Source: Maribacter algarum (ex Zhang et al. 2020) (GTDB taxonomy: Bacteria > Bacteroidota > Bacteroidia > Flavobacteriales > Flavobacteriaceae). Taken from it: DNA of 64,000 bases. A model generated the notes under the pieces. That model saw only the letters and a program-made list of their open reading frames with translations. It did no database searches and had not been told where the DNA came from. Shown piece after piece: positions 1 to 64,000 of the stretch. Location of the stretch: contig NZ_VATY01000001.1 of assembly GCF_005885635.1 (NCBI RefSeq), positions 992,001 through 1,056,000 on the forward strand. The letters run 5' to 3'. Made by a program: the position numbers and the translations under genes. The number at the start of each line of letters is the position of its first letter. Positions within the stretch are counted from its first letter, which is position 1.

Positions 1-778
1 TAATTCGTTCAATAATCGGCAGAATTACGTCATTTGAATCTTCCTGAATCTTGTACGACTTCAAATCAGGGGCAACCAATCGATTTATAATTTCATTCCC
101 GTTTTTTAAAATTATGAAACGGGCAGAGGCTTTTACCACCCCTACATTTTTTGCATGATGATATACATTGATTGATTTTGCTTCGGTTCCTCTCCCTAAA
201 TCCCAATAGGTATCAAATTCGATACGCAAACAATCTTTATAATTTCCCGAAGGGACAATGACATCTTCCGTTCTGCTAATTTGTTGTGTTATCGAAAAAA
301 TACCTTTTTGCTTTCGCCCGTCTTTGAAAAAACGGATATAGTTTCGTTCTGCGTTTAAGGTATCCCCTACTGTTTCTATAGGAGCAAACCAGTGTATCGG
401 CTTCTCAAAAACAGCGATACTTCCATCACTAGAAAAGGTTTCTCCGTGATAAAGAATTCCATTTTCTCCTACGGAAAGTAGCTTTGAAGCTTTCGTCGCA
501 TCGTAGTGTCGAAAAGTTTTGGCATTTTTTGCAATTTGAAACAGGCCTTTTCCATCCTCATTTTGTATTGAATCAAAAAGTGACAAAAATCCTTTTGGAA
601 TCGCAACAATCTTAGAAACATAGTCCCCATCTTTCCATCCTTCAGGCGCAGTATACCGCCATTCGTTTTGGTCTGCAATAGGATAATAATCATGTACGGA
701 AAATGTATTTTGACTGGACGCAGTATACCAACACAGAAAAAAAAGAGTAATTGTAAGGGTAGTATTTTTGAGATGCAT
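1..778 (-). CDS. Secreted hypothetical protein, C-terminus beyond the window
   Basis: The reverse strand is open from an ATG at 776-778 to the left edge (about 259 codons), so the stop codon is outside the window. The first ~22 residues form a signal peptide (basic start, Leu/Thr/Phe-rich core, cleavage likely after Ala-Ser-Ser). The mature start contains a Tyr-Pro-(6)-Glu-Trp-Arg-Tyr pattern, which resembles Bacteroidota exported proteins that begin with a P-(5-6)-W-x-Y motif. A GG precedes the ATG but no strong ribosome site is seen. I do not recognise a family with a known function. Its start is 11 bases from the stop of the aldehyde dehydrogenase gene, which lies upstream on the same strand, so the two could be co-transcribed. 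Confidence 0.75.
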   Translation of the reverse strand, partial: MHLKNTTLTITLFFLCWYTASSQNTFSVHDYYPIADQNEWRYTAPEGWKDGDYVSKIVAIPKGFLSLFDSIQNEDGKGLFQIAKNAKTFRHYDATKASKLLSVGENGILYHGETFSSDGSIAVFEKPIHWFAPIETVGDTLNAERNYIRFFKDGRKQKGIFSITQQISRTEDVIVPSGNYKDCLRIEFDTYWDLGRGTEAKSINVYHHAKNVGVVKASARFIILKNGNEIINRLVAPDLKSYKIQEDSNDVILPIIERI

Positions 779-789
779 CCGTTGTAATA

Positions 790-2205
790 TTAAGATGAGC
801 TTTCCTCAAAATGCGCCATAGTTTCTGGGTGTGCTGTCTGAATCAACAAGGCCTTCTTCCTGAAAAAACGTAAAAAGCCAGCGTCTCCCATCCGGGAACC
901 ATTAATTCCCGATTCTTTAAAGGAATTCTTTTCGGCATCGTATACTTTGTTTGTCAAACTACCATCATTGATACTGATGGCACCAGCTTCAATATGGGAG
1001 GCAATTTCAATAGCTTTATCTCTGTCTTTTGAGAAAACGGAAGCCGACAAACCAAAAATACTGTCATTGGCCCAATCCAAAGCCTGCTCTTCCGTACTAA
1101 ATGACATGATAGGAATGAGAGGTCCAAACGTTTCATCAACCATCACATCCATATCGTGATTCACGTCGGTTAATACAGTAGGGGCGCACCATAGTCCCCC
1201 ATTGATGTTTTCTACTTTTCCACCAGTCAAAACCTTTGCGCCTTTTGATACCGCATCGTCAATTTGTTCTTGAATTTTTTCAGCCTGTTTTTCAAATATA
1301 AGTGGACCCATTTGTCCTTCATCAGGGTTTGTTGTCAAGGTAACAGCCGTTGCTTTCTTCACAATCTGTTCCACAAAACTATCATAGATATTTTCATGAA
1401 CATAAATACGTTCCAACGATTGACAAGCTTGTCCTGTGGCTCCTACACAACTTCTCAATACGGCATCTGTTGCCACTTCCAAATCGGCATCTTCTAAAAC
1501 AATTGCTGGGTCTTTTCCACCCAATTCCAAAAAGGCAGGTATAAAACGCTCAGCACAAGCCGCTCCAATTTTCTTACCTGTTGGCACGCTACCCGTAAAG
1601 CAAATAGCATCAGAATTATTCACAACAGCCTTACCAGCTTCTGCCCCACCACGCACCAGTTTTAATACCGCCGCCAATTCAGGAACTGCAGCAATGCTCT
1701 TCTCTAGTCCGTCCATAAAACGGGGTGTAACTTCACTCGGTTTCAGCAATACACCACAACCTGCAAGTAAGGCAGGAATGGTATCGATTAAGGCTAATAG
1801 TAATGGAAAATTCCAAGGACTAATAACGCCTACTACACCATAAGGCACCCATTGTTGTCCGATTTGAACAGTCGTAGCCGAGGCGGAAGGTCGTTCTGCT
1901 GGCGGATTATATAACTGTGGCCCACGATAGCTCCATGCCTGCATCAAACCAATGATACCACCAGTCTCAACTTTGGCAATTCTTTTTCGTGCGGTATCAA
2001 TCGCCAACTGTTCGGCAATTTCGGTTTGAAATTCCGTAAAACTCCCCAACCATTTTTGGAGTACCGAAACACGCTCACGAATAGTACGCTTGTGCCATGT
2101 CTTATGTGCTGAACGGATTTCCTGTGCTTTCTTTTCAACCACTTCGGGAGCATCTTCAACCAACTCATAATCATATTCCCCCGTTCTCGGATTTCGTACC
2201 TTCAT
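790..2205 (-). CDS. NAD(P)-dependent aldehyde dehydrogenase
   Basis: This 471-residue protein is a full-length member of the aldehyde dehydrogenase superfamily, which oxidises aldehydes to acids in the cytoplasm. The general-base glutamate is in FLELGGKDP (about E227) and the catalytic cysteine is in GQACQSLER (about C261). The cofactor segment has SPWNFP and FTGSVPTGK. It is the only enzyme of the catabolic cluster transcribed leftward from the divergent promoter region at 2206-2318, and a palindromic operator (2218-2246) sits directly upstream of its ATG. I infer that it oxidises a (semi)aldehyde made by the cluster; the substrate cannot be read from the sequence. Confidence 0.9.
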   Translation of the reverse strand: MKVRNPRTGEYDYELVEDAPEVVEKKAQEIRSAHKTWHKRTIRERVSVLQKWLGSFTEFQTEIAEQLAIDTARKRIAKVETGGIIGLMQAWSYRGPQLYNPPAERPSASATTVQIGQQWVPYGVVGVISPWNFPLLLALIDTIPALLAGCGVLLKPSEVTPRFMDGLEKSIAAVPELAAVLKLVRGGAEAGKAVVNNSDAICFTGSVPTGKKIGAACAERFIPAFLELGGKDPAIVLEDADLEVATDAVLRSCVGATGQACQSLERIYVHENIYDSFVEQIVKKATAVTLTTNPDEGQMGPLIFEKQAEKIQEQIDDAVSKGAKVLTGGKVENINGGLWCAPTVLTDVNHDMDVMVDETFGPLIPIMSFSTEEQALDWANDSIFGLSASVFSKDRDKAIEIASHIEAGAISINDGSLTNKVYDAEKNSFKESGINGSRMGDAGFLRFFRKKALLIQTAHPETMAHFEESSS

Positions 2206-2217
2206 ATTGTTACTTCT

Positions 2218-2246
2218 AAAATTAGTTAATAAAGTTAACTATTATT
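2218..2246 (-). promoter_or_regulatory. Putative MarR operator A (aldehyde dehydrogenase promoter)
   Basis: The left arm AAAATTAGTTAA (2218-2229) and the core right arm TTAACTA (2235-2241) form an inverted repeat with a 5-base spacer. On the reverse strand the perfect arm creates TAATTTTA, close to the Bacteroidota -7 box TAnnTTTG, 12 bases upstream of the aldehyde dehydrogenase ATG. The same motif recurs at 2272, 14148, 14181 (half-site) and 16353, all within this cluster. I infer that the cluster MarR protein binds it. Confidence 0.65.
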
Positions 2247-2271
2247 TCGGATAAACTGGCTTAGTTTCATT

Positions 2272-2300
2272 AAAATTAGTTAACTTAGTTAACTAATTTT
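2272..2300 (+). promoter_or_regulatory. Putative MarR operator B overlapping the promoter of the main catabolic operon
   Basis: This is a perfect inverted repeat: a 12-base arm AAAATTAGTTAA at 2272-2283, the spacer CTTAG, and the exact reverse complement at 2289-2300. The right arm runs into TAATTTTG (2294-2301), which fits the Bacteroidota -7 consensus TAnnTTTG. The ATG of the first operon gene follows 17 bases later. No convincing -33 TTG is seen. Repressor binding here should block RNA polymerase directly. The spacing equals that of sites A, C1 and D. Confidence 0.7.
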
Positions 2301-2318
2301 GAAAGCGATTGATTCTTT

Positions 2319-3230
2319 ATGAATGTAAGCAAAATTATACTCGAAGAACAGGGGCTTCGCGACGGATTTCAAACTCTTGAGCAAGTTATTCCAACGGAAA
2401 AAAAGTTGGAATATGTTGACCGCTTGGTTGCTGCTGGCGTCAAACGCATTCAAGTTGCATCCTTTGTTCACCCAAGATTGGTACCTCAAATGGCAGATGC
2501 GGAGGCAGTCTGCGAACAATTGAATAAGAAAGAAGGTGTCATTTATAGCGGTTTGGTCTTAAATTTAAAAGGTGTGGTAAGAGGCATTACTGCTGGACTA
2601 GACCATTTGGCTTGTTCAATTTCCGCGAGCAATACGCACAGTCAGAAAAACGCTCGCTTGACCCTAGACGAAGCAAAAAGTGCCTTCAAAGAAATGGTAC
2701 AACTTTCCAAATCCAATGGAATTACTGTTCGAGGTGGTATTCAATGTGCTTTCGGATGTCGTTATGAAGGTCATATTGACGCAGACCATGTTCTAGATAT
2801 GGTAGACCATCATCTGGATACGGGAATCGATGAATTGGCGCTAGCTGACTCTACAGGAATGGGCAATCCCAAACAACTGCGTGATTTGATGCAAAAAGTT
2901 GTGGGAAAAGCGGGGGACATTCCTGTGATTCTGCACTTACATAACACTGAAAATAAAGGATATTCTAATTTCTATGCAGCAACCGAAGCTGGAGTACGAA
3001 TTTTTGATACTGCTTTTGGCGGTCTTGGCGGGTGTCCCTTTATCAAAAGCGCCACCGGCAATATCGCGACGGAAGATACGGCCCACACTGCACATCAGAT
3101 GGGATACGAAACCGGATTGGATATCCATAAAATAGCCGAAATAAGTAGAGAATTGGAAACGACATTGGGACACAAACTTCCCGGACAGTTGTACCAATTA
3201 GTTGATAAAGATGATATTAAGATGATTTAA
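2319..3230 (+). CDS. HMG-CoA lyase-like (citramalyl-CoA-lyase-type) enzyme
   Basis: The 303-residue protein is a TIM-barrel member of the HMG-CoA lyase/DRE metallolyase family. It has the catalytic LRDGFQ motif (R14, D15), the metal-binding His pair in HLHNT (H206, H208), and the GGLGGCPF loop with the conserved cysteine. The family cleaves 3-hydroxy-3-methylacyl-CoA thioesters; the R-citramalyl-CoA lyase of Chloroflexus belongs to this family. A class III CoA-transferase and an aconitase-type hydratase in the same operon favour a hydroxyacyl-CoA cleavage such as citramalyl-CoA to acetyl-CoA and pyruvate over leucine catabolism, because no other leucine-degradation gene is present. It is the first gene of the operon, and its stop codon overlaps the next ATG by one base. 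The substrate is inferred. Confidence 0.8.
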   Translation: MNVSKIILEEQGLRDGFQTLEQVIPTEKKLEYVDRLVAAGVKRIQVASFVHPRLVPQMADAEAVCEQLNKKEGVIYSGLVLNLKGVVRGITAGLDHLACSISASNTHSQKNARLTLDEAKSAFKEMVQLSKSNGITVRGGIQCAFGCRYEGHIDADHVLDMVDHHLDTGIDELALADSTGMGNPKQLRDLMQKVVGKAGDIPVILHLHNTENKGYSNFYAATEAGVRIFDTAFGGLGGCPFIKSATGNIATEDTAHTAHQMGYETGLDIHKIAEISRELETTLGHKLPGQLYQLVDKDDIKMI

Positions 3231-4465
3231 TGGGACAGACAATTTCAGAAAAAATTATATCGAACCATGTTGGCAAAAAAGTATATGCCGGCGAACTCGT
3301 CGTTAGTGAAGTAGATGGTTGTATGGCAAGTGACACTACTGGTCCTTTGACTATCAAAGCCTTTCATGAAATGGGTGGAAAAAAAGTTTTTAATCCGGAT
3401 AAGTGTGCGTTGATTATTGACCATGCTGCACCATCACCTAACGAAAGAATTGCCAATTTGCATAAAATGATGCGTGACTTTGCGAAAGAACAGGGCATGC
3501 GTTTGTTTGAAATTGGAGAGGGTATTTGTCACCAAGTAATGGTCGAAAACGCCTATGTAAAACCAGGAGACATTTTTATCGGTGCGGATTCACATACGCC
3601 AACCTATGGAGCCTTAAATGCCTTTGCATGCGGAGTGGGTTCTACGGATTTAGCCGCGACTATGATGACCGGAAAAATATGGCTGAAAGTTCCGCAGACC
3701 ATTCAAATCAATTGTTCTGGGAAATTGCAAGAAGGTGTGACCGCAAAAGATTTGATTCTGTTTTTAGTTGGAAAAGTAACCGTTTCAGGAGCTACTTATC
3801 AAGCTATTGAATTTACAGGAGAAGCGTTTGAAGGACTGAGCTTGGCAAGCCGAATGACCATTGCAAATATGTCATCCGAAATGGGGGCGAAAACAGGAAT
3901 CGTTCATCCAAAAGGGTTGGAACTGAATTATGATTTTGAAGCGATTACTCCTGATGAAGATGCCAATTATATTAAAACTTTTGATTTCGATGTCTCAGGA
4001 TTGGAGCCACAAGTAAGTGCGCCAGAATCTCCAGATAATGTGCATAACATTTCCAATTATGAAGGCACCAAAATCAACTATGCTTTTATAGGCACATGTT
4101 GTAATGGAAGATTAGAGGATTTGGACATTGCCGCAGAAATTTTAAAGGGAAAGAAAATACATCCCGATGTGCGGATGGTAATTGCTCCAGCATCGCAGAG
4201 CGTTTTGTTAGATGCCATAAGTAACGGCACGATGACTACTTTAATTGAAGCAGGAGCGTCATTAATTACCTCAGGTTGCGGCCCCTGCGTAGGAACGCAT
4301 CAAGGCGTTCCTGCTGATGGCGAAGTTGTGATATCGGCAGCAAATCGGAATTTCAGAGGAAGAATGGGGAATCCGAATTCCAACATTTACTTGGGCGCGC
4401 CTTCAACAGTTGCGGCATCCGCTTTAGAAGGACAAATTGTGAATCCTAAAAAATACTTGGTGTAA
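3230..4465 (+). CDS. Aconitase-family hydratase, large subunit (LeuC/DmdA-like)
   Basis: The 411-residue protein matches the isopropylmalate dehydratase/homoaconitase/dimethylmalate dehydratase large-subunit family, whose members hold a 4Fe-4S cluster and hydrate or dehydrate C4-C7 hydroxy-acids. Cluster ligands are visible in FIGTCCNGRLEDL and SGCGPCVGTHQG, and the DSHTPTYGALNAFACGVGSTD segment is typical. Its length is that of short archaeal/anaerobe-type large subunits rather than of ~465-residue LeuC. It overlaps the previous gene by one base and is followed one base later by its small subunit. In this context I infer a catabolic hydratase (for example citraconate or a substituted maleate to the malate derivative) instead of leucine synthesis, because leuA and leuB are absent. 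Confidence 0.85.
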   Translation: MGQTISEKIISNHVGKKVYAGELVVSEVDGCMASDTTGPLTIKAFHEMGGKKVFNPDKCALIIDHAAPSPNERIANLHKMMRDFAKEQGMRLFEIGEGICHQVMVENAYVKPGDIFIGADSHTPTYGALNAFACGVGSTDLAATMMTGKIWLKVPQTIQINCSGKLQEGVTAKDLILFLVGKVTVSGATYQAIEFTGEAFEGLSLASRMTIANMSSEMGAKTGIVHPKGLELNYDFEAITPDEDANYIKTFDFDVSGLEPQVSAPESPDNVHNISNYEGTKINYAFIGTCCNGRLEDLDIAAEILKGKKIHPDVRMVIAPASQSVLLDAISNGTMTTLIEAGASLITSGCGPCVGTHQGVPADGEVVISAANRNFRGRMGNPNSNIYLGAPSTVAASALEGQIVNPKKYLV

Positions 4466-4466
4466 G

Positions 4467-4976
4467 ATGAGTGAAGTACAAACAAATATCAAAGCAAAGG
4501 CGCATGTGTACGGAGACCATATAGACACAGACCGTATCATCCCAGGAAAATATACCAAAACATTGGACATGACTACTTTGGCCAATCATGTTTTGGAAGA
4601 TTTAGACCCTAATTTCAATAAGATTGTACAACAAGGAGACATTCTGGTTGCTGGCATCAATTTTGGTTGTGGTTCTTCCAGAGAACAAGCGCCCTTAGCT
4701 TTAAAAAAGTCAGGAGTTTCTGTGGTTGTCGCCAAGGATTTTGCGCGTATCTTTTTTAGAAATGCGATCAATATCGGACTTCCCGTATTAGAAATCGCAG
4801 ACCATAACATTCAAAAAGGAGCCGAGCTCGATATTGATTTAAAGGAAGGAAATGTAAAAGATTTAACGGCAGGTGTTACTTATACTGCTACCAAACTTCC
4901 GGATATTATGATTAATATTTTAGCAGAAGGCGGCTTGGTAAATTATCTAACCAAATATGGAGATTACTCCCTTTAA
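4467..4976 (+). CDS. Aconitase-family hydratase, small subunit (LeuD/DmdB-like)
   Basis: The 169-residue protein is the swivel domain that completes the hydratase active site. It shows the family signatures GDHIDTDRIIPGKY near the N-terminus and GCGSSREQAPLALK (substrate-binding Ser-Arg loop) near residue 67-80. Length is usual for the stand-alone small subunit. It starts one base after the large-subunit stop and ends 2 bases before the next gene, so it is translated within one tight operon. Partnering with the preceding subunit is expected from family knowledge. Confidence 0.87.
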   Translation: MSEVQTNIKAKAHVYGDHIDTDRIIPGKYTKTLDMTTLANHVLEDLDPNFNKIVQQGDILVAGINFGCGSSREQAPLALKKSGVSVVVAKDFARIFFRNAINIGLPVLEIADHNIQKGAELDIDLKEGNVKDLTAGVTYTATKLPDIMINILAEGGLVNYLTKYGDYSL

Positions 4977-4978
4977 TC

Positions 4979-5548
4979 ATGAGCAGAATTGCGCCAATTT
5001 CAGATTATCAAACTAGTGAATTAGCCCCACTGTTTGAACAAGCCGAAAAATGGATGGGCTTTCAGCCCAACGATGGATTGCTCATGGCGCACAAACCCAA
5101 CCTCCTAATTTCCTTTTTTAGTTTGGCCAAAGCAGTTTATGACGAAGGCTACGTAGACCAAGGTTTAAAGCGAATGATTGGACATATTGCAAGCCTTTCC
5201 GCAGGATGTGAATATTGTAGTGCCCATACAGCCTTTAGTGCTGAAAAAAATGGCGTTTCCGAGGAAAAAATGAAGTCCATTTGGAATTTTCAAACCTCAT
5301 CCTTGTTTTCCAAAAGAGAAAAAGCAGCCCTAAATCTAGCATTGAAATCGAGCATGGTGCCTAATCAGGTTAAGGAGGTAGATTTTACAGAATTAAAGAA
5401 ACATTTTAGTGATGCGGCCATAGTAGAAATTATGGGCGTAATTTCTCTCTTTGGATTTCTTAACCGATGGAACAGTACCTTCAAAACTGAATTGGAAGTG
5501 CAACCAAAAAAAGCATACGAATCTATCAAAACAACTGAAAATGCATAG
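4979..5548 (+). CDS. AhpD/carboxymuconolactone-decarboxylase-like protein
   Basis: The 189-residue, all-helical protein carries the AhpD-type redox/acid-base motif CEYCSAH (Cys-x-x-Cys-x-x-x-His) after LKRMIGHIASLSAG, the usual arrangement in peroxidase-like carboxymuconolactone decarboxylase family members. Family members either act as alkylhydroperoxidases or are of unknown role, and many sit in catabolic operons. There is no signal peptide. The last 8 bases overlap the start of the CoA-transferase gene, which implies translational coupling. Its job in this pathway is not clear; protection from a reactive intermediate is possible. Confidence 0.8.
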   Translation: MSRIAPISDYQTSELAPLFEQAEKWMGFQPNDGLLMAHKPNLLISFFSLAKAVYDEGYVDQGLKRMIGHIASLSAGCEYCSAHTAFSAEKNGVSEEKMKSIWNFQTSSLFSKREKAALNLALKSSMVPNQVKEVDFTELKKHFSDAAIVEIMGVISLFGFLNRWNSTFKTELEVQPKKAYESIKTTENA

Positions 5549-6722
5549 TGCCCCACTAAAAGGTTTAAAAGTATTAGAATTCACACATGCCGTAATGGGC
5601 CCTTGTACTGGTTTGTTGTTGGCCGATATGGGTGCGGACGTCGTTCATATTGAACCTACAAAAGGAGACAATACCCGGAGGTTAAAGGGTTTTGGTACAG
5701 GATATTTTTGGTTTTACAATCGTAATAAAAAGAGTTTGGCGGTTGATTTGAAATCGGAGGAAGGTATTCAACTGATTTATGATTTAGTGAAGGAATATGA
5801 CATTGTTGTTGAGAATTTTGGCCCAGGTACGATGGACAGACTTGGTCTAGGCTACGAAAAACTCAAAACTCTAAATAATAAACTTATATACTGTTCATTA
5901 AAAGGATTTTTAAGTGGTCCTTACGAGAAAAGACATGCCATGGATGAAGTTGTTCAAATGATGGGCGGCCTTGCATATATGACCGGTCGTGAGGGAGACC
6001 CTCTGCGCGCCGGGACTTCCGTCATTGATATCACGGGCGGAATGTTTGGTTACATCGGTATTCTTCAAGCCCTTTATGAACGTGAAAAAACAGGTGAGGG
6101 TGGCTTCGTAAAATCGGCGCTTTTTGAAACCTGTGCTTTCTTGATGGGTCAGCATATGGCCTATGCTTCACAGATAGATTATGAGATTCCACCAATGCCC
6201 TCCCGTGTAAGCGCATGGTCTATTTACAAAGTGTTTGACACTAAAGATGATAGTAAAGTTTTCGTAGGTATCATTAGTGAAAAACACTGGGCCAGATTAT
6301 GTGAGGTATTTGATTGGAGTGATTGGAGCAGCGATGGACGTCTTGAAACGAACAACAAACGTATCGATGAACGAGATTGGTTTTTGCCAGCACTTGATGA
6401 ACGATTTAAAGCCTTTACAAAACAAGAAATCATCAACCGATGTGATAAAGGTCATATTCCGTTTGCCCCAATTAGTCAGCCCGAAGATTTGTTCGACGAT
6501 GTTCAACTTAACGAAGGAGATAGTCTTTTGAATGTAACCATGCCGGATGGAAAAAAAACAAAACTTCCTAAATTTCCATTGGAATATAAAGGAACCCGTT
6601 CAGGCATTCGTATGGATCCTCCCAAAATCGGAGAACACACCGCAGAAGTTTTAAAAGAATTGAATATTGATGATGATGCCATTGCGAAAATGGTCGCTGC
6701 AGGAATTATAAAAACGGAGTAA
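5541..6722 (+). CDS. Class III (CaiB/BaiF-type) CoA-transferase
   Basis: I place the start at the ATG at 5541, inside the 3' end of the preceding gene (ATGCATAG overlap), which yields 393 residues and the normal family N-terminus APLKGLKVLEFTHAVMGP. An earlier in-frame start at 5451 would add 30 non-homologous residues. The expected catalytic aspartate lies in GPYEKRHAMDEVVQMMGG. Class III transferases move CoA between carboxylic acids, usually from succinyl-CoA. Given the neighbouring hydratase and lyase, I infer activation of the hydrated diacid (citramalate-like) before cleavage; the same transferase-lyase pairing is known for R-citramalate in Chloroflexus. Confidence 0.85.
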   Translation: MHSAPLKGLKVLEFTHAVMGPCTGLLLADMGADVVHIEPTKGDNTRRLKGFGTGYFWFYNRNKKSLAVDLKSEEGIQLIYDLVKEYDIVVENFGPGTMDRLGLGYEKLKTLNNKLIYCSLKGFLSGPYEKRHAMDEVVQMMGGLAYMTGREGDPLRAGTSVIDITGGMFGYIGILQALYEREKTGEGGFVKSALFETCAFLMGQHMAYASQIDYEIPPMPSRVSAWSIYKVFDTKDDSKVFVGIISEKHWARLCEVFDWSDWSSDGRLETNNKRIDERDWFLPALDERFKAFTKQEIINRCDKGHIPFAPISQPEDLFDDVQLNEGDSLLNVTMPDGKKTKLPKFPLEYKGTRSGIRMDPPKIGEHTAEVLKELNIDDDAIAKMVAAGIIKTE

Positions 6723-6745
6723 TTATCTAAATTAAACACCGAAAA

Positions 6746-7174
6746 ATGAGGTTTCTGGTTATTTTATTATGCTTTATGGTAAATGCTTCGCTATTATCCC
6801 AAGAACCAAATGTAAAGGAACGTGATATTTTAAAGCAAATTGAACATCTTCGCACTGCACATTTGAATAGTGATGTAGACTTGGCTTCTGAATTGTATCA
6901 CTCTCAATTGATACTGACTTCACAAAGTGGCAAAAAATATAAAAAGGATGTCGCACTAGTAAATATCAAAAACACTTTTGAAAGCTATGAAAGTTCAGAC
7001 ATCGAATTCGTGTATATTTCGGATGATGTCGTATTGACCAATTACATCAATGAACGCAAGTACAAGGATTATGACAAAGGTAAATTTCGTTTGACTGTGG
7101 TATGGACAAAACATGAAGATGCTTGGAAAATCATCTCCATGCAGTCTTCAAAAATAAGGGAACCAAAAAAGTAA
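6746..7174 (+). CDS. Exported NTF2/SnoaL-like (DUF4440-type) protein
   Basis: The 142-residue protein has a clear signal peptide (MRFLVILLCFMVNASLLSQE) followed by one NTF2-like cone: an N-terminal helix with LRTAHLNSDVDLASELYHSQLILTS and a C-terminal sheet FRLTVVWTKHEDAWKIISMQSS. Members of this family can be small hydrolases/isomerases or binding proteins, and no catalytic set can be assigned. It is co-directional with the operon (23-base gap before, 6 bases after). It is unusual as the only exported product in an otherwise cytoplasmic enzyme operon. Confidence 0.72.
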   Translation: MRFLVILLCFMVNASLLSQEPNVKERDILKQIEHLRTAHLNSDVDLASELYHSQLILTSQSGKKYKKDVALVNIKNTFESYESSDIEFVYISDDVVLTNYINERKYKDYDKGKFRLTVVWTKHEDAWKIISMQSSKIREPKK

Positions 7175-7180
7175 TATACT

Positions 7181-8026
7181 ATGCGCCCTATTATTCAAAT
7201 CGATGAACTATTCACACTACGCGATGCTAAAAATCTTATCATCGTTTACGCCAGTAGCGGTGCCGATGCTTTTTCAAAATATCAAGCAAAGCATTTAGAT
7301 GGTTCGCTCTTTTTAGATTTAAATAAAGACCTTTCTGAAATACCTGAAGATGCATCGAAAGGCGGAAGACATCCTTTACCAAAAATTGAAAATTTTGCTA
7401 AGACTATTTCCGTTTTAGGAATATCTCCGGAAAGTCATGTCGTAATTTATGACGACAAAGGTGGAGCTAATGCTTCCGCTCGATTTTGGTGGATGCTCAG
7501 AGCAATTGGGCACGAAAAGGTTCAGGTTTTGAACGGAGGAATTCAAGAAGCTGAAAAACAAAAATTCCCTATAAATTCTGAAAGTGTACAACCGCATTCT
7601 ACAGCAGCCTATCCGGTCATTACATGGAAGCTTCCCATGGCTGAAATTAAGGAAGTTGAAAGAGTTTCCCAAGATGCAGAACATATGGTTGTTGATGTTC
7701 GTACAACACCCAGATACAATGGAGAGTTTGAACCGCTTGACCTAGTTGCAGGACATATACCTGGAGCAGTCAATACCCCCTTTACCGAGAATTTAGATAA
7801 TTCGGGACTATTCAAATCCCCTCAAGAATTAAAAGAAAAATACAACCAATTGTTTGGCGATGTTCCAGAAGAAAATAGGATATTTCATTGTGGTTCAGGT
7901 GTAACCGCTTGCCATTCACTTTTGGCTATAGCCTATGCCGGATTGGAAATTCCAAAACTCTACGTAGGCTCTTGGAGCGAATGGAGCAGAAACGATAAGG
8001 CAATCGCCACTGAACTTAAAAAGTAG
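7181..8026 (+). CDS. Two-domain sulfurtransferase (mercaptopyruvate/thiosulfate type)
   Basis: The 281-residue protein has two rhodanese domains. The C-terminal domain holds the active-site loop HCGSGVTACHS, and the CG(S/T)GV(T/S)A pattern is that of 3-mercaptopyruvate sulfurtransferases rather than of thiosulfate-specific enzymes (CRKGVTA). The N-terminal domain has the usual non-catalytic DDKGGANASARFWWMLRAIGH. It transfers sulfur from 3-mercaptopyruvate or thiosulfate to a thiol acceptor or cyanide. There is no signal peptide, so it is probably cytoplasmic. Why a sulfurtransferase belongs in this operon is open: a sulfur-containing or cyanide-releasing substrate is one thought, but it is only inference. 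Confidence 0.85.
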   Translation: MRPIIQIDELFTLRDAKNLIIVYASSGADAFSKYQAKHLDGSLFLDLNKDLSEIPEDASKGGRHPLPKIENFAKTISVLGISPESHVVIYDDKGGANASARFWWMLRAIGHEKVQVLNGGIQEAEKQKFPINSESVQPHSTAAYPVITWKLPMAEIKEVERVSQDAEHMVVDVRTTPRYNGEFEPLDLVAGHIPGAVNTPFTENLDNSGLFKSPQELKEKYNQLFGDVPEENRIFHCGSGVTACHSLLAIAYAGLEIPKLYVGSWSEWSRNDKAIATELKK

Positions 8027-8048
8027 CATATAGATGAAAGGAACAAAA

Positions 8049-8711
8049 ATGCAAACCACTGATAAAACAGCCAAAGAACTTTATTTTGAAGTAAAAGCGA
8101 ACCCGGCACGAAAACGATTTGGATTTGGTAAAAAAGCAGCTTTGGTAAATATTGATATTCAAAAAGCATACACAAGAACCGACCTTTTTAAAACGGCCTA
8201 TGAAGCCGACCCAAAACAACTGGATTATGTAAACGAACTAGCCGCTAAATTTAGAGTTTTAGGTTGGCCTGTAGTTTGGACAAACGTTGCCTATATGGAT
8301 ACAGCGGCCGATGCAGGTATTTGGGGAACACGAACAGATACACCGGATAGCCTACAAAACATCAAATTCGGCTCAGAGCGTTCCGAGTTAGATGACCGCT
8401 TGATTTTAGACCGTTCTACAGATGTTTTTTACGAAAAGAAAATGCCTTCTCCCTTTTTTGAAACACCCCTTCAATCGCTTTTGGTTTGGCATCAAGTTGA
8501 CACGGTAATTTTGACTGGTGGTTCAACTTCAGGTTGTGTTCGCGCTGCTGGTGTAGATTCGCTTTCGAGAGGATATCGGACCATCATTCCTGAAGAATGT
8601 GTTGCCGACAAACATGAGAGTTATCACTATGCCAACTTGACTGATTTATCTTTGAAGTATTGTGATGTTATGGAAGTAAAAGAAGTTCTTAGTTGGTTAA
8701 ACAATCAATGA
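8049..8711 (+). CDS. Isochorismatase-family cysteine amidohydrolase
   Basis: The likely start is the ATG at 8049 (220 residues), preceded by AAAGGA at a 7-base distance; an ATG at 8034 is also in frame. The catalytic triad of the isochorismatase/N-carbamoylsarcosine amidohydrolase family is visible as Asp in VNIDIQKAYT, Lys in YEKKMPSPFF and Cys in GGSTSGCVRAAGVDSLSRGY, with the cis-peptide-forming GGSTSG segment. Such enzymes hydrolyse amides or ureido groups, for example maleamate, nicotinamide, N-carbamoylsarcosine or ureidoacrylate. Adjacent PuuE-like genes suggest that it removes ammonia from a half-amide produced by ring opening. That order is inferred. Confidence 0.85.
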   Translation: MQTTDKTAKELYFEVKANPARKRFGFGKKAALVNIDIQKAYTRTDLFKTAYEADPKQLDYVNELAAKFRVLGWPVVWTNVAYMDTAADAGIWGTRTDTPDSLQNIKFGSERSELDDRLILDRSTDVFYEKKMPSPFFETPLQSLLVWHQVDTVILTGGSTSGCVRAAGVDSLSRGYRTIIPEECVADKHESYHYANLTDLSLKYCDVMEVKEVLSWLNNQ

Positions 8712-8714
8712 TTT

Positions 8715-9665
8715 ATGAAAGAAGATCCAGGATATTATGATTATTGGCCCTACGAAAATCGACCAAAGATTGAATGGCCCAATGGTGCCAAAGTCGCTTT
8801 TTGGGTAGCTCCCAATATCGAGTTTTATGAATTAAATCCACCTGACAATCCGTTTCGAAAACCTTGGCCTCAGCCTTGTCCGGCTTTGCCTGGATATACT
8901 TCTCGCGATTGGGGAAACCGAGTTGGTCATGTACGTCAAATGGAACTGCTTGAAAAATATGGTATTCGAGGTTCCATCTCTTTATCGACGGCTTTATGTG
9001 ACCATCATCCTGAAATTATTAAGATGAGTAAAGAGCGTGATTGGGAATTCTTCAGTCATGGTATTTACAACACTCGCTATACGTATGGAATGACCGAAGC
9101 TCAAGAACGGAAAATGATTAAAGATTCTATCGAAACCATCTATAAACATACGGGGCAAAAGTGTGCTGGATATCTTGCCCCTGCCCTTTCACATTCCGAA
9201 AACACGCTTGACCTTTTTGCAGAAGTAGGCACTGAACTTTTTGGAAATGAAGCAGGAATTTATTCCTGCGATTTATTCCATGATGACCAACCAACTCCGA
9301 TTCATTTAAGAAGTGGGAAGAAGTTTGCTTCGATTCCATATTCCTTGGAAATGAACGATACTATTGCTTATTTGGTTCAAAAAATTACCCCAAGAAGATA
9401 CGGCAAAGAACTCAAAGACAACTTTGACAGACTTTATGCCGAGGGTGCTCAAAGCGGAACGATAATGTGTATTCCCACCCATAACTATCAGGTAAGCAAT
9501 GCCCATAGAATAAAGGCGTATGAAGAGGCGCTCGAATACATTACCGGGCATTCCGATGTTTGGGTAACCACCGGAAAAGAAATCGCACAGTACTTTTTAG
9601 ACAATTATTATGATGACTCGTTAGCAGATATCGAAACTAAAAACAAGAAATATGGCAACGCTTAA
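8715..9665 (+). CDS. PuuE-like polysaccharide deacetylase homologue, paralogue 1
   Basis: The 316-residue protein belongs to the polysaccharide deacetylase fold branch that contains PuuE allantoinase and cyclic imide hydrolases: it starts with the IEWPNGAKVAFWVAPNIEF strand (E36), continues with SRDWGNRVGHVRQMELLEKYGI, and has a FFSHGIYNTRY motif instead of the full H-S-x-x-H metal site. It has no signal peptide or cell-wall domain, which argues against peptidoglycan or chitin as substrate. The 3' end overlaps the next gene by 14 bases. I infer C-N ring opening of a cyclic amide or imide. A role as a heteromer with its neighbour is possible. Confidence 0.78.
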   Translation: MKEDPGYYDYWPYENRPKIEWPNGAKVAFWVAPNIEFYELNPPDNPFRKPWPQPCPALPGYTSRDWGNRVGHVRQMELLEKYGIRGSISLSTALCDHHPEIIKMSKERDWEFFSHGIYNTRYTYGMTEAQERKMIKDSIETIYKHTGQKCAGYLAPALSHSENTLDLFAEVGTELFGNEAGIYSCDLFHDDQPTPIHLRSGKKFASIPYSLEMNDTIAYLVQKITPRRYGKELKDNFDRLYAEGAQSGTIMCIPTHNYQVSNAHRIKAYEEALEYITGHSDVWVTTGKEIAQYFLDNYYDDSLADIETKNKKYGNA

Positions 9666-10578
9666 TGACGACTATTTACAATACCCTGAGCGTTCGTATG
9701 GAATGGACCATGACCGTTACGAGTGGTCAATGCTGCAAGATAGAAAAGCAGTGCAATGGCCAGACGGAAAGAAAGTAGCGCTTTGGGTCAATGTGGGATT
9801 ACAATTTTTCCCCTTAAACCAAAAGGGGATTCCGTTTAAAGTTCCTGGTGGAATGACAAAACCTTATCCTGATTTAAGGCATTACAGTTTGCGCGACTAT
9901 GGCAATCGGGTAGGTATTTATCGATTTTTAAAGGCTTTTGATACATACAACATTACGCCCACCTTTGCCATGAATACCAGGTTGGCAGAACGCATTCCGT
10001 ATTTAGTTAATACTATCAAAGAACGTGGCGATGAAATCATGTGTCATGGTTGGGATATGGATAAGTTGCACTATGGTGGACAAGATGTATCTGAAGAAAA
10101 AGAACTTATCAAAAAATCCTTAGAAACACTTAGAAAACTAACGGGGCAAGATATCACCGGATGGATAAGTCCCGCTAAAAATGAATCTGAGAATACTCCA
10201 GACTTACTTTCTGAAAATGGCATCAATTACTTCTGTGATTGGGTAAACGATGATATGCCGTATGATTTTAAAACTAAAAATGGGGCTTTAACAGCCATGC
10301 CATTACCCACCGAATTGGATGACTATTTTATTATCAACAACAATTTACATTCTTCAGAGGACTGGGCCGACCAGATAGAAGATGCATTTGAATTCTTATT
10401 AAAAGAAAGTAATACCGGTGGTGGACGCATATTGGCCTTAAATATTCATCCATGGGTATTAGGGCAACCTCATCGTATTCAGTATCTTGAACGTGTTCTC
10501 GAAAAGTTGGGCGGCCATCCTGATGTTTGGTCTACCTCAGCAACGAGCATCGTCAATGTTTGGAAAAGCCAAAAGTAA
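9652..10578 (+). CDS. PuuE-like polysaccharide deacetylase homologue, paralogue 2
   Basis: The 308-residue protein is a diverged tandem paralogue of the previous gene product (shared WPxGxKVAxWV start, RDxGNRVGxxR, GYLAP/GWISP and THNYQ/IHPW motifs). It keeps CHGWDMD and NIHPWVLGQPHRI, which are closer to PuuE than in paralogue 1, but has Gln (about Q51) where paralogue 1 has E36. Both are leaderless and cytoplasmic. The 14-base overlap implies coupled translation, consistent with either a two-subunit enzyme or two successive hydrolytic steps. Substrate unknown. Confidence 0.78.
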   Translation: MATLNDDYLQYPERSYGMDHDRYEWSMLQDRKAVQWPDGKKVALWVNVGLQFFPLNQKGIPFKVPGGMTKPYPDLRHYSLRDYGNRVGIYRFLKAFDTYNITPTFAMNTRLAERIPYLVNTIKERGDEIMCHGWDMDKLHYGGQDVSEEKELIKKSLETLRKLTGQDITGWISPAKNESENTPDLLSENGINYFCDWVNDDMPYDFKTKNGALTAMPLPTELDDYFIINNNLHSSEDWADQIEDAFEFLLKESNTGGGRILALNIHPWVLGQPHRIQYLERVLEKLGGHPDVWSTSATSIVNVWKSQK

Positions 10579-10589
10579 ACAGATACTAA

Positions 10590-11486
10590 ATGACCGAATT
10601 CTTATCAGCTTACATTCCTACCATTCTCCAAATTCTCCTTTTTTTGGTAATGTTTGGCATGGGAATGACGTTGACTATTCCTGATTTTACAAGAGTCGGT
10701 ATAGCACCAAAAGCAGTTTTCACAGGTTTGGTGAATCAAATTGTTTTGGTACCTTTAATCGCCTACGGCATTGTGTTATTAATACCCATGGAACCCATGA
10801 TTGCTATGGGATTGATGGTATGCGCCTGCAGTCCGGGCGGAGCGGTTTCGAATTTGTTCTCCTATTTATCAAAAGGAGATACTGCACTTTCAATTACCTT
10901 AACCGCAATTAGTAGCATCATAACCATTTTCACGATTCCATTGATTATCAATTTTTCTTTGGATGCCATACTTGGGGAAGCTTCCAAAAGCATTCAATTA
11001 CCATTAGGAAAGACCATATTCAATATTTTCAAGCTAACGGCTTTACCTGTTTTCTTAGGAATGTTTATAAACTACAAATTTCCAGCTACAGCGGAAAAAA
11101 GTAAGCCGGCCATTAAATGGGGTTCAATTACCGTTATTGTGCTAGCATTAATTTTTATGGTTTTGAAACTAGAAGAAATCGGAGACAGTTGGTCTTTTCT
11201 GAAAGCTACATTTTTGAGTGTTGTGTTGCTTAACTTCTTCACGTTGGGTATTGGTTTTTTCAGTGCAAAATCCCTTAAATTATCGACCAAGCAATCAGCT
11301 ACTATTTCAATAGAAAGCGGCATGCAAAATAATGTTCTAGGAATGACCCTAGCGATGTCTCCTGGATTATTGAATAGTCCTGAAATGGCTGCGACACCAG
11401 GTGTCTATGGTGTTGTTATGAGTGTTTTCGCCATTGGGGTAATTTACATTTACAAGACAATGATAGTTAAAGAAGAAAAGGCATGA
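10590..11486 (+). CDS. Bile acid:sodium symporter (BASS/SBF) family transporter
   Basis: The 298-residue protein is hydrophobic throughout with 9-10 predicted membrane segments. It has the family motifs VMFGMGMTLTIPDF in helix 1, GLMVCACSPGGAVSNLFSYLSKGDTALSITLT around the first crossover, and IESGMQNNVLGMTLA in the second repeat. BASS proteins import organic acids (bile acids, pyruvate, pantoate, sulfonated or carboxylated compounds) with Na+. As the only transporter in the operon, it is the likely uptake system for the cluster substrate or an acidic intermediate. Its last 4 bases overlap the next ORF (ATGA). Confidence 0.87.
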   Translation: MTEFLSAYIPTILQILLFLVMFGMGMTLTIPDFTRVGIAPKAVFTGLVNQIVLVPLIAYGIVLLIPMEPMIAMGLMVCACSPGGAVSNLFSYLSKGDTALSITLTAISSIITIFTIPLIINFSLDAILGEASKSIQLPLGKTIFNIFKLTALPVFLGMFINYKFPATAEKSKPAIKWGSITVIVLALIFMVLKLEEIGDSWSFLKATFLSVVLLNFFTLGIGFFSAKSLKLSTKQSATISIESGMQNNVLGMTLAMSPGLLNSPEMAATPGVYGVVMSVFAIGVIYIYKTMIVKEEKA

Positions 11487-12256
11487 ATCTTTATTTAGAA
11501 AACAAATTATTTTTAGTAGGAGGCGCGACAAGCGGACTTGGAAAAGCCATTTTGGAGCAGTTAATTTCCGAGGGAGCCAAGATTATCGCTATCGCTCGAA
11601 CCCAAGAAAAATTGGAAGCTTTGCAAAGCACTAATTCTGCAATTGAAATTGTTGCTGGCGACCTGTCTGAAGAAGCAGTTTTGGACTCAGTTTTACAGCA
11701 GGTTGGCAATCGCATTTTGACTGGTGCCGTCATTAATTCCGGAGGTCCACCCGCAATGCCCGTTATGGAAGCTACTCTTTCTGACTGGGATGAAGCTTAT
11801 AAATCAGTTGTTCGATGGAAGATCGCTTTGACCCAAGCCCTGCTTCCTAAAATGATTGATGGCGGCTATGGCAGATTGTTATATATAGAAAGTGTATCGA
11901 CAAAGCAGCCCGTGGAAAATCTCGTTTTGAGCAATGCAATGCGATTAGCAGTAACTGGGTATGTAAAAACACTTTCTCAAGAAATCGGAAGTTCAGGAGT
12001 TACCTTAAACATACTGGGTCCAGGATACCATGCAACACAACGTATGGAAAATCTGTTCGCAAAAAACAGTGAATTAAAAGGCATTCCGGAGGAAGAGATT
12101 CGAAAAACATTTTCTGACCAAACGGCTGTAAAGCAAATCGGAAAACCTGAAGATTTTGCTTCTTTGGCTGCTTGGCTACTTTCACCAATGAGTGGTTATA
12201 TAACAGGTCAAACCATCACGATGGACGGGGGTCTAGTGAAAGGTATTATGGGTTAA
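11483..12256 (+). CDS. SDR-family protein lacking the canonical Tyr-x-x-x-Lys
   Basis: The 257-residue protein has the Rossmann entry GGATSGLGKAILEQL (residues 13-27) and ends with the usual SDR MSGYITGQTITMDGGL. Ser137 is conserved (YIESVST), but at the canonical +13/+17 spacing the sequence is SNAMR (S150, R154) in place of Tyr-x-x-x-Lys. A subgroup of SDRs annotated as 3-oxoacyl reductase-like shares this substitution, so it is a family trait and not a sequencing fault. It may use a different acid/base or have a non-redox role. It is the last gene of the rightward operon and is followed by a hexamer repeat. Confidence 0.83.
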   Translation: MNLYLENKLFLVGGATSGLGKAILEQLISEGAKIIAIARTQEKLEALQSTNSAIEIVAGDLSEEAVLDSVLQQVGNRILTGAVINSGGPPAMPVMEATLSDWDEAYKSVVRWKIALTQALLPKMIDGGYGRLLYIESVSTKQPVENLVLSNAMRLAVTGYVKTLSQEIGSSGVTLNILGPGYHATQRMENLFAKNSELKGIPEEEIRKTFSDQTAVKQIGKPEDFASLAAWLLSPMSGYITGQTITMDGGLVKGIMG

Positions 12257-12280
12257 GGGAGTTAGGAGAAAAATAAATTT

Positions 12281-12336
12281 TTGAACTTGAGCTTGATTCT
12301 TGAGCTTGATTCTTGAGCTTGAACTTGAACTTGAAT
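12281..12336. repeat. TTGARC hexamer tandem repeat between convergent genes
   Basis: Nine units fill 56 bases: TTGAAC, TTGAGC, TTGATTC, TTGAGC, TTGATTC, TTGAGC, TTGAAC, TTGAAC and TTGAAT. The unit is 6 bases with two 7-base variants. It occupies almost the whole gap between the stop codons of the convergent genes ending at 12256 and 12339. It is not a hairpin, so it is not an ordinary terminator. Such low-complexity repeats may arise by slippage. Confidence 0.85.
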
Positions 12337-12338
12337 TT

Positions 12339-13085
12339 CTAATGCATACTCGCACCTCCATTTACATGAATGCATTGCCCAGTCAAATGAGAAGCTCCAT
12401 CACTGAGTAAAAATAAAATTACTGAACTAACCTCTTCAGGTTTCGCTATACTTCCCAAAGGAACCATTTGCATATACCGCTCTTTATCAAAACGCGTAGA
12501 ACCATCTTCCTTATAAATAAAATTAGTATCAACGGCTCCCGGAGCTACTGTATTTACCCTGACTTCAGGCGCTAATTCCGCGGCTAAGGTTTTACTAAAA
12601 CTAATAACGGAGGCTTTTCCCGCGCTATAGGGTCCATAATTTTTTTGCCCAATAAAGGCAAGTCCGGATGACATGTTTACAATCGATGAATCAGGTGTTA
12701 TTTTCAACAGTGAAGCAAAAGCTTTGCAAGAGTTAAAACAACTCTTAAAACTAATGTCATAGGTTTCATTCCATTCGTCTGCATTCAAACTCTCTATAGA
12801 TTTAAATTGACGAATCGTACCTGAAAGATTTACCAACGAATTGAGATGAGAAGTATGGTTTTGGATAGTCTTGACCATCTCAACCATTTCCTTTTCTTCA
12901 AGAGGGTTTGCTCTGAAATAAAAATAGTTTTCTATTATTGGAAATCTGGATTCCTTCTGGATATCCACCCCAAAAACCATGGCCTTCGCTTCTAAAAGTT
13001 GTTTGATAAGTTCTTGCCCAATACCACTATTAGCACCGATTAATACTACGAAAGATTTGTCTGCCTGATACTTTGCTTTAATCAT
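12339..13085 (-). CDS. Classical SDR-family oxidoreductase
   Basis: I take the ATG at 13085, one base after the stop of the upstream gene (TAAGATG), which yields 248 residues; a TTG seven codons upstream is less likely. The protein has the cofactor loop GANSGIG, a conserved Ser in NMSSGLAF, and the catalytic YSAGK (Tyr-x-x-x-Lys), so it is a catalytically complete SDR. It ends in TGQCIHVNGGASMH. It probably oxidises or reduces a hydroxyl/keto group of a pathway intermediate. It forms a two-gene leftward operon with the hydrolase-fold gene under operator C1. Confidence 0.85.
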   Translation of the reverse strand: MIKAKYQADKSFVVLIGANSGIGQELIKQLLEAKAMVFGVDIQKESRFPIIENYFYFRANPLEEKEMVEMVKTIQNHTSHLNSLVNLSGTIRQFKSIESLNADEWNETYDISFKSCFNSCKAFASLLKITPDSSIVNMSSGLAFIGQKNYGPYSAGKASVISFSKTLAAELAPEVRVNTVAPGAVDTNFIYKEDGSTRFDKERYMQMVPLGSIAKPEEVSSVILFLLSDGASHLTGQCIHVNGGASMH

Positions 13086-13086
13086 C

Positions 13087-14127
13087 TTATTTTTTATCAA
13101 CTTCAAAATTTTCAGAATACCAGTCCGTTAAATAGGTTTGAATGGTTTCCGCAGTTTCTTGAGGGTTATTTTCAACAAGGTCTTGCCACGCTACTAAGAG
13201 GTGATTCCCGTTCGATTGCACTTCTGGCGGAGTACTAGTTGACTTCTTATACACTAATTGTATTTCTTCCTGAACATTAATTTCTGAAGTATCAATTGTT
13301 TCTACGCCAAATTCAGTTGCTTTTTCATTCATAAAAGCAACCATTTTTTCTGTGCGTTCGGTTGCATCTCCTTCAATCATAAAACCCTGAATGTGGTCCT
13401 CAAAATCATGAGCTAAAAGTTGGTCAACATATTTAGTTATAATGCTATTATTCCATCGAAAGATAGTCGTCGGTACTTTTAACTGTTGCACGTATTGTCC
13501 ACGTTCGTGCTGAAATGCCAATTTGTAGGCTATGTCATAAGTGCTACCTGCCCTCAAATAATCCATGGCTATCATTTGTAAAACAAAATCTGGCATTTGA
13601 GGTCGATTTAGGGCGTATTCTTCAGTTGTGAAACACCATGGAAAATACTGAAACAATTGCGAAACAATCGTCCAGATTTGAGTGAGATGACCCCCGTCTA
13701 ATTTCGGGGTTAAATCGGGAAAGTAATGCTCCAAAATCTTATCTGACAAAGCATCATCGAAATGAGCTGAGTTATCAAGAAAAATATGGGAAACCACCTC
13801 AGGATATTCCAAACCGTAGCGAACAGCCAATTGCGCTCCTGTCGCCGAACCATAAATAGCTGGTTTTTTAAGACCCATTTTTTTTAAAGCTTTGTATAAG
13901 AATGCGGTATAGTTCGATAGGTGGGTGGGACTCTCGATTAAGGCATCAGATTGACCATATCCAGGAGTATCGACACAGTAAACGGTATAGTGCAATGCCA
14001 ATTGGCGCGCCAAAGGAATTAACGACAGACTACTACTCGGCGAAGGATGTAGCATAAGTAATGCCGGCCCCTTGCCCATTGTATAAAAATGAAGTTTTTG
14101 ATTGTCGATTTCTACAAAATTGCTCAT
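13087..14127 (-). CDS. Alpha/beta-hydrolase-fold protein with an altered nucleophile elbow
   Basis: The 346-residue protein has a standard hydrolase-fold N-terminus (LHFYTMGKGPALLMLHPSP, oxyanion region; CVDTPGYGQSD). The nucleophile elbow, normally G-x-S-x-G, reads G93-S-A95-T-G97, so the nucleophile position is Ala, with a Ser one residue earlier. The C-terminal region that normally carries the catalytic His reads MIEGDATERTEKM and lacks it. A C-terminal extension of ~80 residues follows. Other hydrolase-fold families with lost nucleophiles (for example with G-x-H-T-G elbows) exist. It may be a lyase, decarboxylase or binding protein rather than an esterase. Operator C1 precedes it. Confidence 0.8.
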   Translation of the reverse strand: MSNFVEIDNQKLHFYTMGKGPALLMLHPSPSSSLSLIPLARQLALHYTVYCVDTPGYGQSDALIESPTHLSNYTAFLYKALKKMGLKKPAIYGSATGAQLAVRYGLEYPEVVSHIFLDNSAHFDDALSDKILEHYFPDLTPKLDGGHLTQIWTIVSQLFQYFPWCFTTEEYALNRPQMPDFVLQMIAMDYLRAGSTYDIAYKLAFQHERGQYVQQLKVPTTIFRWNNSIITKYVDQLLAHDFEDHIQGFMIEGDATERTEKMVAFMNEKATEFGVETIDTSEINVQEEIQLVYKKSTSTPPEVQSNGNHLLVAWQDLVENNPQETAETIQTYLTDWYSENFEVDKK

Positions 14128-14147
14128 ATTATCTCTGGAAGTTTTAA

Positions 14148-14176
14148 ATAATTAGTTAATATAGTTAATTATTTAT
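14148..14176 (-). promoter_or_regulatory. Putative MarR operator C1
   Basis: An arm ATAATTAGTTAA (14148-14159, one mismatch to the consensus) and TTAATTA (14165-14171, one mismatch in the core) are separated by 5 bases (TATAG). The site lies 20 bases upstream of the hydrolase-fold gene ATG at 14127, in the short divergent promoter region shared with the MDR gene. It belongs to the same motif family as sites A, B and D. Confidence 0.55.
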
Positions 14177-14180
14177 AATA

Positions 14181-14193
14181 TTAACTAATTTTG
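14181..14193 (+). promoter_or_regulatory. Operator half-site C2 overlapping a TAnnTTTG box
   Basis: TTAACTAATTTT (14181-14192) is an exact copy of one operator arm, and TAATTTTG (14186-14193) fits the -7 consensus, just as in operator B. The partner arm 5 bases upstream is degenerate (5 of 12 matches), so this is a half-site. It would serve the rightward MDR-VOC transcription unit, whose ATG is at 14224. A TTG start at 14191 would lie inside this box, which is why I reject that start. Confidence 0.5.
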
Positions 14194-14223
14194 AGTACTT
14201 TTAAGAACTATAAAACATTTAGG

Positions 14224-15219
14224 ATGACAAATACAATAGTAACTCTCGAAAGCAGACCTACAGGTGCCATACAAGAAAGTAATTTTGGTATGAAAACCGA
14301 AGAAATACGTGAGTTAAATGACGGAGAGTTTCTTGTAGCCATCGAAGCCTTATCAATGGACCCAGCTATTCGAGGATGGATGAATGCTGGTACAACCTAT
14401 ATTAAAGGAATAGAATTAGGCACCGTTATGCGCAGTTTTTCCGCTGGAAAAGTCATACAGTCAAAGAACGATGCTTTCAAAGTCGGTGACTATGTAGAAG
14501 GTATGTTAGGCGCGCAGAGCCATGCCATTTCCGATGGTTCTGGCATGCGGATAATTGATGTATCAAAAAGTAAACTAACCCACCATTTAGGCGTTTTAGG
14601 GATGCCCGGAATGACGGCCTATTTCGGTTTGTTACGAAGAGGGGAGCCTAAAGCTGGTGATGTTATATATATTTCCGCCGCTTCTGGAGTAGTTGGTTCG
14701 ACAGTAGGGCAAATAGCTAAAATAAAAGGGTGTACCGTTATTGGTTCCGCTGGAAGTGATGCCAAGTGTAAATTCTTGATTGATGAGTGTGGATTCGATT
14801 ACACAATCAACTATAAAACCGAAAACCTTGACGCCAAACTGAAAGAATACGCGCCAAACGGAATTCACATTTTCTATGACAATGTAGGTGGAGATACTTT
14901 GAACACCGCCTTGGCAAATTTAGCCCAAGGTGCCCGTGTCGTTATTTGTGGAGCTATTTCGCAGTATAATGATATGGCCAACATCCAAGGTCCAGCTAAC
15001 TATATGAAAATTGTGACTGCAAGAGGATACATGACAGGAATTATCGTTTTTGACTTCGTAAAAGAATGGCCCGCGGCCGCTAACGAAATTGCCGGTTGGA
15101 TTGCAGATGGAAAAATAAATGTAAAGGAACATATTGTAGAGAGTCTTGAGAACTACTTTTCAACTTTACAAATGTTATATACAGGTGAAAATTTTGGCAA
15201 ACTAATCCTGACCGTTTAA
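14224..15219 (+). CDS. Zinc-free MDR NADP-dependent oxidoreductase (LTB4DH/CurA type)
   Basis: The chosen start is the ATG at 14224 (331 residues), because the TTG at 14191 falls in the promoter box. The protein shows MDR landmarks: ALSMDPAIRGWM near the N-terminus, GMPGMTAYFGLL, the nucleotide loop ISAASGVVGSTVGQIAKIKG, and YDNVGGDTLNTAL. It lacks the Cys/His ligands of zinc alcohol dehydrogenases. This subfamily reduces alkenal or 2-alkenone double bonds with NADPH. In the pathway it could reduce an activated C=C bond. It is followed 4 bases later by the VOC gene, so the two form an operon. Confidence 0.87.
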   Translation: MTNTIVTLESRPTGAIQESNFGMKTEEIRELNDGEFLVAIEALSMDPAIRGWMNAGTTYIKGIELGTVMRSFSAGKVIQSKNDAFKVGDYVEGMLGAQSHAISDGSGMRIIDVSKSKLTHHLGVLGMPGMTAYFGLLRRGEPKAGDVIYISAASGVVGSTVGQIAKIKGCTVIGSAGSDAKCKFLIDECGFDYTINYKTENLDAKLKEYAPNGIHIFYDNVGGDTLNTALANLAQGARVVICGAISQYNDMANIQGPANYMKIVTARGYMTGIIVFDFVKEWPAAANEIAGWIADGKINVKEHIVESLENYFSTLQMLYTGENFGKLILTV

Positions 15220-15223
15220 TCAT

Positions 15224-16294
15224 ATGGGTGAAACTTTGGAAAAACAGAACTTACCCGATACCGGAATTAGTGGCGTTTATGAAGTAATTTTAGGTACGGA
15301 TGATGCCGAGTATGCGAAAAAATACTTCGCAGATTTCGGATTTCAAGAGTTTGATAGGTCCACAATCTCAGCGAAAGAGGCATCAAGAATTTATGGTGTT
15401 GATTCCAAACTCACCTCGTACCGTCTACAAAACGGAAAGATAGATAGTCATGGTTTGCTTCGGATTTTAGAATGGGAAAAACCGTTGGGTAAAGGTATTG
15501 GCTATGCTCCGGTAGAAACCATCGGTTCTCGCATAGCAGTCATGCGTACCCATGATATTTTTCGACTCTATGATATCTATAAGATGGCTCGAGAAGAAGG
15601 AAAAAAACTTTGGTTGCCCACAGAACCCATTGCCGATGACCTTTTCGGATTGAATACCGGAGAACGTGATTTCTTTAACCGCCCAATTATTGTGCGTGAA
15701 AATGCCGTTTATGGTCAATTTTTCAATCATATTTTCTTTCAGCGCTATGGATATGTAATTCCCGGTTACGGAACTATTGAAGATGATACACCGTTAAAAA
15801 CTAGTGAATTCACCCATCATGATTTCATTATCGATGCAGAATCTATGGAGCAGATGAGTTATCTATCCACCGCTTTAGGATTGAAAGCAGAAGAAGCACC
15901 CGCCCTAGATGGAGATTGGTTGGAAGGACCAAAAAGAGTATTTCAAATGGAGCCGGGTTTCAGCCATGTATACCAAGGTTTTGTATCACCAAATAATATC
16001 TGTGGAAAGATGAAATTTTTTATTCCAAATGGAGTAAAACCTAACAAATCCAAAAGTCAGCGTATTGGTGAAAAAGGAATCACTTTGCATTCATTTTATA
16101 CCCCAAAGCTAAATATGGTACATGAATTAGTTTCAGAGCACAAACTAAATCCGACCCAGATAGTTAAAAATGAATTCGAAGAGCGTTCATTTCTTTTTTC
16201 AGATACCGCGGGTGTAAGTTGGCAAATAATAGAAAGGAACGAGCCAACAAAAAGTAAACCAGCTACAAAGCTCGAATTCAAGAAAGAAGAATGA
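15224..16294 (+). CDS. VOC-superfamily protein, two-module (extradiol dioxygenase/glyoxalase fold)
   Basis: The 356-residue protein can be divided into two vicinal-oxygen-chelate halves: GISGVYEVILGTDDAEYAKKY at the start of the first and FTHHDFIIDAESMEQMSYL at the start of the second. Candidate metal ligands of the second half are His in THHDF, His in GITLHSFY and, at the usual third-ligand position of DTAGVSWQIIE, Gln. Its length is near that of 4-hydroxyphenylpyruvate dioxygenase-like and two-domain ring-cleavage enzymes, but I cannot assign one. It might be the oxygenase or isomerase of the pathway. It is co-transcribed with the MDR gene. Confidence 0.7.
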   Translation: MGETLEKQNLPDTGISGVYEVILGTDDAEYAKKYFADFGFQEFDRSTISAKEASRIYGVDSKLTSYRLQNGKIDSHGLLRILEWEKPLGKGIGYAPVETIGSRIAVMRTHDIFRLYDIYKMAREEGKKLWLPTEPIADDLFGLNTGERDFFNRPIIVRENAVYGQFFNHIFFQRYGYVIPGYGTIEDDTPLKTSEFTHHDFIIDAESMEQMSYLSTALGLKAEEAPALDGDWLEGPKRVFQMEPGFSHVYQGFVSPNNICGKMKFFIPNGVKPNKSKSQRIGEKGITLHSFYTPKLNMVHELVSEHKLNPTQIVKNEFEERSFLFSDTAGVSWQIIERNEPTKSKPATKLEFKKEE

Positions 16295-16352
16295 AGTTCG
16301 TAAAACTTGTCTATTAATAGTGGTTTTTAACGAATGAACAGCCTTTACATTC

Positions 16353-16379
16353 AAAATAGTTAATAATATTAACTATTTT
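16353..16379 (+). promoter_or_regulatory. Putative MarR operator D (nitrilase-fold gene promoter)
   Basis: AAAATAGTTAA (16353-16363) and its exact reverse complement (16369-16379) flank a 5-base spacer TAATA. Arms and spacing match operator B apart from one fewer T/A pair. The right arm makes TATTTTTA (16374-16381), one base off TAnnTTTG. The TTG start of the nitrilase-fold gene is 25 bases downstream. Confidence 0.65.
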
Positions 16380-16404
16380 TACGCCTAGATATAAAATTTC
16401 AATT

Positions 16405-17424
16405 TTGAATCTGATTCAGAGATATAAAGCACTTGCCTTACAAACTGAATGCTTTGCAATCAATAAATGCAAAGACAGAAGTTCTGCATATAATTTGATG
16501 CAAAAATCTTTGAATACAGTTTTGGCAGAAACGAAAGGTTCCAAAGCTTTTATCGGACCTGATTTGAAGCTTGTAGTGCTACCTGAATATTTTTTGACCA
16601 GTTTCCCTTTCGGGGAAAGTTTGGATGAATGGAGGGAAAAAGCATGCCTGTCGACAGATGATGCTCTGTTCAATCAAATGAAGGAGTTTTGTGTTCAACA
16701 GTCTATCTTTTTATCTGGGAATTTTTACGAGTTGGATGAAAATTTTCCTGAGTTATATTTCCAGAGCAGCTTCATTATTGATGATGAAGGCGAATTGATT
16801 TTGAAGTATCGAAGATTGAATTCGATGTTCGCACCGACACCACACGATGTATTGGACGATTATATAAAAGTCTACGGAGATGATGCACTTTTTCCAGTCG
16901 CGGATACAAAACTAGGAAAGCTGGCCTGTATCGCTTCGGAGGAAATTTTATATCCAGAAATAGCACGATGCCTTATGATGCGCGGGGCAGAAGTTTTTTT
17001 GCATTCTTCGTCGGAAGCTGGAAGTCCGCAATTGACCCATAAAGAAGTTGCTAAGAGAGCAAGGGCAATCGAAAATATGTGTTATGTGGTATCGGCAAAT
17101 TCAGCCGGGATTTCAGGTATTGATTTTCCCTTTGCCGCCACCGATGGGCTCTCAAAAGTTGTAAGTTATGAGGGACATATTTTATCTGAAGCAGGAACCG
17201 GTGGTAGTATGGTAGCTAACAATTATTTAGATATTGGCGCACTTAGAGACTATCGTTCAAAAGTCTCCATGCAAAATTATAATGCACGGCAGCGCTTTGA
17301 ACTTTACGCTCCCTCATACACAAATTTTACACATTACCCGGCCAATAGTTTTAAGATGGAAAATCCATCGAAAGAATTGTTTATAAAAACACAATTAAAC
17401 GTTATTAAAAAAATACAGAAGTAG
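16405..17424 (+). CDS. Nitrilase-superfamily protein with Ser at the catalytic Cys position
   Basis: The 339-residue protein begins with TTG; this start is needed to include the first beta strand (ALQTECFAINKCKD). The Glu (E61, VLPEYFL) and Lys (K134, LKYRRLN) of the nitrilase/amidase triad are visible. The nucleophile block reads GKLACIASEEILYPE: aligned on the G-K start and the P-E end, as in G-K-x(5)-C-x(5)-P-E, the catalytic Cys is Ser178, with a Cys three residues earlier (C175). Either Ser178 or C175 acts, or the protein is non-hydrolytic. I infer an amidase/ureidase-like role, with low certainty on activity. Operator D precedes it and the MarR gene follows after 54 bases. Confidence 0.82.
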   Translation: MNLIQRYKALALQTECFAINKCKDRSSAYNLMQKSLNTVLAETKGSKAFIGPDLKLVVLPEYFLTSFPFGESLDEWREKACLSTDDALFNQMKEFCVQQSIFLSGNFYELDENFPELYFQSSFIIDDEGELILKYRRLNSMFAPTPHDVLDDYIKVYGDDALFPVADTKLGKLACIASEEILYPEIARCLMMRGAEVFLHSSSEAGSPQLTHKEVAKRARAIENMCYVVSANSAGISGIDFPFAATDGLSKVVSYEGHILSEAGTGGSMVANNYLDIGALRDYRSKVSMQNYNARQRFELYAPSYTNFTHYPANSFKMENPSKELFIKTQLNVIKKIQK

Positions 17425-17478
17425 AGCTACGCGTCTTATATTGCAGAAGCTTTAATTCCCCACTTAATAGATAGAAAC

Positions 17479-17991
17479 ATGATAGAGAAAAGCATTGAAG
17501 AATCGATAGTATTGAGCATTTTTGAACTGGCCAATCAGTTGAAAAAAATAGGTGATGAAGTTTATCAAAAAGTTGAACTCACCACCCAGCAATGGCTAAT
17601 TTTATTGCATTTGGCTGAAAATCCAAACCTACCTTTTTTCAAGAGAGAGAAGCATAAAAAGGCCTTGATGGCAAGCGAATTGGCAGAATCATTGAACGTT
17701 TCACGCGCCAATATCACAAACCTTATCAACGTCCTTCTCGATAAAAATTTAATTAAGCAATACGAAGATGAAGACGATAGACGAAAAAAACGTTTAGAGC
17801 TCACAACAAAAGGCGTTGAATTGGTCAACCGAACCCAACCTTCTCGGCTTGCCGTAATTATGTTTTTGACCGAAGGTTTTAGCAAAGAAGAGAAGGAAAC
17901 CTTCTTACTCTTCTTAGAAGCCTGTACGGGTAAAATCACAGATGAGGAAGAAAAAATCAAGTCTTTTCACAAACTTTTGGTTGAAGCTTAA
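17479..17991 (+). CDS. MarR-family transcriptional regulator of the catabolic cluster
   Basis: The 170-residue protein has a winged helix-turn-helix of MarR type: TTQQWLILLHLAENP, then KALMASELAESLNVSRANITNLINVLLDKNLIKQYEDEDDRRKKRLELTTKG with the DxRxK wing. MarR proteins are dimers that bind inverted repeats and are released by aromatic or acidic ligands. It lies at the end of the cluster, and it is the only regulator gene between 790 and 18000. The repeated palindrome at 2218, 2272, 14148 and 16353 is therefore its most likely operator. No copy is seen in its own 54-base upstream gap, so it is probably read through from the nitrilase promoter. Confidence 0.88.
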   Translation: MIEKSIEESIVLSIFELANQLKKIGDEVYQKVELTTQQWLILLHLAENPNLPFFKREKHKKALMASELAESLNVSRANITNLINVLLDKNLIKQYEDEDDRRKKRLELTTKGVELVNRTQPSRLAVIMFLTEGFSKEEKETFLLFLEACTGKITDEEEKIKSFHKLLVEA

Positions 17992-18115
17992 CAATTAAAT
18001 ACTCAAGTATAGGTATAAATAGTCCTTTTTAAAAGAAGAAGCTTTCAATATATTTGATGTTGTCTATTTCATGAATAAGCAGGATAAATCTTCCACCCTT
18101 TTACTTTACAATAAC

Positions 18116-18149
18116 AAAAAAACCGTTCAAGAAATTGAACGGTTTTTTT
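18116..18149. terminator. Bidirectional Rho-independent terminator
   Basis: AACCGTTCAA (18121-18130), loop GAAA, and TTGAACGGTT (18135-18144) form a 10-base-pair hairpin flanked by A5 on the left and T5 on the right, so it can stop transcription from both sides: the rightward MarR unit and the leftward tRNA-Asn. The rest of 17992-18115 has no ORF or structure I can support. Confidence 0.88.
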
Positions 18150-18159
18150 GTTTAAAAAG

Positions 18160-18233
18160 CTCCCCCTCTTGGGCTCGAACCAAGGACCCTCTGATTAACA
18201 GTCAGATGCTCTAACCAACTGAGCTAAGGAGGA
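18160..18233 (-). tRNA. tRNA-Asn (anticodon GTT)
   Basis: On the reverse strand the acceptor stem TCCTCCT pairs with AGGGGGA, the D arm contains AGCTCAGTTGGTTAGAGC, the anticodon arm CTGACTGTTAATCAG places GTT in the loop, and the T arm has GGTTCGAGCC. The gene is 74 bases with G as discriminator and no encoded CCA. The terminator at 18116-18149 follows its 3' end. Confidence 0.96.
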
Positions 18234-18312
18234 GTGTTAACTTTAATTACTCAAAGCGGGTGCAAATATAATCGTTTTTTAAAATACCACAAACAAAAAA
18301 AAGCGGGATTTT

Positions 18313-19659
18313 CTATTTAAAAATTGCTCTATAGATATCGTTGCCATTTGCAAAGAAAACCAAGGCCAGCAATAATACGAAACCTACAATTTGAGCGTAT
18401 TCTAAAAACTTATCACTTGGCTTCTTACCACTGACCATTTCATATAATAAAAACATCACGTGACCACCATCCAAGGCCGGAATAGGAAGTAGGTTCAGCA
18501 CTGCTAACATGATAGATAAAAATGCGGTGATTCCCCAGAAAGATTCCCAGCTCCAATATGGTGGAAAAATATCGAAAATCGCTTTAAAACCACCAAGACC
18601 CTTATATGCGCCAGTGCTTGGTGTAAATATCTTTTTAAGTTGGGCTCCATAGCCCGTAAGTTCATTTGTAAATTTAGTAGCACCTACTGAAATACTTTCA
18701 ACGAAAGTATACTCCTTTCGAACTATCTTTAAGTAACCTAACTCTTCCAACTGTGGATAAGAACCCCCAGGATAAATACCAAATTTACCATCTGCGCTGA
18801 CTTGAAGTTCTGTTTCACTTTTTTGACCCTCTCTTAAAAATTCAACATTCACCTTTTGACCTTTTAATTCTTCTAACCTATTCGCCAATTGATCAAAAAA
18901 CTTCAACTCTTTACCATTAATGGAGAGAAAAACATCTCCTTCTTTCAAATCTGCATTGACATTGGCCGAACTGTCTGATACAGATGCAACTATGAAGGGA
19001 TAGCGGATTTCAAAAAAAGTATTCTCCTTGCCCTTATCACTTAATTTACCCAGAAAATCTTGTGGTAGAATAATTTTCTTTGTTTGCCCATCCCTGTCAA
19101 TAGTAATCTCATCTGCTGTAATTAAGTTTTTACGCATATCAGAATAGTTCTCATAAGCAACACCATTGATTGAGACTATTTTATCTCCTGTTTGGAACCC
19201 GGCATCTGTTAGTATGGGATTAGTTATTGAATAACCATCCTTTAAACTCTCGGTTGAAATATCGGTATCTCCATAGTAAAAGGAAGCAAAAACATAAATT
19301 AGGAAGGCAATCAAAAAGTTAACCGTTACACCCCCGAGCATTATAATTAATCGCTGCCAAGAAGGTTTACTTCGAAACTCCCAGGGTTTGGGTTCCTCTT
19401 GCATGGCTTCCGTATCCATACTTTCATCAATCATGCCCGCGATTTTAACGTACCCCCCCAAAGGTAACCAGCCAATACCATATTCAGTTTCACCGATTTT
19501 CTTCTTGAAAAGAGAAAATTTAACATCGAAGAACAAGTAGAATTTCTCCACCCTGGTTTTAAACCACTTTGCAGGTAAAAAGTGACCCATCTCGTGAAGA
19601 ACTATCAAAAGAGATAAACTTAATATAAACTGGGCAGCCTGAATGAAAATAGGACTCAT
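18313..19659 (-). CDS. rseP: RseP-type site-2 protease (RIP metalloprotease)
   Basis: The 448-residue integral membrane zinc protease has the HExxH site in the first membrane helix (VLHEMGHFLPAKWF), two PDZ-like regions in the periplasmic part (around GFQTGDKIVSINGVAYE and LKEGDVFLSINGKEL), and the C-terminal NLLPIPALDGGHVMFLLYE with the third metal ligand Asp. It cleaves membrane-bound anti-sigma factors and remnant signal peptides. Bacterial members usually have HELGH/HE(F/L)GH; HEMGH is a mild variant. The gene is single, divergent from the SCO1-like gene, and separated from it by ~160 bases. Possible substrates include the anti-sigma factor at 25608. Confidence 0.93.
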   Translation of the reverse strand: MSPIFIQAAQFILSLSLLIVLHEMGHFLPAKWFKTRVEKFYLFFDVKFSLFKKKIGETEYGIGWLPLGGYVKIAGMIDESMDTEAMQEEPKPWEFRSKPSWQRLIIMLGGVTVNFLIAFLIYVFASFYYGDTDISTESLKDGYSITNPILTDAGFQTGDKIVSINGVAYENYSDMRKNLITADEITIDRDGQTKKIILPQDFLGKLSDKGKENTFFEIRYPFIVASVSDSSANVNADLKEGDVFLSINGKELKFFDQLANRLEELKGQKVNVEFLREGQKSETELQVSADGKFGIYPGGSYPQLEELGYLKIVRKEYTFVESISVGATKFTNELTGYGAQLKKIFTPSTGAYKGLGGFKAIFDIFPPYWSWESFWGITAFLSIMLAVLNLLPIPALDGGHVMFLLYEMVSGKKPSDKFLEYAQIVGFVLLLALVFFANGNDIYRAIFK

Positions 19660-19776
19660 AGGAATTTTCTAAATTTAAAACGCACAAAAGTACAGCTTTA
19701 CGAGGTCTTATAAAAAGAAAGTATTTGTGCTCATTACTTTTTAAGAAAGATTTAGCAGCTCTAATCCACAGGTTTC

Positions 19777-19807
19777 TTGAACACCCGGCGGGTCTGCCGT
19801 ATCTTTG
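19777..19807 (+). promoter_or_regulatory. Putative Bacteroidota sigma-A promoter of the SCO1-like gene
   Basis: TTG (19777-19779) is 20 bases from TATCTTTG (19800-19807), which fits the TTG-N17-23-TAnnTTTG consensus of this phylum. The ATG of the SCO1-like gene follows at 19820, implying a very short leader. Confidence 0.5.
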
Positions 19808-19819
19808 CATAAAATTCAT

Positions 19820-20491
19820 ATGCGCTCATTCTTCGGTAAATACAAACTTTTTTTTCTAGTGCTTTTTTGTATTTCAGCAGTCATTATTTACCTTTTTTAT
19901 AATGCTCTGATACCTCAAGAGAAACTTCCTATATATCAACCCTCAATGGTGAATCCTGAATTAGTGGACAGCACTTTACAGAAAAAAAGAAAATACCATA
20001 CCATTGCAGATTTCTCGCTCACCAATCAAAACGGAAAGCGAATTACCCAAGCCGATTACAAGGATAAAATCTATATAGCAGATTTCTTTTTTACGACCTG
20101 CCCTACCATCTGTCCGATAATGACAAAAAATATGATGGAGATTCAAGAATATATCAAAGATGATGATGTGCTTCTTTTATCACATTCTGTAACTCCTGAA
20201 ATCGATTCTGTAGCCCAGCTCAAAAAATACGCTCTAGAAAAGGGAGTAGATGATATCAAATGGAATTTGGTTACCGGGGATAAAAAACTAATTTATGACC
20301 TCGCACGAAAATCATATTTGGCTGTTAAGACTGATGGCGATGGTGGACCATTTGATATGATTCATACCGAAAATTTTATTCTGGTAGACAAAGAAAGACG
20401 CATTCGTGGCTTCTATGATGGGACCAATACAGATGAAATTGAGAAATTGTTAGGGGATCTAGAGATTCTTCAAAATTCGTACCTCAAGTAA
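19820..20491 (+). CDS. SCO1/SenC-family thioredoxin-like copper protein
   Basis: I use the ATG at 19820 (223 residues) because a TTG at 19805 lies in the -7 box. The N-terminus is a single membrane anchor (YKLFFLVLFCISAVIIYLFY). The SCO copper/redox motif is FFTTCPTICPIMTKNM (Cys-x-x-x-Cys) with the distal His in DMIHTENFILV. SCO proteins deliver copper to the CuA site of cytochrome oxidase or act as thiol reductants. It precedes the feo genes by ~100 bases but probably has its own promoter. Confidence 0.9.
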   Translation: MRSFFGKYKLFFLVLFCISAVIIYLFYNALIPQEKLPIYQPSMVNPELVDSTLQKKRKYHTIADFSLTNQNGKRITQADYKDKIYIADFFFTTCPTICPIMTKNMMEIQEYIKDDDVLLLSHSVTPEIDSVAQLKKYALEKGVDDIKWNLVTGDKKLIYDLARKSYLAVKTDGDGGPFDMIHTENFILVDKERRIRGFYDGTNTDEIEKLLGDLEILQNSYLK

Positions 20492-20589
20492 TTTCCACTT
20501 TTTGATTCACATTTTTGGGTTTTTACAATAACGATTTGGGTTTTTTCTCCTATTTTTGCCTCCTTACTTATAATCAATCTAAATAAAAA

Positions 20590-20835
20590 TTGGGTATTAC
20601 AGTTGCTGATTTAAGACGTGGACAAAAGGGAATCATCAAAGAGTTTGCCGATGATTTACTTCCTATCAAACTTCTAGAATTAGGCTGTCTCCCTGGCAAT
20701 CAGATTGAACTAGTACAAGTTGCACCTCTCAAAGATCCAATCTATATCAATGTTAATGGTTCTCATATCGCCATTCGAAGGTCAACGGCTCTTCAGATAG
20801 AATTGGAAATGATTGAAGATAACCATGTATTATGA
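20590..20835 (+). CDS. feoA: Ferrous iron transport protein A
   Basis: The 81-residue SH3-like protein matches FeoA: TVADLRRGQKGIIKEFADDLLPIKLLELGCLPGNQIELVQ with a C-terminal PIYINVNGSHIAIRRSTALQIELE. It starts with TTG, and no in-frame ATG precedes the domain. FeoA is a small cytoplasmic regulator/partner of FeoB. A TATTTTTG box at 20551-20558 is a candidate -7 element. Its TGA overlaps the feoB ATG by 4 bases, the classical coupled arrangement. Confidence 0.93.
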   Translation: MGITVADLRRGQKGIIKEFADDLLPIKLLELGCLPGNQIELVQVAPLKDPIYINVNGSHIAIRRSTALQIELEMIEDNHVL

Positions 20836-23075
20836 GTAAACAGATTAATGTCGCGCTCATAGGAAACCCAAATACTGGTAAGACTTCAGTCTTTAATCAG
20901 CTTACAGGACTTAATCAAAAAGTAGGAAACTATCCCGGCATTACCGTTGAAAAAAAAGAAGGTATTTGCAAACTGCCTAGAGGAGTTAAAGCGCATATTC
21001 TGGATCTTCCAGGCACCTATAGCCTTAATACGACTTCATTGGATGAAAGTGTTGCCGTAGAACTACTACTCAACAAAAAGGATAAGGACCACCCCGATGT
21101 TGCTCTTGTTATTTCTGATGTTGAAAATCTGAAAAGGAACCTTCTTTTATTTACACAAATCAAAGACCTAAAAATTCCCGCAATATTGGTCATTAATATG
21201 GCGGATAGAATGTCAAGAACTGGTATCTCGGTTGATATTGAACAGTTAGAGGAACGATTAGATACTAAAATTGCATTGGTCAGTACCAGAAAGGAGACAG
21301 GTATTGAACGATTGAAGGAACTTATTGCGGACTACAAAAACCTCTCTTCCAAACCCAATGTCGATACTACTGTAATTGCACCCGAGTATTTTGAACGCCT
21401 GCAAAATACATTTCCAAACGAAGATTTGTACAAACTTTGGTTGGTCATTACTCAGGATGTCAATTTCATGCCTATCGAAAAGACGCTTATAAAAGATAGC
21501 ACATCTTTTGCGACAAAATCAAAGTCTGAACTGAAGCGTCTACAACAAAAAGAAACCATTGTGAGGTACCAATTTATCAATGGAATTCTTAAAGAAACGT
21601 ATAAAGTTGATGCGAATGCGGCCAAGGGTTTTCGTGCTACTTTAGATAAAGTACTGACACATAAAGTCTTTGGATATCTTATTTTCTTCTTCATACTGCT
21701 GACCATTTTTCAAGCGATATATGAATGGAGCAGCTATCCACAAGATTTGATTGAAGGTTTTTTTGCTTCCGCTGGGGAATGGGTCAAAAACACTTTACCT
21801 TCAGGAGCATTTACCGATTTAATTGCCGAGGGCATTATAGCAGGAATTAGCGGTATTGCTCTTTTCATCCCGCAAATTGCCTTTTTATTCTTGTTTATTT
21901 CTTTGCTTGAGGAATCAGGATATATGAGCCGGGTAGTCTTCTTAATGGATCGTTTAATGCGCCCATTCGGACTTAGTGGCAAAAGTGTGGTGCCTTTGAT
22001 TTCAGGCACCGCTTGTGCTATTCCAGCAGTAATGGCTACACGCACTATTGAAAATTGGAAGGAAAGATTGATTACTATTTTAGTGACTCCATTCACTACC
22101 TGTTCGGCAAGACTTCCCGTATATTTGATTATCATTTCGTTAGTCATCCCCGAAGGTCGATTTATTGGATTGAGCTATCAAGCGCTAACGCTTATGCTTT
22201 TGTACCTTATTGGGTTTGGAGCGGCCATACTTTCAGCTATGGTGCTGAACAAAATTCTGAAAATTAAAAGTCGTTCTTTCTTCGTAGTAGAAATGCCAAA
22301 TTATAAGCTGCCTCTTTTTAAAAATGTTGCCATTACTGTATGGGAAAAAACCAAAAGTTTTGTTTTTGGAGCAGGTAAAATAATCTTAGCAATCTCTATT
22401 ATTCTATGGTTTTTAGGTTCAAACGGATTTGCGGACGATTTCAAAAATGCAGAATCCATTGTTAAAAAGAGAATTGAAACCAATGGATTTTCTGAGTTCA
22501 ACAAAGCCAGTATTGAGACTGACCTGATTAATTACAACAAGTCTTTACAGGATAGTATTTGGAAAAAAGTTTATGTGCTGGACGCATCGGCTATAGCAGA
22601 TTCGATTCAGACTAAAAAAGCAATACTAGAAGAACTTGCGCAAAACCAAGAGATTGCTAGCCATAAGCTCGAAAATTCATACATGGGCTATGCCGGAAAA
22701 GCTATTGAGCCCGTCGTAAAACCGCTTGGTTATGATTGGAAAATTGGTATCGCAGTTCTTACATCTTTCGCAGCACGCGAAGTTTTTGTGGGAACTTTAG
22801 CTACCATTTACAGCGTTGGCGGTGGTGAAGATAATACAGAAACCATCACACAACGAATGGCTGCTGAAGTGAACCCACGAACAAAGGAACCTTTGTTTAA
22901 TTTGGCTTCTGGTATTTCACTACTTCTTTTTTATGCCTTTGCAATGCAATGTGTGAGTACACTAGCAGTGGTGAAACGTGAAACTAATTCATGGAAGTGG
23001 CCAGTTGCTCAATTGGTGTTTATGAGTGTTTTTGCCTATATTGTTGCTTTAATCGCTTATCAAATTTTAAAATAA
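20832..23075 (+). CDS. feoB: Ferrous iron transporter FeoB
   Basis: The 747-residue protein has an N-terminal G domain (G1 GNPNTGKTSVFNQLTG, G3 DLPGTYSL, G4 NMAD), a short linker domain, and a C-terminal membrane part with two Gate repeats (LISGTACAIPAVMATR, and FAAREVFVGTLATIYSVGG). It imports Fe(II) across the inner membrane. Residues ~525-610 form a soluble insertion between the helices, as is common in Bacteroidota FeoB. It is in an operon feoA-feoB-Cys-rich protein. A Fur box is not obvious upstream. Confidence 0.96.
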   Translation: MSKQINVALIGNPNTGKTSVFNQLTGLNQKVGNYPGITVEKKEGICKLPRGVKAHILDLPGTYSLNTTSLDESVAVELLLNKKDKDHPDVALVISDVENLKRNLLLFTQIKDLKIPAILVINMADRMSRTGISVDIEQLEERLDTKIALVSTRKETGIERLKELIADYKNLSSKPNVDTTVIAPEYFERLQNTFPNEDLYKLWLVITQDVNFMPIEKTLIKDSTSFATKSKSELKRLQQKETIVRYQFINGILKETYKVDANAAKGFRATLDKVLTHKVFGYLIFFFILLTIFQAIYEWSSYPQDLIEGFFASAGEWVKNTLPSGAFTDLIAEGIIAGISGIALFIPQIAFLFLFISLLEESGYMSRVVFLMDRLMRPFGLSGKSVVPLISGTACAIPAVMATRTIENWKERLITILVTPFTTCSARLPVYLIIISLVIPEGRFIGLSYQALTLMLLYLIGFGAAILSAMVLNKILKIKSRSFFVVEMPNYKLPLFKNVAITVWEKTKSFVFGAGKIILAISIILWFLGSNGFADDFKNAESIVKKRIETNGFSEFNKASIETDLINYNKSLQDSIWKKVYVLDASAIADSIQTKKAILEELAQNQEIASHKLENSYMGYAGKAIEPVVKPLGYDWKIGIAVLTSFAAREVFVGTLATIYSVGGGEDNTETITQRMAAEVNPRTKEPLFNLASGISLLLFYAFAMQCVSTLAVVKRETNSWKWPVAQLVFMSVFAYIVALIAYQILK

Positions 23076-23077
23076 TT

Positions 23078-23227
23078 ATGGAAAATCTTCAACTGATATT
23101 GGTCTATATAACACTGGCAATTGCGGTAGCTTACATCGTGAAGAAATTCTTTCTGCCCAAGGCACTTTTTGTTTCCAAAAAGTCGAATTCCAAAGCCTGT
23201 GGACAAGATGATTGCGGTTGTCACTAA
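23078..23227 (+). CDS. FeoB-associated Cys-rich membrane protein
   Basis: The start is the ATG at 23078, two bases after the feoB stop, which yields 49 residues; a longer frame beginning inside feoB is not credible. One N-terminal membrane helix (LILVYITLAIAVAYIVKKFF) is followed by a short basic stretch and a terminal Cys cluster ACGQDDCGCH. Small proteins of this kind follow feoB in many bacteria and may replace FeoC as an iron-binding accessory subunit. Confidence 0.85.
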   Translation: MENLQLILVYITLAIAVAYIVKKFFLPKALFVSKKSNSKACGQDDCGCH

Positions 23228-23257
23228 ATCACTTTAATACCTTCAATAATGAAATTA

Positions 23258-23275
23258 GTTACGCTAAAGCGTAAC
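23258..23275. other. Perfect short hairpin downstream of the feo operon
   Basis: GTTACGC, loop TAAA, GCGTAAC forms 7 perfect base pairs 30 bases after the last feo gene stop. There is no T-run, so it may be a 3' stabilising stem or a weak terminator. The rest of 23276-23424 contains a direct repeat of GATAAATCCGT and nothing else that I can support. Confidence 0.4.
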
Positions 23276-23424
23276 AATACCTCCTTCGGATTCGTCTTCA
23301 ACATAGGACAAGGTAGATAAATCCGTTAAAAAAAGGATAAATCCGTATTAAGGAAATCAAAAAAAGTGTGCTTTGTTCGGTAACTGTCGTTTTTTTGTTT
23401 TCCTAAACCCACCATCATTATTTT

Positions 23425-24957
23425 ATGTTGAAACTTACTCCTCCATTTTTCATCCTTTCTTTTGTAATCTTTGCTTCATTTGGGCAGGCACAAACCTTAA
23501 CCTCGGTAATAGTCGATTCGGCTACTCAGAAACCAATACCCTATGTTACCGTGCAGTTAAAGAAGAAAGGGGTTATTACCAATGAGGAAGGTCGATTTAC
23601 TTTTCAATTGGATAATACCATTCAACCAACTGATTCCCTATTTATTTCCTGCATTGGTTATGCGACCATAGGAAGACCTTTGAATCAGTTCACAGAAAAA
23701 CAGATTGTTCTGGCGGCCAAGGCCATCGATTTGAATCCTGTAATAGTAACCAATAAAAATTATACTCCTGAAGAAATTATAGAAATAGTCGAGGATAGTA
23801 TTAGCAAGAACTATAACCTAGGTCTAGGAAAAAAGCGCGTTTTTCTTCGCGAAACCTATAGTAGCCAGATTATGAAGACCGATTATACGTTGAAAAAATC
23901 AACAATTGATGCTTTTAACAAACAATTTATTGACAACCTTATCAATCAAATACCTAAAAACAATACAGTTTATAATGAGGCTCTTGGAGACCTTTACGGC
24001 GGTAGCGATGGTGATCAACAAAAACTAGATTTAATAAAAGCTTCAGAGCTATACGACAAAAGCATGGAGCTCGATTTTGAAATTCTTGAAGAGAAGTTCA
24101 ATAAAATCATGAAGGAAAATGTGAAGACAGATTCGTACTTTAAGATTAAATCCGGTCTCTTTGGCACCAAAGTAGATGCAGATGAGATGTTTGAATCAGA
24201 AGTTGACTCAACCGATGTTGCTGCCTTAAACGAACAGCTTGAGAAAGAAAAAGAGAGCAAAGAGAATCGCAAAAAATTCTTTGCTAAATACAAAAGGCAA
24301 ACCATGGGCAACCTTTATGAGAATCTGCCTGTTTTTGAGGATACAGATTATAATGTACTCTTCAAACCCGGTCGTTATGAACTCGCACTTGAAGATTTTA
24401 CCTATTTAGGTGATGCTGCAGTATACGTCCTTAGTTTTACACCTAAAAGATCGGAAGAATTTAAAGGGAAGCTCTATATCAATTCAGATGATTTCGCCTT
24501 AATCCGGATGGATTTTGAAAACGTAAAACCTTTGCGTGATTTTAGTTTGTTAGGCGTTTCACTAAAAGAATATTTGGCGAAGGGAAGAATAATTTTTACC
24601 AAAGGCAATGACCAAAAATATCATTTGAGCTATTATGATATAACAAAGGGAATTCGTGCAGGTTTTAGAAGGCCTCTTAAGATCATCGAAAAAAACAAAA
24701 ACGTAAAAGGGCGTAGAAAACAGAATGAGCTTTCAATGAAGGTAGATGCCGCTTTCGGTAACCGGAACCGCTATGAATTGGTTGTATTCGATGAAACTCC
24801 TATTAACCTTTCTCAGTATGACTCTTTCAAGGAAAACAATACCGTCCTCCCAAAATATATGCCCAATTATGATCCCGAATTTTGGAAAGGGTACGATATC
24901 ATAGAGCCTAATCAGGCCATAAAAGAGTTTACTTCAATAGGCGAAGCGGAGGACTAA
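23425..24957 (+). CDS. Exported protein with N-terminal carboxypeptidase-regulatory-like domain
   Basis: The 510-residue protein has a signal peptide (LTPPFFILSFVIFASFGQAQ) and then a CarboxypepD_reg-like beta-sandwich (VIVDSATQKPIPYVTVQLKKKGVITNEEGRFTF to about residue 90). The remaining ~400 residues resemble the outer-membrane-associated carboxypeptidase-like regulatory proteins (DUF5686-like group) of Flavobacteriia, including a charged coiled region around 250-290 (EKEKESKENRKKFF). No catalytic site is evident. It stands alone between the feo operon and the ECF sigma operon and is followed by a strong terminator. Confidence 0.75.
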   Translation: MLKLTPPFFILSFVIFASFGQAQTLTSVIVDSATQKPIPYVTVQLKKKGVITNEEGRFTFQLDNTIQPTDSLFISCIGYATIGRPLNQFTEKQIVLAAKAIDLNPVIVTNKNYTPEEIIEIVEDSISKNYNLGLGKKRVFLRETYSSQIMKTDYTLKKSTIDAFNKQFIDNLINQIPKNNTVYNEALGDLYGGSDGDQQKLDLIKASELYDKSMELDFEILEEKFNKIMKENVKTDSYFKIKSGLFGTKVDADEMFESEVDSTDVAALNEQLEKEKESKENRKKFFAKYKRQTMGNLYENLPVFEDTDYNVLFKPGRYELALEDFTYLGDAAVYVLSFTPKRSEEFKGKLYINSDDFALIRMDFENVKPLRDFSLLGVSLKEYLAKGRIIFTKGNDQKYHLSYYDITKGIRAGFRRPLKIIEKNKNVKGRRKQNELSMKVDAAFGNRNRYELVVFDETPINLSQYDSFKENNTVLPKYMPNYDPEFWKGYDIIEPNQAIKEFTSIGEAED

Positions 24958-24980
24958 AACAATAAGTATTTGACATAGTT

Positions 24981-25014
24981 AAATCGCAACAATTCACTTT
25001 GTTGCGATTTTTTT
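24981..25014 (+). terminator. Rho-independent terminator
   Basis: AAATCGCAACAA (24981-24992), a 6-base loop, and TTGTTGCGATTT (24999-25010) form a 12-base-pair stem that runs into further T residues. It ends the transcript of the preceding exported-protein gene, 23 bases after its stop. Confidence 0.9.
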
Positions 25015-25083
25015 TACGCATTGGTGTAACCTTTTGTAATTTCCAGACTATATAGAATTGAAGACCAACAAAAGAAACGCTTT

Positions 25084-25605
25084 TTGGAACAGTTGACCGA
25101 CGAAATCTTAATGGCAAAAGTAGCAAACGGAAACTTGGATTTACTCAAGATTCTCTTTGAAAGACACCATAAACATGTGTTTAACTTTTTACATAAGATG
25201 TGCGGAGACCGAATGTTGAGCGAAGACATTACACAAGAGGTCTTTTACAAATTGATGAAATATAGAACCTCTTACAATGATGGGAAATTTGTTTCGTGGC
25301 TATTCACAATAGCTAGGAACAGTTTAAATACACATTTTAGAAGGGTTTCGAACAAAACTGAAGATATTGAGACCATCGATTACAAAGTTGCCGTTCATGA
25401 AGAGGTAAAACAAGATTATTCCGATTTGCATTTGGCCATCAACAAATTGGATGCTTCAGATAGAGAGTTGGTGATTTTAAATCGATTTCAGGAAATCAAA
25501 TATGAAGAACTTGCGGAGATTGTGGGAAGCACTCCCGGAGCGGTAAAAACCAAAGTCAGCCGCGCATTAAAAAAATTAAGGGCCATTTATTTTAAAAATT
25601 CATAG
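25084..25605 (+). CDS. ECF-type RNA polymerase sigma factor
   Basis: The 173-residue protein contains sigma region 2 (LFERHHKHVFNFLHKMCGDRMLSEDITQEVFYKLMKYRTSY...FVSWLFTIARNSLNTHFRR) and region 4 (LDASDRELVILNRFQEIKYEELAEIVGSTPGAVKTKVSRALKKLR). I use the TTG start at 25084 because it includes the customary LTDEILM lead; an ATG at 25111 is the alternative. The anti-sigma gene starts 2 bases after its stop, so sigma and anti-sigma are made together, the classical partner-switch-free ECF arrangement. Confidence 0.92.
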   Translation: MEQLTDEILMAKVANGNLDLLKILFERHHKHVFNFLHKMCGDRMLSEDITQEVFYKLMKYRTSYNDGKFVSWLFTIARNSLNTHFRRVSNKTEDIETIDYKVAVHEEVKQDYSDLHLAINKLDASDRELVILNRFQEIKYEELAEIVGSTPGAVKTKVSRALKKLRAIYFKNS

Positions 25606-25607
25606 AA

Positions 25608-26405
25608 ATGGAAAAGAATCATGTTATAGAACTACTCCCAGAATATTTGGATGGTCTTTTGAATAAAACTCAAAAGACAACTGTAGAAGCACATCTTAAG
25701 GATTGTAATTCATGTTCACATGAATTAAGTGAGTTGAAAAAGCTCTTTAAAGTATTTAAAGAAGAAAAAGAAACAACTCCTTCAGGTAACCTGAAAACCA
25801 ATTTCTTTGAGCAAATCGAGCTAGAGAAACAAAATAATTCAAAAGTGGTTTCACTGGATAATGTATCAGTTCAGGGCAAAAATAATTGGACCAATAACCT
25901 CTTAAAAATTGCGGCAAGTGTTGTCTTATTAGTTGGTGTTTATTTCTTTGGAAAACAGCAACAAGAGCAAATATCGGGAAAAGAGATTGCTCATCTCGCG
26001 GACGAGACTCAAGCGTTCAAACAAACTGCTATGTTATCCCTAATGGGAAACAAATCTGCCAGCAAACGCATACAAGGCGTGAATTTTATTGAAGAGTTTT
26101 CCGACCCTGACGAAGCTATCGTAAGTGCCTTAGCCGATCGGATGCTAAATGATGAAAACACCAACGTGCGAAGAACTGCCGTTGAAGTTTTAAGTGAGTT
26201 TACAGCTTCTGAAACCGTAAAAAATAGTTTTATCAAAGCTTTGAAAACCGAAAAAGATCCCGGAATTCAAATTACCATCATTCAAGTGTTAGGTAAAATT
26301 CAAGAAAAGAAGGCGGCGGCGTCAATGCAATATCTTTTAGAGCAAGACGATACCCAACCTTATGTAAAAGAAGAACTCGAGTCAGTATTACCAAATATTA
26401 TTTAA
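25608..26405 (+). CDS. Membrane anti-sigma factor with zf-HC2 domain and C-terminal HEAT repeats
   Basis: The 265-residue protein starts with a zinc-binding anti-sigma domain (ELLPEYLDGLLNKTQKTTVEAHLKDCNSCSHEL; H-x3-C-x2-C), then one membrane helix near 105-123 (LLKIAASVVLLVGVYFFGKQ). The outer part contains HEAT-like repeats (DPDEAIVSALADRMLNDENTNVRRTAVEVLSEF, then DPGIQITIIQVLGKIQEKKA). It should sequester the preceding sigma factor, with the HEAT part as a periplasmic sensor or scaffold. The combination is seen in Bacteroidota together with DUF4097 genes, as here. Confidence 0.87.
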   Translation: MEKNHVIELLPEYLDGLLNKTQKTTVEAHLKDCNSCSHELSELKKLFKVFKEEKETTPSGNLKTNFFEQIELEKQNNSKVVSLDNVSVQGKNNWTNNLLKIAASVVLLVGVYFFGKQQQEQISGKEIAHLADETQAFKQTAMLSLMGNKSASKRIQGVNFIEEFSDPDEAIVSALADRMLNDENTNVRRTAVEVLSEFTASETVKNSFIKALKTEKDPGIQITIIQVLGKIQEKKAAASMQYLLEQDDTQPYVKEELESVLPNII

Positions 26406-26425
26406 ACATCAAAAAACGAAAAATC

Positions 26426-27190
26426 ATGAAACGAATTCAAATAACTTTATTAGCATTAATCTTTTGTTCGATACTTGCGGCGCAGGAAGACTATACACAA
26501 TCTCTCGATGGCATTGAGTGGGTGAAAGTTGAATCAAAAGCAGACATCATAGTTCGAACACATGGTGAAAAACAATTACGAATTAAAGCTAAGGCCTCAA
26601 GCAAAAAACCCGAAAAAGCAAAAGGTTTAAAACTTTTGGGAGCTGGGGGCTCTGATAATACCGACGTGGGTTTTTATGTAGTGAAAGAGGGAAATAACCT
26701 CATCGTAAGAAACCTTAGAAAATGGAATAATGGCAATGCTGAAATTTACTTGCCCGCGAATCAAAACATTTCAGTAACTACAAATGGTACAGGTCAAAGC
26801 GATATCAGAATATATGGTTTTAAAGGCGAAATAGAAGCGAACGCAAGGCTGAACGGTGGAATTAAAATTGAAGATGTTAGCGGACCAGTTACAGCCAATT
26901 CATTGAATGGAGGAATCGATATTTCCTTTGTAGAAATTAATCAAGATTCTCCAATAACCGTCTATTCCACGAATGGAGCACTTGATATTAAATTACCAGG
27001 AGATACCCCTGCGAACCTATCCTTGGGTTCAGTTAATGGAGAGATTTATACCAATTTCGAGATTAAGTTTCCAGAAAAAAATGGTTTGAAATCTGTTTCT
27101 ACTCAAAAAATCAGACAGACCATCAACGGTGGTGGGGTTAAGCTACAGCTTAAAACTACCAACGGAAACATTTATTTGAGAAAAGAATAA
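26426..27190 (+). CDS. Exported DUF4097-type beta-repeat protein, paralogue 1
   Basis: The 254-residue protein has a signal peptide (RIQITLLALIFCSILAAQ) and a series of short beta strands with repeated NG-x-I/D motifs (LNGGIKIEDVSGPVTANSLNGGIDI, TNGALDIKL, VNGEIY, TNGNIYLR), typical of DUF4097 right-handed beta-solenoid-like proteins. Function unknown; many are cell-surface or periplasmic. It follows the anti-sigma gene by 20 bases and is probably part of its operon and of its regulated output. Confidence 0.8.
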   Translation: MKRIQITLLALIFCSILAAQEDYTQSLDGIEWVKVESKADIIVRTHGEKQLRIKAKASSKKPEKAKGLKLLGAGGSDNTDVGFYVVKEGNNLIVRNLRKWNNGNAEIYLPANQNISVTTNGTGQSDIRIYGFKGEIEANARLNGGIKIEDVSGPVTANSLNGGIDISFVEINQDSPITVYSTNGALDIKLPGDTPANLSLGSVNGEIYTNFEIKFPEKNGLKSVSTQKIRQTINGGGVKLQLKTTNGNIYLRKE

Positions 27191-27253
27191 TACATCTTAA
27201 TACAAAACTATAATCAGACTCTGAAACCAGTTCAGAATAAAAAACGAACAGTC

Positions 27254-27967
27254 ATGAAAAATTTAGTCAGTATCCTATTGTTAGGCCTCATCAGTCTTAC
27301 AATGAACGCTCAGAAAATTATTGAAAAGAACATCGATTACAAAAATCAGTTTATTGATGTAGAAGTAAAATTTGCCTCACTTATTGAAGTGAAAACTTGG
27401 GATAAATCAACCGTTTACTTTAAAGTCGACCTTACCACAGAAGACGGAAAATTTCAAGACATGTATGAATTAGATATCGATGAGGGTTCAAGCACCATTT
27501 ATATAGAGTCAAAAGCAGAACCCGTTTTTAAGGCGTTTCACGAAGAATGGAATAAAAACAACCCGGATAAAAAGAAGAGATATTACAATACGGGTGATAT
27601 GTATGAATTCAATTATGTTATCTATATACCTAAAAATGCAAGGTTCAAAATTAGTAGCATCAACGGCGATTTAAAATCTGAAGTCATTGAAGGTGAATTT
27701 GAAGCAGACCTTATCAATGGAGATATTGACATCGCCAAATACTCAGGAGAACTTGATTTGAGCACCATCAACGGCGAAATAGACTTAAAAATGACCAATG
27801 TAAAAATGGTTGCAGAAACCATTCATGGGGATATCTACGCCGATGACAAATTGAAATTCAGTTCAACCGATCGTCATGTTGGGCAAAAAATAAGTGGTTC
27901 ACTTGGCAATGCATCCAATCGCTTAAAGCTGAATACAATTAACGGCAATATGTACTTACGCCTGTGA
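27254..27967 (+). CDS. Exported DUF4097-type beta-repeat protein, paralogue 2
   Basis: The 237-residue protein has a signal peptide (LVSILLLGLISLTMNAQ) and the same strand repeat (SSINGDLKSEVIEGEFEADLINGDIDIAKYSGELDLSTINGEIDL, ETIHGDIYA, TINGNMYLRL) as the preceding gene product. The two end in nearly the same motif and arose by duplication. It is the last gene of the sigma/anti-sigma unit. Confidence 0.8.
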   Translation: MKNLVSILLLGLISLTMNAQKIIEKNIDYKNQFIDVEVKFASLIEVKTWDKSTVYFKVDLTTEDGKFQDMYELDIDEGSSTIYIESKAEPVFKAFHEEWNKNNPDKKKRYYNTGDMYEFNYVIYIPKNARFKISSINGDLKSEVIEGEFEADLINGDIDIAKYSGELDLSTINGEIDLKMTNVKMVAETIHGDIYADDKLKFSSTDRHVGQKISGSLGNASNRLKLNTINGNMYLRL

Positions 27968-28000
27968 TTAAGTAAAACATCCATTCGAAAATACTAACCT

Positions 28001-28020
28001 ACCCTGCCAATCAGCAGGGT
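28001..28020. other. Small hairpin in the leader of the amidohydrolase gene
   Basis: ACCCTGC, a 6-base loop and GCAGGGT form 7 perfect base pairs, ending 15 bases before the ATG at 28036. It has no T-run. It could be a terminator remnant of the upstream operon or a 5' leader structure. Confidence 0.4.
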
Positions 28021-28035
28021 CTAAAAAACAATCAT

Positions 28036-30123
28036 ATGAAAAAGTATGCTGTATTGTTCATGGGATTCTTATGTCTTGTTTTGAGTTTCAGTAGTTGTTC
28101 TCAAACCAAATACGATTTAGCCCTAAAAAATGTGGCTTTGTTTGATAGCAAGAACAAAAAGGTTCTAGAAAATAAAACCGTCTTGATAAAAGCTGATACT
28201 ATCGCAGCCATAATTGATGCGTCAACAAATTTTGTTTCGAAAGAAATTATAGCCGGAGGAAATCGGTTGCTAACTCCTGGGTTCATCGACACGCACACCC
28301 ATTTAATGCAGAACTACTCTAGTAGTAGTGACTATGCCCCTGAATATATTGAAGAGGGTAATCAGGATTTAGCCCGTAATCTTATGACTCAAATGTATTT
28401 GGCTTATGGGATAACAACCATAATCGATATGGGACAACCCGAGGAATGGATTGAGGTAACCTTAAATTGGCAAAAGAATCCCTCTCCAGAATATCCTAAT
28501 CTGTTTATCTGTGGTGGATCTATAGTTTCTGATGCGAATTACAGACAGCCACAACATCATATTGAAGTTATGAATCCAGATGATGGAAGAAAAAAAGTCC
28601 GCGAATATGCCAAAAAGGGACTAAAGCATATGAAGTTCTATAGAAAACTGAGGAAACCTGAGTTTGAAGCGATGGTGGATGAAGCTAAAAAATTGGACAT
28701 TACTATTAACACTCATACTGATAACAACGTAGTAACCATTGATGAGGCATTGGAAATGGGTGTCCAAAATTTCGAACATTTCTTTACACTGACTCCATCC
28801 ATCTTAAATTACGATGTGCATTGGAAAGCCATGAATGAAAAGTACGGTTTACAAATGTCTCCCAGTATTGACGAGTTCGCGGCGCATATGGTTTTCTTTT
28901 TTAGCTATATCAAAGAAAATCCTGAGTTTGAAGAAAAACTAATGGGGCTTTTTGACCGAATGGCTGCAAAAGGAGCAACCTTGAGCACCGCGTTAAACGT
29001 TTTAGCCTCAGCAGCTAGAAAGACAGAGTTTTTTACCTCATTCGAGTATTTCCCAATCCGCAGAACTCCCATGGTTGATTACTCCGAAGAACAACAGAAA
29101 CAATTAGATGAAGCCTTTGAAGCCATGATGCTTTATGTGAAAAAGGCTCATGAGAAGGGAGTTAAAATTCGTGTTGGTTCCGATTGTCGCTATGGGGGAA
29201 GAGCTATGCTACATGAGCTTTTGCTATTTCATAACGCCGGCATTCCCATGGAAGATGTATTACAAATAGCCACTCTAAATGGATATGAGTCTATGAAACT
29301 AGATCAAGATTATGGCACAATTGAGGTAGGCAAAAAAGCAGATTTACTGCTTTTTGACAAAAATCCGTTCGAGGATAATAAGAATCTCTTATATAAAAAA
29401 ACGATTATAAAGGGCGGAAAACTTTTCTCTCCGAAGAAATCACTAGCCTATGATTTACAGGATATCATCATTGACGAAGGAAAGGAAAGAGGACTAAAAT
29501 GGTTCGAGGAAATGAAAAGTAAGCAGATATACGAATCCGCAGATAAGGATGAATTAAAAAATGTGGTAAGCACCTTTTTAGGTGATGGAAGAGTTGAAGA
29601 TGCAAAAACAGTCCTTGGTATTTTCAAGGAAAATTTCCCGAACCAAATCATGAATGTAGATGGCACCATTTTGACGAATGGAACCTACGCTCGCTTAAGA
29701 AATAAAAATTATAAAGAGGCCATAGCGTTTTATGAGTTTGGTCAGTCCAACTTTTCAAAGTCCGAAAAAACCTTGCCTCTGGCTGTTTTAATCACAATAC
29801 TTAAGGAGGGAATTTCCGAAGCTAAACTACACTATGAGTCAATAAAAAATGATAATTCCTTTATTTTCAATGAAGATGAAATGAACGGTGTCGGGTATCT
29901 CCTGCTTCAGCTTGACAAGCCCCAAGAGGCAATTACTATTTTCAATCTTAACATAAAAGCCTTTCCAAACTCCTGGAATGTTTATGATAGTATGGGAGAA
30001 GCTTATATGTCAGTTGGACAAAAAACCTTGGCCATCCAAAACTATAAGAAATCCATAGAGCTTAACCCTGAAAACGAATATGGAAAAGAACAATTAAAAA
30101 AACTTGGAGCCTCACATAAGTAA
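28036..30123 (+). CDS. Lipoprotein amidohydrolase fused to C-terminal TPR repeats
   Basis: The 695-residue protein has a lipobox (LSFSSCSQ). Residues ~25-460 form an amidohydrolase-superfamily barrel: TPGFIDTHTHLM (first metal His pair), HMKFYRKL (a Lys that could be carboxylated), NTHTDNN, FEHFF, VGSDCRYGGRAMLHE (metal Asp) and the end motif IEVGKKADLLLFDKNPF. Residues ~480-695 are helical with two or more TPRs (LLQLDKPQEAITIFNLNIKAFPNSWNVYDSMGEAYMSVGQKTLAIQNYKKSIELNPENE). Related exported imidazolonepropionase-like or dipeptidase-like enzymes exist; the substrate is unknown. It is anchored in the periplasm or the outer membrane. Confidence 0.85.
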   Translation: MKKYAVLFMGFLCLVLSFSSCSQTKYDLALKNVALFDSKNKKVLENKTVLIKADTIAAIIDASTNFVSKEIIAGGNRLLTPGFIDTHTHLMQNYSSSSDYAPEYIEEGNQDLARNLMTQMYLAYGITTIIDMGQPEEWIEVTLNWQKNPSPEYPNLFICGGSIVSDANYRQPQHHIEVMNPDDGRKKVREYAKKGLKHMKFYRKLRKPEFEAMVDEAKKLDITINTHTDNNVVTIDEALEMGVQNFEHFFTLTPSILNYDVHWKAMNEKYGLQMSPSIDEFAAHMVFFFSYIKENPEFEEKLMGLFDRMAAKGATLSTALNVLASAARKTEFFTSFEYFPIRRTPMVDYSEEQQKQLDEAFEAMMLYVKKAHEKGVKIRVGSDCRYGGRAMLHELLLFHNAGIPMEDVLQIATLNGYESMKLDQDYGTIEVGKKADLLLFDKNPFEDNKNLLYKKTIIKGGKLFSPKKSLAYDLQDIIIDEGKERGLKWFEEMKSKQIYESADKDELKNVVSTFLGDGRVEDAKTVLGIFKENFPNQIMNVDGTILTNGTYARLRNKNYKEAIAFYEFGQSNFSKSEKTLPLAVLITILKEGISEAKLHYESIKNDNSFIFNEDEMNGVGYLLLQLDKPQEAITIFNLNIKAFPNSWNVYDSMGEAYMSVGQKTLAIQNYKKSIELNPENEYGKEQLKKLGASHK

Positions 30124-30217
30124 TTACAATTTGTTAAAAAAAGATTAAAATCGAATCTTACTGTAACTACCTAATTTTTTGTGAGTCTTTAAGACACATC
30201 AATCTTAAATCGAAAAC

Positions 30218-32869
30218 ATGAAGACCAACTTAATTACTGTTTGCACAATTCTCTTTGTGCAAACAGTATTTTTTGCGCAAGACTCTACCGATGTTGTTAT
30301 TAAAAGAACATACACCACCAAATTTCTTGACAAGGTAGCTTCCCCTGAAATAGATGGACTTCTTGATGACCCAGGTTGGAATGTGATAGAATGGGAAGGT
30401 GACTTCATCGAACGAAGACCTGACGAAAACACAACACCAGACCATAAGACAAAGTTTAAGATTGTTTACGACGAAAAATTCTTGTATGTCGGTATACGGG
30501 CATATGACAGTGACCCTGACAAGATTGAAATGCGGCTCTCAAGACGTGACGGATTTCAAGGAGATTGGGTAGGTATTTTTATTGATAGTTATCACGATAA
30601 AAGGAGTTCCTTCGGTTTTATCACCACGGCCGCGGGTGTCAAAGCAGATTTTTTCACCTCAGAAAACGGTAACAATGAAGATGAAAGTTGGAACCCTATA
30701 TGGTATACTAAAACGAATGTTGATAAGGAAGGTTGGACCGCCGAAATGAAAATACCCTTTAGTCAATTGAAATTTGGAAAAGCCAAGGAGCAGGTTTGGG
30801 GTATCCAATTAGATCGTCAATACTTTAGAGGTGCGGAACGATACTCTTGGCAACGAATTAAACAAGATACCCCGGGTTTTGTAAGTGAATTTGGTCTTTT
30901 AGAAGGACTAATCGATTTAGTACCCCAAAAACAGCTCGAGATACAGCCCTATACTGTTGCCAAAATGGAAACTTTTGAGGCTGAAGCTGGAAACCCTTTT
31001 CGTGATGGTCGCGATGGCCAAATAACAGGAGGGCTTGACGCTAAAATTGGTATCACAAATGACCTTACTTTAGATTTAACTGTAAACCCTGATTTTGGAC
31101 AGGTAGAGGCCGACCCTTCCGCAATCGCCCTAGACGGATTTCAGATTTTCTTTCGTGAGCAGCGTCCTTTTTTCGTGGAAAACAAGAACATATTTGACTA
31201 TCGTGTTAGTCAATCAGAAGCCGGTAATACTTTCGGATTTGATAATGTTTTCTATTCCCGAAGAATAGGAAGAAGTCCGCAAGGTTTTCCAAATACAGAA
31301 GACGGAGAATATGTAGATCAGCCTGAAAACACATCTATTTTAGGGGCTGCAAAATTCAGTGGAAAGACCAAAGACGGTTGGTCCATTGGTGTTCTGGAAA
31401 GTGTTACTGCGAAAAAATATGCAACCATCGATAATAACGGAGAGCGAAGAAAAGAAGTAGTTGAACCGCTGACGAATTACTTTGTTGGTCGCGTTCAGAA
31501 AGATTTTAATGACAGGAATACTTTTGTTGGCGGAATCTTTACAGCTACAAACAGAGACCAACTTACACCAGAACTTAACTTCTTGCATCATTCAGCCTTT
31601 ACCGGTGGTATTGATTTCAAACACCAATGGCAAGAACGTGATTGGTATGTTGGTGGGAATCTAATTTTTAGTCGTGTAAATGGAAGTACAGAGGCCATTT
31701 CAAACACTCAGCAGTCCATAGCACATCTATTTCAACGTGCGGGTGCTGATCATGTTTCCGTTGAAGAAGATAGAACTTCATTAACCGGCACTGGAGGTAA
31801 TCTTCAGTTAGGAAAAGTTGGTAATGGAAACTGGAAGTTCGAAACGGGGGCTACTTGGCGGTCCCCAGAATTGGAATTGAATGATATCGGTTTTCAACGG
31901 CAAGCAGATGATATTAGACATTATACATGGATTGGGTATCAAACCTTAAAACCAACTGAAACTTTTAGAAGAGTAGGCATCAATTACAACCATTGGAGTG
32001 TTTGGGATTTCGGAGGTAACCACAATAGCCTTCGTTTTAATACCAATAGCTGGCAAAACTGGGACAATAACTGGTTCACCAATCTCGGTATCACCTATGC
32101 ACCTAAACAGTACTCCAATTTTGCTTTGCGAGGTGGTCCAAGACTCCGCCAGGCATCTGAAATAAGCTTCTTTAATGGATATAATACCGATAGACGAAAA
32201 AAAGTTCGTTTCAATGTTTTCCATAGAGGACAAAAAGGAACGGACAATTCATACAATTCATATAACATTGATTTTGGTGTTACCTATCAACCTTTTAACG
32301 CTTTAAGTATCTCTGCAAACCCAGAATATGGAATCAATATGGACAAATTACAATACATTGATAATATTGATGTGAATGGGGAGACTACTTATCTCACCGG
32401 TACAGTAAACCAGAGAACGCTAAGTATGTCTTTGCGTCTAAACTATACCATAAATCCGAATTTGACCGTTCAATATTGGGGACAACCTTTTATCTCTAGA
32501 GGAAGATATAGTGATTTCAAGGAAGTGGTAAACCCTATGGGAAGTAAATTCAATGACCGTATCTCCTTGTATCCTGAAAATCAAATTTCTTTTGCTGATG
32601 GTACATATTCGGTAGATAGAAACTTGGATGATGTCACGGATTTTACTTTTGGTAACCCTGATTTTTCATTTGTGCAGTTTAGGTCAAATCTTGTAGTTCG
32701 ATGGGAATATATTCCAGGTTCAGAAATATTCTTGGTTTGGTCTCAAGATGTTTCCCAATCAGGTGACCCACAAAATGGACTTTTAAATGACCTCGGAAAC
32801 AATATTTTTAATGACGAAAAGTCACAGAATATCTTCTTGGTAAAGGCTACTTATCGCTTTGTTCTATAG
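30218..32869 (+). CDS. DUF5916 outer-membrane protein with CBM9-like N-terminal domain
   Basis: The 883-residue protein has a signal peptide (LITVCTILFVQTVFFAQ). An N-terminal carbohydrate-binding-family-9-like domain follows (SPEIDGLLDDPGWNVIEWEGDFIERRPDE, FKIVYDEKFLYVGIRAYDSDPDKIEMRLSRRDGFQGDWVGIFIDSYHD). The remaining ~650 residues look like a DUF5916 beta-barrel (GGLDAKIGITNDLTLDLTVNPDFGQVEADPS and a terminal ...FLVKATYRFVL with a C-terminal aromatic/Leu, typical of outer-membrane insertion). The role is not known. Its stop is 3 bases from the convergent DUF423 gene stop. Confidence 0.85.
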   Translation: MKTNLITVCTILFVQTVFFAQDSTDVVIKRTYTTKFLDKVASPEIDGLLDDPGWNVIEWEGDFIERRPDENTTPDHKTKFKIVYDEKFLYVGIRAYDSDPDKIEMRLSRRDGFQGDWVGIFIDSYHDKRSSFGFITTAAGVKADFFTSENGNNEDESWNPIWYTKTNVDKEGWTAEMKIPFSQLKFGKAKEQVWGIQLDRQYFRGAERYSWQRIKQDTPGFVSEFGLLEGLIDLVPQKQLEIQPYTVAKMETFEAEAGNPFRDGRDGQITGGLDAKIGITNDLTLDLTVNPDFGQVEADPSAIALDGFQIFFREQRPFFVENKNIFDYRVSQSEAGNTFGFDNVFYSRRIGRSPQGFPNTEDGEYVDQPENTSILGAAKFSGKTKDGWSIGVLESVTAKKYATIDNNGERRKEVVEPLTNYFVGRVQKDFNDRNTFVGGIFTATNRDQLTPELNFLHHSAFTGGIDFKHQWQERDWYVGGNLIFSRVNGSTEAISNTQQSIAHLFQRAGADHVSVEEDRTSLTGTGGNLQLGKVGNGNWKFETGATWRSPELELNDIGFQRQADDIRHYTWIGYQTLKPTETFRRVGINYNHWSVWDFGGNHNSLRFNTNSWQNWDNNWFTNLGITYAPKQYSNFALRGGPRLRQASEISFFNGYNTDRRKKVRFNVFHRGQKGTDNSYNSYNIDFGVTYQPFNALSISANPEYGINMDKLQYIDNIDVNGETTYLTGTVNQRTLSMSLRLNYTINPNLTVQYWGQPFISRGRYSDFKEVVNPMGSKFNDRISLYPENQISFADGTYSVDRNLDDVTDFTFGNPDFSFVQFRSNLVVRWEYIPGSEIFLVWSQDVSQSGDPQNGLLNDLGNNIFNDEKSQNIFLVKATYRFVL

Positions 32870-32872
32870 GAA

Positions 32873-33259
32873 TTAAACAATGTTCTGAATAAAAGAGTAC
32901 AAAAGCAAGCTCCATCCTATTACTAAAAGCAAACCACCGATTGGAGTGATGGGACCAAGGAATTTCAGTTTTTTTCCTTTGGATGCACTTAGGGTCAATC
33001 CATAGATGCTAAAGGAAAAAAGGAAAGTTCCTAGGATAAAACAGTATATCATATACTTTTCTACTGTTGTTGTAAGGTTTAGATTGAAACCTAGTATCAA
33101 TAAAACTAAAGCGTGATACATTTGGTACTTTACTCCGGTCTCAAAACTTTTCAGTTGATCTTCGGAAAAAGACTTTTTAAGAGCATGTGCCCCAAAGGCT
33201 CCAAAAAACACTGCCAATAATCCGTAAAGAGCACCTATAAAATGAGCTAAGAGAACCAT
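32873..33259 (-). CDS. DUF423 (YwdK-like) small membrane protein
   Basis: The 128-residue protein has four hydrophobic helices and the DUF423 start motif GALYGLLAVFFGAFGAHALKKSFSEDQLKSFETGVKYQMYHALVLL, ending in GPITPIGGLLLVIGWSLL. This is a widespread membrane family of unknown function. It is monocistronic, with the neighbouring metallopeptidase-like gene 61 bases upstream on the same strand (towards higher coordinates). Confidence 0.9.
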   Translation of the reverse strand: MVLLAHFIGALYGLLAVFFGAFGAHALKKSFSEDQLKSFETGVKYQMYHALVLLILGFNLNLTTTVEKYMIYCFILGTFLFSFSIYGLTLSASKGKKLKFLGPITPIGGLLLVIGWSLLLYSFIQNIV

Positions 33260-33320
33260 AATTAAAAGTTATGGCCCGAAGATAACTATTACCTAGAATT
33301 TTTCGGAATTGAGAAATCAA

Positions 33321-33833
33321 TTATTGCAATGATACCGCGGCCACAGGTTCTTTCGTTTCTTTTGCCAAATAAACCGGCGATGTCGTAAATAAGTTTTCCA
33401 CCTGATTCTCCCAATCACGAGCTAGATCATAGTAGCTTGTGTTGGTTACCGCCATTATTTCATTACAATCTTGACAGGTATGTTTGTAATCCAGAAAGTG
33501 GTGGGCAAATTCATGAAAAGCAACCACTTTTAACATTTCGGGATCCAACATTGCAGCCCAATTAATTAAAATATTTTCAACATTTCCCTCTGCATCCCGA
33601 GTTACCATTCCTAAAACTGTATTACCTTCCTCTAAAGGTAAAGAACTTGTGATATCAATATTATTGAGTTGAAAGAGTTTTTCGTGATAATCGATATTAT
33701 ATTTTTTACATTCTTCGAAAAACTCATTGAGAATAGACTGTAAGCGTCCATCGATATCGACACTTTTTTGGGCATTTGCAGAAGATAAGCCCAGAAATAG
33801 GCATATCATAACGAAGCAGGAACATGCTTTCAT
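33321..33833 (-). CDS. Exported putative zinc metallopeptidase
   Basis: The 170-residue protein has a signal peptide (CSCFVMICLFLGLSSANAQ). It contains an HExxH zinc site in VVAFHEFAHHFLDYKHTCQDCNEIM: the His at +11 from the first His could be a third ligand, one residue longer than the metzincin HExxHxxGxxH, and the C-x-x-C-x-x-I-M that follows is reminiscent of a Met-turn. I do not recognise a named peptidase family. Small exported HExxH proteins of this kind are frequent in Flavobacteriia. Confidence 0.65.
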   Translation of the reverse strand: MKACSCFVMICLFLGLSSANAQKSVDIDGRLQSILNEFFEECKKYNIDYHEKLFQLNNIDITSSLPLEEGNTVLGMVTRDAEGNVENILINWAAMLDPEMLKVVAFHEFAHHFLDYKHTCQDCNEIMAVTNTSYYDLARDWENQVENLFTTSPVYLAKETKEPVAAVSLQ

Positions 33834-34023
33834 AGAGGTAGTAGATTTTGGTTGAATTTGGGTTGGTTGGATAGTGAGTCTGCCCTAAGCACATTCATCA
33901 AATCCTCAAATAATTAAACGATTAAATTTGAATTTTATTGATTTCTTGGCATATTTTAACACTATTGATATTAATTAGTGTAATTTATTAAGAAATTCTT
34001 AAGTTGTATTGACTGCAAAACAA

Positions 34024-34065
34024 GGCTCTTCCACCAAAAACCTTTCGGTTAAAGAGTCAAGAGCC
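34024..34065 (-). terminator. Possible terminator stem for the leftward NTF2-like gene
   Basis: GGCTCTT (34024-34030) and AAGAGCC (34059-34065) are complementary, with an inner AACC/GGTT stem. On the reverse strand the stem is followed by TTGTTTTG. It lies 30 bases after the stop of the gene at 34095-34466. The rest of 33834-34094 is AT-rich and holds nothing else I can name. Confidence 0.4.
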
Positions 34066-34094
34066 ATGAATTTTTGAGAAGTTATTAAAAAGAA

Positions 34095-34466
34095 TTATTG
34101 TTCTGCCTCATCGTAAAAGAATTGCTCCTTTACAATTTTTCCGTCTTTAACCTGATACACACCTATTTCAGACATTGTAGATCTATGACCTGAAGGCCTG
34201 TGCGTAGTATCCATTTCGAAACGAACCGAGAACCAATTTTCGGCAACTATAGGTTCGGAGACGGAGGTCTGATGGACTTCGAAATTTTCTTTCCACCATT
34301 CCCCTTTTTTCTGTAGCCCTTCGAAACCCTCAGCAATGCCACCTTCACCCTTGCCATCATTTTCTATGCTGACTACATTCGGACTATATAAATGTTGATA
34401 AGGTGTTTCAAAGTCTCCTTCTTGACACCATTTTACTAACTTTTCTGCGATTTCTTTTGTTTCCAT
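34095..34466 (-). CDS. SnoaL/NTF2-like small cytoplasmic protein
   Basis: The 123-residue protein is a single NTF2-like cone: helix EIAEKLVKWCQEGDFETPYQHLYSPNVVSIE at the start and VRFEMDTTHRPSGHRSTMSEIGVYQVKDGKIVKEQFFYDE at the end. It has no signal peptide. SnoaL-like proteins may be polyketide-cyclase-type isomerases or ligand binders; conserved catalytic residues are not clear. It stands alone. Confidence 0.8.
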   Translation of the reverse strand: METKEIAEKLVKWCQEGDFETPYQHLYSPNVVSIENDGKGEGGIAEGFEGLQKKGEWWKENFEVHQTSVSEPIVAENWFSVRFEMDTTHRPSGHRSTMSEIGVYQVKDGKIVKEQFFYDEAEQ

Positions 34467-34550
34467 GTCTGCTGTTTTTATTGATTAGTCTTTCAAAATA
34501 CAACATGCCTCCCTTAAAAACAAGGGATTAACAAAACCTTAGAAATAGCT

Positions 34551-34973
34551 TTAATTAATTGGAATTCTAATTTCAAAATCCCCCTTCATCTCGAACGAGC
34601 ATTCATCAAAACTTGGCGGGCCGAAGGTTTTTAGTTTTCCTATGGAAAACCCAAGAGGTTCTTTAGGGATTCCAATAAAATTGGTGTCCATCTCCTTGTT
34701 GCCATTTTCATCGTGGAAAATACAAACCGCATATTCACCATTTGGTAAATCGGGAAGGTCAATACGCGTAACACCTTCCTCCGCCTTAGTAAAAATCCCT
34801 GCAAAGGCCTTTTCATTTTTTAAAAAAGTGTCTTTGTTAGTATAGACACCAACTGCAATGAACCCATCAGAAGATTGCACATCCTCAACTAAAATGGTAA
34901 GTGTATTTTGTGAAAACGCCAGAAATGGTAGACACATTAAAAGGGAGAAAATAAGTGTTTTACGCTGAAGCAT
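34551..34973 (-). CDS. Exported DUF2141 protein
   Basis: The 140-residue protein has a signal peptide (LIFSLLMCLPFLAFSQN) and the DUF2141 beta-sandwich LTILVEDVQSSDGFIAVGVYTNKDTFLKNEKAFAG, then LPNGEYAVCIFHDENGNKEMDTNFIGIPKEPLGFS. The family is periplasmic or secreted and uncharacterised; the D-x-N-x-N-x-x-x-D-x-N segment could bind calcium. It begins 6 bases after the neighbouring leftward gene stop, so the two form an operon. Confidence 0.85.
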   Translation of the reverse strand: MLQRKTLIFSLLMCLPFLAFSQNTLTILVEDVQSSDGFIAVGVYTNKDTFLKNEKAFAGIFTKAEEGVTRIDLPDLPNGEYAVCIFHDENGNKEMDTNFIGIPKEPLGFSIGKLKTFGPPSFDECSFEMKGDFEIRIPIN

Positions 34974-34979
34974 TCACTT

Positions 34980-35429
34980 TTAGTTTCCTTCGGACATTTT
35001 ATTTTGAAGTTCAATTTTACCCTTGAAAAATTTGAACATTTCAACCGTTTCCAGTGAGTCTTTCATATTCAAAAATAGTTGTGAAGAATCTTTGTTCACC
35101 AACCGGATTTTTTGATTTTCAAAATTATCAACAAAAACATACACCTTTCTATCCGTAAGGGTGTCTTTAAATTCTTGATAAACACCTTTTCCTTTTTCAA
35201 AGGCCGAAAAACCATTTAATCGAACCATTGGTGGAATCTTGTCCACCCACTCCACTTGATTCAAATCTTTAAAAGCCAAATTGTGATAATAAATTCCAGA
35301 TAGTATTGTCATTTTATCAGGCTCAATTCGTGTCCAATTTTTATAATGAGCAGCAAAAGCCATTAAACAGACGATAACCGTTAGAACGATTAAGGTATTC
35401 CAAAGCCAATGTCTTTTTTTGCCGGCCAT
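34980..35429 (-). CDS. Single-pass membrane protein of unknown function
   Basis: The 149-residue protein has a basic start and one membrane helix (LWNTLIVLTVIVCLMAFAAHY). The rest is a small, probably periplasmic, mixed alpha/beta domain (ILSGIYYHNLAFKDLNQVEWVDKIPPMVRLNGFSAFEKGKGVYQEFKD, then VYVFVDNFENQKIRLV). I do not recognise a family. It is transcribed together with the DUF2141 gene. Confidence 0.7.
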   Translation of the reverse strand: MAGKKRHWLWNTLIVLTVIVCLMAFAAHYKNWTRIEPDKMTILSGIYYHNLAFKDLNQVEWVDKIPPMVRLNGFSAFEKGKGVYQEFKDTLTDRKVYVFVDNFENQKIRLVNKDSSQLFLNMKDSLETVEMFKFFKGKIELQNKMSEGN

Positions 35430-35607
35430 TTTTTTGGTTCGTTTAAGTCTTGAGTAGTATATCCAAAGATAGGACTTAACACTGTAACCATAACGTATAC
35501 TTCGGGGTAACTATTGCCACCAATACTCATTAAATAAGGTAATCACTTTTTACATCTATAGTATTAGATTATCCCTATATTTAAACGACAAAAATTCAAC
35601 CCACCTT

Positions 35608-38394
35608 ATGAAAAAATTCATCGTTCTATTTGTCCTATTTATCTCTTTTTCAGTTGTTGCACAAAAGCAAGTTCTTGACCACTCTGATTATGCCAAATGG
35701 AATACCATCAAAGGTTCACTGTTGTCTCCTGATGGAGAAAATATATTGTATTCATTGGAACAGGGTGAAAAAGATAATTTTTTAAAGATTAAAGACCTTA
35801 AAGGAGCCTATGTCTTTGAGCACGAGAGAAGTTCAAAGGGAATTTTCGATTATGACTCGAAGCATGTATTCTTCACGATAAAGGCTTGGAAAGACAGTGT
35901 TACAGTGATGAAGAGTAGAAAGGTCAAGAAAAAAAATTTACCAAAAGACTCGTTGGGCATCCTAAATTTGGCAACAGGAAAACTTATCAAGGTTGCCCCT
36001 ATTAAATCCTACAAAATTCCTGAAAAATGGTCAGGTTATATAGCTTACATGTTAGAGGAAATCAAGGAAAAGAAGAAGGAAGAACCAAAAGATTCCCTTC
36101 AAGAAAAAGAAAAAAAGAAAAAGAAACCTAAGAAAGTAGGGAAGAAAAATGGGTATCATGTTGTGCTTAGGAATCTGGAAACCCAAAAAGAAGATACCTT
36201 AAAGTTTGTAACGCATTACACGTTTGCCAAAAAAGGAGCGTTTTTCGCCTATACAACAACAGGTATCGATAAAGAAGGCGATTCGGGAGTATTCGTTTTG
36301 AACTTAGCAACTGATGAAACCCATAATATTTACAGTACAAAAAAGGGAAAATACTTTCAGCTTGAATTTAGCGAATCAGGTAAAAACTTAGGTTTTGTTG
36401 TAGATACCGATACCACTAAAGTTCAAACTCGACCGAATGAACTTTTCCATTGGAAAGAAGGAAATGCAAGAGCCGAAAAGTTGGTTGATTCTGAAAGTGC
36501 ACCAAAAGGATATCTGGTTTCATCAGATGGAAAAGTGAGCTTCTCAAAAGATGACTCAAAATTGTTCTTTGGGCTTCGAAAACCACCTGTTATCAAAGAT
36601 ACCACACTAACCAAGGAAGAAATTGTAAATGTCGAAGTATGGACTTATGACGAACCTCAGCTCTACACCGTGCAAGAACTACAGCTGAAAAATGACACAA
36701 TTAGATCTTATCAAACAGCAATTCATCTAAAGAATAATAAACTAGTACAATTGGCAACTTTCGATTATCCAAATAGTCAGTTGGGCGATGAAGGTAATGC
36801 CCAATATGCCATGGTCAATACCAAAAGACCTTATGAGTTGCAAAGCCAATGGACTGGCAATAGAAATTACGATTATAACATTATAAATACAGTTACCGGA
36901 AACGTTCAAGCCCAAATTAAAAAATCAGAACGGCTGAGGTTAAGCCCGAAAGCGGAGTATGCGTTCGGTTACAGTCGAAAGGATACCACTTGGGTGGCTT
37001 ATAGTACCGATTCGGGTGCTCGCACTGAACTTACAAAAAACAAAGGATTTTTTAATGAATGGCATGATTATCCCGACCACCCATATCCCTATGGCTATGC
37101 TGGATTCTCAAAAGACGATAAAACGCTACTGCTCTATGACCGCTATGATATTTGGGAATTTAACCCAAAAACAGGCGAGGGCAATCGATTGACCAAAGGT
37201 CGGGAGACGAAAACTAGATACCGCTATGAATGGTTAGATGAAGAAGAGCGTTTCTTAGATCCGAAAAAAAATTGGTTGCTATCAACCTTTGATGAGGCCA
37301 CTAAAAATTCAGGGTACGCCTCCTACAATCCCAGGAATAAGAAATTGGAGCAATTAATTTCAGGACCTTATCGTTATGCAAACACCAAAAAAGCCAAACT
37401 GAGCAATCAATTGTTGTTTACCAAAGAGTCCTTTGAAGTTTTTCCTGATTTGCATACCAGTGACGTGACCTTTAAAACGGTAACTACAGTAAGCGATGCC
37501 AACCCGCAGCAAGAATCGTACAATTGGGGTAGTAATGAATTGGTCAACTGGACTTCCTTGGATGGAAAAGAACTTACAGGAATGCTTGTCAAACCTGAAA
37601 ATTTTGACCCGAATAAGAAATATCCGATGATAGTCAATTTTTATGAACGTAGTTCTGACGGACTTCATAGACATAGGGCACCAAGAGCCGAAAGGTCAAC
37701 CATCAATTACAGTTTTTACACCAGCCGCGGGTATGTGATTTTCAATCCTGATGTGGCATACCGTGTTGGTTATCCAGGGGAGAGTGCATACAACTGTGTA
37801 ATTCCCGGAGTCACTTCATTAATTGAAAAAGGATTTATTGACAAAGACAATATCGGAGTACAAGGTCATAGTTGGGGTGGTTATCAAATTGCTTATTTGG
37901 TCACGAGAACCGATATTTTCAAAGCTGCAGAATCCGGAGCTCCGGTACCCAATATGATTAGTGCCTACGGTGGAATACGCTGGTGGACAGGCTTAAGTCG
38001 ACAGTTTCAATATGAACATACACAAAGTAGAATTGGAGGAACACCTTGGGAATATCCAGCACGATATATTGAAAATTCACCCATTTTCAATATTGACAAA
38101 ATAAATACACCCCTATTGATTATGCACAATGATGCAGATGGACACGTACCTTGGTATCAAGGAATCGAGTTCTTTGTAAGTTTGAGAAGGCTCGGCAAAC
38201 CATCATGGTTTTTGAATTATAATGGAGAGCCGCATTGGCCGCTAAAACTACAGAACCGAAAAGATTTCAGCATTCGAATGGCACAGTTTTTTGACTATTA
38301 TTTAAAAGGGAATTCAAAGCCCATTTGGATGGAAAGAGGTGTCCCTGCGATAGAAAAAGGAATTAATCAAGGCTATGAGTTAATAGATGAATAA
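35608..38394 (+). CDS. Exported prolyl-oligopeptidase-family (S9) serine peptidase
   Basis: The 928-residue protein has a signal peptide (FIVLFVLFISFSVVAQ), a long beta-propeller-like region with a Lys-rich insertion at ~150-175, and a C-terminal alpha/beta-hydrolase catalytic domain. The nucleophile elbow is GVQGHSWGGYQIAYL; the acid is in LLIMHNDADGHVPW and the His in NGEPHWPL. Family members cleave dipeptides or oligopeptides from the periplasm. It is monocistronic, and the neighbour on the right converges. Confidence 0.9.
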   Translation: MKKFIVLFVLFISFSVVAQKQVLDHSDYAKWNTIKGSLLSPDGENILYSLEQGEKDNFLKIKDLKGAYVFEHERSSKGIFDYDSKHVFFTIKAWKDSVTVMKSRKVKKKNLPKDSLGILNLATGKLIKVAPIKSYKIPEKWSGYIAYMLEEIKEKKKEEPKDSLQEKEKKKKKPKKVGKKNGYHVVLRNLETQKEDTLKFVTHYTFAKKGAFFAYTTTGIDKEGDSGVFVLNLATDETHNIYSTKKGKYFQLEFSESGKNLGFVVDTDTTKVQTRPNELFHWKEGNARAEKLVDSESAPKGYLVSSDGKVSFSKDDSKLFFGLRKPPVIKDTTLTKEEIVNVEVWTYDEPQLYTVQELQLKNDTIRSYQTAIHLKNNKLVQLATFDYPNSQLGDEGNAQYAMVNTKRPYELQSQWTGNRNYDYNIINTVTGNVQAQIKKSERLRLSPKAEYAFGYSRKDTTWVAYSTDSGARTELTKNKGFFNEWHDYPDHPYPYGYAGFSKDDKTLLLYDRYDIWEFNPKTGEGNRLTKGRETKTRYRYEWLDEEERFLDPKKNWLLSTFDEATKNSGYASYNPRNKKLEQLISGPYRYANTKKAKLSNQLLFTKESFEVFPDLHTSDVTFKTVTTVSDANPQQESYNWGSNELVNWTSLDGKELTGMLVKPENFDPNKKYPMIVNFYERSSDGLHRHRAPRAERSTINYSFYTSRGYVIFNPDVAYRVGYPGESAYNCVIPGVTSLIEKGFIDKDNIGVQGHSWGGYQIAYLVTRTDIFKAAESGAPVPNMISAYGGIRWWTGLSRQFQYEHTQSRIGGTPWEYPARYIENSPIFNIDKINTPLLIMHNDADGHVPWYQGIEFFVSLRRLGKPSWFLNYNGEPHWPLKLQNRKDFSIRMAQFFDYYLKGNSKPIWMERGVPAIEKGINQGYELIDE

Positions 38395-38408
38395 TTCTCA
38401 GCAATGTA

Positions 38409-39545
38409 TTATTTGAAATTGTAGACCATTCCTAATTGAATTACATTCGAGTAAAAATTATCTATGGTATACACTTCAAAACCGGCATTTAAGGTTGTGA
38501 AATTCTCAACTCGATAGGATAGACTACCTGTATAGCGCTCGAAATTTGGTTGGCCGACCTCCGAAAAAATTGAGGCATCCGCAAGCATTTGAAACGGGCT
38601 GTTATCAGAACCAATGCCCAAGGCAAATCCACCACCACCATAGGTCCTTTTAGCTGCCATCCAATACGGATAGCTGTCCCTACGGTTTATGGTGCCTAAA
38701 CTATAGGCAGCCTCAATAAGCGGGGATACCCGAAACAATTCTGATTCAAATAGAAGAAATTCTGTCCTAGCAGAAACTATAAAATCAGCGTGTTCATCAG
38801 AATAATAATTCGTTTCGAAAGCTGCAGCTTGTTTCAATCTTTTGGTCAATTGAAATGTATTGTAGTTCGTAAATTGTGTTCGATAAATCTCAAGAACGTG
38901 ACCTGGTCCAGTTCTCACGGGAAAATACTCCAACCCAACCCTATTCAATCTCTTCTCTCCTTTCAAGTTAGCTCCAATACCAAGTTGATAATAGGTTTGG
39001 CTTTCATTGTCCCGCTCTAATCGTGCCCTAGCCGAGTAACCGAATTTTAAGGAGTCCGCTTTTTTAAAACGATATTCAAAGCCTATTAAATCCCTTCGCG
39101 TATTCACATTGTTCTCAGAAGTAAAGCTCAGACTGTACATAGAGCTTTGCGTACCCGAAAAACTATGAACATTCCATCTTTTATCATAGATATTTAAACT
39201 CACCACATTTGATAGTGTACTTGGTTCAAACACATCATTTATGGCATAGCTATTTGTACTAACCGAATTACCTTTCTCACGGCGAACAGACTCCGAAACA
39301 TCTTTTCGCAAGTTTGTAAGTCGAAGGACATTTTGACTCGTAAGCGATTTTAAAGGGGAAGCTTTTACCCTTTTTGGTTCTTTTCCTTTCTTTTTTGAAT
39401 TTGTAGAATCAGAAACTTTTAGAATATGCGCAGAGTTTGCAAGTGGCCTTTTTATCTCGGCTGTTACATTTGACCAAGTCGATGCACATCCTAAGAAAAA
39501 ACCGCCAATAAAAAGAAGTTTTGCGTATTCCGTTACTCTCATCAT
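38409..39545 (-). CDS. Probable outer-membrane beta-barrel protein with lipobox-like leader
   Basis: I use the ATG at 39545 (378 residues); an ATG eight codons earlier is in frame. The leader LLFIGGFFLGCAS looks like a lipoprotein signal. After a Lys/Ser-rich stretch, the protein from ~120 on consists of alternating short strands (YSLSFTSENNVNTRRDLIGFEYRFKKADSLKFGYSARARLERD and so on) and ends with ...NVIQLGMVYNFK, a C-terminal aromatic-basic strand typical of barrels. I do not recognise a family. It is convergent with the S9 peptidase gene. Confidence 0.55.
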   Translation of the reverse strand: MMRVTEYAKLLFIGGFFLGCASTWSNVTAEIKRPLANSAHILKVSDSTNSKKKGKEPKRVKASPLKSLTSQNVLRLTNLRKDVSESVRREKGNSVSTNSYAINDVFEPSTLSNVVSLNIYDKRWNVHSFSGTQSSMYSLSFTSENNVNTRRDLIGFEYRFKKADSLKFGYSARARLERDNESQTYYQLGIGANLKGEKRLNRVGLEYFPVRTGPGHVLEIYRTQFTNYNTFQLTKRLKQAAAFETNYYSDEHADFIVSARTEFLLFESELFRVSPLIEAAYSLGTINRRDSYPYWMAAKRTYGGGGFALGIGSDNSPFQMLADASIFSEVGQPNFERYTGSLSYRVENFTTLNAGFEVYTIDNFYSNVIQLGMVYNFK

Positions 39546-39731
39546 AACCCGCGAATTGTTTAATCGCATGCAATGAGATAGGTGTTCTGTTAAGACTCTC
39601 TTGGGGAGAATCTAACAAGAAACGAAATAGTAGCCATGGCAACATTTATATTAGTCAAATAGCCCATTTCCTCTATAAAGTGGAAAAATTGAACTTGCAA
39701 GGGCAAAATCCTTATCTTTATACTGAGTAAT

Positions 39732-40130
39732 ATGCTTAAAGTCACTTCCATAGCGGTTTCCTTGCTTATTCTAGTCCAAAGCTTTAATGTTCATATTGAT
39801 GACATTGTTGAGTTGGACGAGTTAATAGAGCATGCTCAATTTCACGCTGAGGAACATGGTGATAATTTCTTGGTCTTTATTTCAAAGCATTATGGTGAAC
39901 TCAAAGCCGAGCATAGTAAAAAGCATCAGGAAGAAAAAGAAGAACACGAGCAACTACCCTTCCAACATCAGTATCAGACCGCTTCGTTATACGCATTTGT
40001 ATTAAATCAAGCTCCGGCAAATCTTGTAGAAATAGAATTTGCTCTTGATCAGGACACCAATTTCTTTTATCAGGCCTCCTACCACTCCTTGGCTCAGGAA
40101 GGTCTTTTTCAACCGCCTCGGCAAGCATAA
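39732..40130 (+). CDS. Small His-rich exported protein upstream of the CzcA pump
   Basis: The 132-residue protein begins with a signal-like segment (KVTSIAVSLLILVQSFN) and has many His residues in the mature part (EHAQFHAEEHGDNF, SKHYGELKAEHSKKHQEEKEEHEQLPFQHQYQ), with a strongly acidic/His character that would suit metal binding. It lies 76 bases before the metal efflux pump gene in the same direction. I infer a periplasmic metal-binding or sensing role. I know of similar small proteins in front of CzcA-type pumps in Bacteroidota, without a proven function. Confidence 0.65.
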   Translation: MLKVTSIAVSLLILVQSFNVHIDDIVELDELIEHAQFHAEEHGDNFLVFISKHYGELKAEHSKKHQEEKEEHEQLPFQHQYQTASLYAFVLNQAPANLVEIEFALDQDTNFFYQASYHSLAQEGLFQPPRQA

Positions 40131-40206
40131 TCCCACTTTTTAAGTTTTATAATTTCACGGCGCTTCTTGAGCATCGTGTTTTCGGTAATTCCTATTTATT
40201 TGGATT

Positions 40207-43200
40207 ATGCTTTCATACATCATTAATTTCAGTATTCGGAACAAGTTTATTGTATTCCTGTTTACCCTATTCATTGTAGGCTTCGGATTGTATTCATTGA
40301 CTCAAATTCCAATTGGGGCGGTTCCCGATGTAACCAATAATCAGGTTCAGGTCATCACTACCTCAAGGAACCTTTCCACTCAAGATATGGAGCAGTTCAT
40401 CACTTACCCTGTGGAACTTGAAATGGCTAATTTACCAGGTGTTCAAGAGATTCGTTCTATTACCAAGTTCGGACTTTCAGTGGTAACTGTTGTCTTTGAT
40501 GACGACTTAGGTACTTACTTGCCCCGACAGTTGCTGGCGGAAAAAATCAAATCGGCTTCCGAGAAAATCCCTAAAGGTTTTGGTACTCCTCAAATGGGTC
40601 CAATTACGACAGGGCTTGGCGAAATTTACCAATACATCCTAGATGTAGAGCCAGAATATAAAGACCGTTACACAGCCACCGATTTACGCACCATTCAAGA
40701 TTGGGTTGTGAAGCGCCAACTCTCAGGCATTTCTGGAGTAGTAGAAGTAAATACTTGGGGTGGATTTCTAAAGCAGTTTGAAGTTGCTATCAAGACGGAA
40801 AAACTCAATGCCATGGGCATAACCGCCCAACAAGTATTTATGGCCTTGGAAAAGAACAATAGTGTAGCTGGTGGAGGTTACATAGAAAAGGTAAATCAAG
40901 CCTATTTTATTCGCGGGGAAGGCTTGGTCGAAAACTTTGAGGATATCAATAACATTGTCGTCAAGACTAATGAGGGCATTCCAGTTTATATCAAAGATTT
41001 GGCTGAAGTGGGCTACGGTAGCGCTATTCGCTTTGGAGCTATTACAGGAAACGGAGAAGGTGAAAAAGTATTGGGTCAGGTGATGATGCTGAAAGATGCA
41101 AACTCCAAAAAAGTTATTGACGCAGTAAACGAACGGGTCGCTTCTATTTCAAAATCACTCCCGGAAGGGGTTTATATCAATCCGATATTAGATAGAAGTA
41201 CACTCATTGCGAAAACAACCTATACCGTAACTGAAAATCTAATTCTAGGTTTTCTGATTGTCATTTTTGTGGTGGTACTTTTACTCGGAAATATACGTTC
41301 CGGCCTCGTGGTTGCTTCGGTGATTCCTTTATGCCTGCTCTTTGCACTCTCCTTGATGTATATTTTTGGAGTTGATGCCAATCTCATGAGTTTAGGGGCA
41401 ATAGATTTTGGAATCATAATTGACGGAGCCGTTATTATTGTTGAATTTATTGCCTTTCAAATGATGGTCAAAAGTTCGGAGCTTTCATCTTTGGAACCAA
41501 AGGAATTACAAGTGGAAAAAGATACCATAACCGAAAAAAGTTCCTCTAAAATGATGAACTCTGCCATCTTCGGGCAACTGATTATCCTAATTGTTTTTAT
41601 CCCTATTTTGGTCCTTAGTGGAATTGAGGGTAAAATGTTCAAACCCATGGCATTGACCTTCAGCTTTGCCTTAATCGGAGCGATGGTACTTTGTTTCACG
41701 TATGTTCCTGTAGTTGCCTCACTTTTCTTAAAACCCGAGAAACCCTCTGAGAAAAACATTTCGGTTCGGTTAATGCGATGGCTGAATGTCCGTTACGACC
41801 CAATAATCGATTGGGCTTTGAGAAGTAAAAAGTTGGTCCTAGGCATGGCTACTCTACTTTTATTATTGGCAATATTCATATTTTCAAGGATGGGTGGTGA
41901 ATTTGTGCCCACCTTGGATGAAGGGGATTTTGTGATTCAACCTGTCCTGAAAACAGGAACTTCTTTGGGTAAAACTGTAGAAATCACCACCAAAATAGAA
42001 CAAATTTTGTTGGAGGATTTCCCAGAAGTTGAACAGGTAGTCACGCGTATAGGAGCCGCTGAAGTTCCTACCGACCCTATGTCGATGGAAGAAAGCGATG
42101 TCATAATAACTTTAAAGCCTAAAAACGAATGGGTTTCTGCGGATAGTAAGGACGAACTAGCAAATAAGTTCAAAGAGGCCATGGCGATTATTCCAGGAAT
42201 GGAAGTTGAATTTACCCAACCCATTGAAATGCGATTCAATGAGCTCATTTCAGGAGTTCGGTCAGATGTAGCCATTAAGATTTTTGGGGATGACCTTGAG
42301 GTATTAAGCAAAAAAGGGAATGAAATCAAAACCCTCATCGAAAATGTTGAAGGTGCTTCAGATATTTCCGTGGAGAAAATCGTTGGACTCCCAGAAATGA
42401 ACGTTAAATATAATCGTGCAAAAATTGCCCGTTATGGACTTAACATTCAAGACCTCAACGACATGGTTTCGATGGGTTTTGCAGGGAAAACCGTAGGTAG
42501 TGTATTCGAGGGTGAAAAGCGCTTCGATTTGGTCGTTCGGTTAGCTTCTGAAAATCGAAAAGACATTGACAATCTTAAAAATCTGTATGCGGATATTCCT
42601 TCAGGAGGGAAGATTCCTTTAAGTGAATTAGCAGAGGTGAGTTATCAAAAAGGGGCTGCCAAAATCTCCCGCGATGACACGCGACGAAGAATCGTAGTAG
42701 GCATCAATGTTCGCGACCGTGATTTACAGTCCGTTGTGGATGATGTACAACACCTAATCGATGAAAACATAAAACTTCCGGTAGGATATAACATCACTTA
42801 CGGAGGGCAATTTGAAAACCTGCAAAGTGCTAAATCACGTTTGCTGGTCGCTGTTCCAATTGCGCTTTTGCTCATTTTTGTATTGCTCTATTTTGCTTTC
42901 AAATCCGTTCGGGAAGCGCTCCTGATTTACTCCGCAATCCCTTTAGCGGCGGTTGGAGGTGTTCTCTTACTTTGGATTCGTGGCATGCCCTTTAGCATCT
43001 CCGCAGGCGTTGGTTTTATTGCCCTTTTCGGAATAGCGGTGCTAAACGGAATTGTACTTATTGAACACTTTAAGGAACTCAAAAAACAACATTTCAATGA
43101 TATGGAAACCCTAATTAAGCAAGGCACAAAAGACCGATTGCGTGCCGTTTTATTGACCGCTTCCGCTGCAGCTTTAGGTTTTCTGCCTATGGCAATTTCA

Positions 43201-44535
43201 ACCAGTGCCGGAGCCGAAGTCCAGCGGCCGTTAGCTACAGTAGTTATTGGTGGTCTTATTACGGCTACACTTTTGACCTTGATTGTACTTCCTGTGCTAT
43301 ACGCTTTATTTGAAAAAGGGAAAAGTGGTGCTTCAAATAAGAACATCAATACGGTTCTCATACTTATCGGACTCGCATTTACATCAATAGGAAACGCCCA
43401 AGAGAATCCGAAAGATTTAGAAGAGCTCATCAATTTGGCCATTGAGAATAATGCAACCTTGAAAGCAGCAAGTTTGACTATGGAACGTTCGGAAGCCTTG
43501 TTGGGAAATGCATTTGATTTCGATAAAACGGAATTGTATTACAGTTATGACCAGAACAATTTAACTATTGGCAATCTACCTCTAAATGTGTTAGGCATTC
43601 AACAAGATTTTTTATTTCCAACGGTATATTTTGCCAAACGAAAAACGCAGAAAGCCAATTTTGCACTAAGTTCAAGTAATTATGCAGTGCAAGAAAAAGC
43701 CCTCAAACGTGAAGTGACTTTAGATTATTACCAATATCAATATGCAAAGGAGAAGGAAAATATCTATTTGCGTTTGGATAGTCTTTACCGAAATTTCGCT
43801 CACATGGCAAAGCGTCGTTTCGAGTTGGGAGAAACCAATTATTTGGAAAAAATAACCGCTTCTTCAAAACAACGCAAGTTGCAAATTGCACTGGAACAAG
43901 TGCAGGAAGATGTGTCCATAGCATACAATGAATTGATATCCAAAATTCAAATACCGAGTGGTATGATTATTAACTATGAGCTCATCGGAAAAATCCCCTT
44001 AAACGTTGTAAACATTAACGAAACAGTCGAAATGGATTTTTCTAGAAACATGATTGACCTAGCCTACGCACAGCGCAAACAAGAGACACAACAGTTACTA
44101 CCAGATATCAGTTTGAACTATTTTCAGGGAACGAATAGTGCCGTAAATGGGAACTTAATCGGCTACCAGGCCGGACTTAAAATTCCACTATTATTTTCAG
44201 GGAATGCCTCCCGAATCAAAGCATCTAAAATTGCTGAAGAAATCGCTATTGAAGAATCAAAAGCTTTTGAAATAAGATTAAAAACAAGATATACAGAATT
44301 ACAATCGCAATATGAAAAATTTGCTAAGGCTTTGGACTATTACGAAACCGAAGGCAGTGAGCTATCAGAAGAAATTCTGAAGACGGCAGAGCTGAGCTTT
44401 AGAAATGGGGAAATTGATTTTTTCCAGTATATACAAAGTATCGAAAATGCCTATGAAATTCAGTTGGACCGACTTGATAATTTAAATCGGTATAATCAAA
44501 CAGTCATTCAATTGAATTATATCACTATAAATTAG
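40207..44535 (+). CDS. CzcA/CusA-type heavy-metal RND pump fused to a TolC/CzcC-like outer-membrane factor
   Basis: The 1442-residue protein is a fusion. Residues 1-~1040 are a heavy-metal RND pump with twelve membrane segments and the proton-relay Asp in IDFGIIIDGAVIIVEF (helix 4). About residue 1043-1063 is a signal-peptide-like segment (NINTVLILIGLAFTSIGNAQ). Residues ~1066-1442 are a TolC/CzcC-type outer-membrane factor (LINLAIENNATLKAASLTMERSEALLG, ETNYLEKITASSKQRKLQI, FRNGEIDFFQYIQSIENAYEIQL). The periplasmic adaptor gene follows after 35 bases. It should export Cu, Zn, Co or Cd; which metal is not clear. Confidence 0.92.
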   Translation: MLSYIINFSIRNKFIVFLFTLFIVGFGLYSLTQIPIGAVPDVTNNQVQVITTSRNLSTQDMEQFITYPVELEMANLPGVQEIRSITKFGLSVVTVVFDDDLGTYLPRQLLAEKIKSASEKIPKGFGTPQMGPITTGLGEIYQYILDVEPEYKDRYTATDLRTIQDWVVKRQLSGISGVVEVNTWGGFLKQFEVAIKTEKLNAMGITAQQVFMALEKNNSVAGGGYIEKVNQAYFIRGEGLVENFEDINNIVVKTNEGIPVYIKDLAEVGYGSAIRFGAITGNGEGEKVLGQVMMLKDANSKKVIDAVNERVASISKSLPEGVYINPILDRSTLIAKTTYTVTENLILGFLIVIFVVVLLLGNIRSGLVVASVIPLCLLFALSLMYIFGVDANLMSLGAIDFGIIIDGAVIIVEFIAFQMMVKSSELSSLEPKELQVEKDTITEKSSSKMMNSAIFGQLIILIVFIPILVLSGIEGKMFKPMALTFSFALIGAMVLCFTYVPVVASLFLKPEKPSEKNISVRLMRWLNVRYDPIIDWALRSKKLVLGMATLLLLLAIFIFSRMGGEFVPTLDEGDFVIQPVLKTGTSLGKTVEITTKIEQILLEDFPEVEQVVTRIGAAEVPTDPMSMEESDVIITLKPKNEWVSADSKDELANKFKEAMAIIPGMEVEFTQPIEMRFNELISGVRSDVAIKIFGDDLEVLSKKGNEIKTLIENVEGASDISVEKIVGLPEMNVKYNRAKIARYGLNIQDLNDMVSMGFAGKTVGSVFEGEKRFDLVVRLASENRKDIDNLKNLYADIPSGGKIPLSELAEVSYQKGAAKISRDDTRRRIVVGINVRDRDLQSVVDDVQHLIDENIKLPVGYNITYGGQFENLQSAKSRLLVAVPIALLLIFVLLYFAFKSVREALLIYSAIPLAAVGGVLLLWIRGMPFSISAGVGFIALFGIAVLNGIVLIEHFKELKKQHFNDMETLIKQGTKDRLRAVLLTASAAALGFLPMAISTSAGAEVQRPLATVVIGGLITATLLTLIVLPVLYALFEKGKSGASNKNINTVLILIGLAFTSIGNAQENPKDLEELINLAIENNATLKAASLTMERSEALLGNAFDFDKTELYYSYDQNNLTIGNLPLNVLGIQQDFLFPTVYFAKRKTQKANFALSSSNYAVQEKALKREVTLDYYQYQYAKEKENIYLRLDSLYRNFAHMAKRRFELGETNYLEKITASSKQRKLQIALEQVQEDVSIAYNELISKIQIPSGMIINYELIGKIPLNVVNINETVEMDFSRNMIDLAYAQRKQETQQLLPDISLNYFQGTNSAVNGNLIGYQAGLKIPLLFSGNASRIKASKIAEEIAIEESKAFEIRLKTRYTELQSQYEKFAKALDYYETEGSELSEEILKTAELSFRNGEIDFFQYIQSIENAYEIQLDRLDNLNRYNQTVIQLNYITIN

Positions 44536-44570
44536 ATTAGCGGCCAAGAACCCAATCAAAATATAACAAC

Positions 44571-45704
44571 ATGAAAAAAGGATTCATAATACTACTTGCT
44601 TCACTCAGCTTTATGTATGGTTGTGGTGAGAAGAAATCTGCAGAAACTACAGTTTCTGAAAACCAAAACGCTGACGGAACCATATTACTCTCCCACCAAC
44701 AATTCGAAAATAGTGGTATGACTTTGGGAAGTCTCGAGGAAAAATCATTTCCGCTTACTATTCAAATCAACGGAATGATTGATGTTCCTCCTGAAAACAG
44801 AGCTGTGGTAAGTGCTACTATGGGAGGGTATATTAAAAAAACACCTTTGCTTATTGGTGACGTAGTTAAAAAAGGGCAAGCCTTGGTAACCCTCGAAAAC
44901 CCTGAATTCGTGACACTTCAGCAAGAGTATATGGAAATTAAGCAACAGTTGACCTATTTAAAAGCGGAGTATGACCGACAGAAAACGCTAAAGGAAGAAA
45001 ATATTACTTCTCAAAAGAGTTTTCTAAAGGCGGAAAGTGACTTCAAAACGTCCAACGCTCGATACAACGGACTTAAAAAACAATTAACCATGCTAAATAT
45101 TTCGCCCGTACATGTTGAACAAGGCAATATCAGCTCCACTGCTTCGGTTTTTGCCCCAATTGGGGGTAGCATTACTCAAGTTAATGTTAATAAGGGCACC
45201 TATGTTTCTCCCGCCTCTCCAATTTTGGAAATCATAGACAATGACCATATTCATCTTGAACTTTCGGTGTTTGAAAAAGATATTATGAAGGTTAAAAAAG
45301 GTCAGCCAATCCAATTTCGTATTCCTGAAGCATCGAAAGAAATATTTCTAGCGGAAGTTTATTTAATTGGCACTTCCATCAATGAAAACCGTACCATCAA
45401 AGTACACGGGCACTTAAAGGAAGAAAGCGAAAACAACTTCTTGACAGGAATGTTTGTAAATGCAGAAATTATTACAGAAAATAAAAGCGCAAAAGCCCTA
45501 CCGTCTGATGCTGTTGTCGAACAAGATGGGGAATTCTATGTTCTTCGGATGCTTGAAAACACTTCTGGGGGTTACTCATTCGAATCGATTGAAATCCAAC
45601 CAGGAAATGTAGCCAACGGTTTTACAGAAATCAAGAATGCCGATTCTCTTTCGACTTCAGACAGTTTTTTAACGAAAGGTGCTTTTGATGTTTTTGGGGA
45701 GTAA
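44571..45704 (+). CDS. Periplasmic adaptor lipoprotein of the metal RND efflux system
   Basis: The 377-residue protein has a lipoprotein signal (ILLASLSFMYGCGEK). It follows the membrane-fusion-protein plan: barrel-sandwich halves (VVSATMGGYIKKTPLLIGDVVKKGQALVTLENPEF and SVFAPIGGSITQVNVNKGTYVSPASPILEI), a central coiled coil between them (EYMEIKQQLTYLKAEYDRQKTLKEENITSQKSF), then beta-barrel and MP domains. It links the fused pump to the outer membrane. It is the last gene of the efflux unit, with its stop one base from the convergent ZIP gene stop. Confidence 0.9.
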   Translation: MKKGFIILLASLSFMYGCGEKKSAETTVSENQNADGTILLSHQQFENSGMTLGSLEEKSFPLTIQINGMIDVPPENRAVVSATMGGYIKKTPLLIGDVVKKGQALVTLENPEFVTLQQEYMEIKQQLTYLKAEYDRQKTLKEENITSQKSFLKAESDFKTSNARYNGLKKQLTMLNISPVHVEQGNISSTASVFAPIGGSITQVNVNKGTYVSPASPILEIIDNDHIHLELSVFEKDIMKVKKGQPIQFRIPEASKEIFLAEVYLIGTSINENRTIKVHGHLKEESENNFLTGMFVNAEIITENKSAKALPSDAVVEQDGEFYVLRMLENTSGGYSFESIEIQPGNVANGFTEIKNADSLSTSDSFLTKGAFDVFGE

Positions 45705-45705
45705 A

Positions 45706-46527
45706 CTATCCTAAACCAACATCCAATGCCATCATGACAATGAAGCCTCCTATAAAGCCCATTACTGCAATATCGGAATGTTTGTCTTGTTGCGTTTCGG
45801 GAATCACTTCTTCCACCACTACAAAAATCATAGCTCCTGCAGCAAATGAAAGTGCATAGGGTAAAATGGGTTGAAAAGTAATCACTGCCCATGCGCCAAT
45901 AACAGCCGCAATTGGTTCTACCATAGCGGAAGCCTGACCATACATAAAGCTTCTTCTCCTTGTAAGGCCTTGTCTTCTTAACGGCATCGAAACGGCGAAA
46001 CCCTCTGGAAAATTCTGTAAGCCAATGCCCAAAGCCAAAGCAACAGCACCACCGATTGTAGCACCATTAAATCCGGCAGCAACTCCACCGAAAAGTACGC
46101 CTACCGCCAAACCTTCGGGAATGTTGTGTAATGTGATTGCCAAAGTCAAAAGTGTGGTTTTGTGCCAGGGCGTTTTGATACCTTCGGCCTCGCCTTCCTT
46201 AAAGTTGATATGTAAGTGGGGTAAAATCTTGTCTAATCCAAAAAGAAAAAGTGCCCCCAGTAAAAATCCAACCGCTGCAGGAATCACTTTTACAAAACCC
46301 TCTCCAGGACTCATTTCAATCCCAGGTGCCAATAGACTCCAAAAACTGGCTGCTACCATAACACCACCAGTAAAACCAAGCATTCCATCCATCACTGAGC
46401 GTCTGGGGTTCTTGAATAAAAATACCAATGCGGCACCCGCAGCGGTTAGGCCCCACGTAAAAAGAGTGGCATAAAATGCGGCTAAAATAGGGTTTATGGA
46501 CTCAAAATAATCGACTACTTCTTGCAT
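45706..46527 (-). CDS. ZIP-family divalent metal transporter
   Basis: The 273-residue protein has 8 hydrophobic segments and the ZIP core motifs LHNIPEGLAVGVLFGG and LQNFPEGFAVSMPLRR (metal-binding His/Asn/Glu of helices 4 and 5). ZIP proteins move Zn, Fe or Mn into the cytoplasm. It starts 2 bases after the stop of the DtxR/MntR-type regulator gene, so the two form an operon and the transporter is likely metal-regulated. Confidence 0.9.
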   Translation of the reverse strand: MQEVVDYFESINPILAAFYATLFTWGLTAAGAALVFLFKNPRRSVMDGMLGFTGGVMVAASFWSLLAPGIEMSPGEGFVKVIPAAVGFLLGALFLFGLDKILPHLHINFKEGEAEGIKTPWHKTTLLTLAITLHNIPEGLAVGVLFGGVAAGFNGATIGGAVALALGIGLQNFPEGFAVSMPLRRQGLTRRRSFMYGQASAMVEPIAAVIGAWAVITFQPILPYALSFAAGAMIFVVVEEVIPETQQDKHSDIAVMGFIGGFIVMMALDVGLG

Positions 46528-46529
46528 GG

Positions 46530-47186
46530 CTATTCCGTTATTTTCAAATACAGGTTAGTGGCTATTTGGCTAGAAATATGAATGGTTCTTTCTTTAATTT
46601 GTATATCAATTGAACCATCAAATTCTTCTTTGTCGAGAACAAGAATTGTGTCTCCCAAAGCAATTTTATTTTTGTCTAAAAACTTTAGAAACGGTGGGGA
46701 AGAATCCTTCACACCGACACAGATTCCACTTTTACCGATAGGGACCTCATTCAACAGTTTCTTGATGGCTTTTTTGAATTCACCTTTTTTCGAAGGAATA
46801 GGGTCACCATGCGGGTCTACTTGTGGAAAGCCAAGATGTTTATCAAGTTGGTCGACCAACTTTTCACTTTTGATATGTTCCAACTGTTCAGCTACCTCAT
46901 GTACTTCATCCCACGAAAAATCAAGTTTTTCAACAAGAAAGACCTCCCATAAGCGATGCTTACGAACCAAGGAAAGCGCAATTTTTTGGCCATATTCAGT
47001 CAGACTAACTCCCTTATAGGGCTTATAATTAGCCACCCCCTTTTCCGAGAGTTTCTTCACCATATCTGTAACCGAAGAAGGCTTGGTGTCCATTTGTTCC
47101 GCCACAGCATTGGTAGAAACAGTCGTGTTCTCTCCCTTGCCTAGGTGGTAAATCGCCTTGATATAGTCTTCCTCAGAAAGTGTCAT
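46530..47186 (-). CDS. MntR/DtxR-family metal-dependent repressor
   Basis: The 218-residue protein has the DtxR-type N-terminal winged helix (EEDYIKAIYHLG, VSTNAVAEQMDTKPSSVTDMVKKLSEKGVANYKPYKGVSLTEYG), the dimerisation domain (RKHRLWEVFLVEKLDFSWDEVHEVAEQLEHIKSEKLVDQLDKHLGFP) and a C-terminal FeoA/SH3-like domain. In EVAEQLEH the position that is Cys in DtxR/IdeR is Glu, as in MntR, which suggests Mn(II) sensing; the N-terminal Asp of MntR is kept but its Glu11 is Lys. It forms an operon with the ZIP gene and is divergent from a TonB-dependent receptor. Confidence 0.87.
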   Translation of the reverse strand: MTLSEEDYIKAIYHLGKGENTTVSTNAVAEQMDTKPSSVTDMVKKLSEKGVANYKPYKGVSLTEYGQKIALSLVRKHRLWEVFLVEKLDFSWDEVHEVAEQLEHIKSEKLVDQLDKHLGFPQVDPHGDPIPSKKGEFKKAIKKLLNEVPIGKSGICVGVKDSSPPFLKFLDKNKIALGDTILVLDKEEFDGSIDIQIKERTIHISSQIATNLYLKITE

Positions 47187-47233
47187 AAAATCAAAATATC
47201 AACAAAAATACATTTTTATATATAAAAACAAAT

Positions 47234-47252
47234 ATTTAGCTTTGTCTAAAAT
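47234..47252 (+). promoter_or_regulatory. Putative MntR/DtxR-type operator over the receptor promoter
   Basis: ATTTAG (47234-47239) and CTAAAAT (47246-47252) form an inverted repeat with a 6-base spacer. TAGCTTTG (47237-47244), a TAnnTTTG-type -7 box for the receptor gene, lies inside it. On the other strand TATTTTTG (47210 to 47203) is a candidate -7 box for the regulator gene. The position in the 94-base divergent gap suggests control of both directions. Confidence 0.45.
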
Positions 47253-47280
47253 TATTTTTTTAATACCCAAAAAAGGAAAT

Positions 47281-49554
47281 TTGATTTATAATAAAATAAG
47301 CCTTCTACTTTTTTTGCTGTTTGGCCTAGGTTTTACCTCAATCCAAGCGCAACAAGGAGAAATTAGCGGTGTTATAGCCGATGACCTAACGGTTATTCCC
47401 TTTGCCAATGTATATTTAGAAGGAACTACTATAGGCACTTCTTCTGATGAAGATGGAAAATATAGTTTAAAGAATATCCCAGAAGGTAAGTACAAACTAC
47501 GCGTGAAAGTTTTAGGATATCGTGATTTTTCTAAGACTATTTCTGTTGGTTCAAATGAGCGACTAACTATTCCCATTCAAATGATTGCAGCTTCGGAGCA
47601 ATTGGAAGAAATGGTAGTTTCAGGAACTTTAAAAGCAGTAAGTCGTTCTGAGAGTCCGGTGCCTGTGGAAGTGTATAGTCCGACTTTTTTGAAAAAGAAT
47701 CCCACTGCTAGTATTTTCGAAGCTTTACAAAATGTGAATGGTGTCCGGCCCCAAATTAACTGTAATGTTTGTAATACCGGTGATATTCATATTAATGGCT
47801 TGGAAGGTCCGTATACCTTAGTTTTAATTGATGGGATGCCCATTGTAAGTGGTTTAGGAACGGTTTACGGATTATCAGGAATTCCAAATTCCCTAATTGA
47901 ACAAATCGAAATTGTTAAAGGTCCAGCCTCTAGTTTATATGGAAGCGAGGCAGTTGGCGGACTAATCAATGTTATCACCAAAAACACTTTAGAGGCTCCT
48001 GATTTTGCCGCAGATGCCTTTCTTACTGGATGGGGAGAATACAATCTTGACCTTGGTGCCAAAATTGATGTCGGCAAAAAGACCGATTTGCTGTTGGGTG
48101 TAAACTACTTCAATTATGACCAACTGATTGACAACAACGGTGATAATTTTACCGATTTAACCCTTCAAGACCGCATCTCTGTTTTTCAAAAATGGAGTTT
48201 TCTACGCAAGGACAATCGCATCCTCTCTCTGGCAGGTCGCTTCTTCTATGAAGATAGATGGGGCGGTGAACTACAATGGACACCCGAATTCAGAGGTGGT
48301 GATGAAATTTATGGTGAAAGCATTTATACAAGACGTTGGGAAGTCTTGGGCAAATACCAATTGCCTGTAAAAGAAAAGCTGTTACTTTCTTTCTCGTATA
48401 ACGACCATGCACAGAACTCCGTTTACGGCAATGTCCCCTATCTGGCAGATCAACGCATCGGCTTTACACAATTGACTTGGGATAAGAAAGTGGGCAATCA
48501 TGATGTTTTGGTTGGTAGTGCTTTGCGATATAATTTTTATGACGACAACACTCCGGCAACCGTTTCTGCTGATGAAGTAGTTATTCCCAGTCTGTTTGTA
48601 CAAGACGAAATTAGTCTAGCCAAAAAACATTCCCTTTTATTGGGAATGCGGTATGACTACGACAAACGCCACGGAAACATCTTTACCCCCCGAACCGCCT
48701 ACCGATGGAAAATGACCGACAATGACATTCTACGACTGAATGCGGGTACCGGTTTTCGCGTGGTGAATTTATTTACAGAAGACCACGCAGCGCTTACAGG
48801 GGCACGTGATGTGATTGTAACCGAAGAGCTCGAACCCGAACGCTCTTTCAATTTGAACCTGAATTATTTGAAAAAGATTTATAGTGAAAACGGCACGTTT
48901 GCCAGCGTCGATGCTTCTTTATTCTACACCAATTTTAGTAATGCCATTCTCCCTGATTATGATACGAATCCCAATCAAATTATCTATGACAATTTAAACG
49001 GAACCTCTATTTCTCAAGGAATAAGTGCAAATATCGATGTCGTGTTTCCCTCAGGGTTTAAATTTTTAGTAGGAGCCACCTTTCAAGATGTAAAACATAC
49101 TGAAAATGGTATTTCAAGACGTCAAATACTTACCGAGAGCTATACAGGAACTTGGAATTTCGGTTACAACTTCAGAAACCTAAAATTAAGTGTTGATTAT
49201 ACGGGAAACCTATATGGTCCAATGCGTTTACCAACTTTAGGTGAAAGAGACCCTCGTAGCGACTTTTCACCTGTTTGGAGTATTCAAAACATACAATTCA
49301 CCTACAAGGGGATAGGTGATTTTGAGTTTTATGGCGGTATCAAAAACTTGTTAGATTGGACACCGAACAGAGGTAACCCATTTATTATAGCCCGTGCCAA
49401 TGACCCTTTTGATAAGAATGTGGTTTTTGACAACAACGGTGATGTGGTCCCTACAGCAGATAACCCAAATGCTTTAACTTTTGATCCTTCTTACGTTTAC
49501 GGTCCAAACCAAGGTATTCGCGGATTCTTCGGAATGCGCTATCGATTGAACTAG
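47281..49554 (+). CDS. TonB-dependent receptor with carboxypeptidase-regulatory domain, likely metal-related
   Basis: I propose the TTG at 47281, preceded by AAAAGGAAA, because the TTG at 47242 lies in the promoter/operator; this yields 757 residues. Signal peptide ISLLLFLLFGLGFTSIQAQ; CarboxypepD_reg domain ~25-105 (GVIADDLTVIPFANVYLEGTTIGTSSDEDGKYSL); plug with CNVCNTGDIHINGLEGPYTLVLIDGMPIVSG, then the barrel to the terminal GMRYRLN. The CxxC in the plug is typical of a receptor subfamily often found beside metal genes. Regulator context suggests metal or metallophore uptake, by inference. Confidence 0.88.
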   Translation: MIYNKISLLLFLLFGLGFTSIQAQQGEISGVIADDLTVIPFANVYLEGTTIGTSSDEDGKYSLKNIPEGKYKLRVKVLGYRDFSKTISVGSNERLTIPIQMIAASEQLEEMVVSGTLKAVSRSESPVPVEVYSPTFLKKNPTASIFEALQNVNGVRPQINCNVCNTGDIHINGLEGPYTLVLIDGMPIVSGLGTVYGLSGIPNSLIEQIEIVKGPASSLYGSEAVGGLINVITKNTLEAPDFAADAFLTGWGEYNLDLGAKIDVGKKTDLLLGVNYFNYDQLIDNNGDNFTDLTLQDRISVFQKWSFLRKDNRILSLAGRFFYEDRWGGELQWTPEFRGGDEIYGESIYTRRWEVLGKYQLPVKEKLLLSFSYNDHAQNSVYGNVPYLADQRIGFTQLTWDKKVGNHDVLVGSALRYNFYDDNTPATVSADEVVIPSLFVQDEISLAKKHSLLLGMRYDYDKRHGNIFTPRTAYRWKMTDNDILRLNAGTGFRVVNLFTEDHAALTGARDVIVTEELEPERSFNLNLNYLKKIYSENGTFASVDASLFYTNFSNAILPDYDTNPNQIIYDNLNGTSISQGISANIDVVFPSGFKFLVGATFQDVKHTENGISRRQILTESYTGTWNFGYNFRNLKLSVDYTGNLYGPMRLPTLGERDPRSDFSPVWSIQNIQFTYKGIGDFEFYGGIKNLLDWTPNRGNPFIIARANDPFDKNVVFDNNGDVVPTADNPNALTFDPSYVYGPNQGIRGFFGMRYRLN

Positions 49555-49595
49555 TTAATACTTATTTTTGAAAGAATTAACGCAATCTACTTTTT

Positions 49596-50747
49596 TTGAA
49601 TAATTCCTCTCATTTTGATTTTATCATAATTGGTGCCGGGGCTGCGGGATTAATGTTGGCCGATGCTATGATTTCCGATGATTTCTTCAAGGGAAAATCT
49701 ATCCTCCTCTTAGACAGAGACACCAAGCAAAATAACGACCGTACCTGGTGCTTTTGGGAAAAGGGAGAAGGGCAATTCGATGCGATAGTCCATAAAAAAT
49801 GGAATCATATTTTTTTTGGTGGGAAGCAATTTTCGAATCGGTTTAATATCAATCCATATACCTACAAAATGGTTCGAGGGATTGACTTTTATAATTCCCT
49901 TTTGCAACGAATAGAAGCTCATCCTGGAATTGCTTTCAAGCAAGCTGAAATTCATGATGTATCAGATGATGGTAAAATTGTAAAAGTTTCTACCTCACAT
50001 GAAACATATTTAGGAGTAAAGGTCTTCAACAGCATTTTTAACTATAGAATGGCTAAGCATCAAGAAAAGTATCCAGTGCTCCAACAGCATTTTATAGGAT
50101 GGTTTGTAAAAACTCCGAAACCTGTTTTCGATGCTGACCAAGCCACTTATATGGACTTTTCAATTGAACAAAAAGGAAATACGCGTTTTATGTATGTATT
50201 ACCGACTTCAGAAAATGAGGCACTTATCGAGCACACCCTGTTTTCCGAGGATTTATTGCCAAAGGAAGAATACGAAACAGCCATAAAAGAATATCTGCAA
50301 AAGGAATTGGACACTACGGACTATGAAATCATAGAAACCGAAATGGGTAGTATTCCCATGACCTGTTACGATTTTAAGGAGCATCACACGCAAAACATGC
50401 GCTATATTGGCACTGCGGGTGGTTGGGCCAAACCAAGTACAGGATATACCTTTGCCAGTACGGCAAGAAAAATTCCAGTATTACTCGAGTATATCAAAAC
50501 TGGAAAACCTTTGAACAGTTTGGGTTTCAAAAATCGATTTTGGTTTTATGACCTGTTGTTTTTAGATGTGCTCTATAAAGACAATTCAAAAGGCTATCAC
50601 ATCTTTGAAACCTTATTCAAGAATAGGAATCCTAAGCTGATTTTTAAGTTTTTAGACGAACAAACCAACCTTTGGGAAGATATCAAATATATTTCGGGCT
50701 GTCCGAAAAGGACATTTATAAAAGCACTATTTCGCAGATTGTTCTAA
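49596..50747 (+). CDS. crtY: Lycopene beta-cyclase-like FAD protein
   Basis: The 383-residue protein begins with TTG (MNNSSHFDFIIIGAGAAGLMLADAM), which contains the GxGxxG FAD/NAD loop, followed by the lycopene cyclase block LLLDRDTKQNNDRTWCFWEKGEG and, later, AGGWAKPSTGYTFASTARK. It cyclises the psi ends of lycopene to beta-carotene, the precursor of zeaxanthin or similar pigments of marine Flavobacteriaceae. No other crt synthesis gene is near except the convergent prenyl synthase. Its stop overlaps that gene end by 4 bases. Confidence 0.9.
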   Translation: MNNSSHFDFIIIGAGAAGLMLADAMISDDFFKGKSILLLDRDTKQNNDRTWCFWEKGEGQFDAIVHKKWNHIFFGGKQFSNRFNINPYTYKMVRGIDFYNSLLQRIEAHPGIAFKQAEIHDVSDDGKIVKVSTSHETYLGVKVFNSIFNYRMAKHQEKYPVLQQHFIGWFVKTPKPVFDADQATYMDFSIEQKGNTRFMYVLPTSENEALIEHTLFSEDLLPKEEYETAIKEYLQKELDTTDYEIIETEMGSIPMTCYDFKEHHTQNMRYIGTAGGWAKPSTGYTFASTARKIPVLLEYIKTGKPLNSLGFKNRFWFYDLLFLDVLYKDNSKGYHIFETLFKNRNPKLIFKFLDEQTNLWEDIKYISGCPKRTFIKALFRRLF

Positions 50748-51718
50748 ACCTTTCTCCGCATTAAGTTCTCTCCAAATAGATGAAGCAATTTCTTTTTATC
50801 ATCAGATATTTTTAGGGCCTCAAGAACTGCAAAGGCTTTTTCTGTATACGATTCTATTTCAACTTGCGTACGATTTGTAGAACCGCTTTCCGTGAAAATT
50901 GCTTTGATTGTTTTTATCTTATCAGAAGGGTCTTCAGGTTGAATGGAAAACAAATCTGAAAGTTCTTTCTTTTGAATCGCTGTACCCATTTCCAATGCTT
51001 TCAAGTATAAAAAGGTCTTTTTGTTCTCAATGATATCACCTCCTACCTGTTTTCCAAAGGTTTTAGGATCTCCGAAAGCATCTAAATAATCATCTTGAAG
51101 TTGAAAGGCGATACCCAAATTCCGACCGAATTCATAAATACTACCCTGGTCTTCAATAGATGCTTGAGCGATTATACCGCCCATTTTTAAGGCCGCTGCA
51201 ACCAAAACCGCAGTTTTGAATTCAATCATTTTCAAATACTCCCCTTGAGTGACATCATCACGTGTTTCGAAGTCAACGTCATATTGTTGGCCCTCACACA
51301 CTTCAATGGCAGTTTTACTAAATAATTTGGCCAAATCTCGGAAAATCTCACCTTCATAATTCTCAAACAATTGATAGGCATTGATGAGCATCGCATCACC
51401 TGAAAGTATTCCCGTATTGATATCCCATTTTTCGTGAACCGTTTCTTTACCCCTGCGTAAAGGAGCATCATCCATAATATCATCATGAACTAAAGAAAAG
51501 TTATGAAAAACCTCAATTGCCAAAGCTGCATCAAGTGCCTTTTTATAATCCGTTCCAAACACTTCGGTTGCCATCAGAACCAGCACGGGGCGTAAACGTT
51601 TACCGCCTAAGCTCAATATATAAGTAATAGGTTCATAAAGGTTAATGGGCTCTCTAGTAGCGGTTTTGGACTCTAAATACGAAATGAATTCATTTCGATA
51701 ATGTTCGATTGAATGCAT
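50744..51718 (-). CDS. Polyprenyl diphosphate synthase (FPP/GGPP type)
   Basis: The ATG at 51718 gives 324 residues (MHSIEHYRNEFISYLESK); an upstream in-frame start would add ten residues with no homology. It has the first Asp-rich motif DDIMDD with RRG (HDDIMDDAPLRRGKET), and the second in FQLQDDYLDAFGD. It condenses isopentenyl diphosphate with allylic diphosphates; an aromatic residue (Phe) five before the first motif suggests a C15-C20 product. Tail-to-tail with crtY. The pairing suggests supply of carotenoid precursors, but it may also serve quinones. Confidence 0.88.
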   Translation of the reverse strand: MHSIEHYRNEFISYLESKTATREPINLYEPITYILSLGGKRLRPVLVLMATEVFGTDYKKALDAALAIEVFHNFSLVHDDIMDDAPLRRGKETVHEKWDINTGILSGDAMLINAYQLFENYEGEIFRDLAKLFSKTAIEVCEGQQYDVDFETRDDVTQGEYLKMIEFKTAVLVAAALKMGGIIAQASIEDQGSIYEFGRNLGIAFQLQDDYLDAFGDPKTFGKQVGGDIIENKKTFLYLKALEMGTAIQKKELSDLFSIQPEDPSDKIKTIKAIFTESGSTNRTQVEIESYTEKAFAVLEALKISDDKKKLLHLFGENLMRRKV

Positions 51719-51820
51719 GCAGCAGATTTTCTTCAAAAATACGTCCAAATTACGAAACTGTTATCGGTAGACCTGATACTATGGAAATTTTCGAAAATAA
51801 TGAAACAAACAACCTAAATA

Positions 51821-52069
51821 CTAAAATAGCTCAACACATTCAAAGCCGAATTTTTTCAGTTCTTGAGCTAAAAAGTTGTTCACAACAATATTGGCATTAA
51901 TCCGTAATATATTGTCTATATCTTCGAGATCAAAGTTCCACTTGTTTTTTCCAACAATGAGATTCAATATATCTTCAACCATTCCTATCTCATCTTCATT
52001 CGCAATGGTAGTCTTAAAAATAGAAATCTCCGTTTGGTTGATAAAAACGTTTACTGTTTTCTCGCTCAT
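51821..52069 (-). CDS. Small HMA-like protein lacking the CxxC motif
   Basis: The 82-residue acidic protein has the strand-helix pattern of small ferredoxin-fold proteins: NVFINQTEISIFKTTI, then NKWNFDLEDIDNILRINANIVVNNFLAQELKKFGFECVELF. The WNFDLED...ILRI block is common in short Bacteroidota proteins related to heavy-metal-associated domains without the metal-binding cysteines. Function unknown. It follows the Bor-like gene with a 7-base gap on the same strand. Confidence 0.65.
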   Translation of the reverse strand: MSEKTVNVFINQTEISIFKTTIANEDEIGMVEDILNLIVGKNKWNFDLEDIDNILRINANIVVNNFLAQELKKFGFECVELF

Positions 52070-52076
52070 AATATTC

Positions 52077-52367
52077 TTATCTGGTTACAATGGTTTGGGT
52101 CGGAGTATAAATACCTAAGGTAAGTACTGCTAATACTATATTTCCAAACGTTTGTTTGGTAGAAACCGTATAGTCATTAGCTGAACCCGCCATTTCTTCA
52201 GGATTGCAGGAATCATCCTTGACAGTTCCAAAGAACATATGGTGATTCAATTCTTTAGCATATGAAGTGCCTTGAGCACCTTTACCAACTATTTGTTGAC
52301 TTGAAGAACATGAAGCAAATAAGAACGTTATTGCGGCGATTGTGGATAATTTAGTAATACGTTTCAT
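52077..52367 (-). CDS. Bor-like lipoprotein
   Basis: The 96-residue protein has a lipobox (TFLFASCSSS) and a C-terminal part that resembles the lambda Bor lipoprotein: HHMFFGTVKDDSCNPEEMAGSANDYTVSTKQTFGNIVLAVLTLGIYTPTQTIV (Bor has LLGFITLGIYTPLEARV). Bor is a phage-encoded outer-membrane lipoprotein linked to serum resistance; here no phage genes surround it, so it is a chromosomal homologue of unknown role. Two cysteines are present, one being the lipidation site. It lies 21 bases after the stop of the leftward TonB receptor gene. Confidence 0.75.
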   Translation of the reverse strand: MKRITKLSTIAAITFLFASCSSSQQIVGKGAQGTSYAKELNHHMFFGTVKDDSCNPEEMAGSANDYTVSTKQTFGNIVLAVLTLGIYTPTQTIVTR

Positions 52368-52388
52368 GATTTTATATTGAGTTATTAA

Positions 52389-54794
52389 TTAAAATTGAAG
52401 GCGATATCCGAAATCAGGAAAGAAACCAATTTGATTTACCTGATCTATATTATTGGTTTGGCGATTATATCTTCTAGCAAATACATTTTCATTCGACGTA
52501 ACATTTTGCAGGTCTAAATAAATTTGATGAGAGCGCTTTTTTACTTTACCATTAAGTTTAATACCAAATTTCACGTCCCACCTGAAATAGGTATCGTATT
52601 GAGCACTATATGTCAATCCTTCTCTTAGCACTTCAAAACCAGCTTCTTGTGATGCTTGTAAATCAACTGGTGTATAATAACGGCCTCCTGAAGAAGTGAG
52701 CCTAGTATCAATGAAAAAAATATTTTTACGTGTCCGTCCCACTTTAAATTCCCTTCCCCCTAAAAGATTTACGACGTACCCGTTGTTGAAGGGCGAGTTG
52801 CGTTCAAGACCATCACTCGCGGTGTATTTACTTTCGAAAAAAGAACCGGTAAATAGGCCGTAATACCCTTTGTTAAAAAATCTCTCCAGTGTGAATTCAA
52901 TACCGGTATTGAATCCCGTACCGTCATTCACCAACGAAACGCGATTATTATCAAAAATGAAATTAGCACCTTCTGTTAAGGTTGAGTAGCCAGAAGCGAA
53001 GGGTTCAACACCCGCCTTGTCTATATCTTGATAGTACAACTCTATTTTACCTCGCCAACTACTGTTCAGTTTTACGTCGTAACCCAATACAAAATGGCTA
53101 CTTCTCATAAAATCCAAGTCCTTGTTGGTCTGCACTAGTTGTACATTAATTTCTTCATTCAAGAATAACAACGGAAGCGCTATTGATTGTTGATGAAGTC
53201 CGTAACCAAGGTTGATGGTATGTTTGGGCGCAACCTGATAAGTCAGAGAGCTTCTGGGCTCTAGGACAAATTGTTTGTTAAGTCCACTATATTGAGCATG
53301 TACCCCCCCATTGATAGTCAACTGTTCAGAAAGCCGATACTGTATATGGGCATAGGGTTGAATCAGTAGTATATTTTCGTCGATATCACGGAACGTAAAA
53401 AAATCTGGGTCACCATCAGCATTATTATCGGGTTGTTTATTTCGATCTTTTAAAAGGTACTTTACATTAAAGTTTTCCACCAGGGTACCTATTCTAAGTG
53501 CGCTTTTGTTGTTTAGTTTTGAATTGAAAAGAGTGGAAAAAGTAAATCGAGTTTCTGAATTATCAACCTTAGCATATTGAAGAAGGCGTTCGTCAGATGT
53601 TTCTTTGTCTATATAACGATCTATATTAAAATCATTTCCTGAAAAAGACCCAGAAATTATTGATCGTAAATAAGAATTTTGACCCAATTGCAATTGATGT
53701 TTCAGTCCAAGTACACCAAATCGAGATTTTGCCGTTGTGTTTTCATCTGCAGCAGCAAAAAGATCATCTTCATTAATTTCATTTCCTAAGAATTCAATAT
53801 CTGAGTTGCCCATAATACCAAATATGGAAAATCTACCGAGTGCGCTTTTTCCAAAATTAAGATGAATAGATAGGTCACTATAATTGGGCGTGGCGGATGT
53901 ACCACCTGCACCAACTCCCAAAAGGCTAATAAGCGAATATCGCCCAGCGATTAAAAAAGAACCCTTATTTTTTCCCAAAGGACCTTCTGCCATGGCTTCT
54001 ACGCCAGTGAAAATCCCAGTTTGAAAGGTAAATTCGTATTTATCAATGTTACCGTTTCTAAAACCTAAATCAAATACACCACCAATGGCATTCCCATATT
54101 CAGCTGGAAACGCCGAGGTCAAAAAGTCAGAATTTTTCAACATATTGGGATTCAAAGCAGAAACCGGACTTCCGGTGGTACCTGCCGTACCAAAGTGATT
54201 TGGACTAGGAATAGGAATACCTTCTAGGCGCCATAAAAGTCCGGTTGGCGAATTTCCACGAACTACAATATCATTACGACTATCATCTGGCGAAGATACT
54301 CCAGCAAAATTAGCTGCCAATCGACCTACATCACTTCTTCCACCAGAAAATCGCGTAACTTCCTCTAATCCAAATTGACGGGTAGAAACGGTTGCAAGTT
54401 CATTAATCGGTTTCTCCTTATTCATATTTGAAGTAAGGACTACCTCATCCAATTGATTAAATGCTTCTGTCAATCCAATATTTATAAAAACATCTTTACC
54501 AGAAGTGACTTCTATATTTGGAATAGTATAAGGCTCATAGCCCAAATAAGTTATCAGAATAGCCTGTCTTCCTACTTGTACGTTATTCAAAGTAAACCTT
54601 CCGTCAAAATCAGTAATAACTCCAGTGGTTTCACTGGCGTTAAGAAGTTCGACCACTGCTCCAATTAAGGGGCTTTCAGATTGCTTGTCATAAATGATAC
54701 CTTTAATTGTGCCGGTTTGGGCAATAATGGGCGATATGCCTAATAAGATGAAGTAGAGGGCAATTCTTTTCATTAATTGGTTTATTTTTTTCAT
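52389..54794 (-). CDS. TonB-dependent receptor with carboxypeptidase-regulatory domain
   Basis: The start is probably the ATG at 54794 (801 residues) or the one at 54773; further upstream is not leader-like. Signal peptide RIALYFILLGISPIIAQ, CarboxypepD_reg domain (GIIYDKQSESPLIGAVVELLNASETTGVITDFDGRFTL), plug with RRFGLEEV-like STRQFGLEEVTRFSGGRSDVGRLAANFAGVSSPDDSRNDIVVRGNSPTGLLWRLEGIPIP, then a barrel ending in GYRLQF. Substrate unknown. It diverges from the LytS-type kinase gene across a 228-base gap, suggesting that the two-component system controls it. Confidence 0.88.
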   Translation of the reverse strand: MKKINQLMKRIALYFILLGISPIIAQTGTIKGIIYDKQSESPLIGAVVELLNASETTGVITDFDGRFTLNNVQVGRQAILITYLGYEPYTIPNIEVTSGKDVFINIGLTEAFNQLDEVVLTSNMNKEKPINELATVSTRQFGLEEVTRFSGGRSDVGRLAANFAGVSSPDDSRNDIVVRGNSPTGLLWRLEGIPIPSPNHFGTAGTTGSPVSALNPNMLKNSDFLTSAFPAEYGNAIGGVFDLGFRNGNIDKYEFTFQTGIFTGVEAMAEGPLGKNKGSFLIAGRYSLISLLGVGAGGTSATPNYSDLSIHLNFGKSALGRFSIFGIMGNSDIEFLGNEINEDDLFAAADENTTAKSRFGVLGLKHQLQLGQNSYLRSIISGSFSGNDFNIDRYIDKETSDERLLQYAKVDNSETRFTFSTLFNSKLNNKSALRIGTLVENFNVKYLLKDRNKQPDNNADGDPDFFTFRDIDENILLIQPYAHIQYRLSEQLTINGGVHAQYSGLNKQFVLEPRSSLTYQVAPKHTINLGYGLHQQSIALPLLFLNEEINVQLVQTNKDLDFMRSSHFVLGYDVKLNSSWRGKIELYYQDIDKAGVEPFASGYSTLTEGANFIFDNNRVSLVNDGTGFNTGIEFTLERFFNKGYYGLFTGSFFESKYTASDGLERNSPFNNGYVVNLLGGREFKVGRTRKNIFFIDTRLTSSGGRYYTPVDLQASQEAGFEVLREGLTYSAQYDTYFRWDVKFGIKLNGKVKKRSHQIYLDLQNVTSNENVFARRYNRQTNNIDQVNQIGFFPDFGYRLQF

Positions 54795-55022
54795 CAAAGA
54801 TGTTGAATTGAATAAACCGAGTAGGGCCAAATAAAAGGAACTGACTAATTAGGTGTTGAATTGTTAAGAAAGACTTTAAGAGTAAGTAACAGATAATTAA
54901 GAAGCTGCATTACATTCTAAGATGAATATATACAGTTCAACATGTATTTTCTCAATTGAACGCGAGCAACTGCCATAAAACAGATTACTTGGGTATCTTT
55001 AAAAATTATTGTTCTAAAATAT

Positions 55023-56099
55023 ATGTTTAAGAAAAAGAAAGTACAGAAGTTTTTATTTCGTTGGTTAGTAGTAAATGTGGTGTTCTTTCTTGTGAAAGCC
55101 ACCATGGAGAGCGAATACAATGAACTAAATGGGTTGCTCTCCACGCCCACTATTTATTATTACTGTACTACTTTTTTTCTGTTTATGGTTACATGGGAGA
55201 GTAATGACTGGCTTATAGCTAAACAGTTGAAAAAAGGTGGATTAGACTTAAAAAGCAGTTTTCAAATATTGGTCAAATCGATGGCTGTTTTAATTCCTTT
55301 TAGTGCTTTATTTTATTATTTGGCATTATACCCTTTTCAAGATGTTATTGGTCATCAAACAGATGACCAATTTATTTGCTTTGTTCGTGATATGCTGCGA
55401 GCCACACTACTTGGGCTTGCCACAATCTCCTTTAATTTGTTTTATCATGCCATGAAACAGCGTGATGAGATGACAAAAAAATTAGAAGATTTGCAAAAAG
55501 AAATGTTAGTCTCGAAGTATGCTTCCTTAAAGAACCAAATTAGCCCTCATTTTTTATTTAATAGTTTGAACACCTTGACTTCATTAATGTATGAGGATCG
55601 CGATATGGCATCTGATTTTTTATCAAGATTAGCCGCAAGTTATCGCTATATACTAGAGAATACGGAAGAAGATTTGGTGAGTTTGAGCAAGGAGTTAAAC
55701 TTCCTAGATTCCTATATCTTTATGATGAATGTTCGTCATGATGGCGCATTAAAAATAGAAATGGACATTAAAGTTGATGTGGAAGAATTTTTGGTGCCAA
55801 CCTTATCTTTACAAATGTTAGTTGAAAACGCTTTAAAACATAACTATTATTCCAAAGAAAAACCCCTTAACATCAGAATTGCATCTGTAGGTAAAATAGG
55901 TATTGTGGTTGAAAATACATTGAAGAAACGAATTAACGAAGAAGTATCCACCGAACTTGGGCATAAGAACATCCAGAAACGTTATTCTTTTTACACCAAT
56001 CAAGAGATGACCATTGAAACAGAAACTGATCTTTTTAGAGTAACGATGCCTCTATTGCATAAAGACATCAAGAAAGTTAAGGTTTTGTCAGTTTCTTAA
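55023..56099 (+). CDS. LytS/YehU-type sensor histidine kinase
   Basis: The 358-residue protein has about four membrane helices in the first 150 residues (LVVNVVFFLVKATME, YYYCTTFFLFMVTWES, SMAVLIPFSALFYYLALYPF, LLGLATISFNLFYHAM). A His_kinase (LytS) block follows: ASLKNQISPHFLFNSLNTLTSLMYED with the phospho-accepting His, and the ATP-binding LQMLVENALKHNYYSKEKPL. The response regulator gene is 22 bases downstream. The pair is likely membrane-stress or ligand responsive, with the divergent TonB receptor as a candidate target. Confidence 0.9.
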   Translation: MFKKKKVQKFLFRWLVVNVVFFLVKATMESEYNELNGLLSTPTIYYYCTTFFLFMVTWESNDWLIAKQLKKGGLDLKSSFQILVKSMAVLIPFSALFYYLALYPFQDVIGHQTDDQFICFVRDMLRATLLGLATISFNLFYHAMKQRDEMTKKLEDLQKEMLVSKYASLKNQISPHFLFNSLNTLTSLMYEDRDMASDFLSRLAASYRYILENTEEDLVSLSKELNFLDSYIFMMNVRHDGALKIEMDIKVDVEEFLVPTLSLQMLVENALKHNYYSKEKPLNIRIASVGKIGIVVENTLKKRINEEVSTELGHKNIQKRYSFYTNQEMTIETETDLFRVTMPLLHKDIKKVKVLSVS

Positions 56100-56121
56100 G
56101 TATCAAAATGTACAAGAAGAA

Positions 56122-56880
56122 TTGAAAGCAGTTATCATAGAAGACGAAAGTATTGCCTCAAGAAGGCTGGCAAATTTAGTTGCCGAAATTGCTCCTGAAA
56201 TAGAAATTGAAGCGCAACTTACCTCTGTGCAAAGTGGTCTTAAGTGGTTTGAATTAAATACTTTACCACAATTGATTTTCTTAGATATTCAATTGAATGA
56301 TGGTTACGGATTCGATATTTTGGATAAGCTTGAGAATCATCCTCCTATAATATTTACGACAGCTTATAATGAATATGCTGTTCGTGGATTTAAATATAAC
56401 GGACTTGACTATTTACTAAAACCTATTGACAAGAATGATCTGCAAGTTGCGTTAAATAAATTTCGAAAAAGCAAAGGTCAAGCTACGGAGGCAATAGCTT
56501 CAGATAAGCTTGAACAATTCAAAAACTTATTTAATAAGGAATACAAGCACCGCTTTATGGTCAAAGTGGGAAATCAATTTAAATCATTTAATGTTGAAGA
56601 TATCGCATTCTTTAAATCACATGAAGGATTGATTTTTCTTTACACCCATTTAGGACAATCCTATCCAGTTGAATATACAATTGATCAATTAGAAAATATA
56701 TTGAACCCTGTTCAATTTTTCAGAATAAACAGAAAGTTCATGGTTTCTGTGCAGTCGGTAACCGAAATTCATTCTTATTTTAACAGTCGCCTGTTGTTAA
56801 AACTTATACCAAAGGAAAAAGAGCAGGTCATAGTTTCAAGAGAACGAACAACGAATTTTAAAAGGTGGTTAGATATGTGA
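56122..56880 (+). CDS. LytTR-family response regulator
   Basis: The 252-residue protein starts with TTG behind AAGAAGAA. The receiver domain (1-120) has the acidic pair VIIEDES, the phospho-Asp in LPQLIFLDIQLNDGYGFDIL and the Lys in GLDYLLKPID. The LytTR DNA-binding domain (~145-252) has HRFMVKVGNQFKSFNVEDIAFFKSHEGLIFLYTHLGQSYPVEYTIDQLENIL and RINRKFMVSVQSV. It acts with the preceding kinase and binds paired direct repeats. A terminator follows its stop. Confidence 0.93.
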   Translation: MKAVIIEDESIASRRLANLVAEIAPEIEIEAQLTSVQSGLKWFELNTLPQLIFLDIQLNDGYGFDILDKLENHPPIIFTTAYNEYAVRGFKYNGLDYLLKPIDKNDLQVALNKFRKSKGQATEAIASDKLEQFKNLFNKEYKHRFMVKVGNQFKSFNVEDIAFFKSHEGLIFLYTHLGQSYPVEYTIDQLENILNPVQFFRINRKFMVSVQSVTEIHSYFNSRLLLKLIPKEKEQVIVSRERTTNFKRWLDM

Positions 56881-56881
56881 G

Positions 56882-56903
56882 AACTTCTGAAAAGAAGTTT
56901 TTT
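56882..56903 (+). terminator. Rho-independent terminator after the two-component operon
   Basis: AACTTCT (56882-56888), loop GAAA and AGAAGTT (56893-56899) form a 7-base-pair stem followed by T4, starting 2 bases after the stop codon of the response regulator gene. Confidence 0.75.
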
Positions 56904-57189
56904 ATATTTCTGTATGAAAGCTACTTTGATTGTCTTTCGCTAAAGTCGCTTTTTTCAATTGACAACCGAACTTCAATTGTTGGCTCTTTCAACATACTTG
57001 AAAACCCCTCAATGTCTTCTTAACCTGTAAAATAAATGCCCTGTAAAAAATGTGCAAATTTTATTCTTACTTGAAACATCTTTATTGTTACAAATAAGAT
57101 AAATATCGAAAAGAAAATACCATAAAAATGCAATCGTTTACAAATTTGTCGTCTTTATTATTGAAGATCGATCAAAAAGTAATTCTTGA
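56904..57189. other. Intergenic region ahead of the sigma factor gene
   Basis: This 286-base stretch has no supported gene. A 31-codon frame (57128-57223, ATG to TAA) overlaps the sigma factor start in another frame; I see no ribosome site for it. Upstream regulatory DNA for the sigma factor gene is expected here, but I see no clear TAnnTTTG box with partner or palindrome. Confidence 0.4.
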
Positions 57190-57732
57190 ATGGTTTCTGA
57201 CACAGAAAACTATAAAAAACTAAAAACCTTTTTTAATGATGAATATCATTCATTAAGAATATACACGCAATCAAGAATTGATGATGCGTCAGACCGTGAT
57301 GCCGAAGATATTGTACAAGATGTTGCTTTAAAATTGTTCTCAAGACCTGATACTGCTTCGCCAATTCATAACATTGCAGGGTTTGTCTATAATTCAATTC
57401 GAAATAGGATAATAGATATCATGAGAACAAAAAAAGACCAAATTAATATCGAAACCGATATGGAGGTAAAACTAATGGAGTTCACAGAATTGTTTTATGG
57501 AAAATCGGACAACGGGTATTCCGACGATATGAAAAGGGAGCTTAAAAAAGCGATTATCAATTTAAAACCCACATATCGAAATATTATTAAAGCCATTGAT
57601 TTCGAGGGGTTCAATTATAACGAACTGTCTTTGGAAACCGGCATTCCCAAAGGAACTCTAATGTCACAACGCCACAGAGCAATTGCAATACTGTTTAAAG
57701 AATTAGAAACAAAAAAGGAAACAAAAAATTAA
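57190..57732 (+). CDS. ECF-like sigma-70 family factor
   Basis: The 180-residue protein has region 2 (KLKTFFNDEYHSLRIYTQSRIDDASDRDAEDIVQDVALKLFSRPD...GFVYNSIRNRIIDIMRTKK) and region 4 (LKPTYRNIIKAIDFEGFNYNELSLETGIPKGTLMSQRHRAIAILFKEL). Its DRDAEDIVQDV pattern is that of ECF factors. No anti-sigma gene with a zinc domain follows; instead the next gene, 10 bases later, encodes a small membrane protein. Confidence 0.87.
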   Translation: MVSDTENYKKLKTFFNDEYHSLRIYTQSRIDDASDRDAEDIVQDVALKLFSRPDTASPIHNIAGFVYNSIRNRIIDIMRTKKDQINIETDMEVKLMEFTELFYGKSDNGYSDDMKRELKKAIINLKPTYRNIIKAIDFEGFNYNELSLETGIPKGTLMSQRHRAIAILFKELETKKETKN

Positions 57733-57742
57733 AATTATACTT

Positions 57743-58150
57743 ATGAAAGAATATGTAGAACATCAAGTAAAAGACAAAACCGAAAAATTCTTCCGCGGAG
57801 CTTTTAAAGTAATTTTTATGATTATTGCAGCCATAGCATTTCTGTTGTTGTTCGGTTATGGGTTTATGCTTTTATGGAATTGGCTAATGCCAGAAGTTTT
57901 TGGGCTACCGAACTTAAGTTATTGGCAAGGTGTTGGAATACTAGTAATGGCAAAGTTATTGTTTGGAAATTTTGAGGGCAAGGGCCATAAAAAACATTCT
58001 AAAAAAGGGCGCAAACATTTCAGAAGCAAGATGAACGATGCTTGCAAAAGTGATTTTTCCAAATGGGAATTTTATGATGAATTCTGGGAAGAAGAAGGAG
58101 AGAAAGCATTTAACGATTACATTGAGCGTCAGAAAAATGATGTGCAATGA
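57743..58150 (+). CDS. Small membrane protein paired with the sigma factor
   Basis: The 135-residue protein has two membrane segments (VIFMIIAAIAFLLLFGYGFMLLWNWLMP and YWQGVGILVMAKLLFG), a basic His/Lys-rich loop (KGHKKHSKKGRKHF), and a helical acidic tail (KWEFYDEFWEEEGEKAFNDYIER). The LLWNWLMPEVFGLPNLSYWQGVG block occurs in many bacterial proteins of unknown function, often next to an ECF sigma gene. I infer that it may be a regulator or anti-sigma-like partner, without direct evidence. Confidence 0.75.
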   Translation: MKEYVEHQVKDKTEKFFRGAFKVIFMIIAAIAFLLLFGYGFMLLWNWLMPEVFGLPNLSYWQGVGILVMAKLLFGNFEGKGHKKHSKKGRKHFRSKMNDACKSDFSKWEFYDEFWEEEGEKAFNDYIERQKNDVQ

Positions 58151-58188
58151 TACTTATCATCTGATATGTTAAAAAAATGTAAAACTTA

Positions 58189-58229
58189 GGAAACTTTAAA
58201 TGTTTTTAAAGTTTCCTGTCCTATATTTG
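58189..58229 (+). promoter_or_regulatory. Putative TetR operator and promoter of the efflux operon
   Basis: A perfect inverted repeat occupies 58189-58216: GGAAACTTTAAA, spacer TGTT, and the exact reverse complement. TATATTTG (58222-58229) fits the -7 box TAnnTTTG and begins 5 bases after the palindrome; the ATG of the TetR gene is at 58244. The repeat therefore covers the -33 region. Autorepression of the whole TetR-tolC-adaptor-RND operon is the expected function. Confidence 0.7.
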
Positions 58230-58243
58230 CCGTCCAAAACGTC

Positions 58244-58849
58244 ATGAAGGAAAAGATTTTACATAAAGCGACGGATATGTTTTTGACCCTCGGGTTCAAG
58301 AGTGTTACAATGGACGACATTGCGAACGGGATGGGTATTTCCAAAAAAACCATTTATGCACATTTCGAGAATAAAACCAAATTGGTTGAGGAATGTACTA
58401 ATAACTTGTTTGAGGTTATTTCAACTGGAATAGACCAGATTTGCGCTTTGGAAAAAAATCCTATCAAAGAACTTTATGAAATTAAGAAGTTCGTAATGAT
58501 GCATTTAAAAGATGAAAAATCATCGCCACAGTACCAACTTCAAAAATACTATCCTAAAATATATGAAGCTCTGAAAGTAAAAGAATATGAGGTGATGTTG
58601 GTATGTGTTGTTGACAATATCAAAAGGGGGTTAGACCTTGGTATTTATAGACCTAATCTTGATGTTGATTTTGTTTCACGCATCTATTATTCTGGAGTTT
58701 TTGCTATTAAGGATAATACCCTTTTCCCAAACACCGAATTCAAAATGACCACATTGGAAGATTATCTTTTAGAGTACCATCTTCGAGGAATAGTTACTCC
58801 AAAGGGAAGAAAAATATTAAACTCAATCATCAATTCAAATCAAGAATAG
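58244..58849 (+). CDS. TetR/AcrR-family transcriptional regulator
   Basis: The 201-residue protein has the TetR N-terminal helix-turn-helix (KILHKATDMFLTLGFKSVTMDDIANGMGISKKTIYAHFENKTKLVEE). The C-terminal ligand/dimer domain is helical. It is the first gene of the efflux operon, its stop one base from the TolC-like gene start, and the palindrome 27 bases upstream of its ATG is its likely operator. It should derepress the pump on binding a small molecule. Confidence 0.93.
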   Translation: MKEKILHKATDMFLTLGFKSVTMDDIANGMGISKKTIYAHFENKTKLVEECTNNLFEVISTGIDQICALEKNPIKELYEIKKFVMMHLKDEKSSPQYQLQKYYPKIYEALKVKEYEVMLVCVVDNIKRGLDLGIYRPNLDVDFVSRIYYSGVFAIKDNTLFPNTEFKMTTLEDYLLEYHLRGIVTPKGRKILNSIINSNQE

Positions 58850-58850
58850 T

Positions 58851-60200
58851 ATGCGCAACCACGTTTTAACCTTCCTAATTATATGTATTGCGAGCATTGG
58901 ATATGCACAGGAAGAAGTAACCAATACGGATAGCTTTACGCTGCAAGAAGCAATCAGTTTTGCACTTGAGAATAACTATAGTGCCATAAATGCAGATCGT
59001 GACCTAATCGATGCTAAAAAACAAAAATGGGAAACTATAGCTACAGGTCTTCCTCAGATTACAGGTGCGGTTGGTTATCAAAATCAATTGAAACAGCCCG
59101 TTTCTTTGATTCCAGCCGAATTTGCGGGTGGTGAGCCAGGCGAATTTGTGCCTATTGTATTTGGACAAGCCCAACAGGCAAATGCAACTGCAACCTTGAG
59201 GCAACAAATTTTTGATGGATCCTATATTGTTGGAGTACAAGCAACTAAGGCTTTCCTAAGTTATAGTCAAAATAACAAGGAGAAAACAGACTTGGAAGTT
59301 CGCAAAGCTGTCACCGAAGCTTATGGCAATGTACTACTTGCAGAAGAAAGTGTTACCATTTTTGAAAAGAATAAGGAAAACCTAGAAAAGAACCTATTTG
59401 AAACCACCAAAATCTATGAAAATGGATTGGGAGATGAAGAAAGTGTAGAACAACTTCAAATCACTTTATCGTCAGTTGACAACCAATTGAAGAATGCCAT
59501 TCGTCTAAAAGGAATTACGTTGCAAATGTTGAATTTAGTAATGGGTATCGCTATTGATGCTCCCACCAAACTAGAGGAAAATTTAGATGATTTGGCACAA
59601 AGACAAATTGATTTTGGTCTTTTAGAATCAGAATTTAATATGGAAAACAATGTAGACTTCAAATTGGCTACAAATTTAAATCAACAGCGCTACTACGAAT
59701 GGAAGCTGGCTAAAAGTCGAGCCTTGCCCACATTGAACTCTTTTGTAAACTATGGTACCGCCGGATTCGCGGATAACTTCAACTTCTTTAGCAGTGACCA
59801 ACAATGGTTCGATTCATCGGTTTTAGGATTTGATTTAAGTATTCCCATTTTCAGCTCCGGCCGGAGAAGTGCAGGCACGGCAAGAGCTAAAATAGCGTTG
59901 GAGAAAGCCAAAACGCAATTGAGTGAAGCCGAAGAACAAATTCGATTGCAACTTGAAAGTTCTAAAAGCAATTATATTTTGGCTATTGAGCAATATGAAA
60001 CTGCCAAAAGCAATCTTAACCTTGCAGAAAGAATAGAGAACAAAAATCAAATCAAATATGCCGAAGGTTTAGCCAGTAGTTTCGAGCTACGCCAAGCACA
60101 AACCCAGTTATACGATGCCCAACAAACGTACTTACAAAGTATGGTTGAGGTCATCAATAAGAAAACAGAGTTGGAGACTATTATAAACAACAAATCCTAA
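58851..60200 (+). CDS. TolC-family outer-membrane efflux protein
   Basis: The 449-residue protein has a signal peptide (VLTFLIICIASIGYAQE) and two repeats of the TolC fold: FTLQEAISFALENNYSAINADRDLIDAKKQKWETIATGLPQITG near the start and VDFKLATNLNQQRYYEWKLAKSRALPTLNSFVNYG in the middle, plus a long helical IRLQLESSKSNYILAIEQYETAKSNLNLAERIENKNQIKYAEGLASSFELRQAQTQL. It forms the outer-membrane duct of the RND pump encoded downstream. Confidence 0.92.
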   Translation: MRNHVLTFLIICIASIGYAQEEVTNTDSFTLQEAISFALENNYSAINADRDLIDAKKQKWETIATGLPQITGAVGYQNQLKQPVSLIPAEFAGGEPGEFVPIVFGQAQQANATATLRQQIFDGSYIVGVQATKAFLSYSQNNKEKTDLEVRKAVTEAYGNVLLAEESVTIFEKNKENLEKNLFETTKIYENGLGDEESVEQLQITLSSVDNQLKNAIRLKGITLQMLNLVMGIAIDAPTKLEENLDDLAQRQIDFGLLESEFNMENNVDFKLATNLNQQRYYEWKLAKSRALPTLNSFVNYGTAGFADNFNFFSSDQQWFDSSVLGFDLSIPIFSSGRRSAGTARAKIALEKAKTQLSEAEEQIRLQLESSKSNYILAIEQYETAKSNLNLAERIENKNQIKYAEGLASSFELRQAQTQLYDAQQTYLQSMVEVINKKTELETIINNKS

Positions 60201-60229
60201 GAAAAACATCAATCCTAAATACTATCAAC

Positions 60230-61411
60230 ATGAAAAAAATAATCTATACCCTTATTGCAGTTGTTGCACTGGCAGCTTGTGGAGATCCTAGTGAAAAATC
60301 TGTCAGTGATTTAATCGCGCAAGGTGATTTGGAAACCCTTCGTGCTAAAAAGATAGCAATCTCAGAACAGCAAAGAGCGATAGAAAAAGACCTTCAACTA
60401 TTGGATTCTGTTATTGCGGCAAAATCTGGTATTGAAAAACTTCCTTTGGTAACCATTTTGACCGCCAAGGGTGAAAAATTTGATCACTTTTTAGAATTAC
60501 AAGGTGATGTAAAAACAAAGCAGAATGTATTAATCTATCCTGAAATGGCTGGAACGCTACAGCGTGTTTATGTAAAGGAAGGGCAAAGAGTACAGAAAGG
60601 GCAACTTTTGGCATCAATTGATGATGGCGGAATGAGTAGCCAGGTATCACAATTGAAAACTCAAGCGGAACTAGCAAAAACGACTTTTGAGCGACAAAAA
60701 CGTTTATGGGAACAAAAGATAGGTTCTGAAATACAATATCTTCAGGCGAAATCGAGCTACGAGGCTACCGAAAATGCAGTGAAGCAAGCTCAGAGCCAAC
60801 TGGGTAAATCAACCATTCGGGCACCTTTCTCAGGTATTATAGATGATGTTATTAAAGATCAAGGTACGGTTGTAGCACCCGGTCCCGGGGCAGAGGTATT
60901 CCGTATAGTAAATCTTTCTGATATGTATATTACGGTTGATGTTCCTGAAAACAACCTAGGTGGTATTTCAAAAGGTAAAGAGGCTAAGGTATATTTTCCT
61001 GTACTTGGAGATACAGTTATTTCAAAAATACGCCAGACAGGTAACTTTATTAACCCTAGTAACAGAGCATTTAGTGTTGAAATTCCTGTTCCGAATAAAA
61101 AAGGGAATATAAAGCCTAATCTATCTGCCCGTGTTAGTTTGAACGATTACAGCAATGATAATGCTATTCTAATTCCGCAGGGAATTATTTCTGAAAATGC
61201 AGATGGAGAGCAGTACGTTTATGTAGCCTCAGAGCCAAATGATAACAAGGCCGTGGCAACAAGAAGAATAATCCAAACTGGAAAAACCCAGGGAAGTTTG
61301 GTAGAGGCACTTTCAGGAATTAATGATGGTGACCTTTTGATTAAAGAAGGCGCCCGAACTGTAAAGGAAGGTCAAAATGTCCAGATTTTAAAAACTGAGA
61401 GCGATGAGTAA
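60230..61411 (+). CDS. RND efflux periplasmic adaptor lipoprotein (AcrA type)
   Basis: The 393-residue protein has a lipobox (LIAVVALAACGDP) followed by a helical, charged stretch, then the adaptor plan: barrel-sandwich halves (VLIYPEMAGTLQRVYVKEGQRVQKGQLLASIDDGG and STIRAPFSGIIDDVIKDQGTVVAPGPGAEVFRIVNLSDMYI), a coiled coil between (TQAELAKTTFERQKRLWEQKIGSEIQYLQAKSSYEATENAVKQAQS), then beta-barrel and MP domains. The stop overlaps the pump gene start by 8 bases. Confidence 0.92.
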   Translation: MKKIIYTLIAVVALAACGDPSEKSVSDLIAQGDLETLRAKKIAISEQQRAIEKDLQLLDSVIAAKSGIEKLPLVTILTAKGEKFDHFLELQGDVKTKQNVLIYPEMAGTLQRVYVKEGQRVQKGQLLASIDDGGMSSQVSQLKTQAELAKTTFERQKRLWEQKIGSEIQYLQAKSSYEATENAVKQAQSQLGKSTIRAPFSGIIDDVIKDQGTVVAPGPGAEVFRIVNLSDMYITVDVPENNLGGISKGKEAKVYFPVLGDTVISKIRQTGNFINPSNRAFSVEIPVPNKKGNIKPNLSARVSLNDYSNDNAILIPQGIISENADGEQYVYVASEPNDNKAVATRRIIQTGKTQGSLVEALSGINDGDLLIKEGARTVKEGQNVQILKTESDE

Positions 61412-64000
61412 ACAGAAAAAGAACGCCAATAAGGAATTCAAAGTAGCATCGTGGGCTATTGATAATCCCTCGGTAATTTTTGTGATGATAGCTATCCTTT
61501 TATGGGTGGGTTTTTCAGCATACCAGTCTATGCCGAGAGAGGATTATCCTGAGATAGTGGAAACCAAGGTTTATGTAAGTACACCATATCCTGGAAACAC
61601 AGCTGAGGACATTGAACGTTTGATAACCGACCCCTTAGAGGATAGATTGAAAAACGTAAGTAATGTTGTCGAAACAAGTTCTACTTCGCAGGAAGATTAT
61701 TCCATTATAACTGTAGAATTCGATGAAGATATTACGGTTGAGCAAGCAAAGCAAAAGGTAAAGGATGAAGTAGATACAGAAAAGTCCAGTGAAGACTGGC
61801 CCACTTTCAACGGAGCTAAAGTAGAACCGAATATTTTCGATTTAAACCTAGCAGAATCGTTTCCGATTATGAACGTCAATTTCACAGGAGACTATCCTGT
61901 TGAAAAACTAAAAGACTATGCAGAATATCTAGAGGAAGAGATTGAAAACCTTCCGCAAATCAAACAAGTTGATATTCGAGGAGCTCAAAAGAAAGAAGTT
62001 GAAGTAGCCGTTGATGTGTACAAAATGATGGCTGCGAAAGTCAGCTTTCAAGATGTTATTAGCTCCATAGGGAATGGTAATATGACAATGTCTGCAGGAA
62101 ATATTAAAACCAGTGAGCAACGCAGAACAATTCGAGTTTTAGGTGAGATTCAAGACCCACAGGAGCTTAATGAATTTGTGGTTAAGTCTGAGAATGGTGC
62201 CGTATACCTGAAAGACATTGCAACGGTAACTTTTGATGAAGAAGACAAAACCACCTTTGCAAGAGAGTTTGGTGAAAGTGTCGTTATGCTTGATATAAAA
62301 AAGCGTTCTGGAACAAATACAATTGCAGCCACACAGGAGATTAGAGCGCTTGTAAAGAAAGCTCAAGCAGAGTATTATCCTGCAGATTTAAATATTTCAA
62401 TTGCCAACGATTCGTCTGATAGAACATTAAATCAAGTTGATGACTTGGTGAACAGCATAATCTTCGGAATCATTTTAGTAGTAACCGTTTTGATGTTTTT
62501 CCTCGGATTTCGAAATGCCTTGTTTGTTGGGTTTGCAATTCCGATGTCAATGTTCATCTCTTTTTTCGTCTTAAATACTTTAGGACTGCTCATTGACAGC
62601 CTTAGTTTCACCCTGAATACGATGGTATTATTCGGAATGATTATGGGTCTAGGTATGCTTGTGGATAATGGTATCGTGGTCGTCGAAAATGTCTATCGTT
62701 TAATGAGTGAGGGAATATCAAGAACCGAGGCTGCTAAAAAAGGTATTGGAGAAATTGCAGTACCTATTATCATATCAACAGTGACTACTGTTGCCGCCTT
62801 TGTCCCTCTCGGATTATGGCCTGGACTTTTCGGTCAGTTCATGATTTATTTCCCAGTTACACTGTCTGTTGTGTTAGGTTCATCGCTATTTGTGGCTCTA
62901 TTTATGAATTCGATGCTTGTTTCCCAGTATATGGAAATTGGTGACAAAGAGATTAGTCGTAAAGGTCTCATTAGAACATCAGCTATCGTTGGGGGTCTTG
63001 GGTTACTAATACTTTTCGTTGGAGGGCCTGCTAGAGGATTGGGCACAGTCATGATTTTTACAGCGCTCATGCTATGGGCCTATAAATATGTTATCAAAGG
63101 ATTGGCCAACAGTTTTCAGAACAAGATAATGCCGCGTTTTGAAGATTGGTATGAACGTCGAATTAAACATGCATTACGCGGTGGAAATGTGTATTGGTAC
63201 TTTGGAGTCACTGTCGTACTACTATTGGTTACCTTTATGTTGTTTGGGATGTCGATAGGCTCAGGAAGAACCAAAATTGAGTTCTTTCCAGAGAACAGTC
63301 CGAATGAAGTATATGTGTATATTGAATATCCAGAAGGCACATCCATCGAGAAAACAAATACAATTACCAAGGCCATTGAAGATAGGGTTTACAAGGTTGT
63401 AGCCCGTGAGAAGTATAAAAGGGATGCCGATTACAATTACTTGGTAGAATCTGCAGTATCACAAGTTGGTGAAGGTGCTGGTAACCCACAAACGGATGGT
63501 GGCTCGTCTTCTGAAATGCCACATCGTGGAAAAGTAACCGTTTCAATGCGGGAATTTAAATACCGAAACGGATTAGATACCGAAGAACTCCGCGGAGCAA
63601 TTCAAAAAGACCTGACAGGTATCTATCCAGGAGTTTCCATTTCGGTTGAAAAACTCAATGAAGGTCCTCCAGCAGGATACCCTGTAAACATTGAAATACA
63701 AGGCAAAGACTATGATGAATTAATTGCAACGGCAGAAGATATTCGCAATTATTTGAATGGCAAGAATATTCCCTTTATTGAAGAATTGAAGATTAACGTA
63801 AACAAGAGCAAGCCCTCAATGCAAGTAGTAGTTGATAGACAAAAAGCGGGAGAGCTAGGTGTTGCTGTGGGGCAAGTTGGAAATCAGTTACGACGTTCAC
63901 TATTTGGCGAAAAAGCAGGTGTGTTCAAACAAGATGGTGAAGATTACGACATCAATGTTCGTTTTAATAGCGACTTGCGTTTTGATAAAAATGCACTCTT
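61404..64000 (+). CDS. RND multidrug efflux pump (AcrB-like), C-terminus beyond the window
   Basis: The frame is open from ATG at 61404 (MSKQKKNANKEFKVASWAIDNPSVIF) to the window end, ~865 codons of an expected ~1100. It shows RND landmarks: YPGNTAEDIERLITDPLEDRLKNV, the helix 4 proton-relay block GMIMGLGMLVDNGIVVVENVYRLM, VPIIISTVTTVAAFVPLGLWPGLFGQFM, and large periplasmic loops. The pattern MLVDNGIVVVENV (one Asp before Asn) is that of hydrophobe/multidrug pumps of this phylum rather than of metal pumps. It is the last visible gene of the TetR operon. Confidence 0.92.
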   Translation, partial: MSKQKKNANKEFKVASWAIDNPSVIFVMIAILLWVGFSAYQSMPREDYPEIVETKVYVSTPYPGNTAEDIERLITDPLEDRLKNVSNVVETSSTSQEDYSIITVEFDEDITVEQAKQKVKDEVDTEKSSEDWPTFNGAKVEPNIFDLNLAESFPIMNVNFTGDYPVEKLKDYAEYLEEEIENLPQIKQVDIRGAQKKEVEVAVDVYKMMAAKVSFQDVISSIGNGNMTMSAGNIKTSEQRRTIRVLGEIQDPQELNEFVVKSENGAVYLKDIATVTFDEEDKTTFAREFGESVVMLDIKKRSGTNTIAATQEIRALVKKAQAEYYPADLNISIANDSSDRTLNQVDDLVNSIIFGIILVVTVLMFFLGFRNALFVGFAIPMSMFISFFVLNTLGLLIDSLSFTLNTMVLFGMIMGLGMLVDNGIVVVENVYRLMSEGISRTEAAKKGIGEIAVPIIISTVTTVAAFVPLGLWPGLFGQFMIYFPVTLSVVLGSSLFVALFMNSMLVSQYMEIGDKEISRKGLIRTSAIVGGLGLLILFVGGPARGLGTVMIFTALMLWAYKYVIKGLANSFQNKIMPRFEDWYERRIKHALRGGNVYWYFGVTVVLLLVTFMLFGMSIGSGRTKIEFFPENSPNEVYVYIEYPEGTSIEKTNTITKAIEDRVYKVVAREKYKRDADYNYLVESAVSQVGEGAGNPQTDGGSSSEMPHRGKVTVSMREFKYRNGLDTEELRGAIQKDLTGIYPGVSISVEKLNEGPPAGYPVNIEIQGKDYDELIATAEDIRNYLNGKNIPFIEELKINVNKSKPSMQVVVDRQKAGELGVAVGQVGNQLRRSLFGEKAGVFKQDGEDYDINVRFNSDLRFDKNAL

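Follow-up and report, generated by a model that had tools for sequence, protein, structure and literature searches.

The window analysed here (64,000 nucleotides from Maribacter algarum) carries a series of catabolic genes whose starts are accompanied by palindromic elements, together with a gene for a MarR-family regulator (Table 1). The long unit beginning at 2319 is predicted to be co-transcribed, judging from its close spacing on a single strand, while the VOC-like gene that follows the oxidoreductase gave no Pfam match. For the CN-hydrolase, an ATG at 16498 is the more likely start, as the corresponding 308-aa reading is found in four relatives (G011, G039, G227 and G345). The structure model of the DUF1838 protein was weak (pLDDT 48.9). 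The MarR winged-helix domain is present in the regulator, both of its Pfam scores being above cut-off (PF12802, MarR_2, 43.1 bits against a cut-off of 27; PF01047, MarR, 41.1 bits against 24.6), and a search with its structure model, which is of moderate confidence (pLDDT 67.3), listed 50 PDB matches that were MarR-like where named by title (query TM 0.44-0.62). All eight matches to NCBIfam equivalogs (AdcR, Saro_0803, MprA, HpaR, BilQ, FabT, SlyA and OhrR) were far below cut-off. Of the 65 open reading frames with 80 aa or more between contig positions 942124 and 1009991, marR is the sole one recognised as a regulator gene.

Table 1. Genes and palindromic elements at the locus (positions in the window; mismatches out of 24 arm positions unless indicated).
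Feature	Position	Strand	Remarks
Aldehyde dehydrogenase, proposed target	790..2205	-	Pfam Aldedh; start 27 bp from dyad centre
Operator 1, single dyad	2218..2246	.	2/24 mismatches; 37.1 bits; between divergent aldehyde dehydrogenase and HMGL-like lyase genes
Operator 2, single dyad, perfect	2272..2300	.	0/24 mismatches; 37.6 bits
Proposed target unit	2319..12256	+	HMGL-like lyase, LeuC/LeuD-type hydratase subunits, CMD, CoA transferase, DUF4440, rhodanese, isochorismatase-like hydrolase, two PuuE-like deacetylases, BASS transporter, SDR
SDR and alpha/beta hydrolase, proposed target unit	12339..14127	-	hydrolase start 35 bp from dyad centre
Operator 3a, first dyad of double operator	14148..14176	.	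4/24 mismatches, core 2/16; 34.0 bits; between alpha/beta hydrolase and oxidoreductase genes
Operator 3b, second, weaker dyad	14164..14192	.	29-mer; 17.7 bits; 16-bp spacing recurrent
Oxidoreductase (ADH_N_2) and VOC-like gene, proposed target unit	14224..16294	+	
Operator 4, single dyad	16352..16380	.	3/24 mismatches; 5' of nitrilase-marR
CN-hydrolase (nitrilase-like)	16405..17424	+	Pfam CN_hydrolase; 5' of marR
marR, MarR-family regulator, proposed repressor	17479..17991	+	170 aa; Pfam MarR_2 and MarR

The palindrome has the core TTAGTTAAY-N3-RTTAACTAA, and mismatches were scored against AAAATTAGTTAA-N5-TTAACTAATTTT, in which the arms comprise 24 positions and the core 16. The original prediction of four inverted repeats and one half-site stands as far as the presence and the positions of all five elements are concerned, and a chance origin of the set is excluded: three matches with at most three mismatches were observed in the window where 0.00 were expected (100 dinucleotide shuffles), and 20 positions exceeded 15 bits in an 87-kb region against a mean of 0.017 in 60 dinucleotide shuffles, the latter having been run because one of six simple shuffles gave a single 22.6-bit peak. 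The matrix used for the 87-kb region was made up of sites from other genomes only; it and the profile were trained on 35 sites picked by eye. What did not stand is the label of a lone half-site for 14181-14193, which belongs, as outer arm, to a second dyad (operator 3b) whose centre lies exactly 16 bp from that of operator 3a; the same double operator recurs at five further cluster promoters (six double places in total), and dyads paired at this distance (~1.5 helical turns) would seat two dimers on roughly opposite faces of the DNA. Operators 1 and 2 are 54 bp apart, a distance that is identical in G011 and G227. Inverted repeats present in so many copies could also be read as transcript hairpins or terminators instead of protein sites, which is extremely improbable considering that 13 of the 14 sites with at most three mismatches are intergenic and upstream of gene starts, that their arms are A+T almost throughout, that sites have been conserved while flanks diverged (96% in the core arms against 57% in the flanks at operator 4) and that the motif is absent from the sampled genomes lacking a marR orthologue.

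As to the predicted effect of the motif on gene starts, 14224 is indeed to be preferred over 14191 for the oxidoreductase, given that the TTG at 14191 sits in an operator arm and that the 331-aa product read from the ATG at 14224 has the same length in G011, G039 and G227. The overlap of operator arms with a TAnnTTTG-type -7 box, on the other hand, holds at some sites and fails as a general rule: the strict box touches just two elements of the window (2294-2301 and 14186-14193), shows no enrichment at operators across six genomes (among 144 operator-gene pairs, 8 have it facing the gene and 5 facing away) and, counted on either strand, is no commoner than in controls (5 of 81 operators vs 3.7-7.2% of AT-rich control windows), with 8 of the 16 nitrilase-marR sites having it toward the gene. 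Operators that do not regularly cover the strict box, the existence of two architectures within the cluster (8 single and 6 double places) and the occurrence of activators among MarR proteins (PMC4737184) would all be compatible with a MarR protein that binds these sites but mainly activates, or whose role switches between single and double operators. We deem this unlikely, since dyads near start codons and between divergent genes occupy the usual location of a repressor, and repression is what most characterised MarR proteins exert (PMC4737184).

The motif is not confined to the stretch from 2218 to 16379, which turned out to be one edge of a larger system, making the "local" regulon as first conceived too narrow: in this genome, 14 promoter places are spread over 66 kb (C1:942111-1008376) and two more lie at unlinked promoters, those of a cysteine desulfurase and an aminotransferase. 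A profile built without this genome had as its 16 best places here the 14 in the cluster and the two unlinked promoters, with 150 of the first-look candidates scored per genome (this one had 4411). With 14 of 16 places inside the cluster, the motif is thus not one that recurs at many unrelated promoters. The aminotransferase operator was found in this genome only; that of the cysteine desulfurase went undetected in G039 and G227 and, among the samples searched, unlinked cysteine-desulfurase sites were encountered solely in MarR-bearing genomes.

The pairing of the motif with this particular regulator was checked in 408 genomes (14 of the genus and 397 of the family, 3 being common to both), and it was borne out: the MarR orthologue is present in six of them and the exact motif in the identical six. 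The family protein searches scored up to nine candidates per genome in full where more were available, and absence of the orthologue holds at that depth; the exact-motif pattern searches took in every match, and a reversed control pattern gave one match each in two of the 397 family genomes. Profile scans of four MarR-less genus mates returned noise only (best E 0.175 among the best 150 candidates per genome), and G701, whose MarR homologue is 33% identical, showed none of these operators (best E 0.13). The order oxidoreductase, VOC-like gene, nitrilase, marR is kept in relatives. Of 16 relative loci, which include Aquimarina sp. RZ0, a Clostridium locus (L054, 24% identity) was left out; L048 and L049 duplicate the contigs of G011 and G039. 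All 15 named relatives have an operator in front of the nitrilase gene, ~1.1 kb upstream of marR. In L042 the sole match with at most two mismatches (at 16201) is probably due to chance, and the profile scan found two other places, at positions matching the sites of its relatives. A tRNA-Asn (18159-18233) was considered as a shared integration site and rejected, no tRNA-Asn being found in the 15 named loci.

G164 is particularly informative: it keeps MarR and the motif while lacking the cluster VOC marker gene, and its conserved block consists of MarR and the mutase/carboxylase genes, its operators preceding the propionyl-CoA carboxylase/methylmalonyl-CoA mutase operon and the cysteine desulfurase, with no site of at most three mismatches directly upstream of marR. 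A further R1 match in this genome (C1:230403, E 0.0072), which falls within coding sequence, was treated as chance. The six genomes span four genera and the majority of their sites are linked to marR, so part of the association may be explained by co-transfer. This, and the ten further MarR_2 matches above cut-off elsewhere in the M. algarum genome (the survey being of the MarR family), would leave room for sites that serve a different transcription factor, encoded elsewhere and inherited together with the cluster, the MarR protein regulating something else; we regard such an arrangement as quite unlikely in view of the identical sets of six genomes, the persistence of the motif in G164 with a block reduced to MarR and mutase/carboxylase genes, the restriction of the unlinked cysteine-desulfurase sites to MarR-bearing genomes among the samples searched, and the MarR-type geometry of the sites. 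The comparative support for the MarR-operator pairing is strong, a single dedicated repressor probably binds at the palindrome, and the reading that we favour with considerable confidence is that the palindromes are operators of the MarR protein encoded at 17479-17991, acting as a cluster-specific repressor at MexR/CouR-like sites.

Under this repressor reading, a MarR dimer would bind TTAGTTAAY-N3-RTTAACTAA with one winged helix per arm, just 5' of start codons, and would repress the 66-kb catabolic cluster and the adjoining propionyl-CoA carboxylase/methylmalonyl-CoA mutase operon. Its predicted targets further include two unlinked genes (a cysteine desulfurase and an aminotransferase) and the nitrilase-marR unit that encodes it (autoregulation). 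Repression would be relieved by a metabolite of the cluster, for which an acid or acyl-CoA intermediate leading to propionyl-CoA is one possibility. Judging from its enzymes, the cluster may act on lactam/imide compounds, perhaps linear tetrapyrroles. A complete catabolic system for the latter (algal bilins or chlorophyll catabolites) is a tentative and rather doubtful proposal, in which CpeT/CpcT-like and HapK-like proteins would handle the pigment, which would be broken by VOC enzymes and flavoproteins, lactam/imide/amide hydrolases would open the rings, LeuCD/DmdB-type hydratases and HpcH/HMGL lyases would split the alkyl-maleates, and the products would feed the propionyl-CoA branch, with MarR sensing a late acid or acyl-CoA and the cysteine desulfurase being co-induced for Fe-S hydratase assembly. 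The type of switch is ordinary; its interest is that it reveals which genes of a degradation cluster work together in marine flavobacteria. Regulator and operators form a well-supported pair, found in marine Bacteroidota, that outlines an uncharacterised 66-kb pathway and groups the operator-tagged genes, including the remote cysteine desulfurase and the propionyl-CoA branch, as one system. A collection of enzymes of unknown role thereby becomes a pathway open to testing, and the operator could be used as a reporter for finding the inducing compound.

No paper on the regulator, the motif or the cluster was found in an open-access literature search, and the comparison is with better-known regulators. 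CouR of Rhodococcus jostii RHA1 is a MarR repressor of a catabolic regulon with four promoters, recognises ATTGA-N5-TCAAT and is released by a pathway acyl-CoA (PMC4737184); the system described here resembles it in the type of protein, the catabolic regulon, the use of several promoters and the 5-bp spacer, and differs in arm sequence, in its sixteen places as opposed to four promoters and in its double operators, none being mentioned for CouR in the accessible part of that source. By analogy, the conserved target operon suggests a CouR-like release by a pathway acyl-CoA here as well. MexR of Pseudomonas aeruginosa binds GTTGA-N5-TCAAC at two sites near one promoter (PMC5063474), and GTTAA-N5-TTAAC here equals it in arm length and spacer (5-bp arms, 5 bp between them), whereas MexR serves drug efflux from one intergenic region and the present sites a large catabolic cluster. 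MepR of Staphylococcus aureus, likewise a MarR protein and among the matches of both the sequence and the fold searches, reads GTTAG pseudo-palindromes and is thought to occupy one promoter as a single dimer and another as two, but is a multidrug sensor of an efflux operon, unlike the regulator here (PMC3617543). QacR, of the TetR family, has two dimers reading overlapping palindromes from opposite sides (PMC6018408) and, belonging to a different protein family, offers a mere analogy for the double operators of this cluster.

The five palindromic elements of the original prediction were all found where they had been placed, and the palindromes are real: as a 29-mer with at most three mismatches, the motif has 3 copies in the window vs 0.00 expected. 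Their confinement to a local regulon, however, did not stand, as a search of this genome (5.11 Mb, 20 contigs) revealed exact and near-exact copies grouped over a catabolic gene cluster at C1:942111-1008376 (contig C1). They reach as far as 50 kb leftward of the window (C1:992001-1056000), and a further two exact copies lie outside the cluster. A symmetric matrix built solely from the sites of four other genomes yielded 20 dyads above 10 bits in an 87-kb region, every one within 942111-1008356, and 20 positions above 15 bits vs a mean of 0.017 in 60 dinucleotide shuffles of that region. With a profile made from the same 35 sites (150 of 4411 first-look whole-genome candidates scored), all matches of E <0.12 fell at 14 cluster places or at two promoters unlinked to the cluster, C15:399750 and C1:1267332. 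Next-ranked among the scored candidates was C12:682280 (E 0.215); the window holds 4 of these 16 operator places.

The operator core, TTAGTTAAY-NNN-RTTAACTAA, occurs as a single dyad at eight of the cluster places and as a double one at six, where each dyad exceeds 10 bits and the spacing is exactly 16 bp (see the table). When every pair is entered once, partner dyads above 5 bits lie 16 bp away in 37 cases vs 10 at other distances (6-59 bp) across six genome regions, and in 17 vs 3 cases in 13 other loci; the existence of single sites shows that the motif does not in itself impose such a partner. The element at window 14181-14193, previously described as a half-site, therefore belongs to a second dyad: it forms the outer arm, and the inner arm of this dyad overlaps dyad one.

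Coordinates of double operators, unlinked operators and selected cluster proteins (C, contigs; L, extracted loci)
Feature	Position	Remark
Double operator	C1:943155/943171	
Double operator	C1:969722/969738	
Double operator	C1:973670/973686	
Double operator	C1:985274/985290	
Double operator	C1:988087/988103	
Double operator	C1:1006152/1006168	window 14152/14168
Perfect-core operator	L010:7755-7775 (C15:399754)	outside cluster, just upstream of cysteine desulfurase
Perfect-core operator	L009:8336-8356 (C1:1267335)	outside cluster, just upstream of methionine-aminotransferase-like gene
CpeT/CpcT-like protein (bilin-lyase family)	L006:4879-5886	
CpeT/CpcT-like protein (bilin-lyase family)	L006:13058-13778	
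CpeT/CpcT-like protein (bilin-lyase family)	L006:17205-17999	
DUF1838 paralogue	L006:5912-6829	
DUF1838 paralogue	L006:15247-16144	
DUF1838 paralogue	L008:8337-9216	

Sites with at most three mismatches in this genome's region are intergenic in 13 of 14 cases, the lone intragenic one (1002003) being absent from the dyads above 10 bits, and the dyad centre lies a median of 69.5 bp from the start codon (144 operator-gene pairs 10-200 bp apart in six genomes, double dyads entered twice). At the nitrilase-marR promoter of 16 loci, mean column identity, with gaps scored as differences, is 96% in the core arms vs 57% in the 36-bp flanks. The proposed overlap with the -7 box was not upheld as a general feature: the strict flavobacterial consensus, TAnnTTTG, is not generally overlapped among the operator-gene pairs of the six genomes. 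The probable start codon of the nitrilase-like gene is the ATG at window 16498 rather than the TTG at 16405, and four relatives share its 308-aa reading. A tRNA-Asn (window 18159-18233) lies directly downstream of marR at the cluster edge; none was seen in the 15 named loci of marR relatives.

Among the 65 reading frames with a length of 80 aa or more at 942124-1009991 (57 examined via Pfam and 8 via NCBIfam alone, of which one was truncated at the locus end and one partly scanned; several without a family match), marR is the sole recognised regulator. The anticipated co-occurrence of motif and MarR in related genomes was borne out: an orthologue is present in 2 of 14 genomes of the genus and 5 of 397 of the family sample, and precisely these 2 and these 5 also carry the exact motif, i.e., identical sets in 6 of 408 (three genomes being common to both samples). 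The profile returned only noise on four complete genus mates without marR (best E 0.324, none, 0.204 and 0.175). All 15 named relatives of the locus, labelled Croceitalea, Maribacter, Muricauda, Aquimarina or unnamed Flavobacteriaceae, have a site ~1.1 kb upstream of marR, two of them being contigs of G011 and G039, genomes that supplied training sites. The oxidoreductase-VOC-nitrilase-marR order is seen in 11 of the 15; L050, L052 and L051 carry an additional frame within this order (in L051 the marR frame is uncalled, yet its protein figures in the alignment), and L047 starts at VOC.

The six genomes belong to four genera, and part of this association is explained by linked transfer. Genome G164 has a MarR orthologue (78%), carries exact sites ahead of both the carboxylase operon (C9:160921) and cysteine desulfurase (C10:164805), and is not among the 4 of 397 family genomes with the 356-aa VOC marker, so regulator and motif persist together without the cluster marker; at its C9:123001-178523, the only homologues of this genome's region are MarR and five mutase/carboxylase genes. 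The carboxylase-operon site recurs in all six genomes (in G011 the called frame begins upstream and spans it), and the cysteine-desulfurase site in four (G000, G011, G345, G164), next to proteins 73-79% identical to this genome's; among the six compared, none was seen in G039 and G227.

In the class sample, MarR matches were limited to 2 of 375 genomes, this one and G701, of another family, whose homologue (33-35% identity; L066/L067, G701:C27:20405-25001) adjoins three homologues of cluster genes, one of the BASS transporter (50.5%) and two of other genes (54% and 56%). The profile detected no cluster-type operators in G701 (best E 0.13). A perfect AAATTGGTATG-N5-CATACCAATTT precedes one of these three homologues, with a near copy 10 kb off, and with at most two mismatches this pattern occurs at 3 places in that genome vs 1 for a control pattern; it may, as a single example, be a drifted operator of unchanged spacing.

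The cluster encodes an HMGL-like lyase, an HpcH aldolase, two LeuC-type large subunits with one LeuD/DmdB-type and one aconitase C-terminal-type small subunit, hydantoinase A and B subunits (nearest to a caprolactamase model, with scores under its cut-offs), two PuuE-like deacetylases, an N-carbamoylsarcosine-amidohydrolase-like enzyme, a CN hydrolase, a CaiB-type CoA transferase, and E1 and E2 of a 2-oxoacid dehydrogenase. Adjoining it are methylmalonyl-CoA mutase and a biotin-dependent carboxylase, presumably propionyl-CoA carboxylase (its carboxyltransferase scores under the cut-off of its best model). The CpeT/CpcT-like proteins are accompanied by a HapK-like protein and a sub-threshold DUF3598 match; these families have been associated with bilins or prodigiosin. 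A pathway for linear tetrapyrroles is no more than a hypothesis that merits testing. The DUF1838 fold model is weak, and a search with one paralogue found no solved relative.

By default, the MarR protein would repress the operator-bearing promoters, including its own, with two dimers binding double operators, until released by a pathway metabolite. The most constant target, the carboxylase/mutase operon, points weakly to an acid or an acyl-CoA as the inducer, in the manner of CouR. The MarR-operator interpretation is supported and extended. The regulatory system is of a known kind, and its value is that it sharply delimits an uncharacterised regulon. Judged by sequence, GTTAA-N5-TTAAC agrees with the known MarR operator type: the MexR site (GTTGA-N5-TCAAC; PMC5063474) and the CouR box (ATTGA-N5-TCAAT; PMC4737184) have an equal spacer, MepR is described as using GTTAG-containing pseudo-palindromes bound by one or two dimers (PMC3617543), and, according to a review, MarR proteins with two sites may occupy opposite sides of the DNA or adjacent ones.
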